The notes under the pieces were generated by a model. It did no database searches. It had not been told where the DNA came from and saw nothing but the letters and a program-made list of their open reading frames with translations. From positions 7,502,001 through 7,566,000 of the forward strand of contig NW_015622541.1 in assembly GCF_000835495.1 (NCBI RefSeq): 64,000 nt of DNA. Direction: 5' to 3'. The DNA is from Cladophialophora immunda. Taxonomy: Eukaryota > Ascomycota > Eurotiomycetes > Chaetothyriales > Herpotrichiellaceae. Position numbers and translations under genes: made by a program. Shown piece by piece: positions 1 through 64,000 of this stretch. Position 1 is the stretch's first letter. Every line of letters begins with the position of its first letter.

Positions 1-328
1 GGATAAAGAACAAAATGGTGTTCATCAAATAGATCGATGTGTCCGTGGTGTGAGCGAACGTTTTACACTTTGCTCTCGAAAACACATCCACTTATATAGC
101 TGATAGTCCAGTAATTGGGTGACGATTGCACTCCTTGTTCCAAGAAATGAAGCATCACTCAGCGGGGTGGCTGTCGTGCAAAGCTGCTGTCGTGCAAAGC
201 TGCTTTCGCCGTCACTGCCCTTATAAAACATTTAAAGAAGCGAGACGAACAAAACATTGAAAATCGAGATCAAACGCGGCATTCATTGCTAAGAGGACAA
301 CAGGGATCATTCTGTAACTGTCTATCTA
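1..328. other. Left-edge flank without a gene
   Basis: This stretch lies downstream of the minus-strand FAD monooxygenase. Its open frames are short and resemble no known protein. The only structure I see is a 16-bp tandem duplication at 171-202. Confidence 0.5.
171..202. repeat. 16-bp perfect tandem duplication
   Basis: The unit ctgtcgtgcaaagctg occurs twice head to tail (171-186 and 187-202). It looks like a local replication-slippage duplication in noncoding DNA, with no evident function. Confidence 0.8.
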
Positions 329-2369
329 TCATTGAAACTGTCCCTTCTTGGCCAGTTTGTAATCCGGGTATTGCACGAAGAGCTCGTTCGTCCCTGAGTA
401 AGGCTGGCGTTGCTTCTCCTTTTCTAGGTCCGTCTCCAAAGGCGGACCATTCTCCACGCTGCGAAGTCCAACTGCAACCTCTATGATGTACACAGCGTCG
501 GCCTTGGTGCTGATTGAATCTCCTCTCCATGCAACGTGGCCATCCGGCCGCACGAGAACTAGGTCCTTCTGCCAGACTTTGCGCGCATGGTCTTCTCCTC
601 GCAGCTCGAGGTGCTTGAGTGGGACCTTGTGTTCCTGTGCGCTCGCGATTAGGAACTTGGCGCCATAGTCGCCTTCGTCAGCGAAGTGGACAAGAGTGTA
701 ATGCTTGCCGTAGAGGTCGAATATGGCTGTCCCATCTCGCAGAAAGATATGAGGAGCTCGCAGTCCCGGCCAGGTCGACGGGACATACCTCCTGGGATCG
801 AACTTTGGCTCCGTGGCAGGATCTTCGGGAATGATTACCTTGGAGTGGTAGAGGTATCCGAACTCAACCCCGACGTCGAGGTTCTCGCCGTCGTGGGTCT
901 GATAGTGCTCGTGAATCTTCCTTCGGATCTCCTCGCCCTTCTCTGAGTCTTCGTCCAGGTGTTCGGGCCCGTTGTTCGCCAGCATCTCGTTCATCTTGAG
1001 ATGCACGTTCAGGTGGTAGCCCGCGCGCTCGACACTCATCAGGGCGACTTCTCGTCTTTCCTGCTGATAGGAATCCAGGAGATGAATGCCTCCATAGCCG
1101 TGGATCGCCCCTTCCAGCTTGGTTGCGAGCGTAAAAGCATCTCCCAGCCCCATGTTCATCCCGTAACCCCCCGTGGGAATGTTCTGATGCGCGGCGTCTC
1201 CGGCGAGGAAAAGACGACGCTTCGGGCCCATGTATTGCGTCGCCACTACAAGGTTAGGTCGATAGGTGGAACGAACCAGTATTTTGTCGACGTCAATCCA
1301 CACCGGCTCTCCATTGCCGCTCGAAATCCGGGAAATGGCTTCTTCTGGAGTCACATGGTCTGTATCCACGCCCACGGGATAGTGGGAATGGATGGTCCAG
1401 GTGTCGTTCTCGTCTTGGGATATGAAGGCCCCGATAAACCCATCTTTTGAAATGACATAATTATGCCAGAATACGCCGTGGCTATGCAGCGCCTTGGTGT
1501 CATTCGACGTAAAGTGCACGAGAATGGAGTACCCTGCCCTGTCCTGCGGTCAGTCTGCGTGTCATTATGCTCTCGGACACGAGTCTCCTATACTCACGAG
1601 GGTCCTCCCACGAGCGGAATCCCAAGCGCTCGACGGACTCTGCTGGATCCGCCGTCACATCCGACTCCATATTTGGCTTTGAATCTGTGCAGCTTTCCGT
1701 CCTTGTTTGTGGCGGTCGCTTCAATTCCTTCGTCGGTTTCTCGGGCGCTTTCCACCTTCCACCCGAAGCGGAGGTCAACCAAAGGATCCTTGTCGTTGAT
1801 ATCTCTCAGCCAGGCTTCGAAGATGATTTGTGATAGCCTCAGCCATGGCTCCAGAGGTTGTTCTCCGTCATTCTGCTCCCGTATTCTCTGTCGCCATTCG
1901 TCGACAGTGCCGAATTCCCACGCCGTCAGCAGTTTACCAGTGAGGCCAGTTGTGAAAGTACTGCGATATGGTATATTTGAAGGCACACCTACCGACAACA
2001 CTGGTGTCAGATGTCTGATATTGCTTGGATGGTGCCACATGTACCTTGTTCACGGAGCGAGTCCACTAGTCCGAGCTTTCGAAAATACTCCATAGATCGA
2101 GGGTTCGTCAGATCCATCTTTGGCCATCTGTGCAAATTCAGTGCGGTGTCCTGGAAGTCGGGTATAACCCATTACTTTGTTGTTGTGTAGTTCCTTTCAA
2201 GAACGACGGACTTAATGCCGTAATAGGACAAAGTCGCAGCCAGTGTTAAGCCTACAGGGCCTCCGCCGGCAATGAAAACACAGTCGTCTGGGAGGACGTG
2301 TTCAAGTTCACCGTCAGATTCATTAAAACGAAAAGCCGCCGTCGAGTTCCCGTTAGTTTGCTTCGTCAT
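329..2369 (-). CDS. FAD-dependent aromatic-ring monooxygenase (phenol 2-monooxygenase-like)
   Basis: Group A flavoprotein hydroxylase, expected to use NAD(P)H and O2 to hydroxylate an aromatic or enolic substrate. Exons read on the minus strand are 2369-2176, 2127-2045, 1988-1612 and 1543-329, giving about 622 residues. Visible motifs are an N-terminal Rossmann GGGPVGL about 32 residues in, the middle DG motif (GCDGGSSRVRRALG) and the FAD ribityl motif LFLAGDAAHQNIPTGGYG. The C-terminal 180 residues fit the thioredoxin-like extension of phenol hydroxylases. Introns 1 and 2 have clean borders. Intron 3 is uncertain: the stronger GTGAGT donor at 1597 does not keep frame with the nearest acceptor, whereas a GTGGGA donor at 1611 does. 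The gene is divergent from the SnoaL-like gene, so the two may share substrate chemistry. The substrate cannot be read from the sequence. Confidence 0.88.
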
Positions 2370-3022
2370 CGTGCTGACTATCCAAAATGGATCCGGCAGG
2401 GATATGGAGGAGACTTCTTCAAGGACTACGTGAATGTGGAAGATTTTGCGCCTTTCTTTATGCAGACAGTTCTGCTTTTTCGCACACGCACAGTTTGCCG
2501 AAGGTAAGTCAACACACGAACAACAGCATCAAGCCCGAAGCAAAGTCGCACGGGATTCAACCACATCCACGATCCCGCAGTACGAGAGTTGCCACAACTT
2601 CGGGGCTTCGGGGACTGATCATGACTTCCGCCGTCCCACACACCCGAACATTCATTTGTATCTTGTGCGAACGAACTTGTATGCGGTGCAGGGAGCTTTG
2701 TCCACGCAGAAGAATAATAATGTAATGCTGGATGTATTCGGTTCGATCAGCAATGACGGGCCCGGAGCTTGCTCATAACTCGGGCTCATAGCGCACGAAA
2801 TGGCTGTGCTTCGGGAAATCGAGAACAGCCCGAGAGTCAATCAATCTACCTGGTAAATGTGGGTTGAAGAGGGTTCATGATGTATTGTCCACTCTAAATG
2901 ATCTATTATATTGTATTGATGGTGCCAAAGCTGGTCGCTCAGAATTGTTCTCTCTGTGGCACACGAGGCTCCCGTTTTTGTTCATCTTGACAGCAGCCGC
3001 GGAGACTCTTGAGAAAAGCCAC
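2370..3022. promoter_or_regulatory. Divergent intergenic region between monooxygenase and SnoaL-like gene
   Basis: About 650 bp separate two divergently read genes, so this should hold both promoters. Open frames here overlap on both strands and look like no protein. I saw no clear operator. Confidence 0.45.
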
Positions 3023-3606
3023 ATGGATCCTGCTACAGCGCACACTAGATGGCCAGATGTCGGAGAGGTGCCGCAGTGGTTGAAGAACTGGCTGGATAAG
3101 TACTTCAAGCTGGCAGACACTCAAGGGGACGAAGCGAGCCATCGAGAGTTCGCCGCACAATTTGCCGAGGATGGCGTCCAGCATGGCCTGGGCGCTCCGC
3201 TACGGGGCAAAGATGGTATGACTCTCCATGGCCTGAATATTTTTCAGAGAGAAACTGAGCAAAGGTCCTTGACTACAGCCATTGCCAAGAGCAGACCGGC
3301 TGGATGGAAACACATGGACCGGCGCAGGCATGAGGTGGTCCAAGTTTTCACAGCCCGAACAGACTACAGCGACGTCCTGATCCAGGGCAAGATTACGGCC
3401 ACCTTCAAAAACAAACAAGAGGTGTCGGGGGAGTTCACGGCACAAATTCTATTTGATGATGGCTCTGCGGCTGAACCCAAGGCCCTACTATATAAGACCT
3501 GGGCGGTGAGCGTCAACCGGGTTGTCATTCTCAATTGGAAGTTGTCTTGCTAACATGCTGTCAGGATACCGCTCCATGGATAAAGGCAATGGAGGCCAAC
3601 AAGTAG
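3023..3606 (+). CDS. SnoaL/NTF2-like small protein
   Basis: Two exons (3023-3505 and 3565-3606) give 174 residues. The intron has a GTGAGC donor, a CTAAC branch-like site and a TCAG acceptor. The chosen start is the ATG opening MDPATAHTRW, because the longer upstream frame adds sequence that looks noncoding. The fold is inferred from the pattern of an early helical part (WLDKYFKLADTQ), the LNIFQRETE helix and the beta-rich second half (RRHEVVQVFTARTDYSDVLIQG), as in SnoaL-like cyclases and NTF2-like small-molecule proteins. Such proteins may isomerise or cyclise small substrates or may simply bind them. The divergent flavin hydroxylase suggests a shared pathway (inference). No catalytic residue can be assigned. 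Confidence 0.7.
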
Positions 3607-3729
3607 TTAGATCAGAGAGATAGTATCCAAATTAGTTTCCAGATATTCAGGTCCTCGTTTTTTACGTGCTATTGGCATGTTGCTGGAGTTCTCTCGATAT
3701 ACCATCATACACAGCGGCGAATCTGAACC

Positions 3730-4560
3730 TCTCCAAAATCCATTTCCGTTTCCACACATCCGCGACAGCCATGCGAGCGACACTATTGTGCATCATGACG
3801 ATCCCTCGGGTCTATCGTACTCTCATGGCTGAGATCGACGATGCTCTGGCAAAGGGAGTCATTCCGTCTGGACCTACGGAGATTGTCACTGAAGTATAAG
3901 CGAAGGAGCTCCCGTACCTATAGGCTTACATCAAGGAAGTAGGCTACCCCCATTCTCTTTATCTTATGCTCTATGTTGACTCACGTTAGGGCCTAAGATG
4001 GTACCTAGCCGTAACCGGTGAGCTCTTAAAAGTGGTGAATTGCGCCTGCGACAAAATACTCACTGCGTACTTAAAACTCTCAGACTCCGCCCCAAGGAGA
4101 CACGATCTGTGGTTATTTCGTACCCGGAGGTCTCAAGGTTGGGTAAGTCTGCTTGGACATCTTTCCCGAATCGTCTTATGACACTCCCATAAGTCCTCGA
4201 CAAAAGCTGTTCGTCATAACGCCACTATCTTCGCGCCGGACCCTGAGTCCTTCCGCCCCGAGCGTTGGATTTCGGCATCCAAGCCAAACGGCCACGAAAC
4301 CTCGGAGGAGAAACTGAAGAAATGGAACGCAACAACGACCTGATCCTTGGCTATGGCAAGTACCAGTGCCTGGGTAAACCGGTCGCCTTCATGGAGCTCA
4401 ACAAGATCTTCGTCGAGTTTGTTGAGAAGATTCGAGTTCGAGGTCCGGGGTCCGCTGAATTTGTGGGATACGTGCTGCTGCTGGACGCATTTGCAGAAGG
4501 ATACGTGGGCTATCGTGAGAATGCGCGAGGGAGCCTCAAGATAGGCATCTTCGACAACGC
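3730..4560 (+). pseudogene. Cytochrome P450 pseudogene, C-terminal half only
   Basis: Recognisable P450 pieces lie in order: an I-helix-like TSATAMRAT segment near 3755, the K-helix ExxR (KEGLRW, split by an apparent intron, 3935-4000), a meander-type CGYFVPGG segment near 4110, FRPERW near 4255, and the haem loop GYGKYQCLGKPVA near 4350-4390. The N-terminal half is missing. The frame is broken: after TEIVTEV there is a TAA and, nine codons on, a TAG, both sitting where glutamine codons would be expected. A one-base shift near 4315-4325 moves the haem loop into another frame than FRPERW. This is a dead remnant, with no expected product. Confidence 0.82.
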
Positions 4561-4974
4561 GTTGCGGCGATGGTACCCGTTGATAGTCTCTTCCGCTCCT
4601 ATAGCGGGAATGTCAGCCATCCTTTTTGCTAACGACGATTCAATGACAAATAATCATTCGAACGAGGCAGCTTTCTACCAAAACGTCTAGACGCTACTTC
4701 ACAGGAGATTACGTTCTGGATCAGGATAGTCCAGTTGCAGACCGTGCCTATCTCGTAGAGAACCTAGTGAGTCAACCCACGGTACAATCTCCATGCAAGG
4801 TCCGAGGTCAGACTTCACTAATGCACTGCGGTTCGTTTCTGCTCGCTGCATCAACCAAGCCCTGAGCAATAAGGATGTCGAACGTATCCAGACTGTGACA
4901 ATGTATCTCGTACCAGAGCATGGCCCCAGCTCCACCCGCGGACCTTGTCAGCTCATATAAGCAGAACGAGCCTC
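4561..4974. other. Intergenic, nothing recognised
   Basis: This lies between the P450 remnant and the 3' end of the HeLo-pseudokinase gene. Frames run on briefly from the remnant (to 4690) without family resemblance. Confidence 0.4.
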
Positions 4975-6796
4975 TCAGACTGCTATCTCTGCAAGCACTC
5001 TCACCACTTGGGCATTGAAAGTCCTCTGAATTACCATGGCCGTCGTCGAGCTTGTCTCAGTGTCCCGGCGATCAATGCCGAATGCATCTCGACCTTTCAA
5101 GCAGACTTCAACGGCACTGCTATATTTTGCTCCGACTTCTGCTCGAAGCGAGGCTAAGAGGCGCAGCTCCGTATGCACCCACCGCTCCTGAATGTCCCTG
5201 GTAGCCCGCGGTGATTTGTTCACAATCTCTTCAATCTCCATCACGGCCACAATCGGCTTCCAGAACGCGATCTCGACCAGAATTAGACCAAGGCTGTAAA
5301 TGTCAAAGGTCTTCCGAAACGGTAGCATAGGACCATCAAGCTGAGTGTCGGGATGACGATACACTTCCATGTGCCCGTCACGTGGCACTTCACTTGTGGC
5401 TTCACCGAATTGTGAGCGTCGTGAGTTGTTGAAGCCTATCAGATATGGAGATCGAATATCAAGGTCGTTGTCTGACGACGAAAACATGATGATATTCGAC
5501 GCTCGTAAAGCTTTGTGCAGCCAGTTGACTACGTGGAAGTAGAGCAAGCATTGTGCGATCTTATAGGCCAACGTCACTCGGTGTGTGAGAGAGGGTTTTG
5601 GTGAGTGTTTCATGGCATGGAGTAGAGAAACTGGGATCGCTTTCGAGTCGACGCCGGGAGGGTTCTCGAAGACGAACGCGGGCAGAGGCTGTGCACCACC
5701 TTCCCTTAGCGGAGACCATCCTAAGCAAGGTGGAATGCAGAATTCATCCGGTTTCTGGGCATTGAGCAAGATTGTCAGCTCATCCATGAGGGCTGCAGGC
5801 CTCATAGAGCCCTCTGTCGGAATGTCCACGTCTTGCCAGTGGATCCAAACTTCCGTTTCTCTTCCTTCATTTGTCGTGTATGTCGCTCGCCGGTAGTTGG
5901 CGGACTCGGTCCCTGCTGGTTGGAAACTTATCCGGGAAGGATCAATCCTTGTCTTGCCAGGTTGAGATGTCTCACCCGCAAGTAGCGACATGTAGAGTGC
6001 CTTGAACGCCGCCAAATTATCAAGCTCCGCATCGGCCAAGCGCTGCCAGGTGTCGGACTGACTGTGGTTGAGTCTGGAGGCCTGGACAGCTTGTGTCAAC
6101 TCGAGAATGTCGTCTAGTTTATTCCGCATCTGAACAAGCTCCATGGACCTGTGATGCTGTTGGTCTTGGAGCAAGCGGAGATCTTGAGTGTTCAGAAGCT
6201 CGCGCAGAAAATCGTTCAGTCGTGCGAGCCTTTTCAAGGCCTTCTCAAGCTCGCTTCTCCGGAAGAGACTCCAGTTCAAGCTGCGAAGCAAACTGAATTT
6301 GTCAGGTGGCTTTTGAGAAGCCACGAAAGCTTCATTGATCAGGTTGTTGAAGCTCTCACCCAGGTCATGGGGGATGGTCGGGTTCGCGTAATCGACCGAC
6401 TGTATCCGTTGAGACTCGTTATTGTCTGAAAACTGCGAGAGTGCAAGCTGGATCTCGGCCAGGATTCTCAACAGAAGTGTTCCTTTTGCGAGAATCGCCG
6501 GCCTCACATTATTTTCTGTGGTTTCATCCGTGAGTCCAGCCGCCTCGACGAAATCTCGCAAGCGCGATTGTTCTATTTCGAACTGTAATAAGACACAGCT
6601 GAGTTCTTTCGAAGCTGCCAGGGCAGATGTGACGACACCGTAGCCTAGTCGTCGCAGCGGTTAGGCTGCGTCGTGTGGCGATCATTGCAAGGCCCATACC
6701 TTTTAAGCAGCCGTTGGATAACTGGATAGCCAGGGATGCTGCTCCGAGCACAGTGCCAGTGGCCATGGAGTTGTATCTCAAGGAGGTATTGGCCAC
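4975..6796 (-). CDS. HeLo-domain protein with C-terminal pseudokinase
   Basis: Two exons (6796-6700 and 6644-4975) give 588 residues. The intron uses GTATGG and CTAG and joins LKG to YGVVTSALAASKELS, restoring a normal HeLo (prion-inhibition and propagation) start: MATGTVLGAASLAIQLSNGC followed by the FEIEQSRLRDF helix. Residues about 1-210 form this helical domain. The C-terminal half is kinase-like but degenerate. The catalytic loop reads HKALRASNI instead of HRDxKxxN, DFG is replaced by GFN, and APE by a YRHPD segment. The frame of the fold remains (FDIYSLGLILVEIAFW). HeLo domains in fungi act in allorecognition and membrane-permeabilising cell death, so a regulatory pseudokinase controlling such a domain is a fair inference. 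An in-frame ATG ten codons into the model (6766) is an alternative start. Confidence 0.85.
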
Positions 6797-7625
6797 AGCC
6801 CAATGTTAGCCTTAGCAGCACTGGCGCGCTCTGCCGACAAACGGAATGGAATTGTTTAGATCATCTGTGTGACTTACGACCTCCTTGTAAATATCAGTAC
6901 ACCTCACTTTCTCATAGAACCTAATGTCGTCTGCCCGACAAGCGCAGAATCACGAGATGCGAAGAATTCCCTGCCGGAACAACGAATGTACAAGTAGGTT
7001 CGGAGAGAGTTTGCCTGGCGCGGGAAAGGGGCAAGAAAATCTACCTTAGTAGTGGGCTACCTCAGATAAGCACACTTCTCAGGCTGTGGTCTTGGGCAGT
7101 ATGGAGGAGGATGGCCCTCACTAGCCGACTGTTCGCCTACAGCAACCCCACCGATTATTAATGCCTCCAGCCTCACCTCACCAGACATACATACCTCTAC
7201 CGAGTACCCTTTGGTGGACCCTTGGGTGTCATGCTCCAAGCCGTGACTTCGCCTTGGAGGATTGGCCCAAGCAAAAGTTGGAACCGAGCATTGCAGCAGC
7301 GATTCCGCCTAACTCACGGACTCTAATAGTCCTTTACTTCCAGCACTAAGTTAAACCAATTGCTAAAAGATCAAGCATTTCGAGATACACCCAGGAAGCG
7401 TAACTCTTCCTAAGCCTGGGATTGCGTCTGATTCTCCTGCATGACGTTGCTTGCATCCCTATTGCTGTTGCAAACCACAGGCACTTTTGCCAAGTGCCTT
7501 ATCAGCCTCACTGAACGTCTCATGCGAGATGACGCGGCATCGGCGGCACAGTTGGGCGTCTAATATCCAAGTGCAGTCAGAGCAAAGCATCCAACAATGA
7601 TGTAGCGATAGCGCCTGTGCGGTGT
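6797..7625. other. Intergenic, upstream of the HeLo gene
   Basis: About 830 bp with only short frames on both strands. It should contain the promoter of the minus-strand HeLo gene. No RNA gene or repeat was recognised. Confidence 0.4.
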
Positions 7626-8084
7626 TCAAGCTAGCAGTCGATACCATGTATATCGATCACCGTAGAAATCAAAGTCGGGTGTTACGCGCCCAGGTATGTA
7701 TCCCGGAGACATCGGCACACCCTCAACAGTAGATCTCAACGTTTCGCCCTTCCCATGTCGCGCCCCAATATGCCAGGGTTTGGTAGCGTCCACGCCTTCG
7801 CACCTCCAAGGCGGGCCCTCGTCTCCAATCACCAAACTAATATCTGTATCTAATTGGTGGCCCTCCATGACCGGACGTCGCACTGGAACGAAACCTCTCG
7901 CTGCCATCTGCGCCTCGAAAATCATCCTGTCCCACGCCATCTGCTGCTGCATTCTCATGACCATTTCCAGCCTCCTGGTTTGCTGAATCTGTGCCTGCAT
8001 GGCGATAGCTGCCACCATTTCAAAAGGCAGTCCGTGCACGCGTGCATAATGACGCTCGCAGTATTGAAACGACATGCCGAGCAT
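7626..8084 (-). CDS. Hypothetical Met/Gln-rich small protein
   Basis: The frame is open from 8132 but its first ATG is at 8084, giving about 152 residues (MLGMSFQYCERHYARVHG...). The middle is rich in Met, Gln and Ala (AMQAQIQQTRRLEMVMRMQQQ) and probably helical. The C-terminal part is rich in Gly, Pro and aromatic residues. I recognise no family. The length and non-repetitive character favour a real gene, but absence of an ATG at the 5' edge of the frame means an upstream exon may be missing. Confidence 0.4.
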   Translation of the reverse strand: MLGMSFQYCERHYARVHGLPFEMVAAIAMQAQIQQTRRLEMVMRMQQQMAWDRMIFEAQMAARGFVPVRRPVMEGHQLDTDISLVIGDEGPPWRCEGVDATKPWHIGARHGKGETLRSTVEGVPMSPGYIPGRVTPDFDFYGDRYTWYRLLA

Positions 8085-9037
8085 TGAGTTTGGGTTCCCA
8101 AAGGCAGCAATATAGGCAGGGTATTTGTGCAACCTTCCCTCATTGTCAGCTACGGCTTGTGAAAGAGGACTGAGAGAGAACTTTCCCTTTTTGGCAAGGC
8201 AGAAACAGCTGTAAAGGTAGGCGGCTATACGTTGACCAGATTTTCAGGGATTGCGATAGGTGGTATGAGAGGTCCAGGTGAGCGCGAAGGAGAAAAAATG
8301 CCTATCGCTTCTTGATCAGGCTGCAAGTCCGGGAAGAGGGGGACACCGTCCCTTTTAGGGGTTCCGAATGACTTCCATGATTCACCAGGAACTGTTGTTT
8401 GCCCCCATTGACGCCCGGGAGCCCTAAGTAGGTCACGACATTGCTGGTTTCAGTTTCGCGAGAACAGGTGAGGCTCACTGCATCCATGACAGGCTTCTGT
8501 TGCTTCGAGAAGAATTGACTCGCCTCCAGCGCTTCTTAATTTGGTCAAGTTTGCGACATGTAACAATATCGTACATATAAGGCGCAAGATGCGACTTGAC
8601 CTTGGTCTCGACGGTTTGCAATTGTTGTCTACTTGATCACTCAGCCGCACAATACACACAAAACGAAGTTCACCTAAAACTCTCTCTTTGTAAGGCTGCA
8701 ACCGGCTGTGTCCGAAGAGTCCTAACTTACGGGCGACAGCGTTTCGGACCCCACCCGAAAACAGGACGCGCACAGACGTGATATCTACGAGTATGTATGT
8801 CTCAGCCACGTATTCGTTCAGGGAGGCGCTTTCCAGTCGCCCAATTTCGCCCCCCAAAAAGGCCTAACGTGTTAAGTCTCGGAGCAAGACAATGAACCAC
8901 CTGCTCTTGACACCATCACTGGATTTTTCGGGCTGGACGACACTCCCTGCTTCCCTGATGTCTTCGTGTGCATCACTTCTATTCTATCCAGAAGCATATA
9001 CGAAGTAGATATTCCGGAGATCGACTTCACAGGTAAA
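8085..9037. other. Intergenic region before the UBA-kinase-ankyrin gene
   Basis: No convincing coding sequence. The frame of the downstream gene is open back to 8966 but without an ATG, so 8890-9037 may hold 5' UTR or an unseen short first exon. A CAG followed by GTAAAATG at 9028-9040 could be splice-related. Confidence 0.4.
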
Positions 9038-12000
9038 ATGAATCCCCGGTCTGCTGACGAGGGGCATTCTACGGCACTCAGCAACAGGGCTGTCGGAAAA
9101 AGCCCTTGCAACAATGACGAGCCTGACGATGGCACTCAGCCTCTCGAAATGCAGTCAATTCTTCGCGCTGTTCCTGCGGCGAATCCTGCCCCAGTTCAAG
9201 ATGCATCCGGAACCCGACGTCAACGTGCTGTTCCCATTGCCAGCTTGTGCCCTGACAAAGATCTGATCATACGAGAGATGGAGGTCATGGGTTTTGAGCG
9301 CCATCTGATCATTCGAGCCCTCATTGCCGCTTTTTTCAATCCCGACCGAGCCGTAGAATACCTTCTCACCGGTATCCCTGAAAATCTTGACGTCGAGCAT
9401 ACGCGACACGCCCATCCTGCCCAGGACAATTTGAGATCGCCAATGCCACAGGATGTAAGGAGTGATCCATACACTTCGGATGAAAAAAGCGAGACAGGAT
9501 GGACCGATGGGTTACCTCAAGTCGGAAAACCCGATACTCAAGAGATGTGTCTTGCGGGAGATAATGCCACTGCTAGCACCAACAAATCTCGCCCCAGATA
9601 CCCCAATGCAACTGGTCGCACGAAGCTAGCTACCGGATCAGCACTACGTGAGGAGTGCGTCGATGGCACTTCCAGCCCTTCTACTAGATCATACAAGAAT
9701 GACGTATACCCTCGTTCCCCAGATCGCCCAGATCGTCGGCCGCTGGAAACGGAAATTCAACGCTCCAGCAGTTCACGTGGCGATGACTTACATTCCAAGA
9801 TGCAAAGTATAATACCGCTACATGACGACAACGCAAAATATCACCTACCGGACGCGGTCTTCGATCGTGTTTCGGAGGTACTCCGTCAGGCTGATCAAGA
9901 AGAATGGAGCTTGCGACCTCGGACGTTTGCGGTACTCTGGATGATGAAAGCAACGTGTTTTGTGAAGGAATTTGTTGAGTTGAACTGTTTCGACATTGCA
10001 CTGCCATACACTAAAACCAACCTCCCTGGGAGCCTCACGGACAATCAGCGAGAGCTGTTTCTCAAGTACCAAAAATGCGTGCTCACGAAAGCAGTGAAAC
10101 TAGAAGGGGGCCTGGCGTCAACGCATGCAAATTTCGCAGACAATGCCGACAGCCATTTACAGTTCCTCAGATCTCTAGGGAAAGGAGGATCCGGCTCTGT
10201 GGATTGTGTCAGGAGCAAGCTTTCGCGGAAAGTCTACGCACGAAAATGCCTGGAACGGAGCACCACGTTCGAGCAGAATGATAGAGCTTTGAAATTTTTC
10301 AAGAACGAGATAGACAGTCTCAAAAGACTCAAGCACCGTCATCTCGTACGCTATGTGGGTTCTTATACGGATCAGCTTCTTGTTGGCATCATCATGGAAC
10401 CCGTTGCAGATTCAAATTTGACAGACTTCTTGAGCAAAGGGTCGTTTCTCCCTGGTGAAACGGACTGCATTCGTCAAGCATTCGGGTGCCTTTGTTCAGC
10501 TATTGTTTATCTAAACCTCCAAAAATGTCGCCACAAAGACATCAAACCAGACAACATCCTTATCAAGCAAAGGAGGGTTTATATCACAGATTTTGGCCTG
10601 GCAAGAGACTGGACATTGGGTAAAAGCACCACAACGGGACATGAGATCGGTCCAATTAGCAGGAAATACGCGGCCCCCGAAGTTCTATCGCGCGACCCCA
10701 GAGGCTCATCAGCTGACATATGGTCCTTGGGATGCGTGTATCTGGACATGATAGTGAGTTAATCTGACCATTTTGGTTGTCGAAGTTGTTCTAACAGTGC
10801 ACAGACTGTTCTGAAAGGCGAGACTCTGTCGTCAAAGGAAATCCATTTTAAAACCAACGGCAGTTTGGGGGACTCTCCGAGTGTGAATTACGAAGCTTTC
10901 ACAAGCTGGGTGCGAAAGTTGGAGTCCACGCCAAATAATGCGCCTTTGGAATGGATCAAGAAAATGATGGTGATCGACCGCAAGAAACGACTCAGCCCAC
11001 CAGAGCTCATGTCTCGAATATGGAATTCGAATGACGACAGAGATTATTTCGGGCTCTGCTGCGATGGAAATGAGGAAATTGACATGCCCTCTGAGCTTAG
11101 GCAAGAAGACTTCCCGGACTCTGCAAGCAGCGACGGTTCGACTACATTCAAATCCATTGACTGTTCATTAGAGCTAATAAACGGGTGCTACAGACTTGTC
11201 CGACGACGGAGAATCTGCGAGGATGATTCCAGATCCGGCTATTCTGGAGAAAAGACTCGTTGAAGCAGCAAAACTCCAGGATATGACAACCTTGAAGAGA
11301 TGGCTTCGTCGTGCCACTCGCCTGCATCGTCGCCGTTTGAACACCCAGGCAATCCATATTGCCGCTAGAATTGGAAACCAGGAGATGGTAGACACTTTGA
11401 TTCAATCAGGCTGCAGTCTCGATTTCTTGGACAAACATGGGTACTCTCCCCTTTCAACGGCCGTTTGGAACTGTTGTGAAGGCGTGACTGAAAGGCTTGC
11501 AAGAACCCAAATCGCTCTCGACAAGCGGTCAATCCCAGATCTACGTGCCCCTCTGCACCTTGCAGCTATGAAGATGTTCCATCCTGGAATGAGGGCGTTA
11601 CTCAGAGCGGGTGCTTTCGTGGATGTTCGGAACCGGGGACAAGTCACGCCTCTGCATATTGCCACTGCCAAAGGAGACTTCCTTGGTGTGCAGTTGTTAC
11701 TCCAACACGGCGCTTCAGTATCTGCAGGAGATAGATCTGGAAAGACTCCCTTATGCCTGGCTGCAAAACATGGCTCTGGGAGAATGGTGCAATTGTTAAT
11801 TGACCATGGAGCTGACGTCAATGCACCGACGACAGATCGAATCCCTCATACAGCACTAAACGAGGCCGTATTTTGCAACAAGTCCGACATAGTACGAATA
11901 TTGCTTGAACGAGGTGCTGATATCAACCTTCAGCTAAGGGACAAGGCACGGCTTTTACCTGGCGCGTTACACATTGCGGCCGGTAACGATCTCTTGGAAA

Positions 12001-13136
12001 TGCTTGAAATTCTGCTCAGCTTTCATCCTGATCTAGAATTACGAGATCCGGGTGGTTTAACACCGCTGTTAATAGCGACCATGGGTTCAAATACGAGAAT
12101 CGTGTATCGACTTTTGGAGGCTGGTGCTGATGTCGAGGCTAAAGTCAACAATGACACCACTCCACTGGCCATATCGATAGCGAGGAGGAATTTCGACCTT
12201 GCCCAAACTCTTGTCAATTTCGGCGCAAACATAGGACCCTACAACGGACGAAACGAAACACCATTGCACCATGCAGCCGCTAGAAAGGACTTGGAGCTAA
12301 TGAAATTCCTGCTGAAAAATCACGCCGGGGCGAACAATCAAGATGTCGAGGGCATCACTCCGTTGATGTTAGCAGCAGCGAAAAATCATCCGGCAAGCTT
12401 GGAGATTCTTCTGAAGCACGGCGCCTCTGTTGATACACAGAATCTAAATCGGGCCACTGCTCTGTTTGCAGCACTGGCTACCGGATGTCTCGAGGCGGCT
12501 TCGTTCCTGGTCAGTCATGGAGCAGACCCATTGATCCCTTCCGAACGTGGAGAAACGCCGCTGTCTCTTGCCAAACGGTACGGTTACACGGATATCCACA
12601 GCACTATGATGAGAAATCTTGAAGCTGTCGGACGAGTGATATATGATCCACGATGGCCACAGCTGCCACTGTGTCTAAGTTTGGAATGCTTGAAATACGG
12701 GTACGAGGTTGTAGACATTCGGGGCGAAGCATTTATACACATCCTCTCGGGAAATCCACCACCCCATGCCCGTATTCCCGAACGCACGACACCGGGCTCC
12801 AGGGAGAGTATATCACCGCGAGACCTGGGTGCGCCCAGTCGCGAGGGATCTGCCATGCCTACAAAGGTATGCACGGAGGCTAGGAAGTCGCCCCCAGATC
12901 ATTTATTGGAACCTTCAGAACCAGAATGGTATTCCACCCATGTAATTTCATCCTCAAGCGCCAACTTGCGATCTTCATCACCAGACAGGAGCCGCTCTTC
13001 CGCCGATTCCAATCGAGCTGTTTGTGGCTGGGAAACAGTTTGCTACAACCCTGAATGTCATTTGGATTGCAGTGGCAGGGGTGTAGGCGAGGGACAAGTG
13101 CGGCGACTGCCGCCAGAGACGGGAAGGCTTCCATGA
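9038..13136 (+). CDS. UBA - protein kinase - ankyrin-repeat fusion protein
   Basis: Exons 9038-10753, 10805-11135 and 11194-13136 close in frame to 1329 residues. A UBA-type three-helix motif lies at about residues 76-118 (IREMEVMGFERHLIIRALIA, then PDRAVEYLLTGIP), so ubiquitin binding is possible. A Ser/Thr kinase follows (about 375-700) with glycine loop LGKGGSGSV, an AxK-type lysine (YARKCL), catalytic loop RHKDIKPDN, DFGLA and YAAPEV; it looks active. About 13 ankyrin repeats (about 731-1156; for example TPLHIATAKGDFLGVQLLLQHGA) follow, then a Ser/Pro-rich tail. Intron 2 has an unusual GTTCGA donor but is the only length tried that keeps frame. Ankyrin-kinase proteins in fungi are often linked to self/non-self responses (inference, supported by the HeLo gene nearby). 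The start could also lie in an unseen upstream exon. Confidence 0.83.
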
Positions 13137-13419
13137 CATGATCTTGTTCAGCCGCACTCTTTACCCTTGCATCTCCAACATGTTTTCCGTTCACGGTCCT
13201 AAACGGGTGCTAAGGCTAGAGGTATATTCGTCGCTGAATCCGATTGCACGGCACTTGAACTGAACTGAACCTGTGATGTCCAGCGGGGATATTTGGTCCA
13301 TCGCTTGGATAGTTCACAACCGTGCTTTGGATTTTGATAAAGGCCTTTGAAGTGCGTTTTATGATCGTTGTGAACGCTATATCTGGCTACATCGCATTTT
13401 CGACCCCTGTCTTACCTCA

Positions 13420-15862
13420 TCAAAAGCTGCCCAATGCGCTCTTTCTCTTCCCATAGGGATACACGACCAACGCGCTAAGGTACAACCCCACGCTGATACC
13501 AATGGCAACCTGGACCATACTGTAGCCGACGGTGAAGATTGTCCCACCGTCGCCATTGCTCGAATCATTTTGAGCGCTCGCGGTGCTGTTCCCGGAAATC
13601 TGATTGGCAGAGACAACGCCTGCGACCAGCGATCCAGAGGACGCCAGACCCCCGGGAACTTGGCAGTAGATGGCAGGAAGCATGGCAGTTGCCGCCAGGC
13701 CGTGGAAAAGACGCGAGTAGAGGTTGGAGATACAGCCGATGACGAAAGCGCCGATGGCGTTTGCAACTTGCGGGTTGCTGGAAAGCTGGGTGGAGATCCA
13801 AAAGTTGGCTTGGTGGCCACAGACAGCAATGAGAGCCATCACGGGCAACTGCCGCCATCTGGCTTGATAGATCAGACCCACACAACATGCAAACAGCGGG
13901 GCCCAGATGAAGCGTGTATGTATCAACTTCCAGTTCATGTCCGCCGCGAACCAGGGCGGGATGTCGCAGGTGGTAGAGGAAACGGCGTCACGCTTGATCA
14001 GCCCGAAGACGGTGGTGCCAATGAGCAGGCCAAATGCGAGAAATAGAACATAGACAATCACGTAAACCATACGCACCGAGCCGGAGATCAGATTCCGGCT
14101 TTGCAGTTCGAGGGCCGAATTCAGCATCATGAATCCCGGGAGGATCATGGCGATGGTACTCTGCGCCACCCCTGAGAAGCAGAAGATGTACTCTCCGTTC
14201 GAGTATTTGATCGAACCCAGCGCTCGGGCAATGAACGCCGCGAACACACACGCGAAGACCTCGAACACATTGCCGAAGTGTTCGGACCGTGGCACGATCT
14301 TGACCTGCATGAATCCAATTGCGCAGCCGAGAAGGAAGATAGGTCCAAAGTCGATAGGGCGGGTCTGGAAGGAAAACGGCCCGACCACAACTGAAGCCAC
14401 GCCGAACATCAAGATGCGAAAGAGTTCCGAGTAATTATCCGGTCGTCTCCGAATGTTGTCGATCTCTCGAATGCCGTCTTCGGCGGTGAGTTTGTCGTGA
14501 ATGACGCACTTGTACACATTGAAGACGTCCTTTAGGCGAGCGAAATCAAGGCCAGCGCGCTTTCGGACGATGTCGACATTGTTGGCGTGGATGGTGCGGT
14601 CGGCAAATGTGCAGAACATGGCACCAGGGATGTGAAGGAAGTCGGCGTCAATGAGCAATGCGCGAGCAGAGGCACTGAGGTATTCTTCCATGCGATGGGT
14701 GGGAGCGCCGTATTCCATGAAGGCACCGCACAGCTTAATCAGATAGTCCCTCCGGGCGATGATATCGGCAACCTCGGTGATGAGGCCGACGTGATTTTCA
14801 AGAGTGCTTGTGCTGTACGCGCCGCTATACCGGTCATGATGGTGTTTGCCGTGTGTGATGATGTCGACGGCGGTGGAGATCATGTCGGCGGACTTGGGGC
14901 GCATGGGCCGAGGGCGTGGGATGGCGCCCATTCCTGCCACGCTGGGACCGGTGGATGAAAGAGCTGCCTGCATCAAGGCCGCGGCAGTTGGGTTGCTCTG
15001 TTCAGGCTTCTCGTACCATTTGACCTTCTTGGAAGGTGTCGCTGCCCCAGAACTTGGGAGTGACGTCGTGAGTGACTGAGAGTGATGGTGGCTTTTCAGA
15101 TCATGTTTGGTCTGTCCACCTAAGCGGCTATGTGCTTTGCTTTGGCTGTTAGACCAGTCTTGCTGTATGTGATTAAGCTTGTAAGCAAGGAGTGCCCCAA
15201 AGAGGCCTGGTTTGTATTGCTCAGGTGCTGGTACGTAATCAACATCGTATAGGTGTTGGTCAACCGAAGGTTCTTCTCCATCAAGGCTGTGGTGGTCAGT
15301 TTTGAATAACTGCGGGAAGGGTACGAACTTACTTTTTGCCCCTATGATACCTTGAATCCTGACGTAGGAAGGTATGTACCGTTTCTGCCGCAGCTTGCGT
15401 ATAGACGCGCGATAGAGCTTCTCCATCTTCGCTGCCCTCCTGGGGGTGTTCGTGCGCATTATCAGCGCCGGACGGTTTCTCCTGACTGGCCAAAGAACCC
15501 TCCTCGAATTTGGTATAGAAAGACGTTGAAGGTTTGAGATTGGACAAGCTGAAAGATCGACCTTGCTCCTTCTGCTTTACCCAATCGATGAGTTTCGACC
15601 AAGCAGACTTTGGTCGCTGCTGTTGAGATGCTTCGTCCGCGGCATTGTTCTCTGACGAAAACCTTGAGCTTGGATACCTGCCGCCTTCACCTCCAAGATC
15701 TCCGGCACCAATGATTTGCCGGGAATCAGTGCCGCTCGACCTGTGATTGTCGTTTGCCCACGAGCTAGAAGCGTTGCGGTCATAGTTTAGTCCTGCTTCT
15801 GGCCGATCTAAGTCAAGATTGATGTGCTGCTCTTCATCCAAGTTGCTAACTCCAGTTTCCAT
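13420..15862 (-). CDS. ThrE/Prm10-type multispanning membrane protein
   Basis: Two exons (15862-15333 and 15286-13420) give 798 residues. The intron has a GTAAGT donor and ACAG acceptor. Residues 1 to about 340 are hydrophilic and low-complexity, probably cytosolic. The conserved ThrE-like (formerly DUF1212) part then starts with LIKLCGAFMEYGAPTHRMEEYL, a hallmark of the family that includes yeast Prm10 and bacterial threonine/serine exporters. Roughly ten hydrophobic segments follow (for example FGPIFLLGCAIGFMQV and MVYVIVYVLFLAFGLLIGTT). Fungal members are membrane proteins of unclear transport role. Nothing links it to the catabolic cluster on its right. Confidence 0.88.
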
Positions 15863-16490
15863 AGGTCGGTTGATATGGCGTCAAGAACAAGATGGTACAG
15901 AGCGTCGAATCAAGGGCACTATTTTGTACTGTATATAATAGTCAAAACTTTGCCACAGAACTGGGGACCTTAGGAATAGTACCAAGTCTGGTGGCAAGTG
16001 CTTAGCGAGTTGAGTCGTCTAAGCGACGGGACAGTGGCTGTTGCCCAGGATTAAAATAGTCTCTCGAAGATCTGTCTGTGGAGCTTGACTTCCGTGGCCG
16101 ACGCCACGGAGTCTCCAGATCGAACACAATCTGGAGCATTACTGAAAGGAGCTTGGTATTGGCGTGGTTAGAGAGAGAAGTTTCAGAGTCAGTAGCATCG
16201 ATGGAGTTTTGATGTGGTAATATCAAACGTTCACTTTGGGCTTTTGTCTCACTGAAAATTCTTCTTCCGCCCTATGTCACCCCTTTGGGCAATCCCTTAC
16301 GTTTGGTGCTTCCAAATGGAGGAAAAAAGTCCATCAGGTTCTCCGCAGTGTCCGTGTCACATGACTCGACCCGCTCTGGAGCAGCATATCCGCGCAATCA
16401 GCCCCTTTTTTTTCTCTCTACAGCCTTGTGCGGATGAGAATTGAAGGACGCGGCTGTGAGCAAATGAGTTATTTAGGCCCGAAATCGCCT
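15863..16490. other. Intergenic region, upstream of the ThrE-like gene
   Basis: About 630 bp containing the probable promoter of the minus-strand ThrE-like gene and the 3' flank of the next transporter. No protein-like frame was found; there is an A/T-rich pyrimidine tract near 16405-16425. Confidence 0.4.
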
Positions 16491-18847
16491 CTACTCCACC
16501 AACGTCATAACAGGACCTTTGCATTCGTCAGGTGTAGTTGGCGTACCAATGCAGACTCCGATATTGCTACCAACCTCAGGATCCTTTTCGACTGACTGGG
16601 GATGAACATTTTCTTGGCGGTCCTTGATTCTGTAGATTTGGCGAGGCACATGGTTCGTCAGATACTGGTCATAATCCCTCATGCAGAAGCACGATATGAG
16701 TCCGACACATCCGAAGGCAATCGCGGCATAGTAGACATAGGAGTAAGCGGCAGTATATGCGACGATAAGAGCAGCCTCAACGGCTTCGTTGATTGAGACT
16801 GTCACGCCCGGTACCTTGCTCAGCGTACCGGGAGTGCCGCCAGCAGCAATTGTCTCCAGAAGTAGAGCAACAGAGGAATCCGGCAAGCCGGCTTTGATCG
16901 CGGCGTCTGGGACATACTTAATGGTCTCCGATGTAATCTTGCTGGAAAGAATAGCAAGATAGACAGCGGTCATGATAGAGCCCACGATGGCGCGTAACGA
17001 ATAGATAATGGCTGAGCATTTTAGAATGTTAGCGACGGCTTTAGATCCCCCAAAAGTGTCGCACAAGTTACTCACCATATACCGTGCCCAGGTCAACATC
17101 GTTTGATTCCAACTGAATCAGCAGAACCGGAACGAGCTCCAGCCATGACGCAGGGAAGCCTGCGAAGAAAGAAAAGGCCGCACTCCTTGAGAGGTTGCCA
17201 GGATTGCAGGACGCCATGGCTCCGGTAAAAGTGACTAGTATTGTCATCATAATGATGAGCTGGATCCGAATGTGTTTGACGATACTGATGAAGGGTCCAC
17301 AGAAGATAAATCCAGAGTAGACTCCAAAAGCGATAGTTGTCTTTCCCACAATTAGATATATGTACGACACATTTCAAGCTCCAAACATACTGAAAGCCAT
17401 GCAGATTGTTGCCAACTGGTGACAGTGGAGCCATATATTCGGGCAACCTCTACTGATCGTTAGCTAATGTCCAGTGTCGCCATGATTCTTCCGCAACTCA
17501 CGAGAGGGCCAGATAATGCTCAGGGCAACGAAAGAGGTTGCAGCCACTGAGCAGATGACTATGGCGCAAACGAACCCGCGGAGATCCTTAAAGAAGTGCA
17601 TTGGCACAATAGGATTGGGATGCGGCCCATATATTTCTACTTCGTCAGCAACGTAAGAAGTTCTTCTCCCTTCTTTAAGTGGACATACCCCAGAAGATGA
17701 AGATGATAATTATGCAGCCTCCGATACTTAGGAGAGAGATGATAGTAGCTGACTTCCACGGCAAAGGTTGACCGCCTGGCATTTGTGAGGCGGTCAATCC
17801 TCAAAAGGGGGCAACTTTATACTCACCCCAGGATACTCCAAGCAGGAAGAGCAATATCCCTGCAACCATTAGGAGGATTCCAACATAGTCAATCCTTCGA
17901 AGCTCTTCCCCCCTGGTTCGAGTGCCATGTAGTTGCCGAAAGCTTGGAGGCCGGTAGCATAGGAATTGTAAGAGTATACAAAGACCCATGCAGGGGATAA
18001 AGATGTAATAAATGTACCTTTCCGAAAGGATTATTAGGAAACGTAGAGCACTCATATGCAAAGATTCGTGCTTTCTCACCTCCAGTTATACTCACGAACG
18101 AGCTTCAGGGCTGTGAAGATTTCTGGTTTAGTATAAAGCACTCGGAGACCTGAGCATCTCATACCTATAAAGGCTCCGAATCCTGTTGGAAGGATGTTGA
18201 AGCTTGAGGCCGTCGCAACGCCCAGGAATTTCCATTTGTTCGGCACTACCTCCCCAACTGTAAGTCCGTGGCAGGTGTGCACGCCTCCTCCAAGGCCCAT
18301 GAAAACATTCGCAACTATCAATGTGTTCATGGTCTTGGCCGTGGCAGCAATAATTGCTGACATGCGTCAGCCATCCCATTATTAGATAGAATAAAGTGGG
18401 AAGATTATGAATACCTCCGACCAATGCAGTACTCGATGCTGCAATGACAAACCATCTTCGCCCAAACTTATCGGAGAGTCTGCCGAAGAGGAGGATGCCA
18501 ATGGCGCAACAAATCGACCAAATGATTGAAAATAGGCTTGCATTGTTGCTCGGCCCTTGCAAGACGTGTTTAGAATTTGATCTGCCAAAGCTGATAGTAG
18601 GACTCTTACCAATATCAGCATTGATAGTCTCCAAGACCGCAGCGGGTGGTGAGAAACCCCAATAGCTGATTGCCAGGGCTAAACCGAGTCCAACTATAGT
18701 CCCGATGATGCGCAAGCTTGCGAAATAGCCAGTCTCAGTCTCCGCGGTGGTGGTAGCTAGAGCATTAGAATGCTCTATATCTTCGAGGGTTCCTTGATCG
18801 GCGTGTACAAACTCCAGCTGTTGGAGCTTGGACTTGGGAGCATACAT
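16491..18847 (-). CDS. MFS transporter, TRI12/siderophore-type, copy 1
   Basis: A gene of many short exons read from 18847 down to 16491. Clear exon pieces include SYWGFSPPAAVLETINADI, FSIIWSICCAIGILLFGRLSDKFGRRW (the MFS loop 2-3 signature), IVANVFMGLGGGVHTCHGLTVGEV, YIYYIFIPCMGLCILLQFL, LLFLLGVSWG, IAFGVYSGFIFCGPF and a C-terminal end with NHVPRQIY. Exon order and borders match copy 2 at 61262-63698 piece by piece, so all exons seem present, although I did not fix each border here. The family (TRI12-like, 14 transmembrane segments) moves toxic or amphipathic metabolites, siderophores or other compounds at the plasma membrane. It sits at the left edge of the catabolic cluster and could import substrate or export intermediates (inference). 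Confidence 0.87.
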
Positions 18848-20012
18848 AGTGGGGATTCGGGCATTCGGAAAACAATCCCCGAGACCCAGCTTCGCAGGCT
18901 AAGCTCGCCGTAGCTCTGGAGAACTGGATTCGAAACTTGACCTCTTCCAGGTGAAATATGGCAGAATTAGCGTCCGAGGATTGTTCAACCCGAATACGAG
19001 GAACAATTTGGTGAGTCTCTAAATGTCAATGGTTCGTGAAGTGAGCCGGCAGGTGCCTGACGCACACAGGGGTATGTTCGTCCGAAGCGAAGGGATGATA
19101 CAGCCGTTCCAAGTAGCCATGGGAGTATTGAAATGCGGACTGTCATGATCGGAGCAAACTCGCCACATCGAACTAGAGCATATGGGCTATGCCTCTCCAG
19201 GAGCCAGGTAAATCTTTGTTCTAGACACTTGTGGTTGCAGGTCCAGGACGCTAAATGAATAGACCTGGCCGTACCAGAGCATGGATGATTGCGGGCGCCT
19301 GGAAGCCCGTCTGGCATAAGTGTTGCAACTCCACCAAGGTAAGCCTGGATATGCAACTCTGGTATGGTTGAAAATTCTTAAGGCATGGTGGCTATTCCGA
19401 ACACATGTGATCGCCCCTTTATCTCAAGGCCCCCATGATTCCGAGGCCCACTCTGCACTATTTTGAGAGTGAAAATACTTTCGAACAATGTCCCTTCAAT
19501 CGGCTCGCCTGCCAGGTGCTGGCAAACCTGCGGGCCGCGGCATCAGATTTGCAGCGCAACGTACTCTTACTATTCAAGAGTGGCCAAATCTTCAAGAACC
19601 TCTAGCTATCGCTTGTCAACTTGCTATCACGCAGAGCCCTCGGGTAAGGTTTGCTGTCCCATCACAAAATGGATAAGTACACCAACGGACATGATTCCTA
19701 GGGTGCTCCCAATTGCAAGACATGTTATGACATCTCCCTATTCCAACAGGCCCGAAGTCCTAGATATCAAGTGTCCGAGGGACCGGAATCCGTCTCGGAA
19801 GGGTGTCCGAAGAGTTAGCGGGGCCTCATGGCAGGTAGGTCTAAGGCTCCGCATGTCACAGGGCCCAGGTTAGGTCGTTCATAATACAGCACGCTAACTA
19901 GCCACACATAAAGAGAGCATGTTTATACTTCCTTCATCATGCTCGTGAGTGGTAGGACGGATCACTCTGAAGAAGCTGTCTGAGAGGTAATTATCGCTTT
20001 CTGCATCGAGAA
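18848..20012. promoter_or_regulatory. Divergent promoter region of two MFS genes
   Basis: About 1.2 kb between the minus-strand TRI12-type gene and the plus-strand sugar-type gene. The ORFs inside (for example 18985-19356 and 19463-19873) have no protein resemblance and lie on both strands. Both promoters should be here. Confidence 0.45.
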
Positions 20013-21900
20013 ATGGTGACTCTTTTTCAATTTGGAGTATGTTGTGCCTGCGGCTAATCGAAGAAGTGCGTTTCCTGCTGACAGCCTTGCGTAGCTTATC
20101 GTGTTCACCGGACTTGGAAGCCTCACCTATGGCTATTGTAGCAGCATCATTGCGACTACCTTGGGACAGCCGTCATTCATTGCTTATTTTGATCTTGCGA
20201 CGCGCTCCAATGCCAACAGTCTCATCGGTGCAATCAATGGCCTTTACCAATCAGGCGGACTGTTTGGAGCCGTATCGGTGCTCTTCATCCCGGATAAAGT
20301 CGGTCGTCGGTGGGCTCTATTCATAGGCGGGGTATGCTGTATTGTTGGCGGAGCTCTGCAAGCTGGCAGCGTTCACATAGCCATGTTCCTGATAGCAAGA
20401 TTCCTTGTTGGCTATGGCATCGGTACGTTTTGGAACAGAATTGACTATACAAGAAAAAAACGTGTTTACTGACTCCCATGTCTTCAGGTTCCCTTGTCAC
20501 CCTCGTCCCACTTTACCAAAGTGAAGTATCGCCAACCAGTATCCGTGGATTCCTAGTCGGAATGGGAGGCGTTATGATCTGCATCGGGTACATCACCGCG
20601 AGTTGGGTCGGTCTGGGATTCTACTTTGTCCCAGGTACTACCAACCAATGGAGAGGCCCTCTTGCTATTCAAGTTCTCCCTCCTCTGCTACTCTGCCTGG
20701 GCCTGTATTGGGTCCCAGAGTCCCCCCGGTGGCGTCAGTTGGCTTCACTTCGACCATGGAAAAGAGAGTTTCTGACCGCATACCAGTCCTTCTCCAAGAT
20801 CAGAGCGAGCATGCTCGCATGCAGTTCCAAAGGATTCATGCTGATATCGCCAAATCTCTCGGAGAGCATGTTCTCGAGGAGGAGTTTCTGCTTCTCCGTG
20901 CCCAGGTTGCTCAAGAGATCAAGCACCATGTGCCTCTGAAGCAGTTTTGGACTAAAAAGTCGCTGCGGAAGCGATGTATCATAGGATGGCTTACATACGC
21001 CGCGGGTCAAGGAACCGGAACCTTGGTCATCAACAGTAAGTTCCTCTGGATATTAGTGAGACATCAACGGCTGCTAATCCCTCGCCTCACTCCAGATTAC
21101 GGGCCTCTGCTCTACTCAAACCTCGGATTCAACACCGTCCAGCAGCTGCTGATTCAGTGTGGATGGATCACGGTAGCCCCATTTGTCGGCATCGTCAACT
21201 CTTTGATCGTGGACCGCGTGGGTCGTGTCAGACTACTGAGTAAGTCTGTCCCGGCAGGCTTTGAGGCAGAGAACTGACATACCGGAGTGTTTGGTCTCGC
21301 CGGCACCCTAGTTGCCTTGGTCGGCGAATGCATCACCTTGAGCATATTCCAGAGGACGGGAAACCGAGGAGTCGCCGGAGGCGCAGTCTTTTTCCTGTTC
21401 CTGCACGTCTTTCTTTTTGGTGGCTCGTACGACTCGACAAGCTATATTTACGGCAGTGAAATCTTTCCAAATCCTGTCCGCGCCCGTGGTCTTGGGATAT
21501 CGATAACCGGCCTTTTCGTGTCCACCATCGTCTTTCTACAGTGTGCCCCCACAGCATTTGCGAGCGTTGGTTGGAAGTACTACCTCCTCTTTATCGCCTT
21601 GGACGCAGTAATGTTCGTCATCATGTGGTTATACTTCCCAGAGGTACGTTTCAAACCACGGAAGAAATATTTTGGAACGGACACTAACTGCCACGACAGA
21701 CTAAGGGAATCTCCTTGGAAGACATCGGGGAAGTCTTTGGCGATGATATCGTCCTGGATGACCCAAGTGTCGAAGCTGTTCATCGGCGATTTAAGGAGTC
21801 TCACTATAGGGAAGAGGTTCTCGCCAACTTAGAGGGTGACGAGGAGAAAAGGGTGGAGTTTGGAGAAGTCGAGCGAAGCACCATCGCAGCCAAGGAGTGA
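20013..21900 (+). CDS. Sugar-type MFS transporter, probably frameshifted
   Basis: Exons 20013-20036, 20095-20422, 20488-21035, 21096-21239, 21288-21643 and 21700-21900. The family is clear: GSLTYGYCSSIIATTLGQPSF, PDKVGRRWALFIGG, ARFLVGYGIG, PLYQSEVSPTSIRG, PESPRW and the C-terminal PETKGISLEDIGEVFG. These are the signatures of 12-helix sugar/lactose/quinate-type permeases of the plasma membrane. The exons total 1601 nt, one short of a whole number of codons. The break lies in exon 3, where the frame through SFSKIRAS (about 20810) must jump to the frame of EHARMQFQRIHADIAK. Either one base is missing (mutation or sequence error) or an odd intron (for example 20738-20805, donor GTTGGC) is removed. 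The rest is well conserved, which argues for recent loss, an error or that intron. Confidence 0.75.
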
Positions 21901-22514
21901 GTTAGTCGCGAGAAGGGACGGGGCTTCAAGACACAGACAAACATGAAGTACCCTCTTATGGATTCTCTGGGCTAGTAGCATCGGTGATGTCTAGCTTCTG
22001 TAGAACGCAAGAACATGGCAGCCCTGGAAGGAGCTACCGAGGAGTGCAGGACCTGTATGCTCGAGACAGATTGTTGATAATCGATAGCAAGTAATGATGA
22101 ACATATGACAAGCCCTATCAAGGCTGCAAACGCTTGAAATGTTTCGTTGATATTAGTCGAAGACTACAAAAGAAAGTCGAAGCCGCGAACAATGGACAAC
22201 GAGTCTTGCGGCCTGGTCTTCCAGGAAGTATGGCTAGATGAACTGTCCTGGACAGAGCACAGCAACCCGATGGTCTCAGAGAAACAGCTGGTAATAGAAT
22301 GCTTCTAACAAAACCAATTAATGTTTTTCTGAGTACCTGGTAGCAGATCGCTCAGAAAATAGTCTCCTGTGTTGGATTAGAAGCGTAGCCGTGATGGTAT
22401 TTGTATCTCCGTTGCTGGTGGAATCGACGCGGCCAGTGCAATTAGTTGGCATTCGTCTCATCTGGAAACCAATGAACTACCGAGTTGCTATATGGACATT
22501 AATTTGCGACAATG
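21901..22514. other. Convergent 3' flanks, nothing recognised
   Basis: This region lies between the 3' ends of the sugar-type transporter (plus) and regulator 1 (minus). It should contain both terminators. No coding sequence is apparent. Confidence 0.4.
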
Positions 22515-25064
22515 CTATGAAACCGTGGCCTTTATCCCACGCAGCATATCGTGACCTGGCCGCTTTTTGCCTATTCCAGTGAAAGTCTGACTTTGCCAGT
22601 CACGCCTCAGAGACATGATAGTCTCAAGAGAGCGAGTTGCGATATTGAAATAAGACATTTCTCCGAGGGCGCTGTAGCAGAGAGATATGTTCTCCTGTGC
22701 TTGCATACCTTTGTCCCTTGAGTATATGCAGCAGTTGTGGACGTGAATCATTGCTGCAGTCAATATGATGGAGACCATCTGTGGATGCATAAACCTCATT
22801 CCCCATTGGTGTCGATACATCACCAGCAACCGGCATATCGCTATGGCTGAGGCTTCGCAGATTTCCGCACTGTCTTTCAGCATGCCATCGTGCGAAATAT
22901 TCGGAACTGATGGTGAGATAAACGGCCGACGAAGCATGATCATAACTTCGTGGAACTGCATGCTACCTGGAGGTGAGCGAGGCCATGGGAGGAAGGCTGT
23001 CGATCAGGATGTGAAAAGCGAGGAGTCGACTTACTGAAGCACCAACACTGCTGGTAATGCCGACTTGTTTTTGTCAAAGGAGGTATCAATTTTCAATCTA
23101 TCTGGCAGGCTGTGATGCCAACTTTGAAGTTCCCGTGTCATGTTGTCTGCGAAAAAGAAGCTGGTGTCTGTGAGGGTGGTTTGCAGTCCTGTATACCTAG
23201 TTACACGGTTAGTTTGCTGTGTAGTGGATGACAGGGAGCGAAGTACAGAATCCTGGATATCTTTCGAAGTTTACCGCACAGTTGTGCCAAGTAGATATGA
23301 GTCTCGCCCACAGCATATGGGTCTAGACCTTCGGCAACACTCAAAGTACTGTTTTGATCAATGTACGGTTTCCAGGGAGTCGTGCTAACCGGTTGAGGAA
23401 CGGGGACGGGTACGTCCTCGTAGCGCATCGAGCATGGGCGGCCACTGTAGACACTCCATAAGCTGGTAGGATGTTAGCTTCCTTAATGTTCACGTCGAGC
23501 CCAAGCCATCAATTGAGAAACCCACGTATCGAGAGCCTGCGTCGACCAGAATATCGTTCGGCGTAGGTTTGTGTGCTCTTCCGAGTCTTTTTTCGAATCG
23601 AAAGTAGCATCAAGATCAAGGTGGAGTCCCAAGTCCGACAAAAGTTGGACAGCCATCCCTACGTACAGCCACCCTCGAGAATCCCGCGCAAATGCCGCCT
23701 CGTGGGCCGATAAAGTTCCCAGTGCTTGTATAGTGGCCATACTTGGGCTGTCCATCTCAATTTCGAGCAGTATTTTTGCGCGGTATGCGAAGAACTCGGG
23801 TGGCTCATCGACATCGGGAAGCCTTCGACTGGAGTAGGAGGCGCCTAGGGCCAGGACCGCGTTTTCCAATGTTGGGGAGAAATATGCTGTCGAAACTCCG
23901 GACCGATACAATGCTCGGTGATGGTAATACATGGTTTCATTCACAATATTGAGGAAAGAGTTATGCCATGCAAAGAACAAGTTGGTGAGATGGTCCTCAT
24001 ATGCTGAGTCCCTTTTCCACTGAAGGCCAGCATGCGCAAGCTCGGTCTCTCCATGAGAAGATATCATGCGTATAGTGGGCTGAAAACAATAGACTAAAGG
24101 GCTTTGTGTGAGGTGAAGGTTGCTTGTGGCACCGTAATATCTTCGAAACCCATCTTCGGCAATGCGCAACCGTCCAAAACGACTGACTAGTTGCTCGGTT
24201 GGGTCGTTTTCCGCATGGTGAGAGTACATCGTATTATCTGATGAACCGTTGTCTGACATCACTTGGCATGTGGAGCTCTGATTTGACTGTCGATTGCCAT
24301 TCTGCTCATTCGTGGCACCGGGTATCCCGCTATCTCTCTGATCAGTAAACGTGTCAAGCTGGTGCGCAAAAGATCTGGGTGCTACAGTGTCGGAATGTGT
24401 GCCGGTCGATAGAGGTGCAAGTAGCGAAGTACTCTGGTCGGGTTCGACATCTATGGCGGAGTCTGTCATCTCGAGCCAGAGTCCTAGTGTTTCAACGTCC
24501 CCATTGCCGCCTGCGTCTGAATAGTCGAGCAATCCGGCATCGGCAATATCTAAGTCCTGAGCACAGCCCGACGAGAGATAACGCTGCAGGAAATCGTCTT
24601 GATTATCACCTAGGGGGGTGTAAGTGCCGGCAGCCAATGTAATCTCTGGGCTAGATGCCGGTGCGGCATTTGATGGTTGGCTATTACTTGGGTTCCAAGT
24701 GGCGGTGCTCTTGATGGGCTTGGTCGCGTTCGAGGAAGATCTGTTGTAAATTGCCTGTTAGAGCAATGATCATACATAACGGCAATATACTAACCTTCGG
24801 CGGTCTTCGCCAATCACACAGTCGATGTTGCGGGAGGTACAGTTGGAGCAACGTGGGTGGCCATTATTGCACTACCAACATGAGACGCCGAGGTTTCCTT
24901 GGAACGAGCTTGTACGTAGGGCGGGATGCAAATGGGAACTCATGCTCGAGACTTACCTTGATTTTGGATCTGCGGCAGGCGAGGCATGCGCGTGGGGAGT
25001 ATTTTCGCCTCGCTGCCTCATTCCGAGGCGGTTGCATGTCCATGGAGGAATTCGAAGACTGCAT
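22515..25064 (-). CDS. Zn2Cys6 transcription factor 1
   Basis: Six exons (25064-24957, 24871-24795, 24740-23526, 23462-23247, 23196-23035, 22962-22515) close in frame to 741 residues. The binuclear zinc cluster spans the first intron: ACLACRRSKIK joins CNNGHPRCSNC, followed by NIDCVIGEDRRR. The middle region (about residues 300-560) has the fungal-specific transcription factor signature, including SVYSGRPCSMRYEDVPVPVPQ after exon joining. A nuclear regulator, expected to bind CGG-containing sites. It is divergent from the carboxylase alpha gene, so control of the adjacent catabolic genes is the natural inference. An in-frame ATG at 25178 would add 38 N-terminal residues; 25064 was preferred because it opens shortly before the zinc cluster. 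Confidence 0.9.
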
Positions 25065-26132
25065 ACTAATCCAATGCTGCCCGGCAGAATGCTGTAGGAT
25101 GGAGATGCGGACTTCGACGAGCTGGAATTGGGCGAGGGGAACAGCGACAACATGCACGATACGGAATTCGCGGTCCAAGGGTATGGTGAGTTACTCATAG
25201 GATTCCTGCATACTGGTGACGGCGGATTTTCAACCACAGAATAACTCAAGTGCCTGAAAAAAGTACTCGCTCGGCACTAGTCAAAGAGCGGGGGTTTGAA
25301 GAAAATGCGGGGACGTATATCCGTTATCCGTGCCTATACGAGGCTCTCGGCGCCAAGACCTCCTAGCGCCTTGGCACAAAGTGGGTACGATGGAATAGGG
25401 GAAATCCCCGATACGCATCCCTATGAGTACCTCACCCGTTTCTGGAATCGGATATTGGAGACCGCGGTGGGATGCGGTGCCCTAATAGGTCCAGCAGACC
25501 AATCTTTACCCACTGGGTGCAGTGTCTCCGCTCGGATCCAACTTCGGGAAGATTTGATGGTAGAAGCAGCCCGTATTGTAGCGTGAACAAGCTGATGCCT
25601 GTACCACAGACGTACTGAAAGGCGCCTCGAACACTTTGTGTTGCTCCGACTTTGGAATAACAGTGGGCTCAGAAAAAGCATCTTCATACTCCGTACTCCG
25701 TTACCAGAGTTTGACGTTGTTCTGAGTGGTGCAAAGCGACCGACTCTGCGATCGGAATTAGAAATAAAATTCCGGCCGCAGATGTGCTAGTCAAATCCGA
25801 AGAGCCCTACGCCCCTACATTGCCAGTCAACGGATACACCCTGTGTCCTGGTCCGTTTTCGGGGTTGAAGCCCTCGATTTCCGTGGCAAGCAACGTTTTG
25901 CCCTACTGTGCAGCCATGATGGCCCTGAGATGGACATACACGCACCGAGGACCCGGCTACTGGGATTTGTTCTCTGGCACGGTCTTGCCATAGCTTACCT
26001 GTCTTGGACACCCCTTTTCTGTCTAACTCCTGAAGAGCTTGCCTTGGTATGAACTGGCGAATATCCGCATTGAGCCTCCACGCTTGATGGGCGACTGTAT
26101 GTCTTCCTGGAAGGGCCCGATATCAGAACACA
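25065..26132. promoter_or_regulatory. Divergent promoter region, regulator 1 / carboxylase alpha
   Basis: About 1.07 kb between divergent starts. The ORF at 25296-25586 has no family resemblance and is probably chance. A CGG-N10-CCG inverted triplet lies at 25308-25323, a form that Zn2Cys6 factors can bind. Confidence 0.5.
25308..25323. promoter_or_regulatory. Candidate Zn2Cys6 site, CGG-N10-CCG
   Basis: The sequence cggggacgtatatccg places inverted CGG triplets ten bases apart, about 245 bp upstream of the regulator 1 start. Binding by either cluster regulator is inference only; such triplets also occur by chance. Confidence 0.3.
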
Positions 26133-28601
26133 ATGTCGACATCTCAAAATCCATCTTTTGAGAGTGCAAGGCCGAATTTGTATCTGGCAAAGCCAAGAAC
26201 CGACAAAGGACGACATATCTGCCGTCTGCTAGTCGCGAACCGTGGGGAAATAGCATGCAGAGTCGTGACGACTGCGCAGGCCCTCGGCATCGCCTGTATC
26301 GTCATCTACACAGAAGAAGATCGTGACAGTTTGCACGCAACTTCAGGCCACGAAGCGGTTTGCCTTGGACACATATCTCAAGGCCAGCAGAACCCATATC
26401 AGGACATAGATTTACTGGTCCAAACAGCGCTCGATGTCCGCGCCGACGCAGTTCACCCTGGTTACGGGTATCTCAGCGAAAACGCCGATTTTGCTCGAGC
26501 GATTGTGGCCGCCGGCTTGATCTTTGTTGGACCTTCACCCGAATCTATATCAGCATTGGGAGACAAGCGCGAAGCTAAGAGGTTCTTGATGATGCATGTA
26601 CCTGAGGTCCCTTTGATTCCAGGATACAATGGGTCGAGTCAAGATCAGGCTGTGTTGGCCGCCGAAGCGGACCGGATTGGATATCCTATTCTGATCAAAG
26701 CCGCCGGCGGCGGAGGAGGTCGTGGGATGAGGATTGTGCATCGCGCCGAGGCTCTCTACGAAGAACTCAATCGTGCCCAGTCAGAAGCTCTACGCTCCTT
26801 CGGCTCCTCGGATTGCCTCCTGGAGAAGTACATCGAGAATGGCAAACACATAGAAATTCAGATTGTGGGCGACGCGAGCGGTGACATCTTATCGTTATAT
26901 GAGCGTGAGTGTTCCATCCAAAGAAGACATCAGAAAGTGATTGAAGAGGCGCCTTCTCCGTGGCTTCCTGACACGGCCCGGACCAAGATGGTCGAAACGG
27001 CACGGATGATTGCAAAGTCAATGGCATATGAGAATGCTGGCACTGTCGAGTTCATGGTAGACGTCCGAACGGGCTCCTTCTACTTTCTGGAAGTCAACAC
27101 CAGGATTCAAGTCGAACATCCAATCACGGAAATGACCACACGAGTCGACATTGTGTCCCTACAGCTCTACGTGGCATCCGGCGGCCTTTGGGTGGAAGAT
27201 GATACCCTTAAGAACGGGATCAAATCAACAGTCGGTCATGCGATCGAGTGTCGCCTGTGTGCTGAAGATCCCGCGCAGGATTTCTTACCAGATTCGGGTC
27301 TCATACTTCGCTGGACTCCAGGAACAGAGTTTCTAGAGCACTCTGAGCGGCAAGGTGTACGATTTGAAACAGCACTCCAGACTGGTGCGAAAATCAGCGT
27401 CTTTTTCGATTCCATGATTGCAAAGATTGTGGTCTGGGCAGCCACACGTCAGGAAGCTTGTTCAACGATGCTCAGTGTTTTGAAACACACCGTGTGTATT
27501 GGAGTCAAGACCAATCAGTGCTTTCTACAGCAATGTCTGTTGCAGCCAGACTTTGCCAATGGGGTCTACACAACCCAGTTCATCTCCCAGTGTGGACAGG
27601 CGTTGCTGAATTTCGCGCCGTCGGAGGCTTTCTTCGGTCATGCGATGCGAACAAGCATTGTGCCTACGCTTCTCTTACGCCATGTGGCTCCCAAGCGAGA
27701 GTATCGGTCTTTCAGTAGCGTTCGGACAGGATTCCGCAATCAAACCCATGATCAGAGTAACAGAACTACAGACATTGTATCTGTCCAGAATATAGCAACC
27801 ACTTCCATCGATAGTCCAGAGTTGTTTTTCTGCATCAACTGGCTCCAAAGAGGCAGTTCAGCAGAAATCGACATGTACAACATTCACCCTTTCAACACTG
27901 CAACCAGCACATTAGAAGTAAAGAAAAGTCACCGAGACGGCGAAGGAAATAATGCCTCTCTCATCAGGCACTTTCACCAGATCTTTGCGAACATGCCTGC
28001 CTCCCAGGGCTCGGCGCCACCTCCAACTTGCGCGGCGCGTGTGATACGATCCTCGTATCATCAAGCAAGGGAGAATAACACCACCGGGTCATACACTCCC
28101 AGCAGGCTTGAGTGGGCAATTGCTGACTTTGTCGTTGAGAATGATAATAGAAGACATTCCTATTATGTTGCGACCAGCCCGTTGAGCAGGACACCATCCA
28201 ACGAGGAGCGTCCACGTCGTCTGTACTGCCACGTTCCTGCGCTAGGTACAAATATAATGCTCGAACAATACTCGAAGCTCTCGTTTGCAGAGTCCCGTCG
28301 GAAGTATTTTAGGGATGTGGATGCCGCGGATGTGCTACATTCTAATCCAGAGCGCACGTACAAAGCTCTCATGCCATGCAAAGTACTCAGAATTATGAAG
28401 GAAAATGGCGAGACAGTGAAGGCTGGCGATGTGCTTCTCATAGTCGAATCGATGAAGATGGAAATGAAGGTTTCTGCCATGGCAGATGGTCTGTTCCAGT
28501 GCACGCTAGGTACAGGCGATGCGGTTGAAGAAGAGTCTGTGTTATGCCAAGTTCTACAAGAACACGAACCAGATAAGCGTGAAAAGGTCGGTGAAGATTA
28601 G
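26133..28601 (+). CDS. Biotin-dependent acyl-CoA carboxylase, alpha subunit (methylcrotonyl/geranyl-CoA type)
   Basis: A single exon of 822 residues. Biotin carboxylase domain (about 28-480): LLVANRGEIACR, HPGYGYLSENADFA, the ATP-grasp glycine loop KAAGGGGGRGMR and the catalytic segment LEVNTRIQVEHPITE. The C-terminal biotinyl domain carries ESMKM, with the predicted biotinyl-lysine at residue 775. It would carboxylate its own biotin with ATP and bicarbonate for use by the beta subunit encoded at 31368. About 820 residues is longer than most methylcrotonyl-CoA carboxylase alpha chains; the extra part is a poorly conserved stretch before the biotinyl domain. Absence of introns contrasts with the eight-exon beta gene. 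Whether it acts on methylcrotonyl-, geranyl- or another 3-methyl-2-enoyl-CoA cannot be read here. No PTS1 (it ends KVGED), and no obvious mitochondrial presequence. Confidence 0.92.
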   Translation: MSTSQNPSFESARPNLYLAKPRTDKGRHICRLLVANRGEIACRVVTTAQALGIACIVIYTEEDRDSLHATSGHEAVCLGHISQGQQNPYQDIDLLVQTALDVRADAVHPGYGYLSENADFARAIVAAGLIFVGPSPESISALGDKREAKRFLMMHVPEVPLIPGYNGSSQDQAVLAAEADRIGYPILIKAAGGGGGRGMRIVHRAEALYEELNRAQSEALRSFGSSDCLLEKYIENGKHIEIQIVGDASGDILSLYERECSIQRRHQKVIEEAPSPWLPDTARTKMVETARMIAKSMAYENAGTVEFMVDVRTGSFYFLEVNTRIQVEHPITEMTTRVDIVSLQLYVASGGLWVEDDTLKNGIKSTVGHAIECRLCAEDPAQDFLPDSGLILRWTPGTEFLEHSERQGVRFETALQTGAKISVFFDSMIAKIVVWAATRQEACSTMLSVLKHTVCIGVKTNQCFLQQCLLQPDFANGVYTTQFISQCGQALLNFAPSEAFFGHAMRTSIVPTLLLRHVAPKREYRSFSSVRTGFRNQTHDQSNRTTDIVSVQNIATTSIDSPELFFCINWLQRGSSAEIDMYNIHPFNTATSTLEVKKSHRDGEGNNASLIRHFHQIFANMPASQGSAPPPTCAARVIRSSYHQARENNTTGSYTPSRLEWAIADFVVENDNRRHSYYVATSPLSRTPSNEERPRRLYCHVPALGTNIMLEQYSKLSFAESRRKYFRDVDAADVLHSNPERTYKALMPCKVLRIMKENGETVKAGDVLLIVESMKMEMKVSAMADGLFQCTLGTGDAVEEESVLCQVLQEHEPDKREKVGED

Positions 28602-28878
28602 GGGAAAGGCGCACACTGCTCCCGGTGTGACGTCTCAGGTCAATCACACACTACTGCCTAGCATATATATATTTGAAGAAGTGAAGATCATCCAAACAAG
28701 TTCCTCCTTTTCACTAAAAAATGTATATCCTCGTCCAATTTCTGAAACGGGAACGGAGAGTGATAGAAACAGTAATATACCAAGACCGAGGTAGTAGAAA
28801 GCCTTGGAGTTGGTTTTCCAACTCGGTTGAGGTGTTACGCGACTTGTAGCTAGATTGGTGAAGGGGTGACACTTGCTT

Positions 28879-31007
28879 TCACAATTTTCCAAGCCTTTTC
28901 TCCCTGATCAACCGAGCATTTCCAAATTTGCGCAACTCAGCCTTCTTAATCTTCCCACTAGCAGTAGTAGGGAACTGGTCAAGCCCTTTGTGACTGCCAG
29001 CATTGCCAGACAAGGAATTGTTCTCAGTTTCCCCAATCCAAAAGAATGTGGTGGGTGTTTTATGCCTTCCAAGTGTCTGGCGGACCCATGTGGAGAGATC
29101 TTCGTCGGTTGGGCGTTTGGTAGAGGATCGCTGTTCGACAAAAGCTGCCACGATTTCTTGATATCTGTGGTCCTCCAGGCCCACAACGCTGCTCTGGGCA
29201 ATCGCAGGATGCTCACTCAGACGCTCTTCAATTTCTGTCGGGTAGATGTTCTCGCCGCCTGGGGAAAGAGGACGCCCAAATGATCAGCCTTATAGCTCCG
29301 ATAGCCCCTCAAGGACAGTGTTGACTCGTAGAACGAGCAAGACTCTGTGCTGTGAGCAAACTGAGAGGATAAATACGCACCTCTAATAATGATATCCTTC
29401 AGCCGGCCAGTGATTCTACAATACCCTTGCTTGTCCAAGGTTGCTTCGTCACCAGTATGCAACCATGTCAGTCCATTTCCATCAGTGATGAGGGTTTCGC
29501 TTGTCTTTTCTGTGTTGCGAAAGTATCCCTTCATGATGCTATAGCCCGCAATGCAAAGCTCACCACGTGTACCTCGCGGCAATATATCTCCACCAGGCCC
29601 AATGACCTTGGCAGATGTATGGGGACAGATAGTGCCTACTGTCCCCAGTTTATGCGGTGAGCGATCCTCTGGAGAGGTCATGAATACCGCTCCGGTGGTC
29701 TCTGTCAGGCCTGCTCGGGGTCAGAACACAGGCGCATGGCAGCTATTCACTTGCTGTAGCAAGACGCACGAACCATATACGATAGTCAAGTCGGGCATGT
29801 CGAAGATTTGTTTGAAATCTTGCATCAAAGAGCTGGGCACAGGGGCTCCGGAGCTGATTCCCGTCCGCACCTTTGCGGATACGAGATCCCTCTTCCTGGC
29901 CTCTTCGAGAACTGCCACGAACATCGTAGGCACCCCATTAAACCCAGTGCAATTTTCGTCCACGATCGCCTTCAGAGTGGCTTGCGGGTCAAAGACATCG
30001 TTTGGGAACACAAGACATGAGCCACAATTTATGCTGGTCATGAGGCATAAGAAGATTCCAAAGCCATGGAAAAGAGGAGGTGGACTGCAGAGGATGTCAT
30101 TTTCAGTTATCCGCATACGGTGACCTATTATGCGACCGTTGTTGACCAATGCACTATATTCAGACGGAGATATCAATCGGGTGTTCTAGTCTTTCCACTC
30201 CTGCCATGGAGCTGTTAAACTTACATGTGAGTCAACATTGCGGCCTTGGGAGCGCCTGTCGTACCGCTTGTAAATTGAAGATTGCAGACTGTATCCGGCT
30301 GGAGTGACTCTGTCAGCTTGGTGATTCTAGCGGCTGACACACTATAGCCTCTGTCAATGACGGTCTGATAGTCCAAGAACAAGCGCGGAGCAGGGTTCTC
30401 TCCTCTGATGATTACTATCTTCTGCAACTTTGGCAGCGAAGGAGCTCCCGTCTCTAGAGCTTGTTGAATGTGCTGTAGAAGCGGGCGCATATTTTGTCGC
30501 CCTATTTGAGCCACCGTAAACAGGATCTTGCAGCCTATCGCACATCAGCTATGCGCGTGCTGCTACAGAAGCGGCCGTGCGAATGCAGAGCAGAGGCAAG
30601 GGATGCTCACCAGTATGCCGAAGAGCATGTTCGCACTCGACCACAGTATATGCGGGATTTAAAACCAAGACTGTCGCGCCAATGCGGCAGATAGCAAAAA
30701 AGAGCTCAACATATCTGGCACAATTCCCCGAAGAAATACCAACTCGGTCATCAGGTTGGATCCCCAGTGACAGAAGCCCTCTGGCAAGCGCCTTTGACCC
30801 TTCATTGAGCTGGTTATAGGTCAGTCTCTCTCCAGTCCATGGCACGACAATAGCCTCGCGGCTTGGATGTCTTCGTGCCTGATCCTCTAGGAGCTGGCCA
30901 ATTGAACACTGTGCCAAAGCCGGTTCCGTTGAACCCTTTAGTAGTGATATATTGTGGTCGTCGAATCTCGGTTCAGTCGTATAATCTGAGTTGGTAGGAA
31001 TCCCCAT
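28879..31007 (-). CDS. Acyl-CoA ligase 1 (AMP-forming)
   Basis: Five exons (31007-30611, 30534-30225, 30153-29774, 29710-29381, 29258-28879) close in frame to 598 residues. Family motifs: the P-loop-like LQFTSGTTGAPKAAMLTH, TIVYGLTETTG after splicing, the hinge region [35 protein letters not shown], and the catalytic-lysine region PTTASGKIKKAEL. It would activate a carboxylic acid to its CoA thioester via an acyl-adenylate. It resembles medium-chain fatty acyl-CoA synthetases more than 4-coumarate ligases. The C-terminus RLGKL ends in GKL, a weak PTS1-like tripeptide. Near the end there is an insertion-like stretch (ETENNSLSGNAGSHKG) not typical of the family. It is divergent from the carboxylase beta gene across 360 bp and probably co-regulated with it. 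Confidence 0.9.
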
Positions 31008-31367
31008 GACGGCTTGGAGTTCTATGCACTAGAATGATCCCTGACCCGCGGAGTTAATCTATCTCAATCAGTCAGAACCTTGTGCGGCTATTGCGGCGTT
31101 TGACAGAAGGTGAGCAAGACTAGACCTGTATATTGCCGGACATATGCCGTACGGTTATCCAGCGCCAGGCGTGTCGATCAGCAATGAGAACGGGAATTCC
31201 GCACGACTGTCCGCGACTGCAGCTATTTCCGAGCCACCAATTGGAATTCACCCTACCAGTTAATTCACCCCAATTCAGACCAGGCCCGTTTTACGAGACG
31301 AGAAGCCTTCTGGTCCGCAGCCAGTATTGACACAGGATTGACTTCAACGTTCTTCAACAGTCAGATC
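31008..31367. promoter_or_regulatory. Bidirectional promoter, ligase 1 / carboxylase beta
   Basis: A compact 360-bp divergent region. Around 31139-31155 it holds clustered triplets (CCGGACATATGCCGTACGG), including CCG-N2-CGG, suitable for a Zn2Cys6 factor. The spacing differs from the other candidate sites. Confidence 0.45.
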
Positions 31368-33517
31368 ATGGCGGCTTCTGCAGTAAACCCAAATGTTGAT
31401 TCATTCCCTCAGATAACGACAAGGATAAATAAACGGTCAAAGGAATTCGCAGAAAACGTCAAGCTATGGAAGCCGGTCAGGGAGAAATATCAAAATGCCC
31501 TCAGGTTGAGTGCATCTGAGGGTAGCGAGTCAAGCATTTTGAAGCACACCGAGCGAGGACAATTGCGAGGTACGAATTCCATATCGCAAGTCAAGACGCA
31601 AACTGTGGTGTTAACGTTGGTCTTATGTGAAAGCTCGCGAACGCGTGGCGCTTCTTCTAGACGAGGACTCACCCTTTCTAGAGCTTCAACCATTCGCGGG
31701 CTATGAGAATCCATGTTCCTCTCCAGCTGCAAGCCTAATAACGGGCATCGGCCTGATCAAGTACGAAGATGTGGTTAATCGAACAACACTTCAGGACAAT
31801 GTGGAAATAACAATTACAGTGACGTTCCCACAATGATAATAGCACATATTCCTTCTCTGAAAGGTGGCGCGTGGAACTACTTCACTGGTGAGCATAGTCT
31901 TTCCCTTTACTTCGCCCTTCTCACAAGTCCACAGTGCAAAAGCAGAATCGCGCGACAAATGTTGCGACTAAGAATGGTCTTCCCATTGTTGCACTCGTCC
32001 ACTCGGTAGGTTGACAAGAGTAATGCTCCAGCAGTTTGGCATACGCTGAGCCTCCCTTCCTCCATATTTAGGCCGGTATCTATCTACCACTTCAGTTTCA
32101 CGTTTTCCCATATGGCGGAAAGCTATTTCGAGATCTTTCAGTCCGGACCAGACAAGGCCACCAGTCTTGCGCTGTCGTTTTTGGCGGCTCAACAGCCGGC
32201 GGGGCCTATCATCCCGCGCTGTCGGATCACACCATATTTGTGAAAGGCCAGGCTAATGTCTTCCTCGGTGGCCCGCCGTTGGTCAAAATGGCCATAGGGG
32301 AAACCGTAGATGCGGAGGATCTTGGGGGCGCCGAAATGCATGCCACTGTCACGGGTTTAGCTGATCAGCTGGCTGTCGATGAGTATGAGCCATTCACCAT
32401 GTCCCTCGATGTTGGGTGATAGCTAGATGCTGACAACCAACACCATGTTGGTGTAGATTCGATGCCATTCGAAAGGCAAGACAATGGGTCCTAACAACAA
32501 CAGCAGCAAGACTCGTCGGGCGGTACAGTAGGCCTGAAGTGCCTCCTCGGCTGCCACTCTATGATCCGGAGGAATTGTATGGAATCGTGAACCCCGATAT
32601 CCGTCAGCCACTGGACATGATGGAGGTGATTCTACGGATTGTCGACGATGCAAGGCTGGAATCTTTCAAACCTTTATGGGGCAAAGCGATGATAACAACA
32701 TGGGCTTACGTTTTTGGTACGTTTGAACCCCCCCCCCCCCCGGGGGGGGGGGGGGGGAGTGGCCATCCAAGGCCTCTCGACTGTACGGCAAAGTTCATGC
32801 CTCCACTATTGAGCTAATATTGTAATAATACTCGGTTCTAGGCCATCTGACAGGAATTATCGCTAATCAGCGACCGATAATCAGTCCGGACGAGTCGGAC
32901 AAGTCTACGCAATTCGTCCATATCTGCAACCAAATGTAAGAGGGGGCGAAAATTCTTACTTCTCAAGCGTTTGAGGACTAATTCGAAAGCGCTGCTACAG
33001 GAAGGTTCCGATTGTCTTTCTCCACAATGTGACTGGGTTCATGGTCGGCTTGAAAGCTGAGCGAGCTGGCTTGATCAAGAAAGGCGCCAAGTTTGTGAGC
33101 GCCATCAGTACCAGCCTTGTCCCTCACATTAGCATCCTTATTGGTGCATCATACGGGGCAGGGAACTACGCCATGTGCGGGCGGGCCTTCAAACCACGGT
33201 TCTTGTTCGCATGGCCGACCAGTCGCTGCTCAGCCATGGGGCCAGAACAACTGTCTGGGGTCATGGATAGCATCACACGAACCTCTGCAGAGCGATCGGC
33301 TCGACCGGTAGACGAAGCTCGGCTGTCAGCGCAAGCAGAAGCCCTAAAGGCCCGAGTTGAACGTGATTCGACAGCATACAGATACTCGTCGTACCTCCAC
33401 GACGACGGTATTATCGATCCTCGAGACACAAGAGACGTTCTGGGAATATGCTTGGAAGTCGTTAAGAATACCCAAATCAAGACTAACCCAGGGTCGAGGA
33501 ATCTGGCAAGGATCTAG
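31368..33517 (+). CDS. Acyl-CoA carboxylase, beta (carboxyltransferase) subunit
   Basis: Eight exons (31368-31569, 31634-31760, 31820-31887, 31935-32005, 32072-32382, 32457-32716, 32842-32935, 33001-33517) close in frame to 549 residues. The start is the ATG before AASAVNPN. Crotonase-fold carboxyltransferase motifs are intact: RERVALLLDEDSPFLEL, VPTMIIAHIPSLKGGAWN, SAGIYLPLQF, FGGSTAGGAYHPALSDHTIFV, VFLGGPPLVKMAIGE, DLGGAEMHATVTGLADQLA and IGASYGAGNYAMCGRAF. It transfers CO2 from biotin to the acyl-CoA, as in methylcrotonyl- or geranyl-CoA carboxylase. Length fits the family (about 540). It ends LARI, a weak PTS1-like tripeptide. Intron 6 contains an extreme C14-G16 palindrome. Partner of the alpha subunit at 26133. 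Confidence 0.92.
32728..32757. repeat. C14-G16 homopolymer palindrome inside an intron
   Basis: Fourteen C followed directly by sixteen G, about 11 bases after the GTACG donor of beta-subunit intron 6. On either strand it can fold as a near-loopless G:C hairpin, and the G-run can also form a quadruplex. It may be real or an assembly/sequencing artefact. Coding sequence on both sides is intact. Confidence 0.75.
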
Positions 33518-33984
33518 GATGTTTGGGAGCATTCCTGAACCCCCTGGCTCCGTGATTATTGTTTTTGCCTATAGCGCGGATGGGATCCCTGGTTATGAGT
33601 AAGACCTCTTCTCTTTGAAGCTCGCGAGCATGTACGGGAGTGCCTGAATGGGATGTAGTTCTTATAATACGCAGTCTGGTGCTTAGTGGGTGTTAGGAAA
33701 CGTTGCATCCGTTTGTATACTGAATGCCATACCACTACTTCAGTGTGTCGACTTTACTTAATGCCGAGCAGACTATATCAGCAACTGGCGTCTCATACGG
33801 CCTGTCGGACGTCCAGTAGACTGGCAGGCGCGGCTCGGCCTACGACAACTCCGAAAATCTACGGCTTTATTCGTCCTAGCACGGCATTCGGCTGCCGCGA
33901 TATAGTTTGAGGCGTACCCCAATGCTTGGAGAAGAAGAGGAGACTACGACACTGTGCTATCCATGAGGCTCGATACTTGACAGT
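33518..33984. other. Intergenic, carboxylase beta to lyase-hydratase
   Basis: About 470 bp between two plus-strand genes, expected to hold the terminator of the first and the promoter of the second. A CCG-N8-CGG triplet pair is seen near 33852-33865. No gene. Confidence 0.4.
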
Positions 33985-35939
33985 ATGATGAAAACTCCAG
34001 CCGTACGCATTGTCGAAGTTGGTCCACGAGATGGTCTACAAGCCATCGAAGAGATTGTTCCGACTGAAATCAAAATCGAGCTCATTGAAAGACTCTCCAA
34101 GACTGGCCTGTGATATATAGAAGCCACTTCATTCGCACCGTGGCGATGGATTCCACAACTAGCGGATCACAGAGCGGTCATGCAAACCATCAAAGAGATT
34201 CAAAATACCGCTGGTGCCTCGATCACATACTCCGTCTTAGTTCCTAACGTCAAAGGATTTCTCGCCGCTGCCGAGGCAGGTGCGCGGGAAGTAGGAGTCT
34301 TCGTCTCAGCTACCGAGAGCTTCAGCCGCAATAACAGCAATTGCAGCGTCAAGGAGGGTTTGGAACGTGCCAGGGAGATTGCAAACAGGGCTAGGAGTCG
34401 AGGAATACACGTGCGAGCGTAAGTCATACTCTTTGCAGAATGAACCAGAGCGACAAGATGGTGCTTAGAGATGCGCGAGAGATTTGGTTTGACTTACATG
34501 AATCGGGCGCCAGGTACGTCTCTTGCGCCTTTTCCTGCCCATTTGATGGCCCAACAGATCCGCAGGATGTGTTGACGGTGGCACAAGGCCTGCTCAACAT
34601 GGGATGCTACGAGGTCAGTCTCGGCGACACTACCGGGGCTGGTACTCCAGCTCATGTTCGGCGTCTGCTCGACGTTCTTCTGAGATCCATTCCTGCCCAT
34701 CGACTAGCAGGCCATTTCCATGATACCTACGGCCAAGCAGTTGCCAATGCGGTCACAGCCTATGAACTCGGCCTGCGCACGTTTGATAGTAGCGTGGGCG
34801 GTCTTGGAGGGTGTCCCTACAGTCCAGGGGCGAAGGGCAATCTAGCCACCGAGGACCTCGTCTATACCTTCCAAGGTATGGGGATATCAACCGGCGTGGA
34901 CCTTTACAAACTGGCAGAGATCGGTCACTGGATAAACGAAAAGCTAGGGAAGCCAGATGGCAGCCGAGCGGGTGCAGCTATCCATTCGAAAAGTGACACC
35001 GTACCAGCCAAAAGTACCCACAAGTGTCAACCTACGACATGGACCATGGTCGAACAAGATCCAGAGTACCAGCTGCTTCGGCACGCATCAACAGTCAAAA
35101 TAGTGCTAAATCGACCCCACAATGGCAACGCTTTGACCCGGACAATGCTCACACACTTGACAACGCTCTTCGAGACGCTGTCGAATGACCCCTCGGTGTT
35201 TCATATTGTTCTCACAGGTAAGGGCAAATACTTTTGCACGGGAATGGATCTCAGCAGCGGTGGTGCCACCGCCGCCGGAGCGGATGTGGTCTCGAAACAG
35301 GACCAGTTCGAAGGTCTGTACAAACTCTTCGAGGCTATAGACAGAACTCCTCAGACGACCATCGCATTAATCAACGGACCAACGTTTGGTGGCGGAACCG
35401 GACTCGCCTTTGTATGCGACATCCGCCTGGCCCAGGCCAATGCAACATTCACCATGACTGAGGTCAAGCTAGGGCTTTGCCCTGCCACCATCTCCAAGTT
35501 TGTCGTTCGCGAGTGGGGCCTGGCTATTGCTCGCGAGGCTATGTTGACAAGTCGACCGGTCACCGCACAAGAACTCCATCGTTTTGGCGCAGTACATGCC
35601 ATAGCCTCTTCACTTTCGTTACCGTCCTCCGCGGCCACGGATGGATCGCACCGAAACCTTGACCAATTGTTGCAACAATATCTCGATAAATACCTCAACC
35701 ATGCTGCCCCGCAGGCATCAGCACGAACCAAGGAGTTGGTTGCCGCTGCGTGGCGTTATGCAGGTGATGAGCGTCAAGCCAAGGTCATAAAAGACGTCTT
35801 CGAGTGGATGATTGCTCCTAGCGAAGAAGCTCAGATCGGCACAGACGCATTTAGGGCGGGGAAAAATGGGGTAGATTGGTACGAGGTGTACCAAAACCGC
35901 AAACTAACAGGGTGTCAGAGCCTGAAACCGAAGTTGTAG
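33985..35939 (+). CDS. HMG-CoA lyase / enoyl-CoA hydratase fusion, with an in-frame TGA
   Basis: Exons 33985-34418 and 34514-35939 give 620 codons in one frame. The first 330 residues are a lyase of the HMG-CoA lyase family: VGPRDGLQ near the start, metal-binding HFHDTYGQA and the cysteine loop [14 protein letters not shown]. The rest is a crotonase-fold hydratase: [32 protein letters not shown] and [17 protein letters not shown], the last typical of methylglutaconyl- or isohexenylglutaconyl-CoA hydratases. One of the two usual crotonase glutamates appears replaced (GGTG). Together these catalyse the hydration and acetoacetate- or acetyl-releasing cleavage that follow carboxylation. Codon 43 is TGA (34111-34113), in a stretch reading SKTGL-stop-YIEATSF where homologues have a sense codon. 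The C-terminus KPKL is PTS1-like. If the TGA is not bypassed, only a shorter protein from ATG 34180 would form, lacking the VGPRDGLQ segment. Confidence 0.85.
34111..34113 (+). other. Premature TGA in the lyase domain
   Basis: An in-frame stop inside otherwise conserved coding sequence. The gene continues in the same frame on both sides. A CGA-to-TGA transition would explain it, since arginine is common at this place. Readthrough, RNA editing, mutation and sequence error are all possible. Confidence 0.8.
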
Positions 35940-36672
35940 TCATAGGACATCATCGGTTACGCTTATAAGTCCATGACAGCACAGCAAATTTGTTCTGGAG
36001 TGGAACGTGGAGGTGCAAGCCTTCCATCAATTCTGTCCTACAGACTTCAATACCTCCGGGGGGGCGAGCCATTCAACCGCTCATAGAGCATGATTTCGTG
36101 CTAGGAAGACTCCCCAAAGAAATCATGATGTGAATTCAACCATCTTTTACGTACACATGGATCCAGAAGAAGGCGTTGGGCAACCAATGCTGTCAGAGAT
36201 TAGATAGGCATCTCTGACTTTACCACTCTATGCCCATTGTGTAGCATCTAGTCTCGCAGAGTCGATAGCCACGTCAAGTTCGAGGAGAACGATCACGAAG
36301 AACCGAAGACGGATCCAGCCTAGCAGGTTCCCAATCCCGAGCATTTCCGATTCCGTACCCCTCGAAATCCGAACTTCTTAACCGTGCGAGGCATAGCCTC
36401 GTTGTGCCAGAAGAAGCCGATATGAACACAACCTGATCCCAGATTTTGGTCACGGCTTTGACCCCGGGCCGACTTGGGCACGTTGCCTATTACCTACTAT
36501 TCTCAATCTCTGGAGCCAGTTGGAGCTACGCTGAAAATGTCGGCCGTCGGCTGAACCTGGACAAAAAATTTATATTCTGCCGCTCAGAATCGACCCTCGG
36601 TGCTCGCTCGCTCGTTGACATCGCACGCTATCTACGAAAGAAAGTTGACGAGACTCCAGTCGAACGGAACCG
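35940..36672. other. Intergenic, upstream of acyl-CoA dehydrogenase
   Basis: About 730 bp, with a run of eight G at 36059-36066 and scattered CCG/CGG triplets near 36303-36315. It is probably the dehydrogenase promoter. The ORF at 36446 overlapping the gene start reads in another frame and is discounted. Confidence 0.4.
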
Positions 36673-38250
36673 ATGGCAGAGATCTTTGGCTCACCTTTCC
36701 CTTATGCTGACCCGCTATGGTACTCTCGTGGCGTGTCTCCGTATTACAATGAGAGCCATAGACAGCTAAGAAAGGACGTCCGTCAATACGTGGACAATTG
36801 TCTTGCTCCACATTGCGAGCAGTGGGAGAAACAAGGCTACGTTCCCGCGGAGGTCTGTTGGAAACTCCTCTGTGCTCTCATGGCTCTGTCAAAAGCCGCT
36901 CGAGTTATCATAGACTCACAATTTACTTGTAGGTAATCAGAAAGCATTCAGAACTGGGCTATACGGCCGTGTCCGTCTTCCCTCTAGACAGAGAATATGC
37001 TCAAGGCATCCGGCTGCCGGGAGATATACCGTTGGACAAATGGGACGCCTTCCACGACTTAATCTGCATCGACGAGATTGTTCGGTGCGGCTGTCTCGGG
37101 GTTGTTTGGGGCTTGACTGGCGGGAATATTTATGGCGCACCACCTCTCGTCAACTATGGGACGGTGCGACAAAAGCACCAGTTCCTACCAGGCATCTTGA
37201 AGGGAAATATACGCTTCGCCCTCGCGATCACCGAGCCCGACGGTATGTCGAATGCTTCGTTTGTCAAGTGTCCTATATTTCTTGTCGTGTCAAACTAACT
37301 CAACATTGTATCTTAGCTGGGTCGGATGTCGCAGGCATTCAAACAACTGCGATCAGGAAGGGCAACGTGTATGTCGTGAATGGTGCAAAAAAGTGGATCA
37401 CCAATGGGTTGTGGGCAGACTACTGCACAACAGCTGTGCGAACCGGTGGCCCTGGCGCCGCCGGTATCTCTGTACTGATAGTTCCCATGAAGAGCAAGGG
37501 CGTCACATGTCGTCGCATGGAAAACTCTGGCGTGTCGGCGAGTGGTAAGTTCCTGACTACGCCGAGCAAGGTGATTGATGCTCGAGGACTAACTGAGCAC
37601 CGAGCACGGCAGGATCGACATACATTGAATTTGATGATGTGGAAGTGCCCGCGGAGAATCTGCTCGGCTCAGAAAACCAAGGGTTTTCGATGATCATGTC
37701 CAGTATACGGCCATATCCCTTGAGGCTTTTCATTTGCCATGATACTAAGCCATAATTAGATTTCAATCACGAGCGCCTCTGGCTTGCCTGTGCGAGTCTT
37801 CGCTTGGCCAGAGTCTGCGCAGAAGATGCTTTCAGACATGCTGTCGTTCGAGAAACGTTTGGCCACAAACTAATCGAGAGCCCAGTCATACGCTGGAAAT
37901 TCTCGTCTTTCGGCAGACTCATCAACTCTGCACACGCTCACATGGAGGAGCTCACATACATGCTGAATACTATGGACAAATCAGAGGTCCACGCAGCACG
38001 CTTGGGTGGTCAACTTGCGAATCTCAAAGTGCTGGCCGGCCGTATTTTAGAGCATGTGAACCGGGAAGCCCAACAAGTGCTCGGAGGGGCGGGGTACAAC
38101 AAAACCGGTAAAGGAGCACGGATCGAACAGATCAGTCGAGATCTGAGGCCGCTGGTTGTTGGAGGAGGAAGTGACGAGATCTTGTCGGACTTGGCCATTC
38201 GAGAGGAAATCAAGCGAGCAGGTGTGACTGCGCACCTTAGCAGACTGTGA
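36673..38250 (+). CDS. Acyl-CoA dehydrogenase
   Basis: Five exons (36673-36852, 36933-37242, 37317-37544, 37613-37702, 37760-38250) close in frame to 432 residues. The first donor is the less usual GTCTGT, but the join PAEVIRKHSELGYTAVSVF is typical of the family. Visible FAD/substrate segments: FALAITEPDAGSDVAG, VNGAKKWITNG, FDDVEVPAENLLGSENQGF, ACASLRLARVCAEDAFRHAVVRETFGHKL and a C-terminal QQVLGGAGYNKTGKGARIEQISRDLRPLVVGGGSDEI split across the domain. It would introduce the 2,3-double bond in an acyl-CoA before carboxylation, the role of AtuD or isovaleryl-CoA dehydrogenase. The C-terminus is SRL, a canonical PTS1, so the enzyme is probably peroxisomal. Substrate inferred from neighbours only. 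Confidence 0.9.
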
Positions 38251-38663
38251 GGCCGAACCAGCTAAAAAATTTGAGGTTTATAGGCGTCCTATCACACATT
38301 ATCTGAGTTAAAAAGATGCCATAACCTTGTGCTATCTCCACGTCTACTTCTGACCATTGTCAGGAAGGACTTGTCTAATCTTTGCTTATGTGTATTGAGC
38401 GCTGCTGTGACCATTTGGCTGCAACAGAATCTACTGCTGGCTAAGTTTGGTAGGCCGAAATTCTGCCCAAGTACAGTGAAGCGAACTTGCGGTCGAACTT
38501 GCGGCCCGGAAACATTCCCACTTCCTCTGTCTCTTCCCATTCCTGGCCGCAGAAGAGGTCATGTTTGTGACAGAATAGATGCCCGTGCTGGTGGCAAGAT
38601 ATAGACGGGATCACATTCTGCCCGGACGTGTTGACACATTCAGACACGACTTCGAGAGCCTCG
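38251..38663. other. Convergent 3' flanks
   Basis: About 410 bp between the acyl-CoA dehydrogenase (plus) and the GT25 gene (minus), presumably both terminators. No coding sequence recognised. Confidence 0.4.
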
Positions 38664-40058
38664 CTAATAGTTCTTTGGGGTCTTGAATTGCTCTTTCGAC
38701 AAGTACACCCCATGTCCGCGTGGAAAGACATATGTATCGGGGTTGATCGACTCCCTCAACGTCCGATCCGGCCAGCGGCTCTGGTATAACCTGCTGTTGT
38801 CGATGAACGTTCCCAGGTTCGTCTTGGCGGGGAACACGATGTTGTTGCTCGTCCCCTGCTCGCGAAACTCGGAGTGGAACGGGCGGCGGTCCGAGTCCTT
38901 GGCCGTGTCCCCTGCCGCCAGGTAGTTGTCGACGAACTGGGGGAACGGAGCGAAACACCGCGCGCCGGACACGCCATCGCTGCAGAACTCGCTCACGGCC
39001 ACGTCGGCGGTCCTGGCTTTGGGCAGGACCGAGTAATTGTAGAGGAATCGGCGTGCTCCACGCTGGCTGACTGCGTAGGCGTAGAGGCAGCGGATGTTGT
39101 ACGGCTCGGTCACCACCCGCGTGAAGGTTCCCCGGAGCGGTTCCGCAGAGTCGTCCAGGTAGCGGTTGCCTTCCTTGCGAGTCTCGGTTCGAAGTGGCTC
39201 TGGCACCACCGTTGGATCGTCGTGTGTGATCCAGTAACTATGGTCACCAGAACGGCTTTTGGCGCCGCAGTACCCGAGCCAGAGGACATCCCAGTCGTCG
39301 CCGTAGGGTGAATGCAGGGCTTCAGGTTTCTCCACCCTCTGGAGGTAATGTAGTCCCCGAGCAAAGTCCACCAGCTGTGATTTGATGTTGATGTCCCACT
39401 CTGCGTCGTCCTCAAAAATCAGGGCACTGGACAGCTTATCTGATATAATCCTTCATGACAGCATTAGTGGAAGAAACTTTAGTAACGGGGGTTTTCACGA
39501 TGGGGAATGTTCGCTCTCTACCTTTGGAATGCGTTCAGGTGGCCTCGATAACAACCGAGTGTAGAGTTCGACTCGCGCATGTTCCATCCCTATGGACCAA
39601 AGATCAGCACCAAAGTAAAAGTGATGCCTGTCTGAGTCACTTACAGCTGGAATTGCTTTGATGGGGATATCCTCCCCTTTCACGCCCTCGACCCAAGAAA
39701 TAGACAGATCACACTGTGATGCAGCGAGAGCCCATACATCGCGCTTGTCGGACCGCTCTGGTAACGAGATGACGAGAATCTTTTCGAACTAAGCAAAGTA
39801 CATCAGCTTTTATGTCGCGGTGGGAAATGGAGACAAAGCATAGCGCACCCCTAGAGTTGAGTTTCTCACGTCGTCAAGGACGCCTTGGCCCATGTACCCA
39901 ATCTTCAGAAGATTGCTGGGAACCGCCGAGTGCCGTGAAAGGATGATGATGGAGAGAAGCAGAACTAGCGAGCCGGCGAGCCACACAACAAGCCGTGAAC
40001 ACATCTTCTGGCGCATGGTGTGACGGTTTGATAGTTCCGCTCCAGGATAAAATGCCAT
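38664..40058 (-). CDS. Glycosyltransferase family 25-like protein, type II membrane
   Basis: Four exons (40058-39849, 39788-39645, 39589-39522, 39450-38664) close in frame to 402 residues. The N-terminus has a signal anchor (RLVVWLAGSLVLLLSIIILSR, about residues 22-42), so a Golgi lumenal enzyme is likely. The GT25 core is visible after splicing: FEKILVISLPERSDKRDVWALAA, TLGCYRGHLNAFQ and ALIFEDDAEWDIN, where the acidic EDD segment is the expected metal/nucleotide-sugar site. GT25 enzymes include LPS galactosyltransferases and related fungal proteins; donor and acceptor are unknown. It is divergent from a GT8-like gene. It has no evident tie to the catabolic genes on either side and may be a bystander. 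Confidence 0.85.
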
Positions 40059-40882
40059 CGTGGAGGTGATGGCTATCCGGTATGGCTGATGGGACGGTTG
40101 GAGGAAGCAAAGAATGCCTTTGGATCCATATCCAATGGAGGAACGAGGAGAGGAAGCGAGCCTGTCGAAGGTCAAAATAGCAACCCTCGGGGTTCGAGAT
40201 TCCCTTCACACCAGATCCTTTGGCGACCGCTCTCTCGGGTTGCCAAACGCATCTGCTATTTCGTTGAACAAACCGATTAAGGGGAAATCAGAAGTACTTT
40301 CAAGCCCAAGGCAAGGAGTAAGCAAAAGGCAGAAAGATCGCCAGGGCATGCATGGCGCAGGAGATACCTTATTCGCTCGCTAGGTATGAATGGCCATCTC
40401 GAAGGGGCAAAGCGCCGCCCGATCGGGTCTAACCTCAAGTCTACTTGTTATTACCGTGCTGTATTGTAACGTATTAGCGACAAGCGATGAATATAAAGTT
40501 GCGGAAATGTCTCTCCTTATCAGGGATTGGCTCCATTTCGTCCTGGCGCCCCGCTGTGACGACTTCGGCTGCTTCGGTCCGAAAAGACTATTCTTGTTCT
40601 GGGCTGTGACTTGGGCTTGACCTCCCCCGAGCAGTGCATCCTTATCTATGCGTAGGGCCCTCGATGCAGGGGCTGATTGTGATGCCACAGCCTCCTCTAC
40701 CTCGGTCATGCAACGCGTCTCCTTTCCAATGGGGGCTGCGCTTTTGCCTATTCTCCGAAGAGATGTCGCGTCACTGTTCCCGAGAATAACCCATGCCGCT
40801 GGCTTGTCTCCCCTTATACCACACTGTCTATTGCAATATCCTTCAATCATCGAGAGGTGCCAGGAAGTCGATTGACACGGCC
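40059..40882. promoter_or_regulatory. Divergent promoter region of GT25 and GT8 genes
   Basis: About 820 bp between divergent starts. The frames inside lie on both strands and lack protein character. Both promoters are expected here. Confidence 0.45.
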
Positions 40883-41938
40883 ATGGGCTCATGTCGGTTC
40901 ACGGCGTGGTCGCGAGGGGTCGTGATATCGGGCGCCCTGCTACTCAGCGTCTTCATCCTGTTCTTTGGCTCGACGTCATCCCGGCCGTACAGCGAAGTCC
41001 TCAGGGGCTCTTTAGTCTCGTCACCTTCCGCAATATCGACTCGAGGACCTGTGGTTCCTGGAGGCACTTTGCAACACCCAGAATCCAAGTACGCATACGT
41101 CGTGTACCTGGCACCCACCGAAAAGGAGGATGCCGGCGAGGAAGACACCGAAGACAACGTCTATCTCACATCCGTACGTCTCCTCGTATACCAACTTCTC
41201 CATGATCCCGAGACACGAACCAACAACTCAATTCCCGTCGTCGTCCTGGTATCACCGCAAGTCTCACAGTCGCAACGGCGCCGCATAGAGCGCGAGGGGG
41301 CCTGGGTCGCCGAATTCCCCTCTATCGAGCTGGAGACCGTCAAGCCGGACCGGCCGCGCTGGAAACATGTCATGGATAAAATGAACGTGTTCCGCCTCAC
41401 GCAGTTCGAAAAGGTCCTGCTGCTGGACCTTGACATTGTCCTCTTCAAACCCCTCGACGCTATCTTCGAGGAGCCCGAGACCGACATCCAGACAAACCTC
41501 GGCATGGAGGACCAGACGAAAGCCGACGAAGGGCCCCAGCCCCGGCGGTATCTCCTGGCCGCCGACTCGTCTCCGATCGGCAGCGACAAGCACCCGTGGC
41601 CGGCGCCGCGCTCCAAGGCCCTCAACGCGGGGTTCATGGTGCTTCATCCGTCCGAGGAGATGCTGGCGCACTATCTCAAAATCGGGGCAATTGAGGGCCG
41701 GACCCCGATGCTGGCACCCGAGAATAATCTGCTCGAATACGTCCACCGGCCCGGCGGCAACATGCCTTACTCCCAACTCAGACATTACTGGGTCATGAAT
41801 CACCCGGTTTTCGAAGACTATCAACACGGCATCGCGGCGGTCCATGAGAAATGGTGGCGCAATAGTATGACCGACCACAAGTTGAAGGAGATGTTGCTGA
41901 AGCCACGGTGGAAGATGGAAGGCTATTGGAGTCGGTGA
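40883..41938 (+). CDS. Glycosyltransferase family 8-like (glycogenin-like), type II membrane
   Basis: A single exon of 351 residues from the ATG opening MGSCRFTAWSRG. A signal anchor (VVISGALLLSVFILFFG, about 12-28) implies a secretory-pathway location. The GT8 signature is clear: YAYVVYLA at the start of the fold, VFRLTQFEKVLLLDLDIVLFKPLD with the DxD motif, ALNAGFMVLHPSEEM and a conserved WWRN near the end. Retaining transferase; sugar and acceptor unknown. It is GC-rich compared with neighbouring intergenic DNA. The divergent GT25 gene suggests the pair builds one glycan (inference). Confidence 0.88.
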   Translation: MGSCRFTAWSRGVVISGALLLSVFILFFGSTSSRPYSEVLRGSLVSSPSAISTRGPVVPGGTLQHPESKYAYVVYLAPTEKEDAGEEDTEDNVYLTSVRLLVYQLLHDPETRTNNSIPVVVLVSPQVSQSQRRRIEREGAWVAEFPSIELETVKPDRPRWKHVMDKMNVFRLTQFEKVLLLDLDIVLFKPLDAIFEEPETDIQTNLGMEDQTKADEGPQPRRYLLAADSSPIGSDKHPWPAPRSKALNAGFMVLHPSEEMLAHYLKIGAIEGRTPMLAPENNLLEYVHRPGGNMPYSQLRHYWVMNHPVFEDYQHGIAAVHEKWWRNSMTDHKLKEMLLKPRWKMEGYWSR

Positions 41939-43530
41939 CACGGATCTCGCACTAGGATGAATGCCTCGCTAGATAGTACGTTGGAGACACGAAATGAAGT
42001 CATAGGGAGAGTAGACATGAGGGGGAGAACGAGATTCAATAGACTCCAATTTTTATTTTCACAATATATAGTGAGAGATTTATCTCGCAGAGGAAGCGCC
42101 CCGAAATTGATCTTCTTCAAATAACCACCCGCAGGATGCCGACGTTCAGCGTCGAACGGTGCTTCCTGGACCTTAGTATCCGACCACGACGACAGAACCG
42201 ATGCCTGGCCGTCGACCAAGCGCGGGATATTCATCATGGTGCTAAAGGGGATGTGGAAGATGGATTCCTCGTGCCAGTCGCTCTTTGCATTCAAGTTGAT
42301 ATCCGAGTCCTCAGGGCTGCTAGCTCCTTGACGACGGTTTCTCGGCCATCAATAAAGATGGATCAAAGGCACTAGCCCCTCACAGAAAGATAGGGACAAT
42401 GATTGGGCGAAATGGGAGTCGGCAAACATGCCATCCAACAGATTCAGAGAAAGGGGACCTAAATGCTCCTCCTCCTCCCCTGGAGATCGACAAGCATGTG
42501 AGTTGCCAGCCCAGGGGGGACGACTCCGTTTCGAGAGCGGCGTGGTGACCCCAACTGTCTTATCAAATATTATCTCTAGACATCGGCAAACTCGAAGCAC
42601 AAAGGGAAGCAATTTCCCGAGGATGGTCTAGGCCTAGCACGGAGAATTAAGGGAGGGAATGGTGCAAGCAAAAGCTCCAATCTTCCAGGGATAGGAATGC
42701 GGCTCCAGAGCGTAGGCTTGTTTGGTCATTTCAACGATAGAGTAAGGCTTGTTTGCGACTAGCGGTATGGTCACAAACACTGCGGTAAAGCAATAAATAC
42801 AGGGGCGCTGCCCAAGGCCAGTGCTCTCTAGTTGGTGAGACACGGGTGGTCGCAAGCCCGAGCATAGGACGGCATCACCCTCGTCCAAAAGAGGGGTGTG
42901 AGCCAGGTGTCGAATAACCTCGTCTTGGCAGATCTGTTCTCCTGCCCGCAGTGATATTTCTTCCCCGCTGGAGTGATTTGCTAGTTTTCTTTTCTTCTCA
43001 TCCCGTTACATTTACTCCTAGTGCTTTATATTGTGCATCCACACTATACTGGAGTCTGCGTTATGTTATCACATCGCTTCGGCACAGTCGGCCTCGAATG
43101 CGTAGAATCCTTGACAGCCTCCAATGTGCCGGAATGGGCAAGTGTAAGCTTGAGCTTCCGGCATTCGAGCATTATACCTACTGGTGAGCGACTCGGCATT
43201 CCTGCTCTCACAGCCTTCTCGTTCACCAGATCCAGGAAATGTCCGTGGCGATACATCCCAAGTGCTTTATTAGTGGGTACCACATTCTTCAAGTTGGCCG
43301 TGTTTCGGAATTGGGAGTTGTCGGACATAGCTCCTGAGTGCTAGGGATGAGCGGCAGCATATTCAACGGGCGGTGAGTTCATTCTCTTTTTCCGAGATTC
43401 CAAATCATGACACACGTGCTTGGGCTGGTTACTTCGGCTGAGCAATTTGAGGCCGACGATTCGGTCAATAAATTCTGTGGCCTCCATTCACCCCTGTTCG
43501 CAGCCGTGGAAAGACAGCTTTGTTCCGGCC
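41939..43530. other. Long gap without a recognised gene
   Basis: About 1.6 kb. Frames up to about 120 codons (for example 41923-42294 minus and 43021-43344 plus) occur on both strands but none resembles a protein family or splices into one that I could find. The right end should contain the promoter of ligase 2. Confidence 0.45.
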
Positions 43531-45234
43531 ATGCCTATTTTCACATCTTCACTACCTCCAATTGAGGTACCATGGCATCTGCCAATATGGACATGGCTGT
43601 TTGACTCTGAGTACAGTCCATTGCGAAGGTACAAGCTCGAGGAGCTCGGAGGTTATACGAACGCTATCACGAAAGAGCATCTTGATTACAATGATCTGAG
43701 ATTACACACCACCCACCTCTCCACAGCTCTTGTGAGGAGATATGGCCTCCAGCACGGCCAAACAGTTAGCATATTCTCCCCCAACACCGTTTGGTACCCC
43801 TGCGTCATGTTTGGTACTCTACGTGCTGGCGGTATTGTTTCTGGAGCCTCCCCAGCATATACTATCGAAGAGCTAGCATTTGCACTCAAAACAGCTGAAG
43901 CCAGATTTCTCTTTACCGCGCCGAGCAACCTACCAATCGCAGTGGCCGCGGCTAGGAGTGTGGGAATACGACATGACCATATCTTCCTCATCTACGGAGA
44001 GGTGGAGAATTTCACCACGTTGACTGAGTTGCTGGAAATCGGCAGGTCGTATAACACTTGGGGACAAGTCGAGCAGTTCAGAGTGCCTGCGAACAAGCAA
44101 AATAAGGATATCTGCGCCTTTCTGTCTTTTTCGAGCGGAACCACAGGCCTTCCTAAAGCTGTCATGGTGGCCCATTCGAATATAATCGCCCAGTGCCTAC
44201 AAGTGAGCCAGATGACCCCGGGCTCTCTACGCCGAATTCTGGCGGTCCTACCCCTTTTCCACATAACGGGCCTTGTCCACCACCTGCATTTACCTGTTCT
44301 ACTCAATGCCACCGTATATCTACTACCGAGCTTCACCATGGAGTCGACACTGCAGAGTATACAAGATTATCAGCTCGAGGAGGTGCTCCTAGTGCCACCG
44401 ATATTAATCCGCATGGTGCGCAATTCGCCGCTACTTGAAAGGTACAACCTCAGTTCGTTGAGGCGACTTATGTCCGGTGCCGCGCCTTTGTCTGCAGAAA
44501 TTCTTACATTACTCCAACAATGTTTCCCCAACACAGGCTTCAAGCAGGGCTATGGGATGACGGAGTCCTGCTCATGTATCACTCTCCATCCGCCCGATAA
44601 ATATGATTATAAATATGCAACTCAAGTGGGAACGATCGTCCCATCGACAGAGGTCAAATTCGTTGACCCACAAACCCGCAAAGAGTGCGGAGTAAATCAG
44701 CCTGGGGAGATATGGGCCCGCGGACCTCAAGTTGTCATGGGATACCTGAACAACAAAAAGGCTACCGAAGAAACTTTCGACGCTGAAGGGTTCCTCCACA
44801 CAGGCGATATCGGAAGCATTGACGAAGAAGGGATGGTTTCAATTACAGACCGTCTGAAGGAGATGATCAAGGTCAATGGTATCGGGGTGGCTCCTGCCGA
44901 GCTTGAAGATCTACTCCTGGGCCACGAAGATGTAGAGGATGTGGCTGTTCTGGGTGTCAGGGACGAATATGTGGGTGAGCGTCCCAAGGCGTATGTCGTC
45001 GCCAAGCTCGCCGCGCAACAACAAGCGAATCTCGATACCTTACGAAAACGGCTCATTGAGTTCGTCCAAGAGAGGAAGGCACGCTATAAATGGATCGCTG
45101 AAATCGAGTTCATTGACGAGATCCCCAAGTCAGCATCTGGAAAGATCCTCAGACGAGTTCTCAGGGATGCAATGCCTCGGCGTGGGAGTGATGGAATTTT
45201 GAGTAAAGACAATACACGAGCGGCCAAGATGTAG
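43531..45234 (+). CDS. Acyl-CoA ligase 2 (4-coumarate-CoA-ligase-like)
   Basis: A single exon of 567 residues from the ATG before PIFTSSLPP. The frame is open further upstream but without conserved sequence. Motifs: the adenylate loop LSFSSGTTGLPKAVMVAHSN, YGMTESCSCITLHP, LHTGDIGSIDEEGMVSITDRLKEMIKVNGIGVAPAELE and the lysine motif PKSASGKILRRVLR. It activates an aryl- or alkyl-carboxylate with ATP and CoA. The C-terminus RAAKM ends in AKM, a PTS1-like tripeptide common among fungal peroxisomal 4CL-type ligases. It lacks introns, unlike ligase 1, and is clearly a different subfamily. Two ligases could serve two acid intermediates of one pathway. The divergent-to-convergent neighbour is the aldehyde dehydrogenase, whose product would be an acid. 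Confidence 0.92.
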   Translation: MPIFTSSLPPIEVPWHLPIWTWLFDSEYSPLRRYKLEELGGYTNAITKEHLDYNDLRLHTTHLSTALVRRYGLQHGQTVSIFSPNTVWYPCVMFGTLRAGGIVSGASPAYTIEELAFALKTAEARFLFTAPSNLPIAVAAARSVGIRHDHIFLIYGEVENFTTLTELLEIGRSYNTWGQVEQFRVPANKQNKDICAFLSFSSGTTGLPKAVMVAHSNIIAQCLQVSQMTPGSLRRILAVLPLFHITGLVHHLHLPVLLNATVYLLPSFTMESTLQSIQDYQLEEVLLVPPILIRMVRNSPLLERYNLSSLRRLMSGAAPLSAEILTLLQQCFPNTGFKQGYGMTESCSCITLHPPDKYDYKYATQVGTIVPSTEVKFVDPQTRKECGVNQPGEIWARGPQVVMGYLNNKKATEETFDAEGFLHTGDIGSIDEEGMVSITDRLKEMIKVNGIGVAPAELEDLLLGHEDVEDVAVLGVRDEYVGERPKAYVVAKLAAQQQANLDTLRKRLIEFVQERKARYKWIAEIEFIDEIPKSASGKILRRVLRDAMPRRGSDGILSKDNTRAAKM

Positions 45235-45550
45235 GTGGAATGAGGTTGCAATACCAGTCAGGAGAATTTGACAATGCACAATTCTTTGTATGTAAGACGA
45301 GACTACAAGAGATGAACCTGCCACCGTCTTTCTAAGCTGATAGCAAGAGTACTACTGGAGAGTTTTTGATCCCATTTCCCGTCTGGAACGACTGGTTCCC
45401 CCAGCACTCTGCCATTGGCCTTGCCGGCTGAGGACTCGCAATTCTTTTTAATGACCCCGAATCTTTTCCCTTGCTCCGTGATTCTCTCAAGTCGCTCGCG
45501 TGCTAGAAGTCGGACGTCAGCGGTATGCTCAACCACGCATAGAGTTTGAC
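45235..45550. other. Convergent 3' flanks
   Basis: About 315 bp between ligase 2 (plus) and the aldehyde dehydrogenase (minus). Presumably both terminators; no gene seen. Confidence 0.4.
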
Positions 45551-47292
45551 TTACTTGATCAGGATTGTTTTCGTCTCTGTGAACGACCGGAGAACCTGGC
45601 GCGGGTCAGCTTAATTGTCCACCTGTATCGAATCAGTCCACATACGTCCATTCCAAATTCGCGGCCCATTCCAGACTGTTTCACGCCGCCGAAGGGGACT
45701 TGAATGTTAAGCTATTTTCTTCAGTATCAGGCGGTTCGGAAATCGTTTTCTCACTCACTATACTGGCGCAGTTGACGCCCACAATCCCTGTCTCCAGCTT
45801 CGACGAGAAACGGAGTGCCCTAGAAATATCCCTCGTGAACACTCCAGACATCAGCCCGTATTCAGTGTCGTTGGCTTTTTGAATGACCTCTTCTTCTGTG
45901 TCGAATGTGCTGACTACGGAGACTGGGCCGAAGACTTCGTCGGTCAGGATCTCAGCCTTGGGCCTGGGATTCACGAACACGGTAGGCTCAATGAAACAGC
46001 CGGTCTTGCCGATCGAATTTCCCCCTACCAAGAGCTCGGCCTCTCCCGCCTTGGCCCTGTCGATCATGCCGCGGACTTTTTCAAATGCAAGCTTATCTAC
46101 CAGAGGGCCATAAGCTGTATCGGGGTCGAAAGGGTCTCCCATGTGCTTGGCCGCTTCTCTCATCTTCTCAACATATCTCTTGATAAACTCATCAGCGATT
46201 GATCTTTGGACGTAAAGACGAGAAGCTGCGATGCATATCTGGCCACTTCGAGCCATGATAGCTCGGAGGGCCCACTCGACGGCATTGTCCAAGTTGGCGT
46301 CCTCGAAAATGACGTTTGGCCCTTTTCCACCTGAACATAGTCAGCATACCTTGGTTCGTACAACACTACCAAAGAGAAGGGACTCACCGAGTTCCAAAGT
46401 CACACGCTTGAGATTACTTTGAGCGGCGGCCGCCTGGATCTTCTTACCCGTGGCAATGCTGCCAGTGAAGCTAATTTTGCGAACACGCATGTGCCTGGAA
46501 AAGAGCTCACCCGTCTTCCCCGGCCCGGTAACAACCTGAACAACACCCCTGGGGATTCCTGCCCGCTCGATGAGTGGAGCCAGGGCAAGGGATGCAAGAG
46601 GACTCTTCTCTGAAGGTTTGATAATCATCACGTTTCCTGTGACCAGGGCTGGTGCGACTTTATGAAAGAACGTTGCCACCGGAGAATTGAAGGGACAGAT
46701 CCCAACGCAGACTCTATTGTCAAAGCATCAGCAGGGTTACCTTTCTTCGGAGATATCTCCCACTCGAAAGTCAAGTACTACCCAAGGGGCTCGTTCTTCA
46801 CAATCTTCACAAAGCCGTCGTCATCAGGAAAATAATCGCCCTTGAACTTGTCGCACCAACCGGCTCGTAGCGTGTCAGTAGCCCAGTAGAGACGGATCAG
46901 GTTTCGAAAATCTACTCACACATGTACCGAAGTCCGTTGACAATATAATTCTTCTCCCGAGTCGGAATGAGAGACACCGGGTGTCCACCGGTGAGGGTGT
47001 CAAGGCGAAGCAGGTCTCCTAAGTGCTCGTCCAAGATGTCGGACAGCCTGTACAGACATCGAGCTCTCTCCGCCGATGTAAATGTACTCCATTCGCCTTT
47101 GAAGGCGGCCTCGGCATGGCGAACTGCCGCGTCGACATCTTCTTGGGCTCCGACCGGCACGTGGTCTGACACTACTGTATCGTCTTTGGGATTGCGAACG
47201 GTGAACACTTCATCGGTGCTGGGCTCGACGTACTCGCCATTGATGTAGAACTTGGTTAGCTCCGTTGGCTTGGGAATCTTGAAAGACGTCAT
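45551..47292 (-). CDS. Aldehyde dehydrogenase (NAD(P)+)
   Basis: Six exons (47292-46920, 46863-46782, 46713-46388, 46330-45759, 45711-45646, 45595-45551) close in frame to 487 residues, the usual ALDH length. Motifs: ICPFNSPVATFFHKVAPAL, NVMIIKPSEKSPL, the Rossmann segment ISFTGSIATGKKIQ, general-base glutamate in TLELGGKGPNV, the catalytic cysteine in SGQICIAASRLYV, EVFGPVSVV and the C-terminal ILNIQVPFGGVKQSGMGREFG. It oxidises an aldehyde to a carboxylate. In this neighbourhood the acid would feed ligase 1 or 2. It ends TILIK with no PTS1, so cytosol is likely. The last donor-like AAGTAAGT overlaps the stop codon. Confidence 0.92.
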
Positions 47293-48598
47293 CGTGGTGT
47301 TGCCAGAAAATACAAGAACATGGAATATGCCGTCTCCGTGCTCTCTACGCGTGTATTCGAAGAGTACTAGCTATGTATTTGGGGACATCCTCCAACTCCC
47401 ATATTTCCGGCTAGTCAATGCTCGCATCAAATGCAATTGCCTTTGTCTATAGGGGGAAATATTAGGTCACCGAGGACTCGGGGTCTGGGGTAGGAATGGG
47501 TGGAGGGTGGTCGGACGAGGCGGAATGTCTTCAAACCCACGGTTCGGACGGACTGCGGACTCCTCTCCGAAGCTGCGTAGCTCCCTTTGTTCGGATTTAC
47601 TTTTTCTACTTTACTCGGCCGACAGAGCCAAATTCCTAGGCTTCAAGGTCACATGGCCTGAGCTCCTGAGCTGGTCTGATGTGCTGGCGCCAAAGTTAGG
47701 CTGCAGCATGGTTGAGGCTCGTGTAGTCATTTGAGGGCTCCCGAAGGCTTATGTCGCGACGCATGCCGTCTTTACCTCGGGCTTGGTCTGAATCGACATC
47801 CCACATCTAAGTGCGGGCATGAATGCACTACTGGAGCTGAGAAGCTCTGCAACCTGCACCACAGATACAACTATCTTAGGCAATGTCCGGGGAAGTGGTG
47901 CTTTCACCCAGTCACGACTCATGACGCGAGTCTGGTTGGGCATTTTGAGAGCAGATGCAAAACCTTTCCACGGGAGAGCCACCCTCTAGCTAGTGGGAAG
48001 CGTCTTCTTCGCGAACGCGGATGGGGAAGGCCAAACTTGATTCGCGTGATGTATATGAGAGTAGAGAAGTCTAAGTTGAAAAGTGATAGCTGCATGATTT
48101 GTTTCAAAGGAGACCAAGTCGCGATCTCCTGGTGGACCATTGTACATTTTGGGCTCCTTCTACAGCTGGACCTTGGAGGTAGATCGACAAACGCCGCCCG
48201 TGATACCAATTGACCACTACTGCAAGGGCTACCATTCGAGAGCTATAGGTAGAATTCCCATTGAGCCGACTGAAGGAGCACAAAAGCTTGTAGGGCTCTT
48301 GGTAGCCCTTCTGGAGACCCCGCATTCCCCCCGGGCAAGGGTCTTCCTGGGGAGAATGTGCCAAAGCGAATCTACATAATGAACCGAGGGGTCTGTTTAA
48401 GCCTGCCGCCGAACCCTGTGGTCCACCTCATGCTTTAGTCCTGACGCCGGAAGTTCAGACAACTCTCTCCCATGCATCCAAGGATCTTCCATAACTAAAC
48501 TGATCTCTCTTGGTTGAGGATTTCAGAGCAATTCCTTGTCGCCCGCATTGTGCTCTGTAGAGTGCCGACTGCTTCTGTCCCTTCGAACGGCTTGTAAA
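47293..48598. promoter_or_regulatory. Divergent promoter region, aldehyde dehydrogenase / regulator 2
   Basis: About 1.3 kb between divergent starts. A CGG/CCG-rich patch lies at about 47513-47573, including CGGACTCCTCTCCG. The ORFs here (for example 47731-48213) lie on both strands and have no family resemblance. Confidence 0.45.
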
Positions 48599-50770
48599 AT
48601 GCAGGAGGATCAACTGTCACGGCTAGCATGCGATCGTTGCTATCGGCGGAAGGCACGGTGTGACAAGGTTCTGCCTTCGTGCTCCACGTGCATACATGCT
48701 GGGACCGCATGCTGTTACAACGCGCGAGGGGGCTTGGGCCGTGGCGACATCCCAGAGACCATAGGGCGTCGTCTACGGCAGCTGGAGAACAAAAATCGCC
48801 TCTTGTCAAAGCAGCTTCGCGAAGCCCAAAATGCAGCAAGAGCCGCTGGCGGGTCCGCCTCAGGTGAAGACTTGGACACGGCTGCCGAGATGATGGAGAT
48901 ACCGGACGACAGCCACGACGGAGCAGATAAAAGCGAGACGGAAAACGACAACGAGGTCGCTAAAGAAGTCTACTCCCTCTCCCTCCACGCTGGCAGGCCT
49001 AGGCAGTACCTGGGCTCGGCCAGTGGCGCCATTCTGGCCAACCTCTTCCCTCTTGGTAGCCGGCCGAAACGCATCGGTGGCGACAGCAACAACAACGACG
49101 ACGAAGACGAAGACTATTTTCGCCGATTTGCTACGGCCGATGGACAGAGATACAGCAGTCCTGAGATGGCCAAAACCGTCTTGCCAGCAGAACCACTTGG
49201 ACGGAGTCTTCTGGCTGCGTACCTGTCGCATGATCACTTGGCCTTCCCGTATCTCCACCCCAAGAAGCTGATCAACACCCTGACTTCGATGTACGCGGAA
49301 GAAAAGTATTATGAGTCTCACCCGGTGGAGGCATTTTCCTTGGACATGATCTTCGCCATTGCGACCGTCCAAGTCCACAGATTCTCCTGGCAGTCGCTCC
49401 CCGATGCAGAGACGTACCATGAGCGGGCAATCTCGAAATTGGGCATCGTTCTCGAGTCCGGAGGTTTGGTTGCTTTACAGACCATCATGCTCCTATGTCA
49501 ATACCGGATGTTGAGCGTATCTTACAGCACTTCAGCAAGCTTGTGGCACTTGTTGGGCATGGCAACAAGACTGGGCATTGAGCTAGGTCTCCACCGAGAG
49601 GCTATCTACCGCGTCCCCGTCGGTCTATCACCCACTAATGAGGACCACGTCAAGCAGGAACTCGGCATCAAGCGCCGTTGCTTTTGGTCTCTTTTCCAGA
49701 TGGACAGAATCGTCAGCAACACCTTGGGTCGTCCTGTGTCGATCAATCTTCTCGAGATCGATACAGAACATCCAGCAGTCGAGGACGACGGGGACGCTTC
49801 CTGGGGTCCGTCGCCATCCGTAGAAGACATGTTGCAGTATCCCCACTGGCCAGCGAATACCAAAATCTTCAATCACATCACCTGGCATCGCATTATCACC
49901 GGCAAAATTCTCTCCAACCTGCACAACGTGCCCAAGAGTCGGATGCCGGACCCCCAGACCTGCCTTGCTATCAAGCAGCAGCTTGCCGAAGAATTGGATC
50001 AATGGAGAGCCGGCGTCGCCTCATTGCCTCTGATAGATGTCTCTGCGACGAGAAGCAAGGACAAGTCGAACTACAGAACGCGGGAGTGGTATAATCTACT
50101 GTATCATAACTGCATCCTGATGTTGCACCGCCCCATCCATTCCTTACAGGACATCCCGCAAACATCAGAGGTTCTGACCCAGATTTATTACTCATCCCAA
50201 CAATCCATCTCCTCATATGCAGAGCTCCACAAAGCTCGCAAGATTAACTATGCCTGGGTCACATTGCATGCCGTCTTCCTCGTGGGACTCTCATACGTGT
50301 ACGCGCTCAGGACTCATTTCCGGAACAGGCGACATCAGATGGAGGGGCCGATGGACGGGATGCCCCCACCTCCCCAAGCCCTATTGACCCCGGAACCGAG
50401 CATCAGTCAAATTGTGAGTGACATGAGAGCGTGTTCGACGGTCTTGGTTGCCATCTCGGAACGGTGGAATACGGGCAGAGGTTGTCACGAAATCTTTGCA
50501 AGACTTTCAGACGCCGTGCTGGCCGATGCCTCCGAATACTTTATGGGCACGAAGGTGCAGAGCATGTCCTCATCAAACCAGGAAGGAGGACCCAACAGAC
50601 ATCTTCTGTCTGGCGATCAGGTCTCTCAGCAGCCTCCATGGCCCATCCTCAGCAGTGACTTCGACCACAGCTATCAAGACTATTTTGGAGGGTTTCCGGA
50701 GCTATTTGGTGACCATTTCGATGACAACATCTTACTCCAACCGCCGTTTGGCTGGAACTTCGAGTCATAG
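48599..50770 (+). CDS. Zn2Cys6 transcription factor 2
   Basis: A single exon of 723 residues from the ATG before QEDQLSRLACDRC. The zinc cluster is at residues 10-40: ACDRCYRRKARCDK then CSTCIHAGTACCY. A coiled-coil-like helix follows (RRLRQLENKNRLLSKQLREAQ), as used for dimerisation. The middle homology region includes LGMATRLGIELGLHRE and KRRCFWSLFQMDRIVSNTLGRPVSI. A nuclear regulator. Its place between the aldehyde dehydrogenase and the AtuA gene makes it a candidate regulator for the right half of the cluster. It is a different subfamily from regulator 1 (fungal-specific domain more like the CAT8/XlnR-type). Confidence 0.93.
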   Translation: MQEDQLSRLACDRCYRRKARCDKVLPSCSTCIHAGTACCYNARGGLGRGDIPETIGRRLRQLENKNRLLSKQLREAQNAARAAGGSASGEDLDTAAEMMEIPDDSHDGADKSETENDNEVAKEVYSLSLHAGRPRQYLGSASGAILANLFPLGSRPKRIGGDSNNNDDEDEDYFRRFATADGQRYSSPEMAKTVLPAEPLGRSLLAAYLSHDHLAFPYLHPKKLINTLTSMYAEEKYYESHPVEAFSLDMIFAIATVQVHRFSWQSLPDAETYHERAISKLGIVLESGGLVALQTIMLLCQYRMLSVSYSTSASLWHLLGMATRLGIELGLHREAIYRVPVGLSPTNEDHVKQELGIKRRCFWSLFQMDRIVSNTLGRPVSINLLEIDTEHPAVEDDGDASWGPSPSVEDMLQYPHWPANTKIFNHITWHRIITGKILSNLHNVPKSRMPDPQTCLAIKQQLAEELDQWRAGVASLPLIDVSATRSKDKSNYRTREWYNLLYHNCILMLHRPIHSLQDIPQTSEVLTQIYYSSQQSISSYAELHKARKINYAWVTLHAVFLVGLSYVYALRTHFRNRRHQMEGPMDGMPPPPQALLTPEPSISQIVSDMRACSTVLVAISERWNTGRGCHEIFARLSDAVLADASEYFMGTKVQSMSSSNQEGGPNRHLLSGDQVSQQPPWPILSSDFDHSYQDYFGGFPELFGDHFDDNILLQPPFGWNFES

Positions 50771-51158
50771 TCAATAATATACGCATGAGACCCAGAAGGT
50801 GTTTCGTACATAGCGGCTTCGAAACAAACGCACGAAATTGAGGGAATAGGGATGACGTGCAAGGCTCTCTCTGTCTGTATTTCACCACGATGAAGATCCT
50901 TATTGTTCAAGTTTCGGGGCTGTGTCTCAATTGCAACTTTTGCTAGCTTATGAAATGCGGCCTCGTTCGAGAAACTTCAGAGGCACATCAACCAAGCGGC
51001 TCCGCAAGAATTCGCCAATGCCTTTACCCAGCCCATCAATACGTTCCGAAGAGGCGATCCCTCCAGAAAGATTATCTAGTATTCGACTGTAAAGACGTAT
51101 GTGCATTAGTAGGGAAGGAGTAGGTCATTCCAAGTGACCTGGGGAGGTTCGGAGAGAC
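50771..51158. other. Convergent 3' flanks
   Basis: About 390 bp between regulator 2 (plus) and the AtuA-family gene (minus). No gene; presumably terminators. Confidence 0.4.
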
Positions 51159-52856
51159 TTACAAGTGCACGGCCTTAATGCCGACAAATTCCACGCGTTC
51201 GACACGTCGAGACGTGTCGCCATCGTACCAGTCATCCCCGAGGAGGAGTTTGAGCCTCTCCACGGTCAGGAAGGCCTGGAGCCATTCATATTCATCGTCG
51301 TACTGGGAGCGAGAAAAGAAGCCGATGTTCGAATTGTCGGCTTTATCGCCTGACCTGGCGTGCACGATGGATCCCAACGGCACCTTTCTCGTCCGCCCGA
51401 AGCTCGTCAAGTCCACGGGGCTCGCCGTCTCGTAGGATGGGCGGATCCGTGGATATTCAGCCGTGTGCTGCGGAGGAGGGATGTCGATCAGTCTACCGGA
51501 GTCTTCCAGCTCAACTTGGACTTTGATGGCGTCCTGTGAGATGAGAGCTGGAAAGATCTCCATGAACGGCTTTGGATCCATTGTACGGAAATCTAGGTTC
51601 ATGTGGTATCCCGGGTACGCCTGCATTCGGAGTGCGTAGATGGGAATCTTGAATTTGGCGGCACTGATGTCCTCTAGTCGTCGAGCTTGCGCAAATATCC
51701 GGAAGAAGACTGTCCCGGCCTGTTGGCTGACAGGGTCTTCCGGTGATGTCCCGTATAGTTCGATACTGAGCTTACTGAATTTGTGGTCTTTGAAGATATG
51801 GTCGAGCTGACGTCTCATCATTTTCACTTTGTCTCCGATGTCGAGTCCGTTGAGGTAGAATGTCGCCTCGGCTTGGTAGCCTCCTGGGGCAGTGAACATG
51901 ACCTTCGTCGTTGGCGGAGGTGGTAGGCCCTTGACACCAGATATGCGAATGCGGTCTCCCGTGCTGGGCTCCGCTTCGACTTTGATTTGCGATAGGTCGG
52001 CAACCACATCTGGGTTCAGATAGAGGTGGCCCTGGAGCTCATAGAGGATCTGGGCACGAACGGTGTCTTCCGTTACGCGACCGCCACCGACGGATAGAGT
52101 CGTCACAACACACTCCCCTTTACTGTTGATCTCGGCGATCGGAAACGTCAGGTCCACCAAATCGTCAAGGATCTCCTTGAATCCGGTGAAGTTGGCACCC
52201 GTCACGTACGGCCCGCACTCGGTCAGATGCCCTGCGACCAAGGCGCCTGCTAGGGCGTTATAGTCGTCCTCGGACCACTGAAAGCGCCAGGCCGCAGCGC
52301 CCATGAGTGGCGAAGCGTCCGTGCATCGACCGCAGATAACGATCTGCGCTCCTGAGTGCAGGGCTTCCACGATCCCTCGGCACCCGATGTATGCCGCGCC
52401 GCAGACAGGCTTGAGCTCCCAGTCGTCCAGCTGCTTCTCCTCGTGGTCGAGGTGCTTGAAATCATTGCGGCGCTGGCCCAACTGGCTAATGACGTCAGGT
52501 ACATCATCACCTAGCACGGCCGCAACGGGGACGTCATATCCTCTTGACTTGCAGAGCCTGCCAACCTCGCGAGCGAGCGACCGGGTGTTGAGCGCACCAG
52601 CGTTTGTGATCACTTTGAGCCCCTGCGCGACGATGTCGTCGAGACACTCTTCCAGCTGGTCTAGGAACCCCTTCTCGTAGCCCAGCTCAGGGTTCTGCTG
52701 TTTCACGATGGCGTTCCAAGCAATGTTCATCTCCGACAGCCAATCCCCAATTATCACGTCGACGTTACCGTGTTGGACCATGCGGGCCATTGCATGCGGG
52801 TTGTCACCCGTCGTGGACGAGACGCTGCCGATGCGAAGGGTCGGTTTCGAGATCAT
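51159..52856 (-). CDS. AtuA-family protein (acyclic terpene utilisation, PF07287)
   Basis: A single exon of 565 residues. The N-terminal two thirds match the AtuA family pattern: LRIGSVSSTTGDNPHAMARMV, VDVIIGDWLSEMN, VITNAGALNTRSLAREV, GAQIVICGRCTDASPLMGAAAW and ECGPYVTGANFTGF. The last 100 residues form the small second domain often attached to it (VPLGSIVHARSGDKADNSNIGFF through VGIKAVHL). AtuA is the first gene of the Pseudomonas atu operon for citronellol/geraniol breakdown. Its biochemical role is not established, and a role on the acyl-CoA side of the pathway is assumed. Here it is divergent from an SDR gene and near the carboxylase, hydratase-lyase and dehydrogenase genes, mirroring the bacterial gene content. 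No targeting signal is obvious. Confidence 0.9.
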   Translation of the reverse strand: MISKPTLRIGSVSSTTGDNPHAMARMVQHGNVDVIIGDWLSEMNIAWNAIVKQQNPELGYEKGFLDQLEECLDDIVAQGLKVITNAGALNTRSLAREVGRLCKSRGYDVPVAAVLGDDVPDVISQLGQRRNDFKHLDHEEKQLDDWELKPVCGAAYIGCRGIVEALHSGAQIVICGRCTDASPLMGAAAWRFQWSEDDYNALAGALVAGHLTECGPYVTGANFTGFKEILDDLVDLTFPIAEINSKGECVVTTLSVGGGRVTEDTVRAQILYELQGHLYLNPDVVADLSQIKVEAEPSTGDRIRISGVKGLPPPPTTKVMFTAPGGYQAEATFYLNGLDIGDKVKMMRRQLDHIFKDHKFSKLSIELYGTSPEDPVSQQAGTVFFRIFAQARRLEDISAAKFKIPIYALRMQAYPGYHMNLDFRTMDPKPFMEIFPALISQDAIKVQVELEDSGRLIDIPPPQHTAEYPRIRPSYETASPVDLTSFGRTRKVPLGSIVHARSGDKADNSNIGFFSRSQYDDEYEWLQAFLTVERLKLLLGDDWYDGDTSRRVERVEFVGIKAVHL

Positions 52857-53891
52857 CTTGAGGGCTGGCGTCGTTGTCGTCGTCGGAGTTCTGTTGTGTT
52901 GCTACAGGCTTTGGAACTCTATAATCGGATGGTTCCGCACGAGGGCTTGGGACTGAGGACCAGAGGTAATTTCCACTGACTTGGCTGCGAAAGGCATGAA
53001 TATGAGTCTAGACACAAATTTCCAGGCCACCTACCGCACCGTGCAGGTCTTTGGTGCAAGCGTTATACCCGAAGACACAGGCTAAAATTAGTTGCCGGGC
53101 CGAGGAATGATAGTGGCTCGCATGCACTTTTGTTCAATGTTCCCAGTCCAAGCGGATAGACAACAGCCCCTTGGGTGTCGGATTCAATTCCATTCACTCC
53201 GCCACCCAAGTTTCGGACGGTCAAGGGCTGGTTGACAACCGAATGGCCGTTCGGACTCATGACAAGGCCACAGAGTTAAAAGAGGCCGCTCGCGGAGGAT
53301 GCTCCGACGAGGGTCCGTCCCACCATAACTGGCAGTTTCTGCCACTGGCGACTCTATAGTTCGTTTGTGATCCTCCGAATCGACTAGGGAAGTGAGCAGA
53401 GCATCCACAACCAAAATACCTGTAGCTTCTCCGCTGACGGACTGAACTGAAGGTTGCCAGATGCAGCCAGTCCTAGATGGCAACGAAAAGTGGATTGTTC
53501 AACGCTTATCTCTTTTTGTCTATTCCAAGCAAAAAGGTGGGGGAAGTGTTGAGAAAGTGGGTACGGAGAACGCTCAGTCATTGGTCAAGGTGCGATGCCG
53601 TGCAGCATCTCGACTTCCCCCTCGAACCGTATCGGTCCATTTCAGATCCATTGCCCGAAACCCCGAGACAGAACGAAAATGATCATTGACGGGAGCATTC
53701 TTTCTCTCTTCTTTGAAACAGTCTTTTATCACTTCGTGGATGGATGACGTGCAGCCCCTGACGCTGAGGTGTGAGCTAATTAAGAAGAGCCCTGCACATA
53801 GCCGACCTTTTTATAGAGGATTCAAGACGCCCAAGTGCGAGGTTTGAATCTAAATTCGTCGAAGCACTTACTACCATCTTCGTCGCCGATC
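52857..53891. promoter_or_regulatory. Divergent promoter region, AtuA-family / SDR
   Basis: About 1.0 kb. It contains a perfect inverted repeat CGGAG-N4-CTCCG at 53293-53306 and further CCG/CGG triplets near 53206-53256. The short frames have no protein resemblance. Confidence 0.45.
53293..53306. promoter_or_regulatory. Inverted repeat CGGAG-N4-CTCCG
   Basis: Perfect 5-bp arms with CGG/CCG ends in a divergent promoter. Arms of the same sequence recur upstream of the cyclase gene at 58242-58258. It may be a Zn2Cys6 factor site (inference). Confidence 0.35.
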
Positions 53892-54740
53892 ATGAGCGTC
53901 GATGGGAAAGTCTTTGCGGTTACGGGCGCAGGCTCCGGGATGGGAGCGGCCATTGTTCGCCTCCTGGCTCGACGCGGTGCGCGCGCAGTGGCCGCCAGCG
54001 ACATCTCGGCGAAGGGCCTGGAGGCCATCAAAGATTCTATCTCTCAGCTCAATCCAGGATCTGAGATTCGGACGACCGTCTTGGACGTGACGTCGTCGTC
54101 GGCCGTCGAGGACTGGATCCAGGACGCTGTTGCGGCCTTCGGAGATCTGCATGGCGCTGTCAACTCAGCAGGCTTGCCGCAAACCATTGGGGTCAGACAG
54201 TCCCCGACCATTCTGGAAGAGACCGATGAGTCGTGGAAGCGGGTCTGGGGGGTCAATCTCGACGGGGTCTTCTATTGCACACGTGCCCAGATTCGGGCCA
54301 TGAAGGCGCTGGGAACGCCCAATAGCGATCGTGCGATCGTGAATATTGCCAGCATGGCTTCGTTGAAACACGATCCGGACGTCTACGCGTACCGGTCTTC
54401 CAAAGCTGCCAACGCACATTTCACGCAGAGTGTGGCCAAGGACGTCTCCAAGTTTGGGATCCGAGTCAACGCCGTGTCTCCAGGTATGTTATGTAGCTTT
54501 GACCTTCCGTCCGCCTTGTGAAAGTGTCCTAACGCTCTTTGTTACGATACAGGGTCGACCGCCACTCCCATGTTGAGAGAGTTCACGGGCGGGAAAGACG
54601 CACAATTGGAGGATTGGAAAAGCCGAGGGTGGGAGATCATCGAGCCTGACGACGTCGCCCGCGTGGTTGTTTGGCTCCTTAGCGAGGACTCGAGATCAGT
54701 GTTTGGAGCCAACCTCAATATTGGGGCAGCGCCGCCATAG
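53892..54740 (+). CDS. Short-chain dehydrogenase/reductase (SDR)
   Basis: Two exons (53892-54483 and 54553-54740) close in frame to 259 residues. Classical SDR: cofactor loop TGAGSGMG, an acidic residue after the second strand (ASDIS) favouring NAD(H), LDVTS, VNSAGLP (the NNAG equivalent), the catalytic serine in NIASMAS and the YRSSK active site (YxxxK), then RVNAVSPG. It would interconvert an alcohol and a ketone, or reduce or oxidise a 3-hydroxyacyl compound. In bacterial atu operons SDRs (AtuB and AtuG) occur beside AtuA. In this cluster oxidation of an alcohol to the ketone substrate of the Baeyer-Villiger enzyme is also plausible. The C-terminus AAPP has no targeting signal. Confidence 0.92.
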
Positions 54741-55516
54741 ACTTGGACAAAGGTTTGGCAAGGTGGCTACAATGGATATGGACAACTCTGCCACTTTAGA
54801 GAGCCTCTGTACTGCACAACCCTCATGCCATCCAGACGTCAATCGTGGCCGGCTTGTGGATTTACCGAGCATCTGAATTTGCCTTGAAGATGCAAGAGGT
54901 AGAAGCCATGCGAGGATATCTCTCGACTCGCACATACAGGTGGTTTCACCTAAACCCGCACTTGTCTAGAAGTGGGGTTTTCTTTTCAAGTGGTCCTGTA
55001 AAGACGCGCCTCAAATGATCTTCGATACATTTCGTTTGTCAGCTTGGGCGTCTTGCCTGTACGTCTCTCTTGTCTCTATCAAGCGAAAATAAAGACATAT
55101 TGTTGTCTAGTCAAAAACCCGCCATTCTTTCCGTCCGAGGTGTCGTGAGGAGTTGCAGATTTGCGGATTTACGGACGCTGGACTGAGCTTACGTTCTCCG
55201 AGGTTAAGTCGATAAGTTCCGCCGAGCATAAGCGACACTGATAGGGCCAGACAAAGTCGAAGCTCAGTCTCGATCTTTCCCCCACAAGGAGGACGATTTG
55301 CTGAATAATCACAATATTCGGGAACCACTCGATCTCAATTCGGAGGATGAATGCCGGAATTGACTTTCCGTTTCAACCATCAAGCCACACCGAAGTATCT
55401 TGCTCTCTATAATAAATCTCGTCCCAGTGGTTACGAGCTGGTGCAATCGTTGGAAAGCGTGCTTATCTGGAGAGAATATTCAACGCTCACAACCTCAGCA
55501 CGCTCCAGGAGCCAAC
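54741..55516. other. Intergenic, upstream of the alpha/beta hydrolase
   Basis: About 780 bp with no gene. A CGG-N10-CCG triplet pair is at 55341-55356, about 160 bp before the hydrolase start, the same spacing as at 25308-25323. Confidence 0.4.
55341..55356. promoter_or_regulatory. Candidate Zn2Cys6 site, CGG-N10-CCG
   Basis: The sequence cggaggatgaatgccg has inverted CGG triplets ten bases apart, close to the start of the hydrolase gene. Shared spacing with 25308-25323 is suggestive but may be chance. Confidence 0.3.
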
Positions 55517-56479
55517 ATGCCTCTCGCGCTGGATCCTGAGTTCGCCAAAGTGCTGGAGCCCTTGCTCCCAGCGATGGCCAATGCGCCAAAATTGGCTGTA
55601 GGAGATGTCGCAGGGAGGCGTCAGGCATTGGACGCCTTCTTCGGTCCGGTGTTTGGTGCATATCTTGACCCAGAAGATGTCGCGGAGGAGAAATACAATG
55701 TCAAATCCAGCGACGGCTTCGAAGTCCCGGTCTACCGCTTCACGAAGAAGGGCACGCCGACCACCGGCTCGGACCCTGCTGTCTATTACCTGCACGGTGG
55801 AGGCTACATCGCCCTGGACGTGCCATTGTACCGCAAAAAGATCAAGGACCTCGTCTCACGCTCCGGAGTCCAGATATTTGCTCCCGATTACAGATATGCA
55901 CCGGAGTCACCCTACCCGATCCCAATTGAAGATGCCTGGGCCGGGCTGCAGGATCTGAGCCTGAACGCAAAGAAGTATGGCATAGACCCTTCTCGGATCG
56001 CGATCATGGGCGACAGTGGTGGCGGCGGTCTTGCTGCGGGCCTTGGGCTGAAGGCGAGAGACGAAGCTTTAACCCCACCACTAGCGAAGCAGATCCTGGT
56101 CTATCCCATGGTAGAAGACAGAAACATCAAACCAATCAAGGCGCTCGAGCCGTTTGCGACATGGACGATCGATGACAACGCCACAGGCTGGCAAGCATAT
56201 CTGAGCGGCAAGGCGGGTACATCAGATGTTCCATATTACGCTGCGGCAGCACGAGTACCATCGGTCGAAGGCCTACCGCCAACTTACATTGATGTGGGAG
56301 ATCTGGACATCTTCCGCGACGAAGACATCGAATATGCACGCCGCCTCGCAGCCGCCAATATCCATACCGAACTCCATGTATACCCAGGCGTGCCACACGG
56401 ATTCGATCTGATTGCCTCCAACATCTCCGTCACCACCTACGCCATGGCCAACCGAATCAAAGCTATGAAGTCAATTTGA
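55517..56479 (+). CDS. Alpha/beta hydrolase, HSL-type esterase/lactonase
   Basis: A single exon of 320 residues from the ATG before PLALDPEFAKVL. The frame is open to 55400 but the extra part is not family-like. Hormone-sensitive-lipase signatures: oxyanion loop LHGGGYIALD, nucleophile elbow MGDSGGGGLAAG with the catalytic serine, the acid in DVGDLDIFRDED and the histidine in GVPHGFD. It cleaves carboxylic esters. Fungal and bacterial Baeyer-Villiger monooxygenases are commonly paired with such a hydrolase that opens the lactone or ester product, and one is encoded 2.3 kb to the right. It has no signal peptide, so an intracellular enzyme is likely. Confidence 0.93.
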   Translation: MPLALDPEFAKVLEPLLPAMANAPKLAVGDVAGRRQALDAFFGPVFGAYLDPEDVAEEKYNVKSSDGFEVPVYRFTKKGTPTTGSDPAVYYLHGGGYIALDVPLYRKKIKDLVSRSGVQIFAPDYRYAPESPYPIPIEDAWAGLQDLSLNAKKYGIDPSRIAIMGDSGGGGLAAGLGLKARDEALTPPLAKQILVYPMVEDRNIKPIKALEPFATWTIDDNATGWQAYLSGKAGTSDVPYYAAAARVPSVEGLPPTYIDVGDLDIFRDEDIEYARRLAAANIHTELHVYPGVPHGFDLIASNISVTTYAMANRIKAMKSI

Positions 56480-56781
56480 TGGAATCTGGTACAGATGAAT
56501 GAGATGAACATCGGCGGACACGTAGAATTATGTACGCAGGACAAACTGAATGACCTATTCTCCTGAGCCACCCACGAAACAGCACTCTACAGAATAATTC
56601 CACCTACGCGGACCACTTTGGAAGTTTCGAGAGTTTCGCTGTTGGCGTTTGAAATGCAACGTCTACTGCTCGCCAGACGAAGTTGTAGGTTGTATAGAGC
56701 GACGGAACTGTGAATTGCTGTCTCATGGCATCTAAATCGCACGGACCTGTGCTCCGTGTCCCGGATCGATTTCTTCCAGGG
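56480..56781. other. Convergent 3' flanks
   Basis: About 300 bp between the hydrolase (plus) and the cyclase-family gene (minus). No gene seen. Confidence 0.4.
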
Positions 56782-57914
56782 CTATAAAATCGCGATTACA
56801 TTGGGCGGCGTGCCGACTCCGCCATATACGTGAAGGGGGGCACTTGTTAGGAAGAAGGACCACTGACCCCTTTCCCCACAGACCTCTGCCAACCTCTCCA
56901 GATCCCAAAGCTCACCGATCGGGGTTCCCCAATGCACTAGAAGCCATTCGTGAAGACGCACGGCACCAGGCTCCATGAACGGTATGGGAGTGACCTCGAA
57001 ACCTAGTGTATCGGTTGCCACTGCGGCGAAATGGTGGTTCCAGAGCCACCTGACACTCTTTTCCGTCGCCTCAAGACCAATAAATGCACCTCTTGCTGAA
57101 GCTTCCTCCTGCTCCTTTTTAGCTGCCTGCAGATGCCAGACTGTGAACCCTGTGCGAAGGATGAGGATGTCTCCGTCGTGCAACTGTGTGTTTTGGTGCT
57201 TGATCACTGCTTCCAGCTCTTCTGTAGTGATTATGGTGTTCGAAGGGATGGTGACCGGGGCTTGCCCCGTCTGTTGGCGCCATCCATGGTAGTCCAGTAG
57301 GACGCCTCGGCCAACTATGCCACCGCGCTGTACCCATTCTACAAGAACGGGGGAAAAAAGAGTATTGTGTTATCATTTATTGGCGGCCTTTGTGCTCCCA
57401 TCGAAATGCGGCAGAGAGAGACTTACTCTGAATGCCCAGCCTTCCATCTTCACGCTTCTCGTCGATGTCTCGGTGCTTGACTCCGCCATAGTAGATGCCA
57501 GACTCTTGCAGTCCGATATGCCGGAGACCGTCCCACTGAGAGCTACTCTGGGTATTCATGGTCAATACATCGTCATGGGCGACAATTTCCAAATCGGTGC
57601 CTTTGAGTCGCTCCTTGAAGTCGATAATCTGGTGGCTAAACCCTTGTCTCCCGGCTCCAAGGTGGTCGAAATGATTCAATGGAAGATCCAACTGTATTGT
57701 GACGCCTGCCTTGATCTCTTTGGTTGCCTGCAAGATAATTTCAGGAGTCAAGTAATTGAGAGCTACGTTTCTTGTCAGTATATACCAGTGAGGATACTTT
57801 CACGACTTTAGACTCACTTCCTAATTCGTCGTTCTCTCCCCAAAGAGCCCAAGCATTTCCTTGAGGCTGGCCAGCGGTTTTTGGCACGGAGTCGAAAGAC
57901 GGATAAGTTGGCAT
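56782..57914 (-). CDS. Cyclase-family hydrolase (PF04199)
   Basis: Three exons (57914-57818, 57762-57427, 57338-56782) close in frame to 329 residues. The joins ENDELGTLNYLTPE and GIQKWVQRGGIVGRGVLLD are typical of the family. Visible metal-site elements: VTIQLDLPLNHF, IVAHDDVLTMNTQSSSQWDGLRH and the long C-terminal half with GDILILRTGF and HEWLLVHWGTPIGELWDLERL. Relatives include kynurenine formamidase-type and isatin hydrolases, metal-dependent enzymes that open amide or C-C/ring bonds. Many fungal members have the same N-terminus. Next to a Baeyer-Villiger enzyme and an esterase it could act on a ring ketone or a lactone (inference). An alternative start at 57983 would add 23 residues. Confidence 0.88.
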
Positions 57915-58741
57915 AGTGGCAGGAAACGGTCCAAGATGTCTGAAGTACAGATGTGGGATCTGAATATAGAGCGACGATCTCACGAAGATGTCTATCTATC
58001 AATTGTAAAGGGAGGGCTACATCGTCGTGCTTTATCACGCTAGAGTGGAGACCTCCGCCAGTCAAAGGAATCATGAGGGCTCGTTGCCACCTCCGGCCAT
58101 GGACGAGGCGTGGTTGCTATCTCTCAGGCACCTGGATCCAGGGTTGCTGGCAATCAACCTGGGCTCGTGCCCTTGCAGCAATTCAGGAGGGGACTAACAA
58201 TTCCTAGCCTGACTTTTGCATTCACAAAACCGAAAGTCGTCCGGAGATTCGGACTCCGCCATCCGAAGCCCTGGTTACGCTCCCCGCCTTTCGGGATCCT
58301 CAAGTGGACTGCTTCTCATAACAGTCAACTGAGGTGCTAAGTTCCCACGAAGCATCGGGGTGCAGGCGACTGCCACAGTGTTTCGCGACCGGCCCTCCAG
58401 CATAATTCCGAAGAGCCAGGCGATTCGAGATACGGACGGTAGGTGCAGAGCCGTATGTCACGGGCACACGACTGTGTATTCAGTCTGTGTGAATGTCAAT
58501 ACTACTCAGTTTCCAAACTCGACCCATCACCGAGGCTCTAGGTAGGAGAAATCAATTATGGTCACTGATTGGGACTGGCAACTGGTCGCTAAATGTTGCT
58601 GTACTCATGGGCTCTGATAGGCCATGGATGCTTACCTTCAGGCGATCAGCTTACCCTTGAATGAAGCAGAGCACAATGATATATACAATATTCCTTCATT
58701 TCGATATCTTTCTAAAGCACTTTATTTCTCGGGGGCTCTGA
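57915..58741. promoter_or_regulatory. Cyclase promoter and BVMO 3' flank
   Basis: About 830 bp upstream of the minus-strand cyclase gene and downstream of the minus-strand BVMO gene. It holds a Gal4-like palindrome at 58242-58258. No gene recognised. Confidence 0.45.
58242..58258. promoter_or_regulatory. Gal4-like palindrome CGGAG-N7-CTCCG (CGG-N11-CCG)
   Basis: The 17-mer cggagattcggactccg has the same triplets, spacing and outer arms as classical Gal4 sites, about 330 bp upstream of the cyclase start. It is a plausible site for a Zn2Cys6 regulator; binding is not shown. Confidence 0.45.
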
Positions 58742-60460
58742 CTAGCTCAGGTTGAACCCTTCGTAGCCAGCTGCGGTACAAGCTTTCAAAAGCTCCTCGT
58801 AATGGCCCAGCCCGCCCATATAGTTGAGGGCTTCACGAGGCTTTCCTGGCACGTTGTCGCCCATATACCAGGTGGTCGCCTTGACCATGAGGGTCTCAGC
58901 TGTGACATCGTTATTGATCTTTCTCCATTTCTCCTCGGCCGCGCGGGTCGGTTCAATCTTGGTGTAGTGATGCCGCTTCATCTCCTCCAGAAGACCGACA
59001 ATCCAGTCGCCCTGGACTTCTGAAATGCGAGGCCCGATGGCGAACCCAGTCGGCGCCTGGGGCCCGTACATGAAAATCATATTGGGGAACCCAGTGGTCG
59101 CTACTCCCAAGTGGGTGTATGTGGCTCCTGCCCACTTATCAACCAACTTCTGGCCACCAACGCCCGTGATGTCAATCTTGAGGAGGCTGCCTGTGACCGC
59201 ATCGAAGCCCGTGGCGAGGACCAGAAGGTCAACCTCAACCTCTTGGCCGCCGGTGAGCTTGACACCCTTGGGTGTGATCTCGGCGATTGGGTTCTTCTTG
59301 ATGTTGTATAGGTCAATGTTCTTCTGCTGGAAGGTCTCATAATAGTGTGTTTCCAGGGAGGGTCGCTTCGTTCCCCACGGATTTTCTGGCTCTAATGGCG
59401 CCAGATTTTCGATCAATTCTGGATCTAGGCCTGCAAGACGCGCGCGGGTCTTATCCACCCAGAAGTCGTACATTGCTCGGTTCACCACGGGATTCTTCAA
59501 GATGTCTTTGTAGTTGTGGAGCCAGAGGGTGAAACCTCCGACCTTCCATTGTGACTCCCAGTATGCAATGCGCTCCTCTGGCGTGTCGTCTTCAGAAGTC
59601 TTAGTCAAGAATTCATAGTCGAAGCCACCAAATGTGTTTCGAATATGCTTGAACAGAGCTGGGTAATCTTTCTTTGCATCGATTTGTTTTTGGACCGTCT
59701 TCTCATCGTAGAACTCCTGGACCATGGGTAGAGCAAGATTGGCCGTGCGCTGGAAGATTGTGAGATGCTCGACAACCGGCGCAATCTCTTGAATAACTTG
59801 GACACCGCTTGCTCCGGTACCGATGATCCCGACCTTCTTCCCCTTCACCTCGACTCCCTCTTTAGGCCACAGGGCAGTATGATATGCCTGACCCTTGAAG
59901 CTCTCCAGTCCTTTGATGTTGGGGATGAATGTTTTGGCGGCGAAGCCAGTAGCCAGCAGAAAAAATGGTGCCTTGGCTACATACCCTTTGTCCGTAACAG
60001 CTGTCCAGGTGTTAGAGCTCTCGTCAAAATCGGCCTTGACAACCGCATTGTCGAAGAGAATATCCTTTGAGAGATCCCACTTCTCGTTAACGTGCTCAAA
60101 GTACCTGACTATTTCGTCGCGGCAGGGGAAGCGCTCCTTCCATGTCCAGTCTTCCCATAGTTCCGGTGCGTTGAACTCGTAAAACGGCCAGTGAGTGTCG
60201 ACACGAGCCCCAGGGTACGAGTTCCACCACCAAATTCCACCGAACCATTTTCCGGCTTCCAGAACCTTTACCTTATATCCCAGTTTGCGTAGCGAATGTA
60301 GGAGATAGATGCCACCAAAACCCGCGCCGACAATGATGGCGTCAAATTCCTCTGGCTTTGAGTTCCCATTCACCGTCACAGCTCCATTGACTGACATTTT
60401 GAGACCGAGGTCGCACGAGGACTGGGGAGTCTCGAACAAAATCTGAGTATTGCTGTCCAA
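58742..60460 (-). CDS. Baeyer-Villiger monooxygenase (cyclohexanone-monooxygenase-like)
   Basis: A single exon of 572 residues, or 551 from the second ATG at 60397 (MSVNGAVTVNG). Type I BVMO: FAD Rossmann motif IIVGAGFGGIYLLHSLR, NADPH Rossmann motif VGIIGTGASGVQVIQEIAP, and between them the family fingerprint FKGQAYHTALWP (FxGxxxHxxxW). ATG motif LLATGFAAKTF and the second LVLATGFDAVTGS are also present. It inserts an oxygen next to a ketone, making an ester or lactone, with NADPH and O2. The esterase, cyclase and SDR beside it suggest a ring-opening module. Cytosolic by lack of signals. The substrate cannot be read from the sequence. Confidence 0.94.
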   Translation of the reverse strand: MDSNTQILFETPQSSCDLGLKMSVNGAVTVNGNSKPEEFDAIIVGAGFGGIYLLHSLRKLGYKVKVLEAGKWFGGIWWWNSYPGARVDTHWPFYEFNAPELWEDWTWKERFPCRDEIVRYFEHVNEKWDLSKDILFDNAVVKADFDESSNTWTAVTDKGYVAKAPFFLLATGFAAKTFIPNIKGLESFKGQAYHTALWPKEGVEVKGKKVGIIGTGASGVQVIQEIAPVVEHLTIFQRTANLALPMVQEFYDEKTVQKQIDAKKDYPALFKHIRNTFGGFDYEFLTKTSEDDTPEERIAYWESQWKVGGFTLWLHNYKDILKNPVVNRAMYDFWVDKTRARLAGLDPELIENLAPLEPENPWGTKRPSLETHYYETFQQKNIDLYNIKKNPIAEITPKGVKLTGGQEVEVDLLVLATGFDAVTGSLLKIDITGVGGQKLVDKWAGATYTHLGVATTGFPNMIFMYGPQAPTGFAIGPRISEVQGDWIVGLLEEMKRHHYTKIEPTRAAEEKWRKINNDVTAETLMVKATTWYMGDNVPGKPREALNYMGGLGHYEELLKACTAAGYEGFNLS

Positions 60461-61261
60461 ATGAAGAGATTAAGAAGCGCAATGTTAGCACGACGTCGGA
60501 ATCTCTCGTCAATGACATTCAGTTGAACGAGCAAGACACATTCCGGAGTATAAAAGCATTCTATATAGCTCACCAATAACTGTCAAAGGATGTCACTGGA
60601 TTTCCATCGTCCGGTAAATGCTCGTCCGACACATCTTCTGTGGAATAACCTGTGTCGGGATCCCAACAACATGGGTCTCCGAGCACGTCCGAATCCCTGG
60701 GCCAAGCTTTCTAACTGTGAAATACCACTGGCATGAGCGAGGAGCATTTCCGAGGCTGAACCAACACACTGCACGCAACGACAGTCCAGTATCCGCGTCT
60801 ATCAACTTCACATGGTCAGCGGAGGTGGATGTTTCGGCGCCCGACTCCGAAAGCATGAGGGTATGCAATTTACGAGACGATGACTGGAGGTTGGAGATTT
60901 GGGTTGGACCGGCCCAAAGTGTGTTTCCGGTGTCGTGAGGAGCAATAGCCGCTGCGAGCGACTCGACAGGTCCTGAGTACGATTCGGAGGTGCCTCCGCC
61001 AAAATAAATAAATTGGTCCGATATGCATCCAGGACGCTTAGTCGACCCTGAGCGACTGGTAGGCAGAAAGGACACCACCTCCGCCAACCCCAGATCCGAC
61101 TTCCGACAAGTCCGGGGAAGCAGCCTTGCTGAATAGAGGCACGTAAAGGGGCTGCTGTCGCAATGGGGACCATCATATATGGCTACGATACTTAACGTTT
61201 GACGGGTCATAGTGATCATTTGCGTGCCCAATATCTTCCTGGTCAGCACTCTACAATAGTC
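60461..61261. promoter_or_regulatory. Divergent promoter region, BVMO / TRI12-type copy 2
   Basis: About 800 bp between divergent starts. The long minus-strand frame at 60593-61693 runs through it and into the first exons of the transporter, antisense; it resembles nothing and is discounted. Confidence 0.45.
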
Positions 61262-63698
61262 ATGGCAACAGACGGAGTCTCGATGGCACCCACAGGGGCT
61301 AACACCAAGCTCCAGGAGCTTGCACTTGCTCATGCCGATGAAGGCGCCTTGCAAGATATCAATCACTCGAACACACTGTCGACCAGCGTCGAGAAGGTCG
61401 AAGAAGGCTATTTCATGAGCATCCGGTTGATTGGGGCCATCATCTCCCTGGGCACAGCCGTGGCTGTCAGCTATTGGGGTTTTGCCCCCCCAGCAGCAGT
61501 CTTGACCGTCATCAATGCGGATATTGGTGAGCGTGCACCAGCCTCCCTCCTGAGACATACTCTGATCCCATACCCGTTCAGGACCGAGCAACAATGCTAG
61601 TCTGTTCTCTATCATCTGGACTATCTCTTGCGGCATCGGTTCTCTTCTCTTTGGCAGGATCTCCGATAAGTTTGGGCGCCGTTGGTTCATCATCGGAGCG
61701 TCCTCAATCGCTCTCGTTGGAGGTATGTGGACCAGAGCAAGCAGCAGAGCTTAATTGCAGGCGCAGCTCACAAAGTGTCAGGAATCATTGCTGCTACAGC
61801 GAAGGGCATGAATACCTTGATTGGCGCGAATGTCAGTGCACAGAGGACCTATCGTACTGTTTCTTCATCCTAATTTGTCCTTGCAGGTTTTGATGGGCCT
61901 CGCAGCTGGAGTCCATACGTGCTACGGCCTGACAGTTGGCGAGATCTGTCCCAACCGCTTCAAATTCGTGGGCGTTGCATTTGCCTGCCTTCCGAACATT
62001 ATTTCCACTGGATTCGGGCAATACCTGGGTATGACGCTTCCGAGATCCTCTACCATGGCACTGACGGCGTATCTAGCTCTTCGAATTGTCCATTACTACA
62101 ACTGGAGGTGAGTGGCTCTCTCTCTCCCCCACAAACGTTCGTGGACTGACGGGTGTCATAGATACATCTACTACATCTTTATCCCACTCATGGTCTTCGT
62201 CCTCGTCATGCAAGTGGTCTTCTACCGGCCACCGAACTTCGAACAATTGCACCGTGGCACTCGCACAAGAATGGGAGAACTCAAACGAGTCGACTTCCTG
62301 GGGTGCTTCTTGATTGTTGCCGGCCTCGTCCTCTTCTTACTGGGCGTGTCATGGGGTCAGTGAACGAATCCTTGACAAACTAGTTGACTGACTGAACCAG
62401 GCGGCCAACCTCTTTCGTGGACATCCGGAACCATCCTCGGACTTATCATCACTGGAGGCTGCGTAGTGATCATATTCGTCTTCTGGGGTAAGTAGTCCTT
62501 GGTATCGTAATTCCACCATGATCAGTGTTAACGAGTTCCACAGAAGCCTACGGCCCCCATCCCAATCCGATCGTTCCGGTTCATTTCTTCAAAGATCTCA
62601 GGGGGTTCGTCTGCTTGATCATTATCGAGTCCGTGGCAGGGACATCCTATGTCGCGTTGAGCATTATCTGGCCGTCGCGTAAGTTCATTCTCAACGGTCA
62701 ATGAAGTCTTCAAAAGCTGACAGCAGACCAGAGGTTGCACGGCTCTATAGCTCTCCTACCACTAGTTGGCAGACCACTGCATGGCTATCGGTAAGGCCCG
62801 ACTGTGCCTGACAGTGGTTGGGAAAGGCTAACATTGGGAACAGACAACCATCGCTCTGGCCATATATTCGTCAATCGTCTGCTGGGGAGCACTGGTGGCG
62901 ATCCTGAAACACATCCGGCTGCAGCTAATCTTCCTCATGTCCGTCATGCTGGCCTTTCTCGGGTCTATGGCATCTTGCAATCCACAGAGCCTGGCGCGCA
63001 GCGCCGTGCTCTCCGTATTTGCTGCCTTCCCCGCGGGCATCTTGGAAATCATGCCGGGCCTGCTCGTGCAGATGGACACCAACGATGCAGATCTTGGGAC
63101 CACCTTCTGTAAGTGCCAAGCGAGATTTCACGATGTGATATCTGTGGGGGGAAAACTGACCAGGACACTCCCAACAGCCATTCTATACGCGATGCGCCCC
63201 ATCGTCGGAGCCATCATGACGGCCATCTACCTCGCCGTCCTCAGCAGCAAGACCACATCCAAGCTCTCGGCCTATATCCCCCCTGTGGCCGTGAAGGCCG
63301 GCCTGCCCGAGGGCTCCGTGCCGGCCCTCCTCGAGGCCATCGTCATCGGGACCCCAGCGGCGATGCAGAAGGTTCCGGGCATCACCACCACGATTCAAGC
63401 GGCCGTGGCGGCGGAGCTTCCGTACGCATACGCAGCGGCCTACGCGTACGTGTATTACTCGGCCGTGGCGGTCGCGGGCGTCGGCCTGATCGCCTGCTTC
63501 TGCGTCAAGGACTATGACCCGTACCTGACCAACCACGTCCCGCGCCAGATCTACAAGCTCGGGGACGAGAAGGTCGGCAGTGGCGAAAGCGAGAAGCAGC
63601 ACCCTGAAGTGTGGGAACATGAAGACGTGGAGAAAAGGCCGGCGGAGAATGTCGGCCCTGTTAACGCGGGCGAAATCACTACCACCCGAAGCCCGTGA
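61262..63698 (+). CDS. MFS transporter, TRI12/siderophore-type, copy 2
   Basis: Eleven exons (61262-61526, 61582-61722, 61761-61831, 61887-62028, 62077-62107, 62162-62355, 62401-62487, 62544-62678, 62732-62790, 62844-63108, 63178-63698) close in frame to 636 residues. MFS loop FGRISDKFGRRWFIIGAS, IIAATAKGMNTLIGANVLMGLAAG, YIYYIFIPLMVFVLVMQVV, LLFLLGVSWG and VHFFKDLRGFVC are seen, and a C-terminal NHVPRQIYKLGD before a charged tail. The 14-helix TRI12-like family works at the plasma membrane. It is a close paralogue of copy 1 at 16491-18847, with matching exon order and homologous ends, and lies at the right edge of the cluster in the opposite orientation. Transport direction and cargo are unknown. 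Confidence 0.92.
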
Positions 63699-64000
63699 GG
63701 CCTAGCTTCGGGGACCCGGGTTGAGACCAGATACGTGAGACTCTCTCGTGGCCAAGACCAACAAGTACATTCCTTGACACTTGCCGTCCTTGAAGTTGCA
63801 TGCATAATATGGGCAGAAACTGCTCCCAAACTGCACAAAAGCACTCAAGTAAATCCCTTGCTAATCAAGAAAAAACTTACTTGATGTATCGCTACAAACT
63901 CCTCCTTAGGTATTCACGACTGCTGCCAGGCTGTGTCATAAAGACAAAGTCCTGAGAGACCAGATGGGAGTAGAGCATCTATTATGGCCTGTGACTGTGC
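63699..64000. other. Right-edge flank
   Basis: The 3' flank of the transporter, running to the window edge. No further gene seen. Confidence 0.4.

Follow-up and report, generated by a model that had tools for sequence, protein, structure and literature searches.

Does the black yeast Cladophialophora immunda degrade 3-methyl-branched acids by a pathway resembling the bacterial acyclic terpene utilisation (Atu/Liu) route, and is such a pathway supplied by a neighbouring Baeyer-Villiger monooxygenase (BVMO)? The question is raised by a stretch of 64 kb (hereafter the window). Its genes are real and the source organism is C. immunda; the exon model of the carboxylase beta subunit is 100% identical to a protein deposited for this species (P0001).

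Gene content of the window

Enzyme identities were assigned from Pfam matches on open reading frames (Table 1). Block A (26-38 kb) comprises a carboxylase alpha, a ligase, a carboxylase beta, a fusion of HMG-CoA lyase and enoyl-CoA hydratase, and an acyl-CoA dehydrogenase (ACAD). Block B (43-60 kb) comprises a ligase, an aldehyde dehydrogenase, a regulator, AtuA, a short-chain dehydrogenase (SDR), hydrolases and the BVMO. ACAD, both carboxylase subunits, hydratase and lyase are clustered as in an Atu/Liu-type pathway; AtuA is also present in the cluster, but within block B. Two glycosyltransferase-like genes between the blocks, the second of them presumably so, are probably not part of the pathway.

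The enzymes of the original prediction were recovered, but of its two Zn2Cys6 regulators only one. Scanning the 64 kb for the motif in open frames of at least 30 aa, a procedure that an intron-split cluster would escape, gave a single C6 cluster, that of the block B regulator. A further Fungal_trans match lies at 23486-24757, outside the interval 26133-60460.

Table 1 Features of the two blocks and of the genes between them (positions in the window)
Feature	Position	Strand	Evidence
Block A biotin carboxylase alpha (BC + BCCP)	26133-28601	+	PF00289, PF02786, PF02785, PF00364; start codon read
Block A acyl-CoA ligase 1	~28879-30960 (5' end approximate)	-	PF00501
Block A carboxyl transferase beta	31368-33517	+	PF01039; exon model 8 exons, 549 aa
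Block A HMG-CoA-lyase-like / enoyl-CoA hydratase fusion	33985-35939	+	PF00682 + PF00378
Block A acyl-CoA dehydrogenase	36673-38250	+	PF02770, PF00441
First inter-block gene	38664-40016	-	GT25 match below cut-off
Second inter-block gene	40883-41938	+	No Pfam match
Block B acyl-CoA ligase 2	43411-45234	+	PF00501, PF13193
Block B aldehyde dehydrogenase	45490-47292	-	PF00171 on two ORFs
Block B Zn2Cys6 regulator	48518-50770	+	PF00172, PF04082
Block B AtuA-family protein, C-terminal ferredoxin-like domain	50948-52856	-	PF07287 (550 bits), PF23544
Block B short-chain dehydrogenase	53892-54740	+	PF00106
Block B HSL-type alpha/beta hydrolase (Abhydrolase_3)	55517-56479	+	PF07859; LipP1-like match below cut-off
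Block B 'cyclase' metal-dependent hydrolase, main exon	56782-57369	-	PF04199 (42 bits)
Block B Baeyer-Villiger monooxygenase	58742-60397	-	FxGxxxHxxxWP fingerprint

Pocket and ancestry of the carboxylase beta subunit

Methylcrotonyl-CoA carboxylase (MCC) is distinguished from geranyl-CoA carboxylase (GCC) by an insert and a Phe in the pocket, and swapping the residue alters substrate preference (Jurado et al. 2015, PMC4673880). In our alignments, the three-residue insert of MCC is missing from the window beta, and Gly171 occupies the site of Phe191 of human MCC; VFP---YGGKLF stands against VFPDREHFGRIF, with Gly171 beneath the MCC Phe. One further alignment shifts the gap one step later, still without a Phe. 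Over the pocket stretch, Pseudomonas GCC (5ikl, chain 5ikl_B) aligns with 138:138 residues, and MCC chains with 139:142 or 138:141.

The same site was read in the best 120 beta matches. The insert is missing from all 119 rows readable at the pocket site, four of them unmatched but readable and counted by eye, and the residue is Gly in 110, Ala in 8, Thr in 1 and Phe in none. Among bacterial relatives, those with the insert (n=51) carry Phe in 50 cases and Gly in one, and those without it (n=30) carry Gly (24), Tyr (4) or Ala (2). In a PDB search with the whole beta, MCC chains outscore GCC. Identification of the window beta as MCC was nevertheless rejected on the lack of insert and Phe191, both of which are found in a paralogue on C4. 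The data support a GCC-like, insert-less type, not MCC. One pocket residue is no proof of geranyl-size substrates, and GCC also carboxylates methylcrotonyl-CoA (PMC4673880), so that a side role in leucine catabolism is possible.

In the phylogenetic tree, the 14 fungal betas form one clade (support 100) amid insert-less bacterial carboxylases and apart from MCC. All 36 insert-less rows lie on the same side of one branch (support 78, not starred). An exclusive clade of fungal betas and Pseudomonas GCC was rejected (p-AU 0.00085); since the two are not sisters, the substrate cannot be read from orthology. AtuA lies near beta at 9 of 30 insert-less bacterial loci versus 2 of 51 insert-bearing ones (Fisher p 0.0016). 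For instance, the gene order is beta-alpha-AtuA-ACAD in Mycolicibacter (L059) and AtuA-ACAD-beta-alpha in Nocardia (L037). These actinobacterial groups share insert-less beta, alpha, AtuA and ACAD with the window; unlike the window, neither showed a BVMO, and a search around all 30 insert-less betas yielded no lyase (both at E 1e-15).

Putative peroxisomal targeting signals

C-termini were compared with the PTS1 motif [ASPHC][KR][LI], with M optionally allowed. In the window, beta ends in ARI, the fusion in PKL and ACAD in SRL, while the AKM of ligase 2 fits only with M allowed. Ligase 1 ends in GKL, an atypical peroxisomal signal outside the motif. The alpha subunit (GED) has no PTS1, so it would need to enter together with beta. 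A second copy of block A on C5 gives a similar picture, as four of its five genes fit (ACAD SKL, ligase ARL, fusion PKL, beta ARI). The motif is found in 82 of the best 120 beta matches, or 116 with M, and in none of 81 bacterial beta relatives or of 120 BVMO matches. FRM is already the end of many bacterial betas, one residue away from the fungal type. Peroxisomal import in Histoplasma is driven by PKL, AKI and HKL; ARI and ARM are not among the tripeptides demonstrated as functional in the account of PMC13343957. The ends suggest that block A is probably a peroxisomal route.

Recurrence of the blocks in the genome

All five block A genes cluster again on C5, and this joint recurrence places their grouping beyond chance. 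Identity to the C5 copies is 39% for alpha, 42% for ligase 1 and 56-71% for ACAD. The original prediction had named a second complete set as evidence against itself, and formally the C5 set is one. No AtuA was found within 500 kb of block A on C5, so block A does not need AtuA everywhere.

A canonical MCC beta with insert and Phe is encoded separately on C4 (L017); it ends in FRM, and its start is presequence-like as judged by eye. Moreover, a presequence-bearing lyase-hydratase fusion (P0305) lies on C7. With an insert-less beta in the window and a canonical MCC beta elsewhere, leucine is unlikely as the role of block A. The proposal of Atu-like rather than leucine chemistry is supported by these two betas and by the AtuA genes near insert-less bacterial betas.

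Block B is a second, partly recurring unit of BVMO, hydrolases, SDR, aldehyde dehydrogenase, ligase 2 and AtuA. The BVMO translation carries FKGQAYHTALWP, matching the type I BVMO fingerprint FxGxxxHxxxWP, and the FAD/NADP folds are present. A PDB search with a Fonsecaea protein (P0121, 94% identical to the window BVMO) gave 6jdk as best match; camphor- and cyclohexanone-type BVMOs were not the nearest solved structures. At least 30 BVMO-like loci are present in the genome. On C3, an AtuA-regulator-BVMO trio occurs, with no carboxyl transferase match found there; its regulator, adjoining AtuA, is 31% identical to that of the window.

Proposed pathway and alternatives

We consider it fairly probable that the enzymes of block A form an Atu-type pathway in the peroxisome. 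The genes of the block, the pocket signature of its beta, the C-terminal targeting tripeptides, the copy on C5 and the separate MCC beta gene were read directly; from here on we infer substrate size, step order and compartment. The ligase would convert a 3-methyl-branched acid to its acyl-CoA, and ACAD would introduce the alpha,beta-unsaturation. The biotin-dependent carboxylase, with its GCC-like open pocket, would then carboxylate the gamma-methyl group. The fused enzyme would hydrate the carboxylated product and cleave off a C2 unit; the fusion of hydratase and lyase suggests consecutive steps. The remaining 3-oxoacyl chain would enter peroxisomal beta-oxidation. Block A would operate beside, and separate from, the mitochondrial MCC of leucine catabolism. 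Acetoacetate, proposed earlier as the unit cleaved off, needs correction, as the lyase step of the geranyl route is described as eliminating acetate instead (PMC4097962).

Block B probably turns a terpenoid-like ketone or alcohol into carboxylic acids and, as a weaker suggestion, may feed block A in this lineage. The original prediction went further and joined both blocks into a single route dedicated to one cyclic terpenoid ketone, for example menthone. Ring opening by the BVMO would give a lactone, a hydrolase would release a 3-methyl-branched hydroxy acid, and SDR and aldehyde dehydrogenase would oxidise it; ligase 2 would activate the acid, and block A would remove the methyl branch. The blocks lie near each other in one relative, but they are separable, as block A stands alone on C5 and the AtuA-regulator-BVMO trio on C3. 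This leaves the joining half supported, and such a dedicated route appears rather unlikely.

In this assembly, a TGA codon (34111-34113) stands in frame within the lyase part of the fusion gene, as would be expected if block A of the window were decaying and non-functional and the C5 copy did the work. This appears improbable: beta is intact across its exons and the ACAD exons read are open. Furthermore, the fusion protein deposited for C. immunda (P0241) runs without a stop and shows no difference across the 474 aa compared, so that an assembly error or the allele of one strain is equally likely. Least probable is a role of block A as an accessory route for leucine/isovalerate, with an MCC isozyme moved to peroxisomes, for although MCC ranks above GCC in the whole-beta search and many public entries carry the name methylcrotonoyl-CoA carboxylase, the pocket, the fungal clade outside MCC, and the separate MCC beta and presequence-bearing fusion all speak against it.

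Comparison with known systems

The peroxisomal Atu-type pathway proposed for block A has its enzyme classes in common with Pseudomonas atu/liu (AtuCF, AtuE hydratase, LiuE lyase, AtuA, AtuD), and the window beta shares the missing insert and Gly with Pseudomonas GCC. In contrast to that system, the C. immunda genes are eukaryotic, with hydratase and lyase fused, PTS1-type ends and a BVMO block alongside; the betas form no exclusive clade with GCC, and the C5 copy has no nearby AtuA. The fungal mitochondrial MCC pathway for leucine (mccA/mccB/ivdA) follows the same enzyme logic and also has a lyase-hydratase fusion, but its beta differs from that of block A in insert, Phe, FRM end and location. 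Grosmannia clavigera has a terpene-responsive gene cluster for limonene utilisation (PMC3680317), and BVMOs are implicated in limonene detoxification (PMC8120277); the passages on these genes in the two papers mention no carboxylase, and one may be present there.

A family survey of 2011 gives bacteria as the only organisms in which GCC had been seen (PMC3199775). Neither a fungal GCC nor a peroxisomal biotin-dependent carboxylase was described among the matches listed for open PMC papers (titles and abstract starts). The most surprising element is a GCC-type carboxylase in a eukaryote, probably located in peroxisomes. More tentatively, and with somewhat less than even confidence, ascomycetes may possess a peroxisomal Atu-type pathway, with a GCC-like carboxylase of bacterial ancestry and a fused hydratase-lyase, that degrades isoprenoid or other 3-methyl-branched acids and is coupled in some black yeasts to an AtuA-BVMO unit opening terpenoid ketones. 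If true, a geranyl-CoA-type carboxylase would be known from a eukaryote for the first time, peroxisomes would house a biotin-dependent carboxylase, and many ascomycete 'MCC beta' entries would be misnamed. Fungi would own a second, probably peroxisomal, branched-acid pathway besides leucine catabolism, and concrete, testable genes for the fungal degradation of acyclic and cyclic terpenoids would be at hand. Beyond the original prediction, the analysis adds the two inter-block genes, the probable targeting to peroxisomes, the copy of block A on C5 and the in-frame stop.

Gene content of the cluster

A eukaryotic, probably peroxisomal carboxylase module of the geranyl-CoA carboxylase (GCC) type, accompanied by a paralogous copy, comes as a surprise at the specialist level; its substrate and its coupling to a Baeyer-Villiger monooxygenase (BVMO) are putative. 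No description of a fungal GCC or of a peroxisomal biotin-dependent carboxylase was found among the matches listed from the open PMC literature. One study reports a terpene-responsive gene cluster in Grosmannia clavigera (PMC3680317). Passages of four other articles (PMC4368105, PMC7188761, PMC10735191, PMC7842363) held nothing decisive.

The genome containing the window comprises 42.2 Mb in 39 contigs, among them C1 (the contig of the window) to C8; the window occupies C1:7502001-7566000. Nearly all of the families named in the original prediction were confirmed. Block A holds carboxylase alpha and beta, acyl-CoA ligase 1, a fusion of HMG-CoA lyase and enoyl-CoA hydratase, and an acyl-CoA dehydrogenase (ACAD). 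Block B holds ligase 2, an aldehyde dehydrogenase, a regulator, an AtuA-family protein, an SDR, two hydrolases (HSL type and PF04199) and the BVMO. Two further genes sit between the blocks. Two Zn2Cys6 regulators had also been claimed, but the open frames of the 64 kb yielded a single such cluster, and the second Fungal_trans match lies outside the predicted interval.

A home-made gene finder served well for most genes; it missed the ACAD, broke the beta gene and joined the BVMO to sequence lying upstream of it. The frames of beta, ACAD, the fusion ends and ligase 1 were read by hand instead. Built in this way, beta has eight GT-AG exons and matches a deposited C. immunda protein at 100% identity, which marks the source as this black yeast or a near-identical strain. 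One intron of the beta gene holds a run of C with a run of G immediately behind it, possibly an assembly artefact. Within the fusion gene, an in-frame TGA falls in the half that encodes the lyase, at a place where a deposited C. immunda copy (P0241) is uninterrupted. Neither beta nor AtuA received a decisive name from NCBIfam. Elsewhere, the window carries a gene of the fungal incompatibility type with a HeLo/DUF7580 domain.

Coordinates of the features discussed (window positions unless a contig or locus is named)
Feature	Location	Locus
HeLo/DUF7580 gene	4975-6660	
Second Fungal_trans match	23.5-24.8 kb	
Block A	26-38 kb	
C and G runs in beta intron	about 32728-32757	
In-frame TGA in fusion gene	34111-34113	
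Block B	43-60 kb	
Second block-A cluster	C5:3298547-3313533	L038, L018, L039
Alpha and transferase pairs	C6:3379500-3389400; C5:2094000-2103900	L019, L020
Single-protein carboxylase	C8:20791-22293	L021
AtuA with regulator and BVMOs	C3:5.55 Mb	
BVMO-like locus with stop codons	C3:6025558	
Flavobacteriales gene row	8604-10637	L042

Carboxylase pocket and phylogeny

According to Jurado et al. 2015 (PMC4673880), the Phe of methylcrotonyl-CoA carboxylase (MCC) beta is preceded by three inserted residues and blocks geranyl-CoA, while GCC has Gly and lacks the insert. The human MCC chain in the alignment carries Phe at position 191, in agreement with that source. The window beta lacks the insert and places Gly171 in the Phe column in the alignments, with the gap slightly shifted in one of them; the next residue, Gly172, is invariant (17/17 aligned). 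Among the best 120 beta matches, in which every named member is fungal, the position is readable in 119. Neither insert nor Phe occurs in any of these (0/119 each), the residue being Gly in 110, Ala in 8 and Thr in 1. The bacterial relatives came from 81 loci, namely the 80 best-scoring of at least 593 matches, which are not a random sample, and Nocardia. The insert is absent from 30 (Gly 24, Tyr 4, Ala 2) and present in 51, of which 50 have Phe. Simple leucine catabolism was rejected as the role of the cluster, since a canonical MCC beta with insert, Phe and, judged by eye, a presequence-like N-terminus is found on C4.

With the pocket columns removed and 34 of the 81 bacterial rows included, the tree unites the 14 fungal rows in one clade (support 100). 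Its neighbours are insert-less carboxylases of Bacteroidota, Myxococcota, Actinomycetota and Acidobacteriota. All 36 insert-less rows share one side of a modestly supported branch (78). Descent from a Pseudomonas-type GCC was rejected in the form of an exclusive clade of both (p-AU 0.00085); the exact place of the GCC row is unsure because of its long branch (1.49). On the basis of the pocket residues, the tree and the clade test, the fungal beta thus looks like a large-pocket gamma-carboxylase and not an AtuC orthologue.

Cellular compartment

In the window, beta ends in ARI, the fusion in PKL, the ACAD in SRL and ligase 2 in AKM. The ends of alpha (GED) and ligase 1 (GKL) lie outside the motif [ASPHC][KR][LI], whether or not Met is allowed. 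This motif was refined by experiment in Histoplasma (PMC13343957). It fits 82/120 of the best beta matches, and 116/120 with Met allowed. Such ends occur in 0/81 bacterial beta relatives and, as a control, in 0/120 BVMO matches. Of the best 120 fusion matches, peroxisomal-type ends were seen in 33/39 with a short N-terminus, in 11/32 with an N-terminal extension of more than 25 residues and in 37/49 that lack the lyase motif searched for. In C. immunda, one form is of the extended kind; it lies on C7 and is presumably mitochondrial (presequences were judged by eye). Read most simply, these termini mark a putative peroxisomal route alongside leucine catabolism in mitochondria, ARI and ARM being less certain import signals than SKL, AKL or PKL.

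Paralogous copy and other carboxylases

A second complete block-A cluster lies on C5. It comprises alpha, ACAD (SKL), beta (ARI), a regulator-like stretch, a ligase (ARL) and a fusion (PKL), so that 4/5 enzymes have PTS1-type ends. The genome also encodes two more pairs of alpha and carboxyl transferase, whose transferases share only 22-25% identity with the window beta. On C8, a single predicted protein of about 1128 aa unites biotin carboxylase/BCCP and carboxyl transferase.

AtuA and the proposed route

An AtuA homologue is present at 9/30 insert-less bacterial loci vs 2/51 with insert (Fisher p 0.0016; the loci average 14.3 and 12.9 kb in length, respectively; the queries were the window protein and one from the Mycolicibacter locus L059, itself in the sample). 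This excess supports the predicted common chemistry of AtuA and carboxylase, as does the Mycolicibacter gene order (beta-alpha-AtuA-ACAD, SDR further on), but the C5 cluster has no AtuA nearby. Around the 30 insert-less loci, the search turned up no lyase at E 1e-15. A Flavobacteriales locus reads SDR-beta-X-alpha-ECH-AtuA, X being a 678-aa protein.

Ring opening of a p-menthane ketone by a BVMO would yield a 3-methyl-branched acid requiring such a route, and the ketone-opening scheme of the original prediction is therefore coherent. However, the nearest solved BVMOs, searched with a 94% identical Fonsecaea protein, are 6jdk, 5j7x and 6y48, which are aliphatic-ketone enzymes. In the proposed route, a ligase would convert an acid to its acyl-CoA, the ACAD would dehydrogenate it, and alpha/beta would then carboxylate the gamma position. 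The fusion would hydrate the product and cleave off a C2 unit, leaving the remainder to beta-oxidation. Acetoacetate had been proposed as the cleaved unit; for the geranyl route, PMC4097962 describes acetate instead.

Block B and its linkage to block A

Block B is another unit, which may or may not belong to one pathway with block A. AtuA neighbours PF04199 or BVMO genes above random placement, most clearly for PF04199 and weakly for BVMO at 10 kb. The counts cover C1-C8 with weaker BVMO rows dropped, and take in the window as well as one AtuA pair with a BVMO in common. PF04199 lies within 10 kb at 3/16 strong AtuA places (expected 0.22, permutation share 0.002) and at 5/24 of all places (expected 0.34, 0/5000 permutations as high). 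For the 39 BVMO-like places, 2 of the 16 strong AtuA places have one within 10 kb (expected 0.29, share 0.038) and 4 within 20 kb (0.56, 0.0026). With all 24 AtuA places, the values are 2 (0.45, 0.070) and 4 (0.85, 0.0082). On C3, AtuA occurs with a related regulator and BVMOs, and carboxyl transferase has no match on that contig. At least 30 BVMO-like loci reach E 1e-80 or better in the 42 Mb genome; one of these, on C3, is riddled with stop codons.

In Fonsecaea pedrosoi, block A seems to be present and this BVMO absent. The blocks are close together in F. multimorphosa (nine locus tags). Both observations were read from locus-tag names among the best 120 matches, in which clustering at 90% identity may hide members. 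The blocks are apparently also together on one 115,885-base contig. The linkage of A and B therefore predates this strain.
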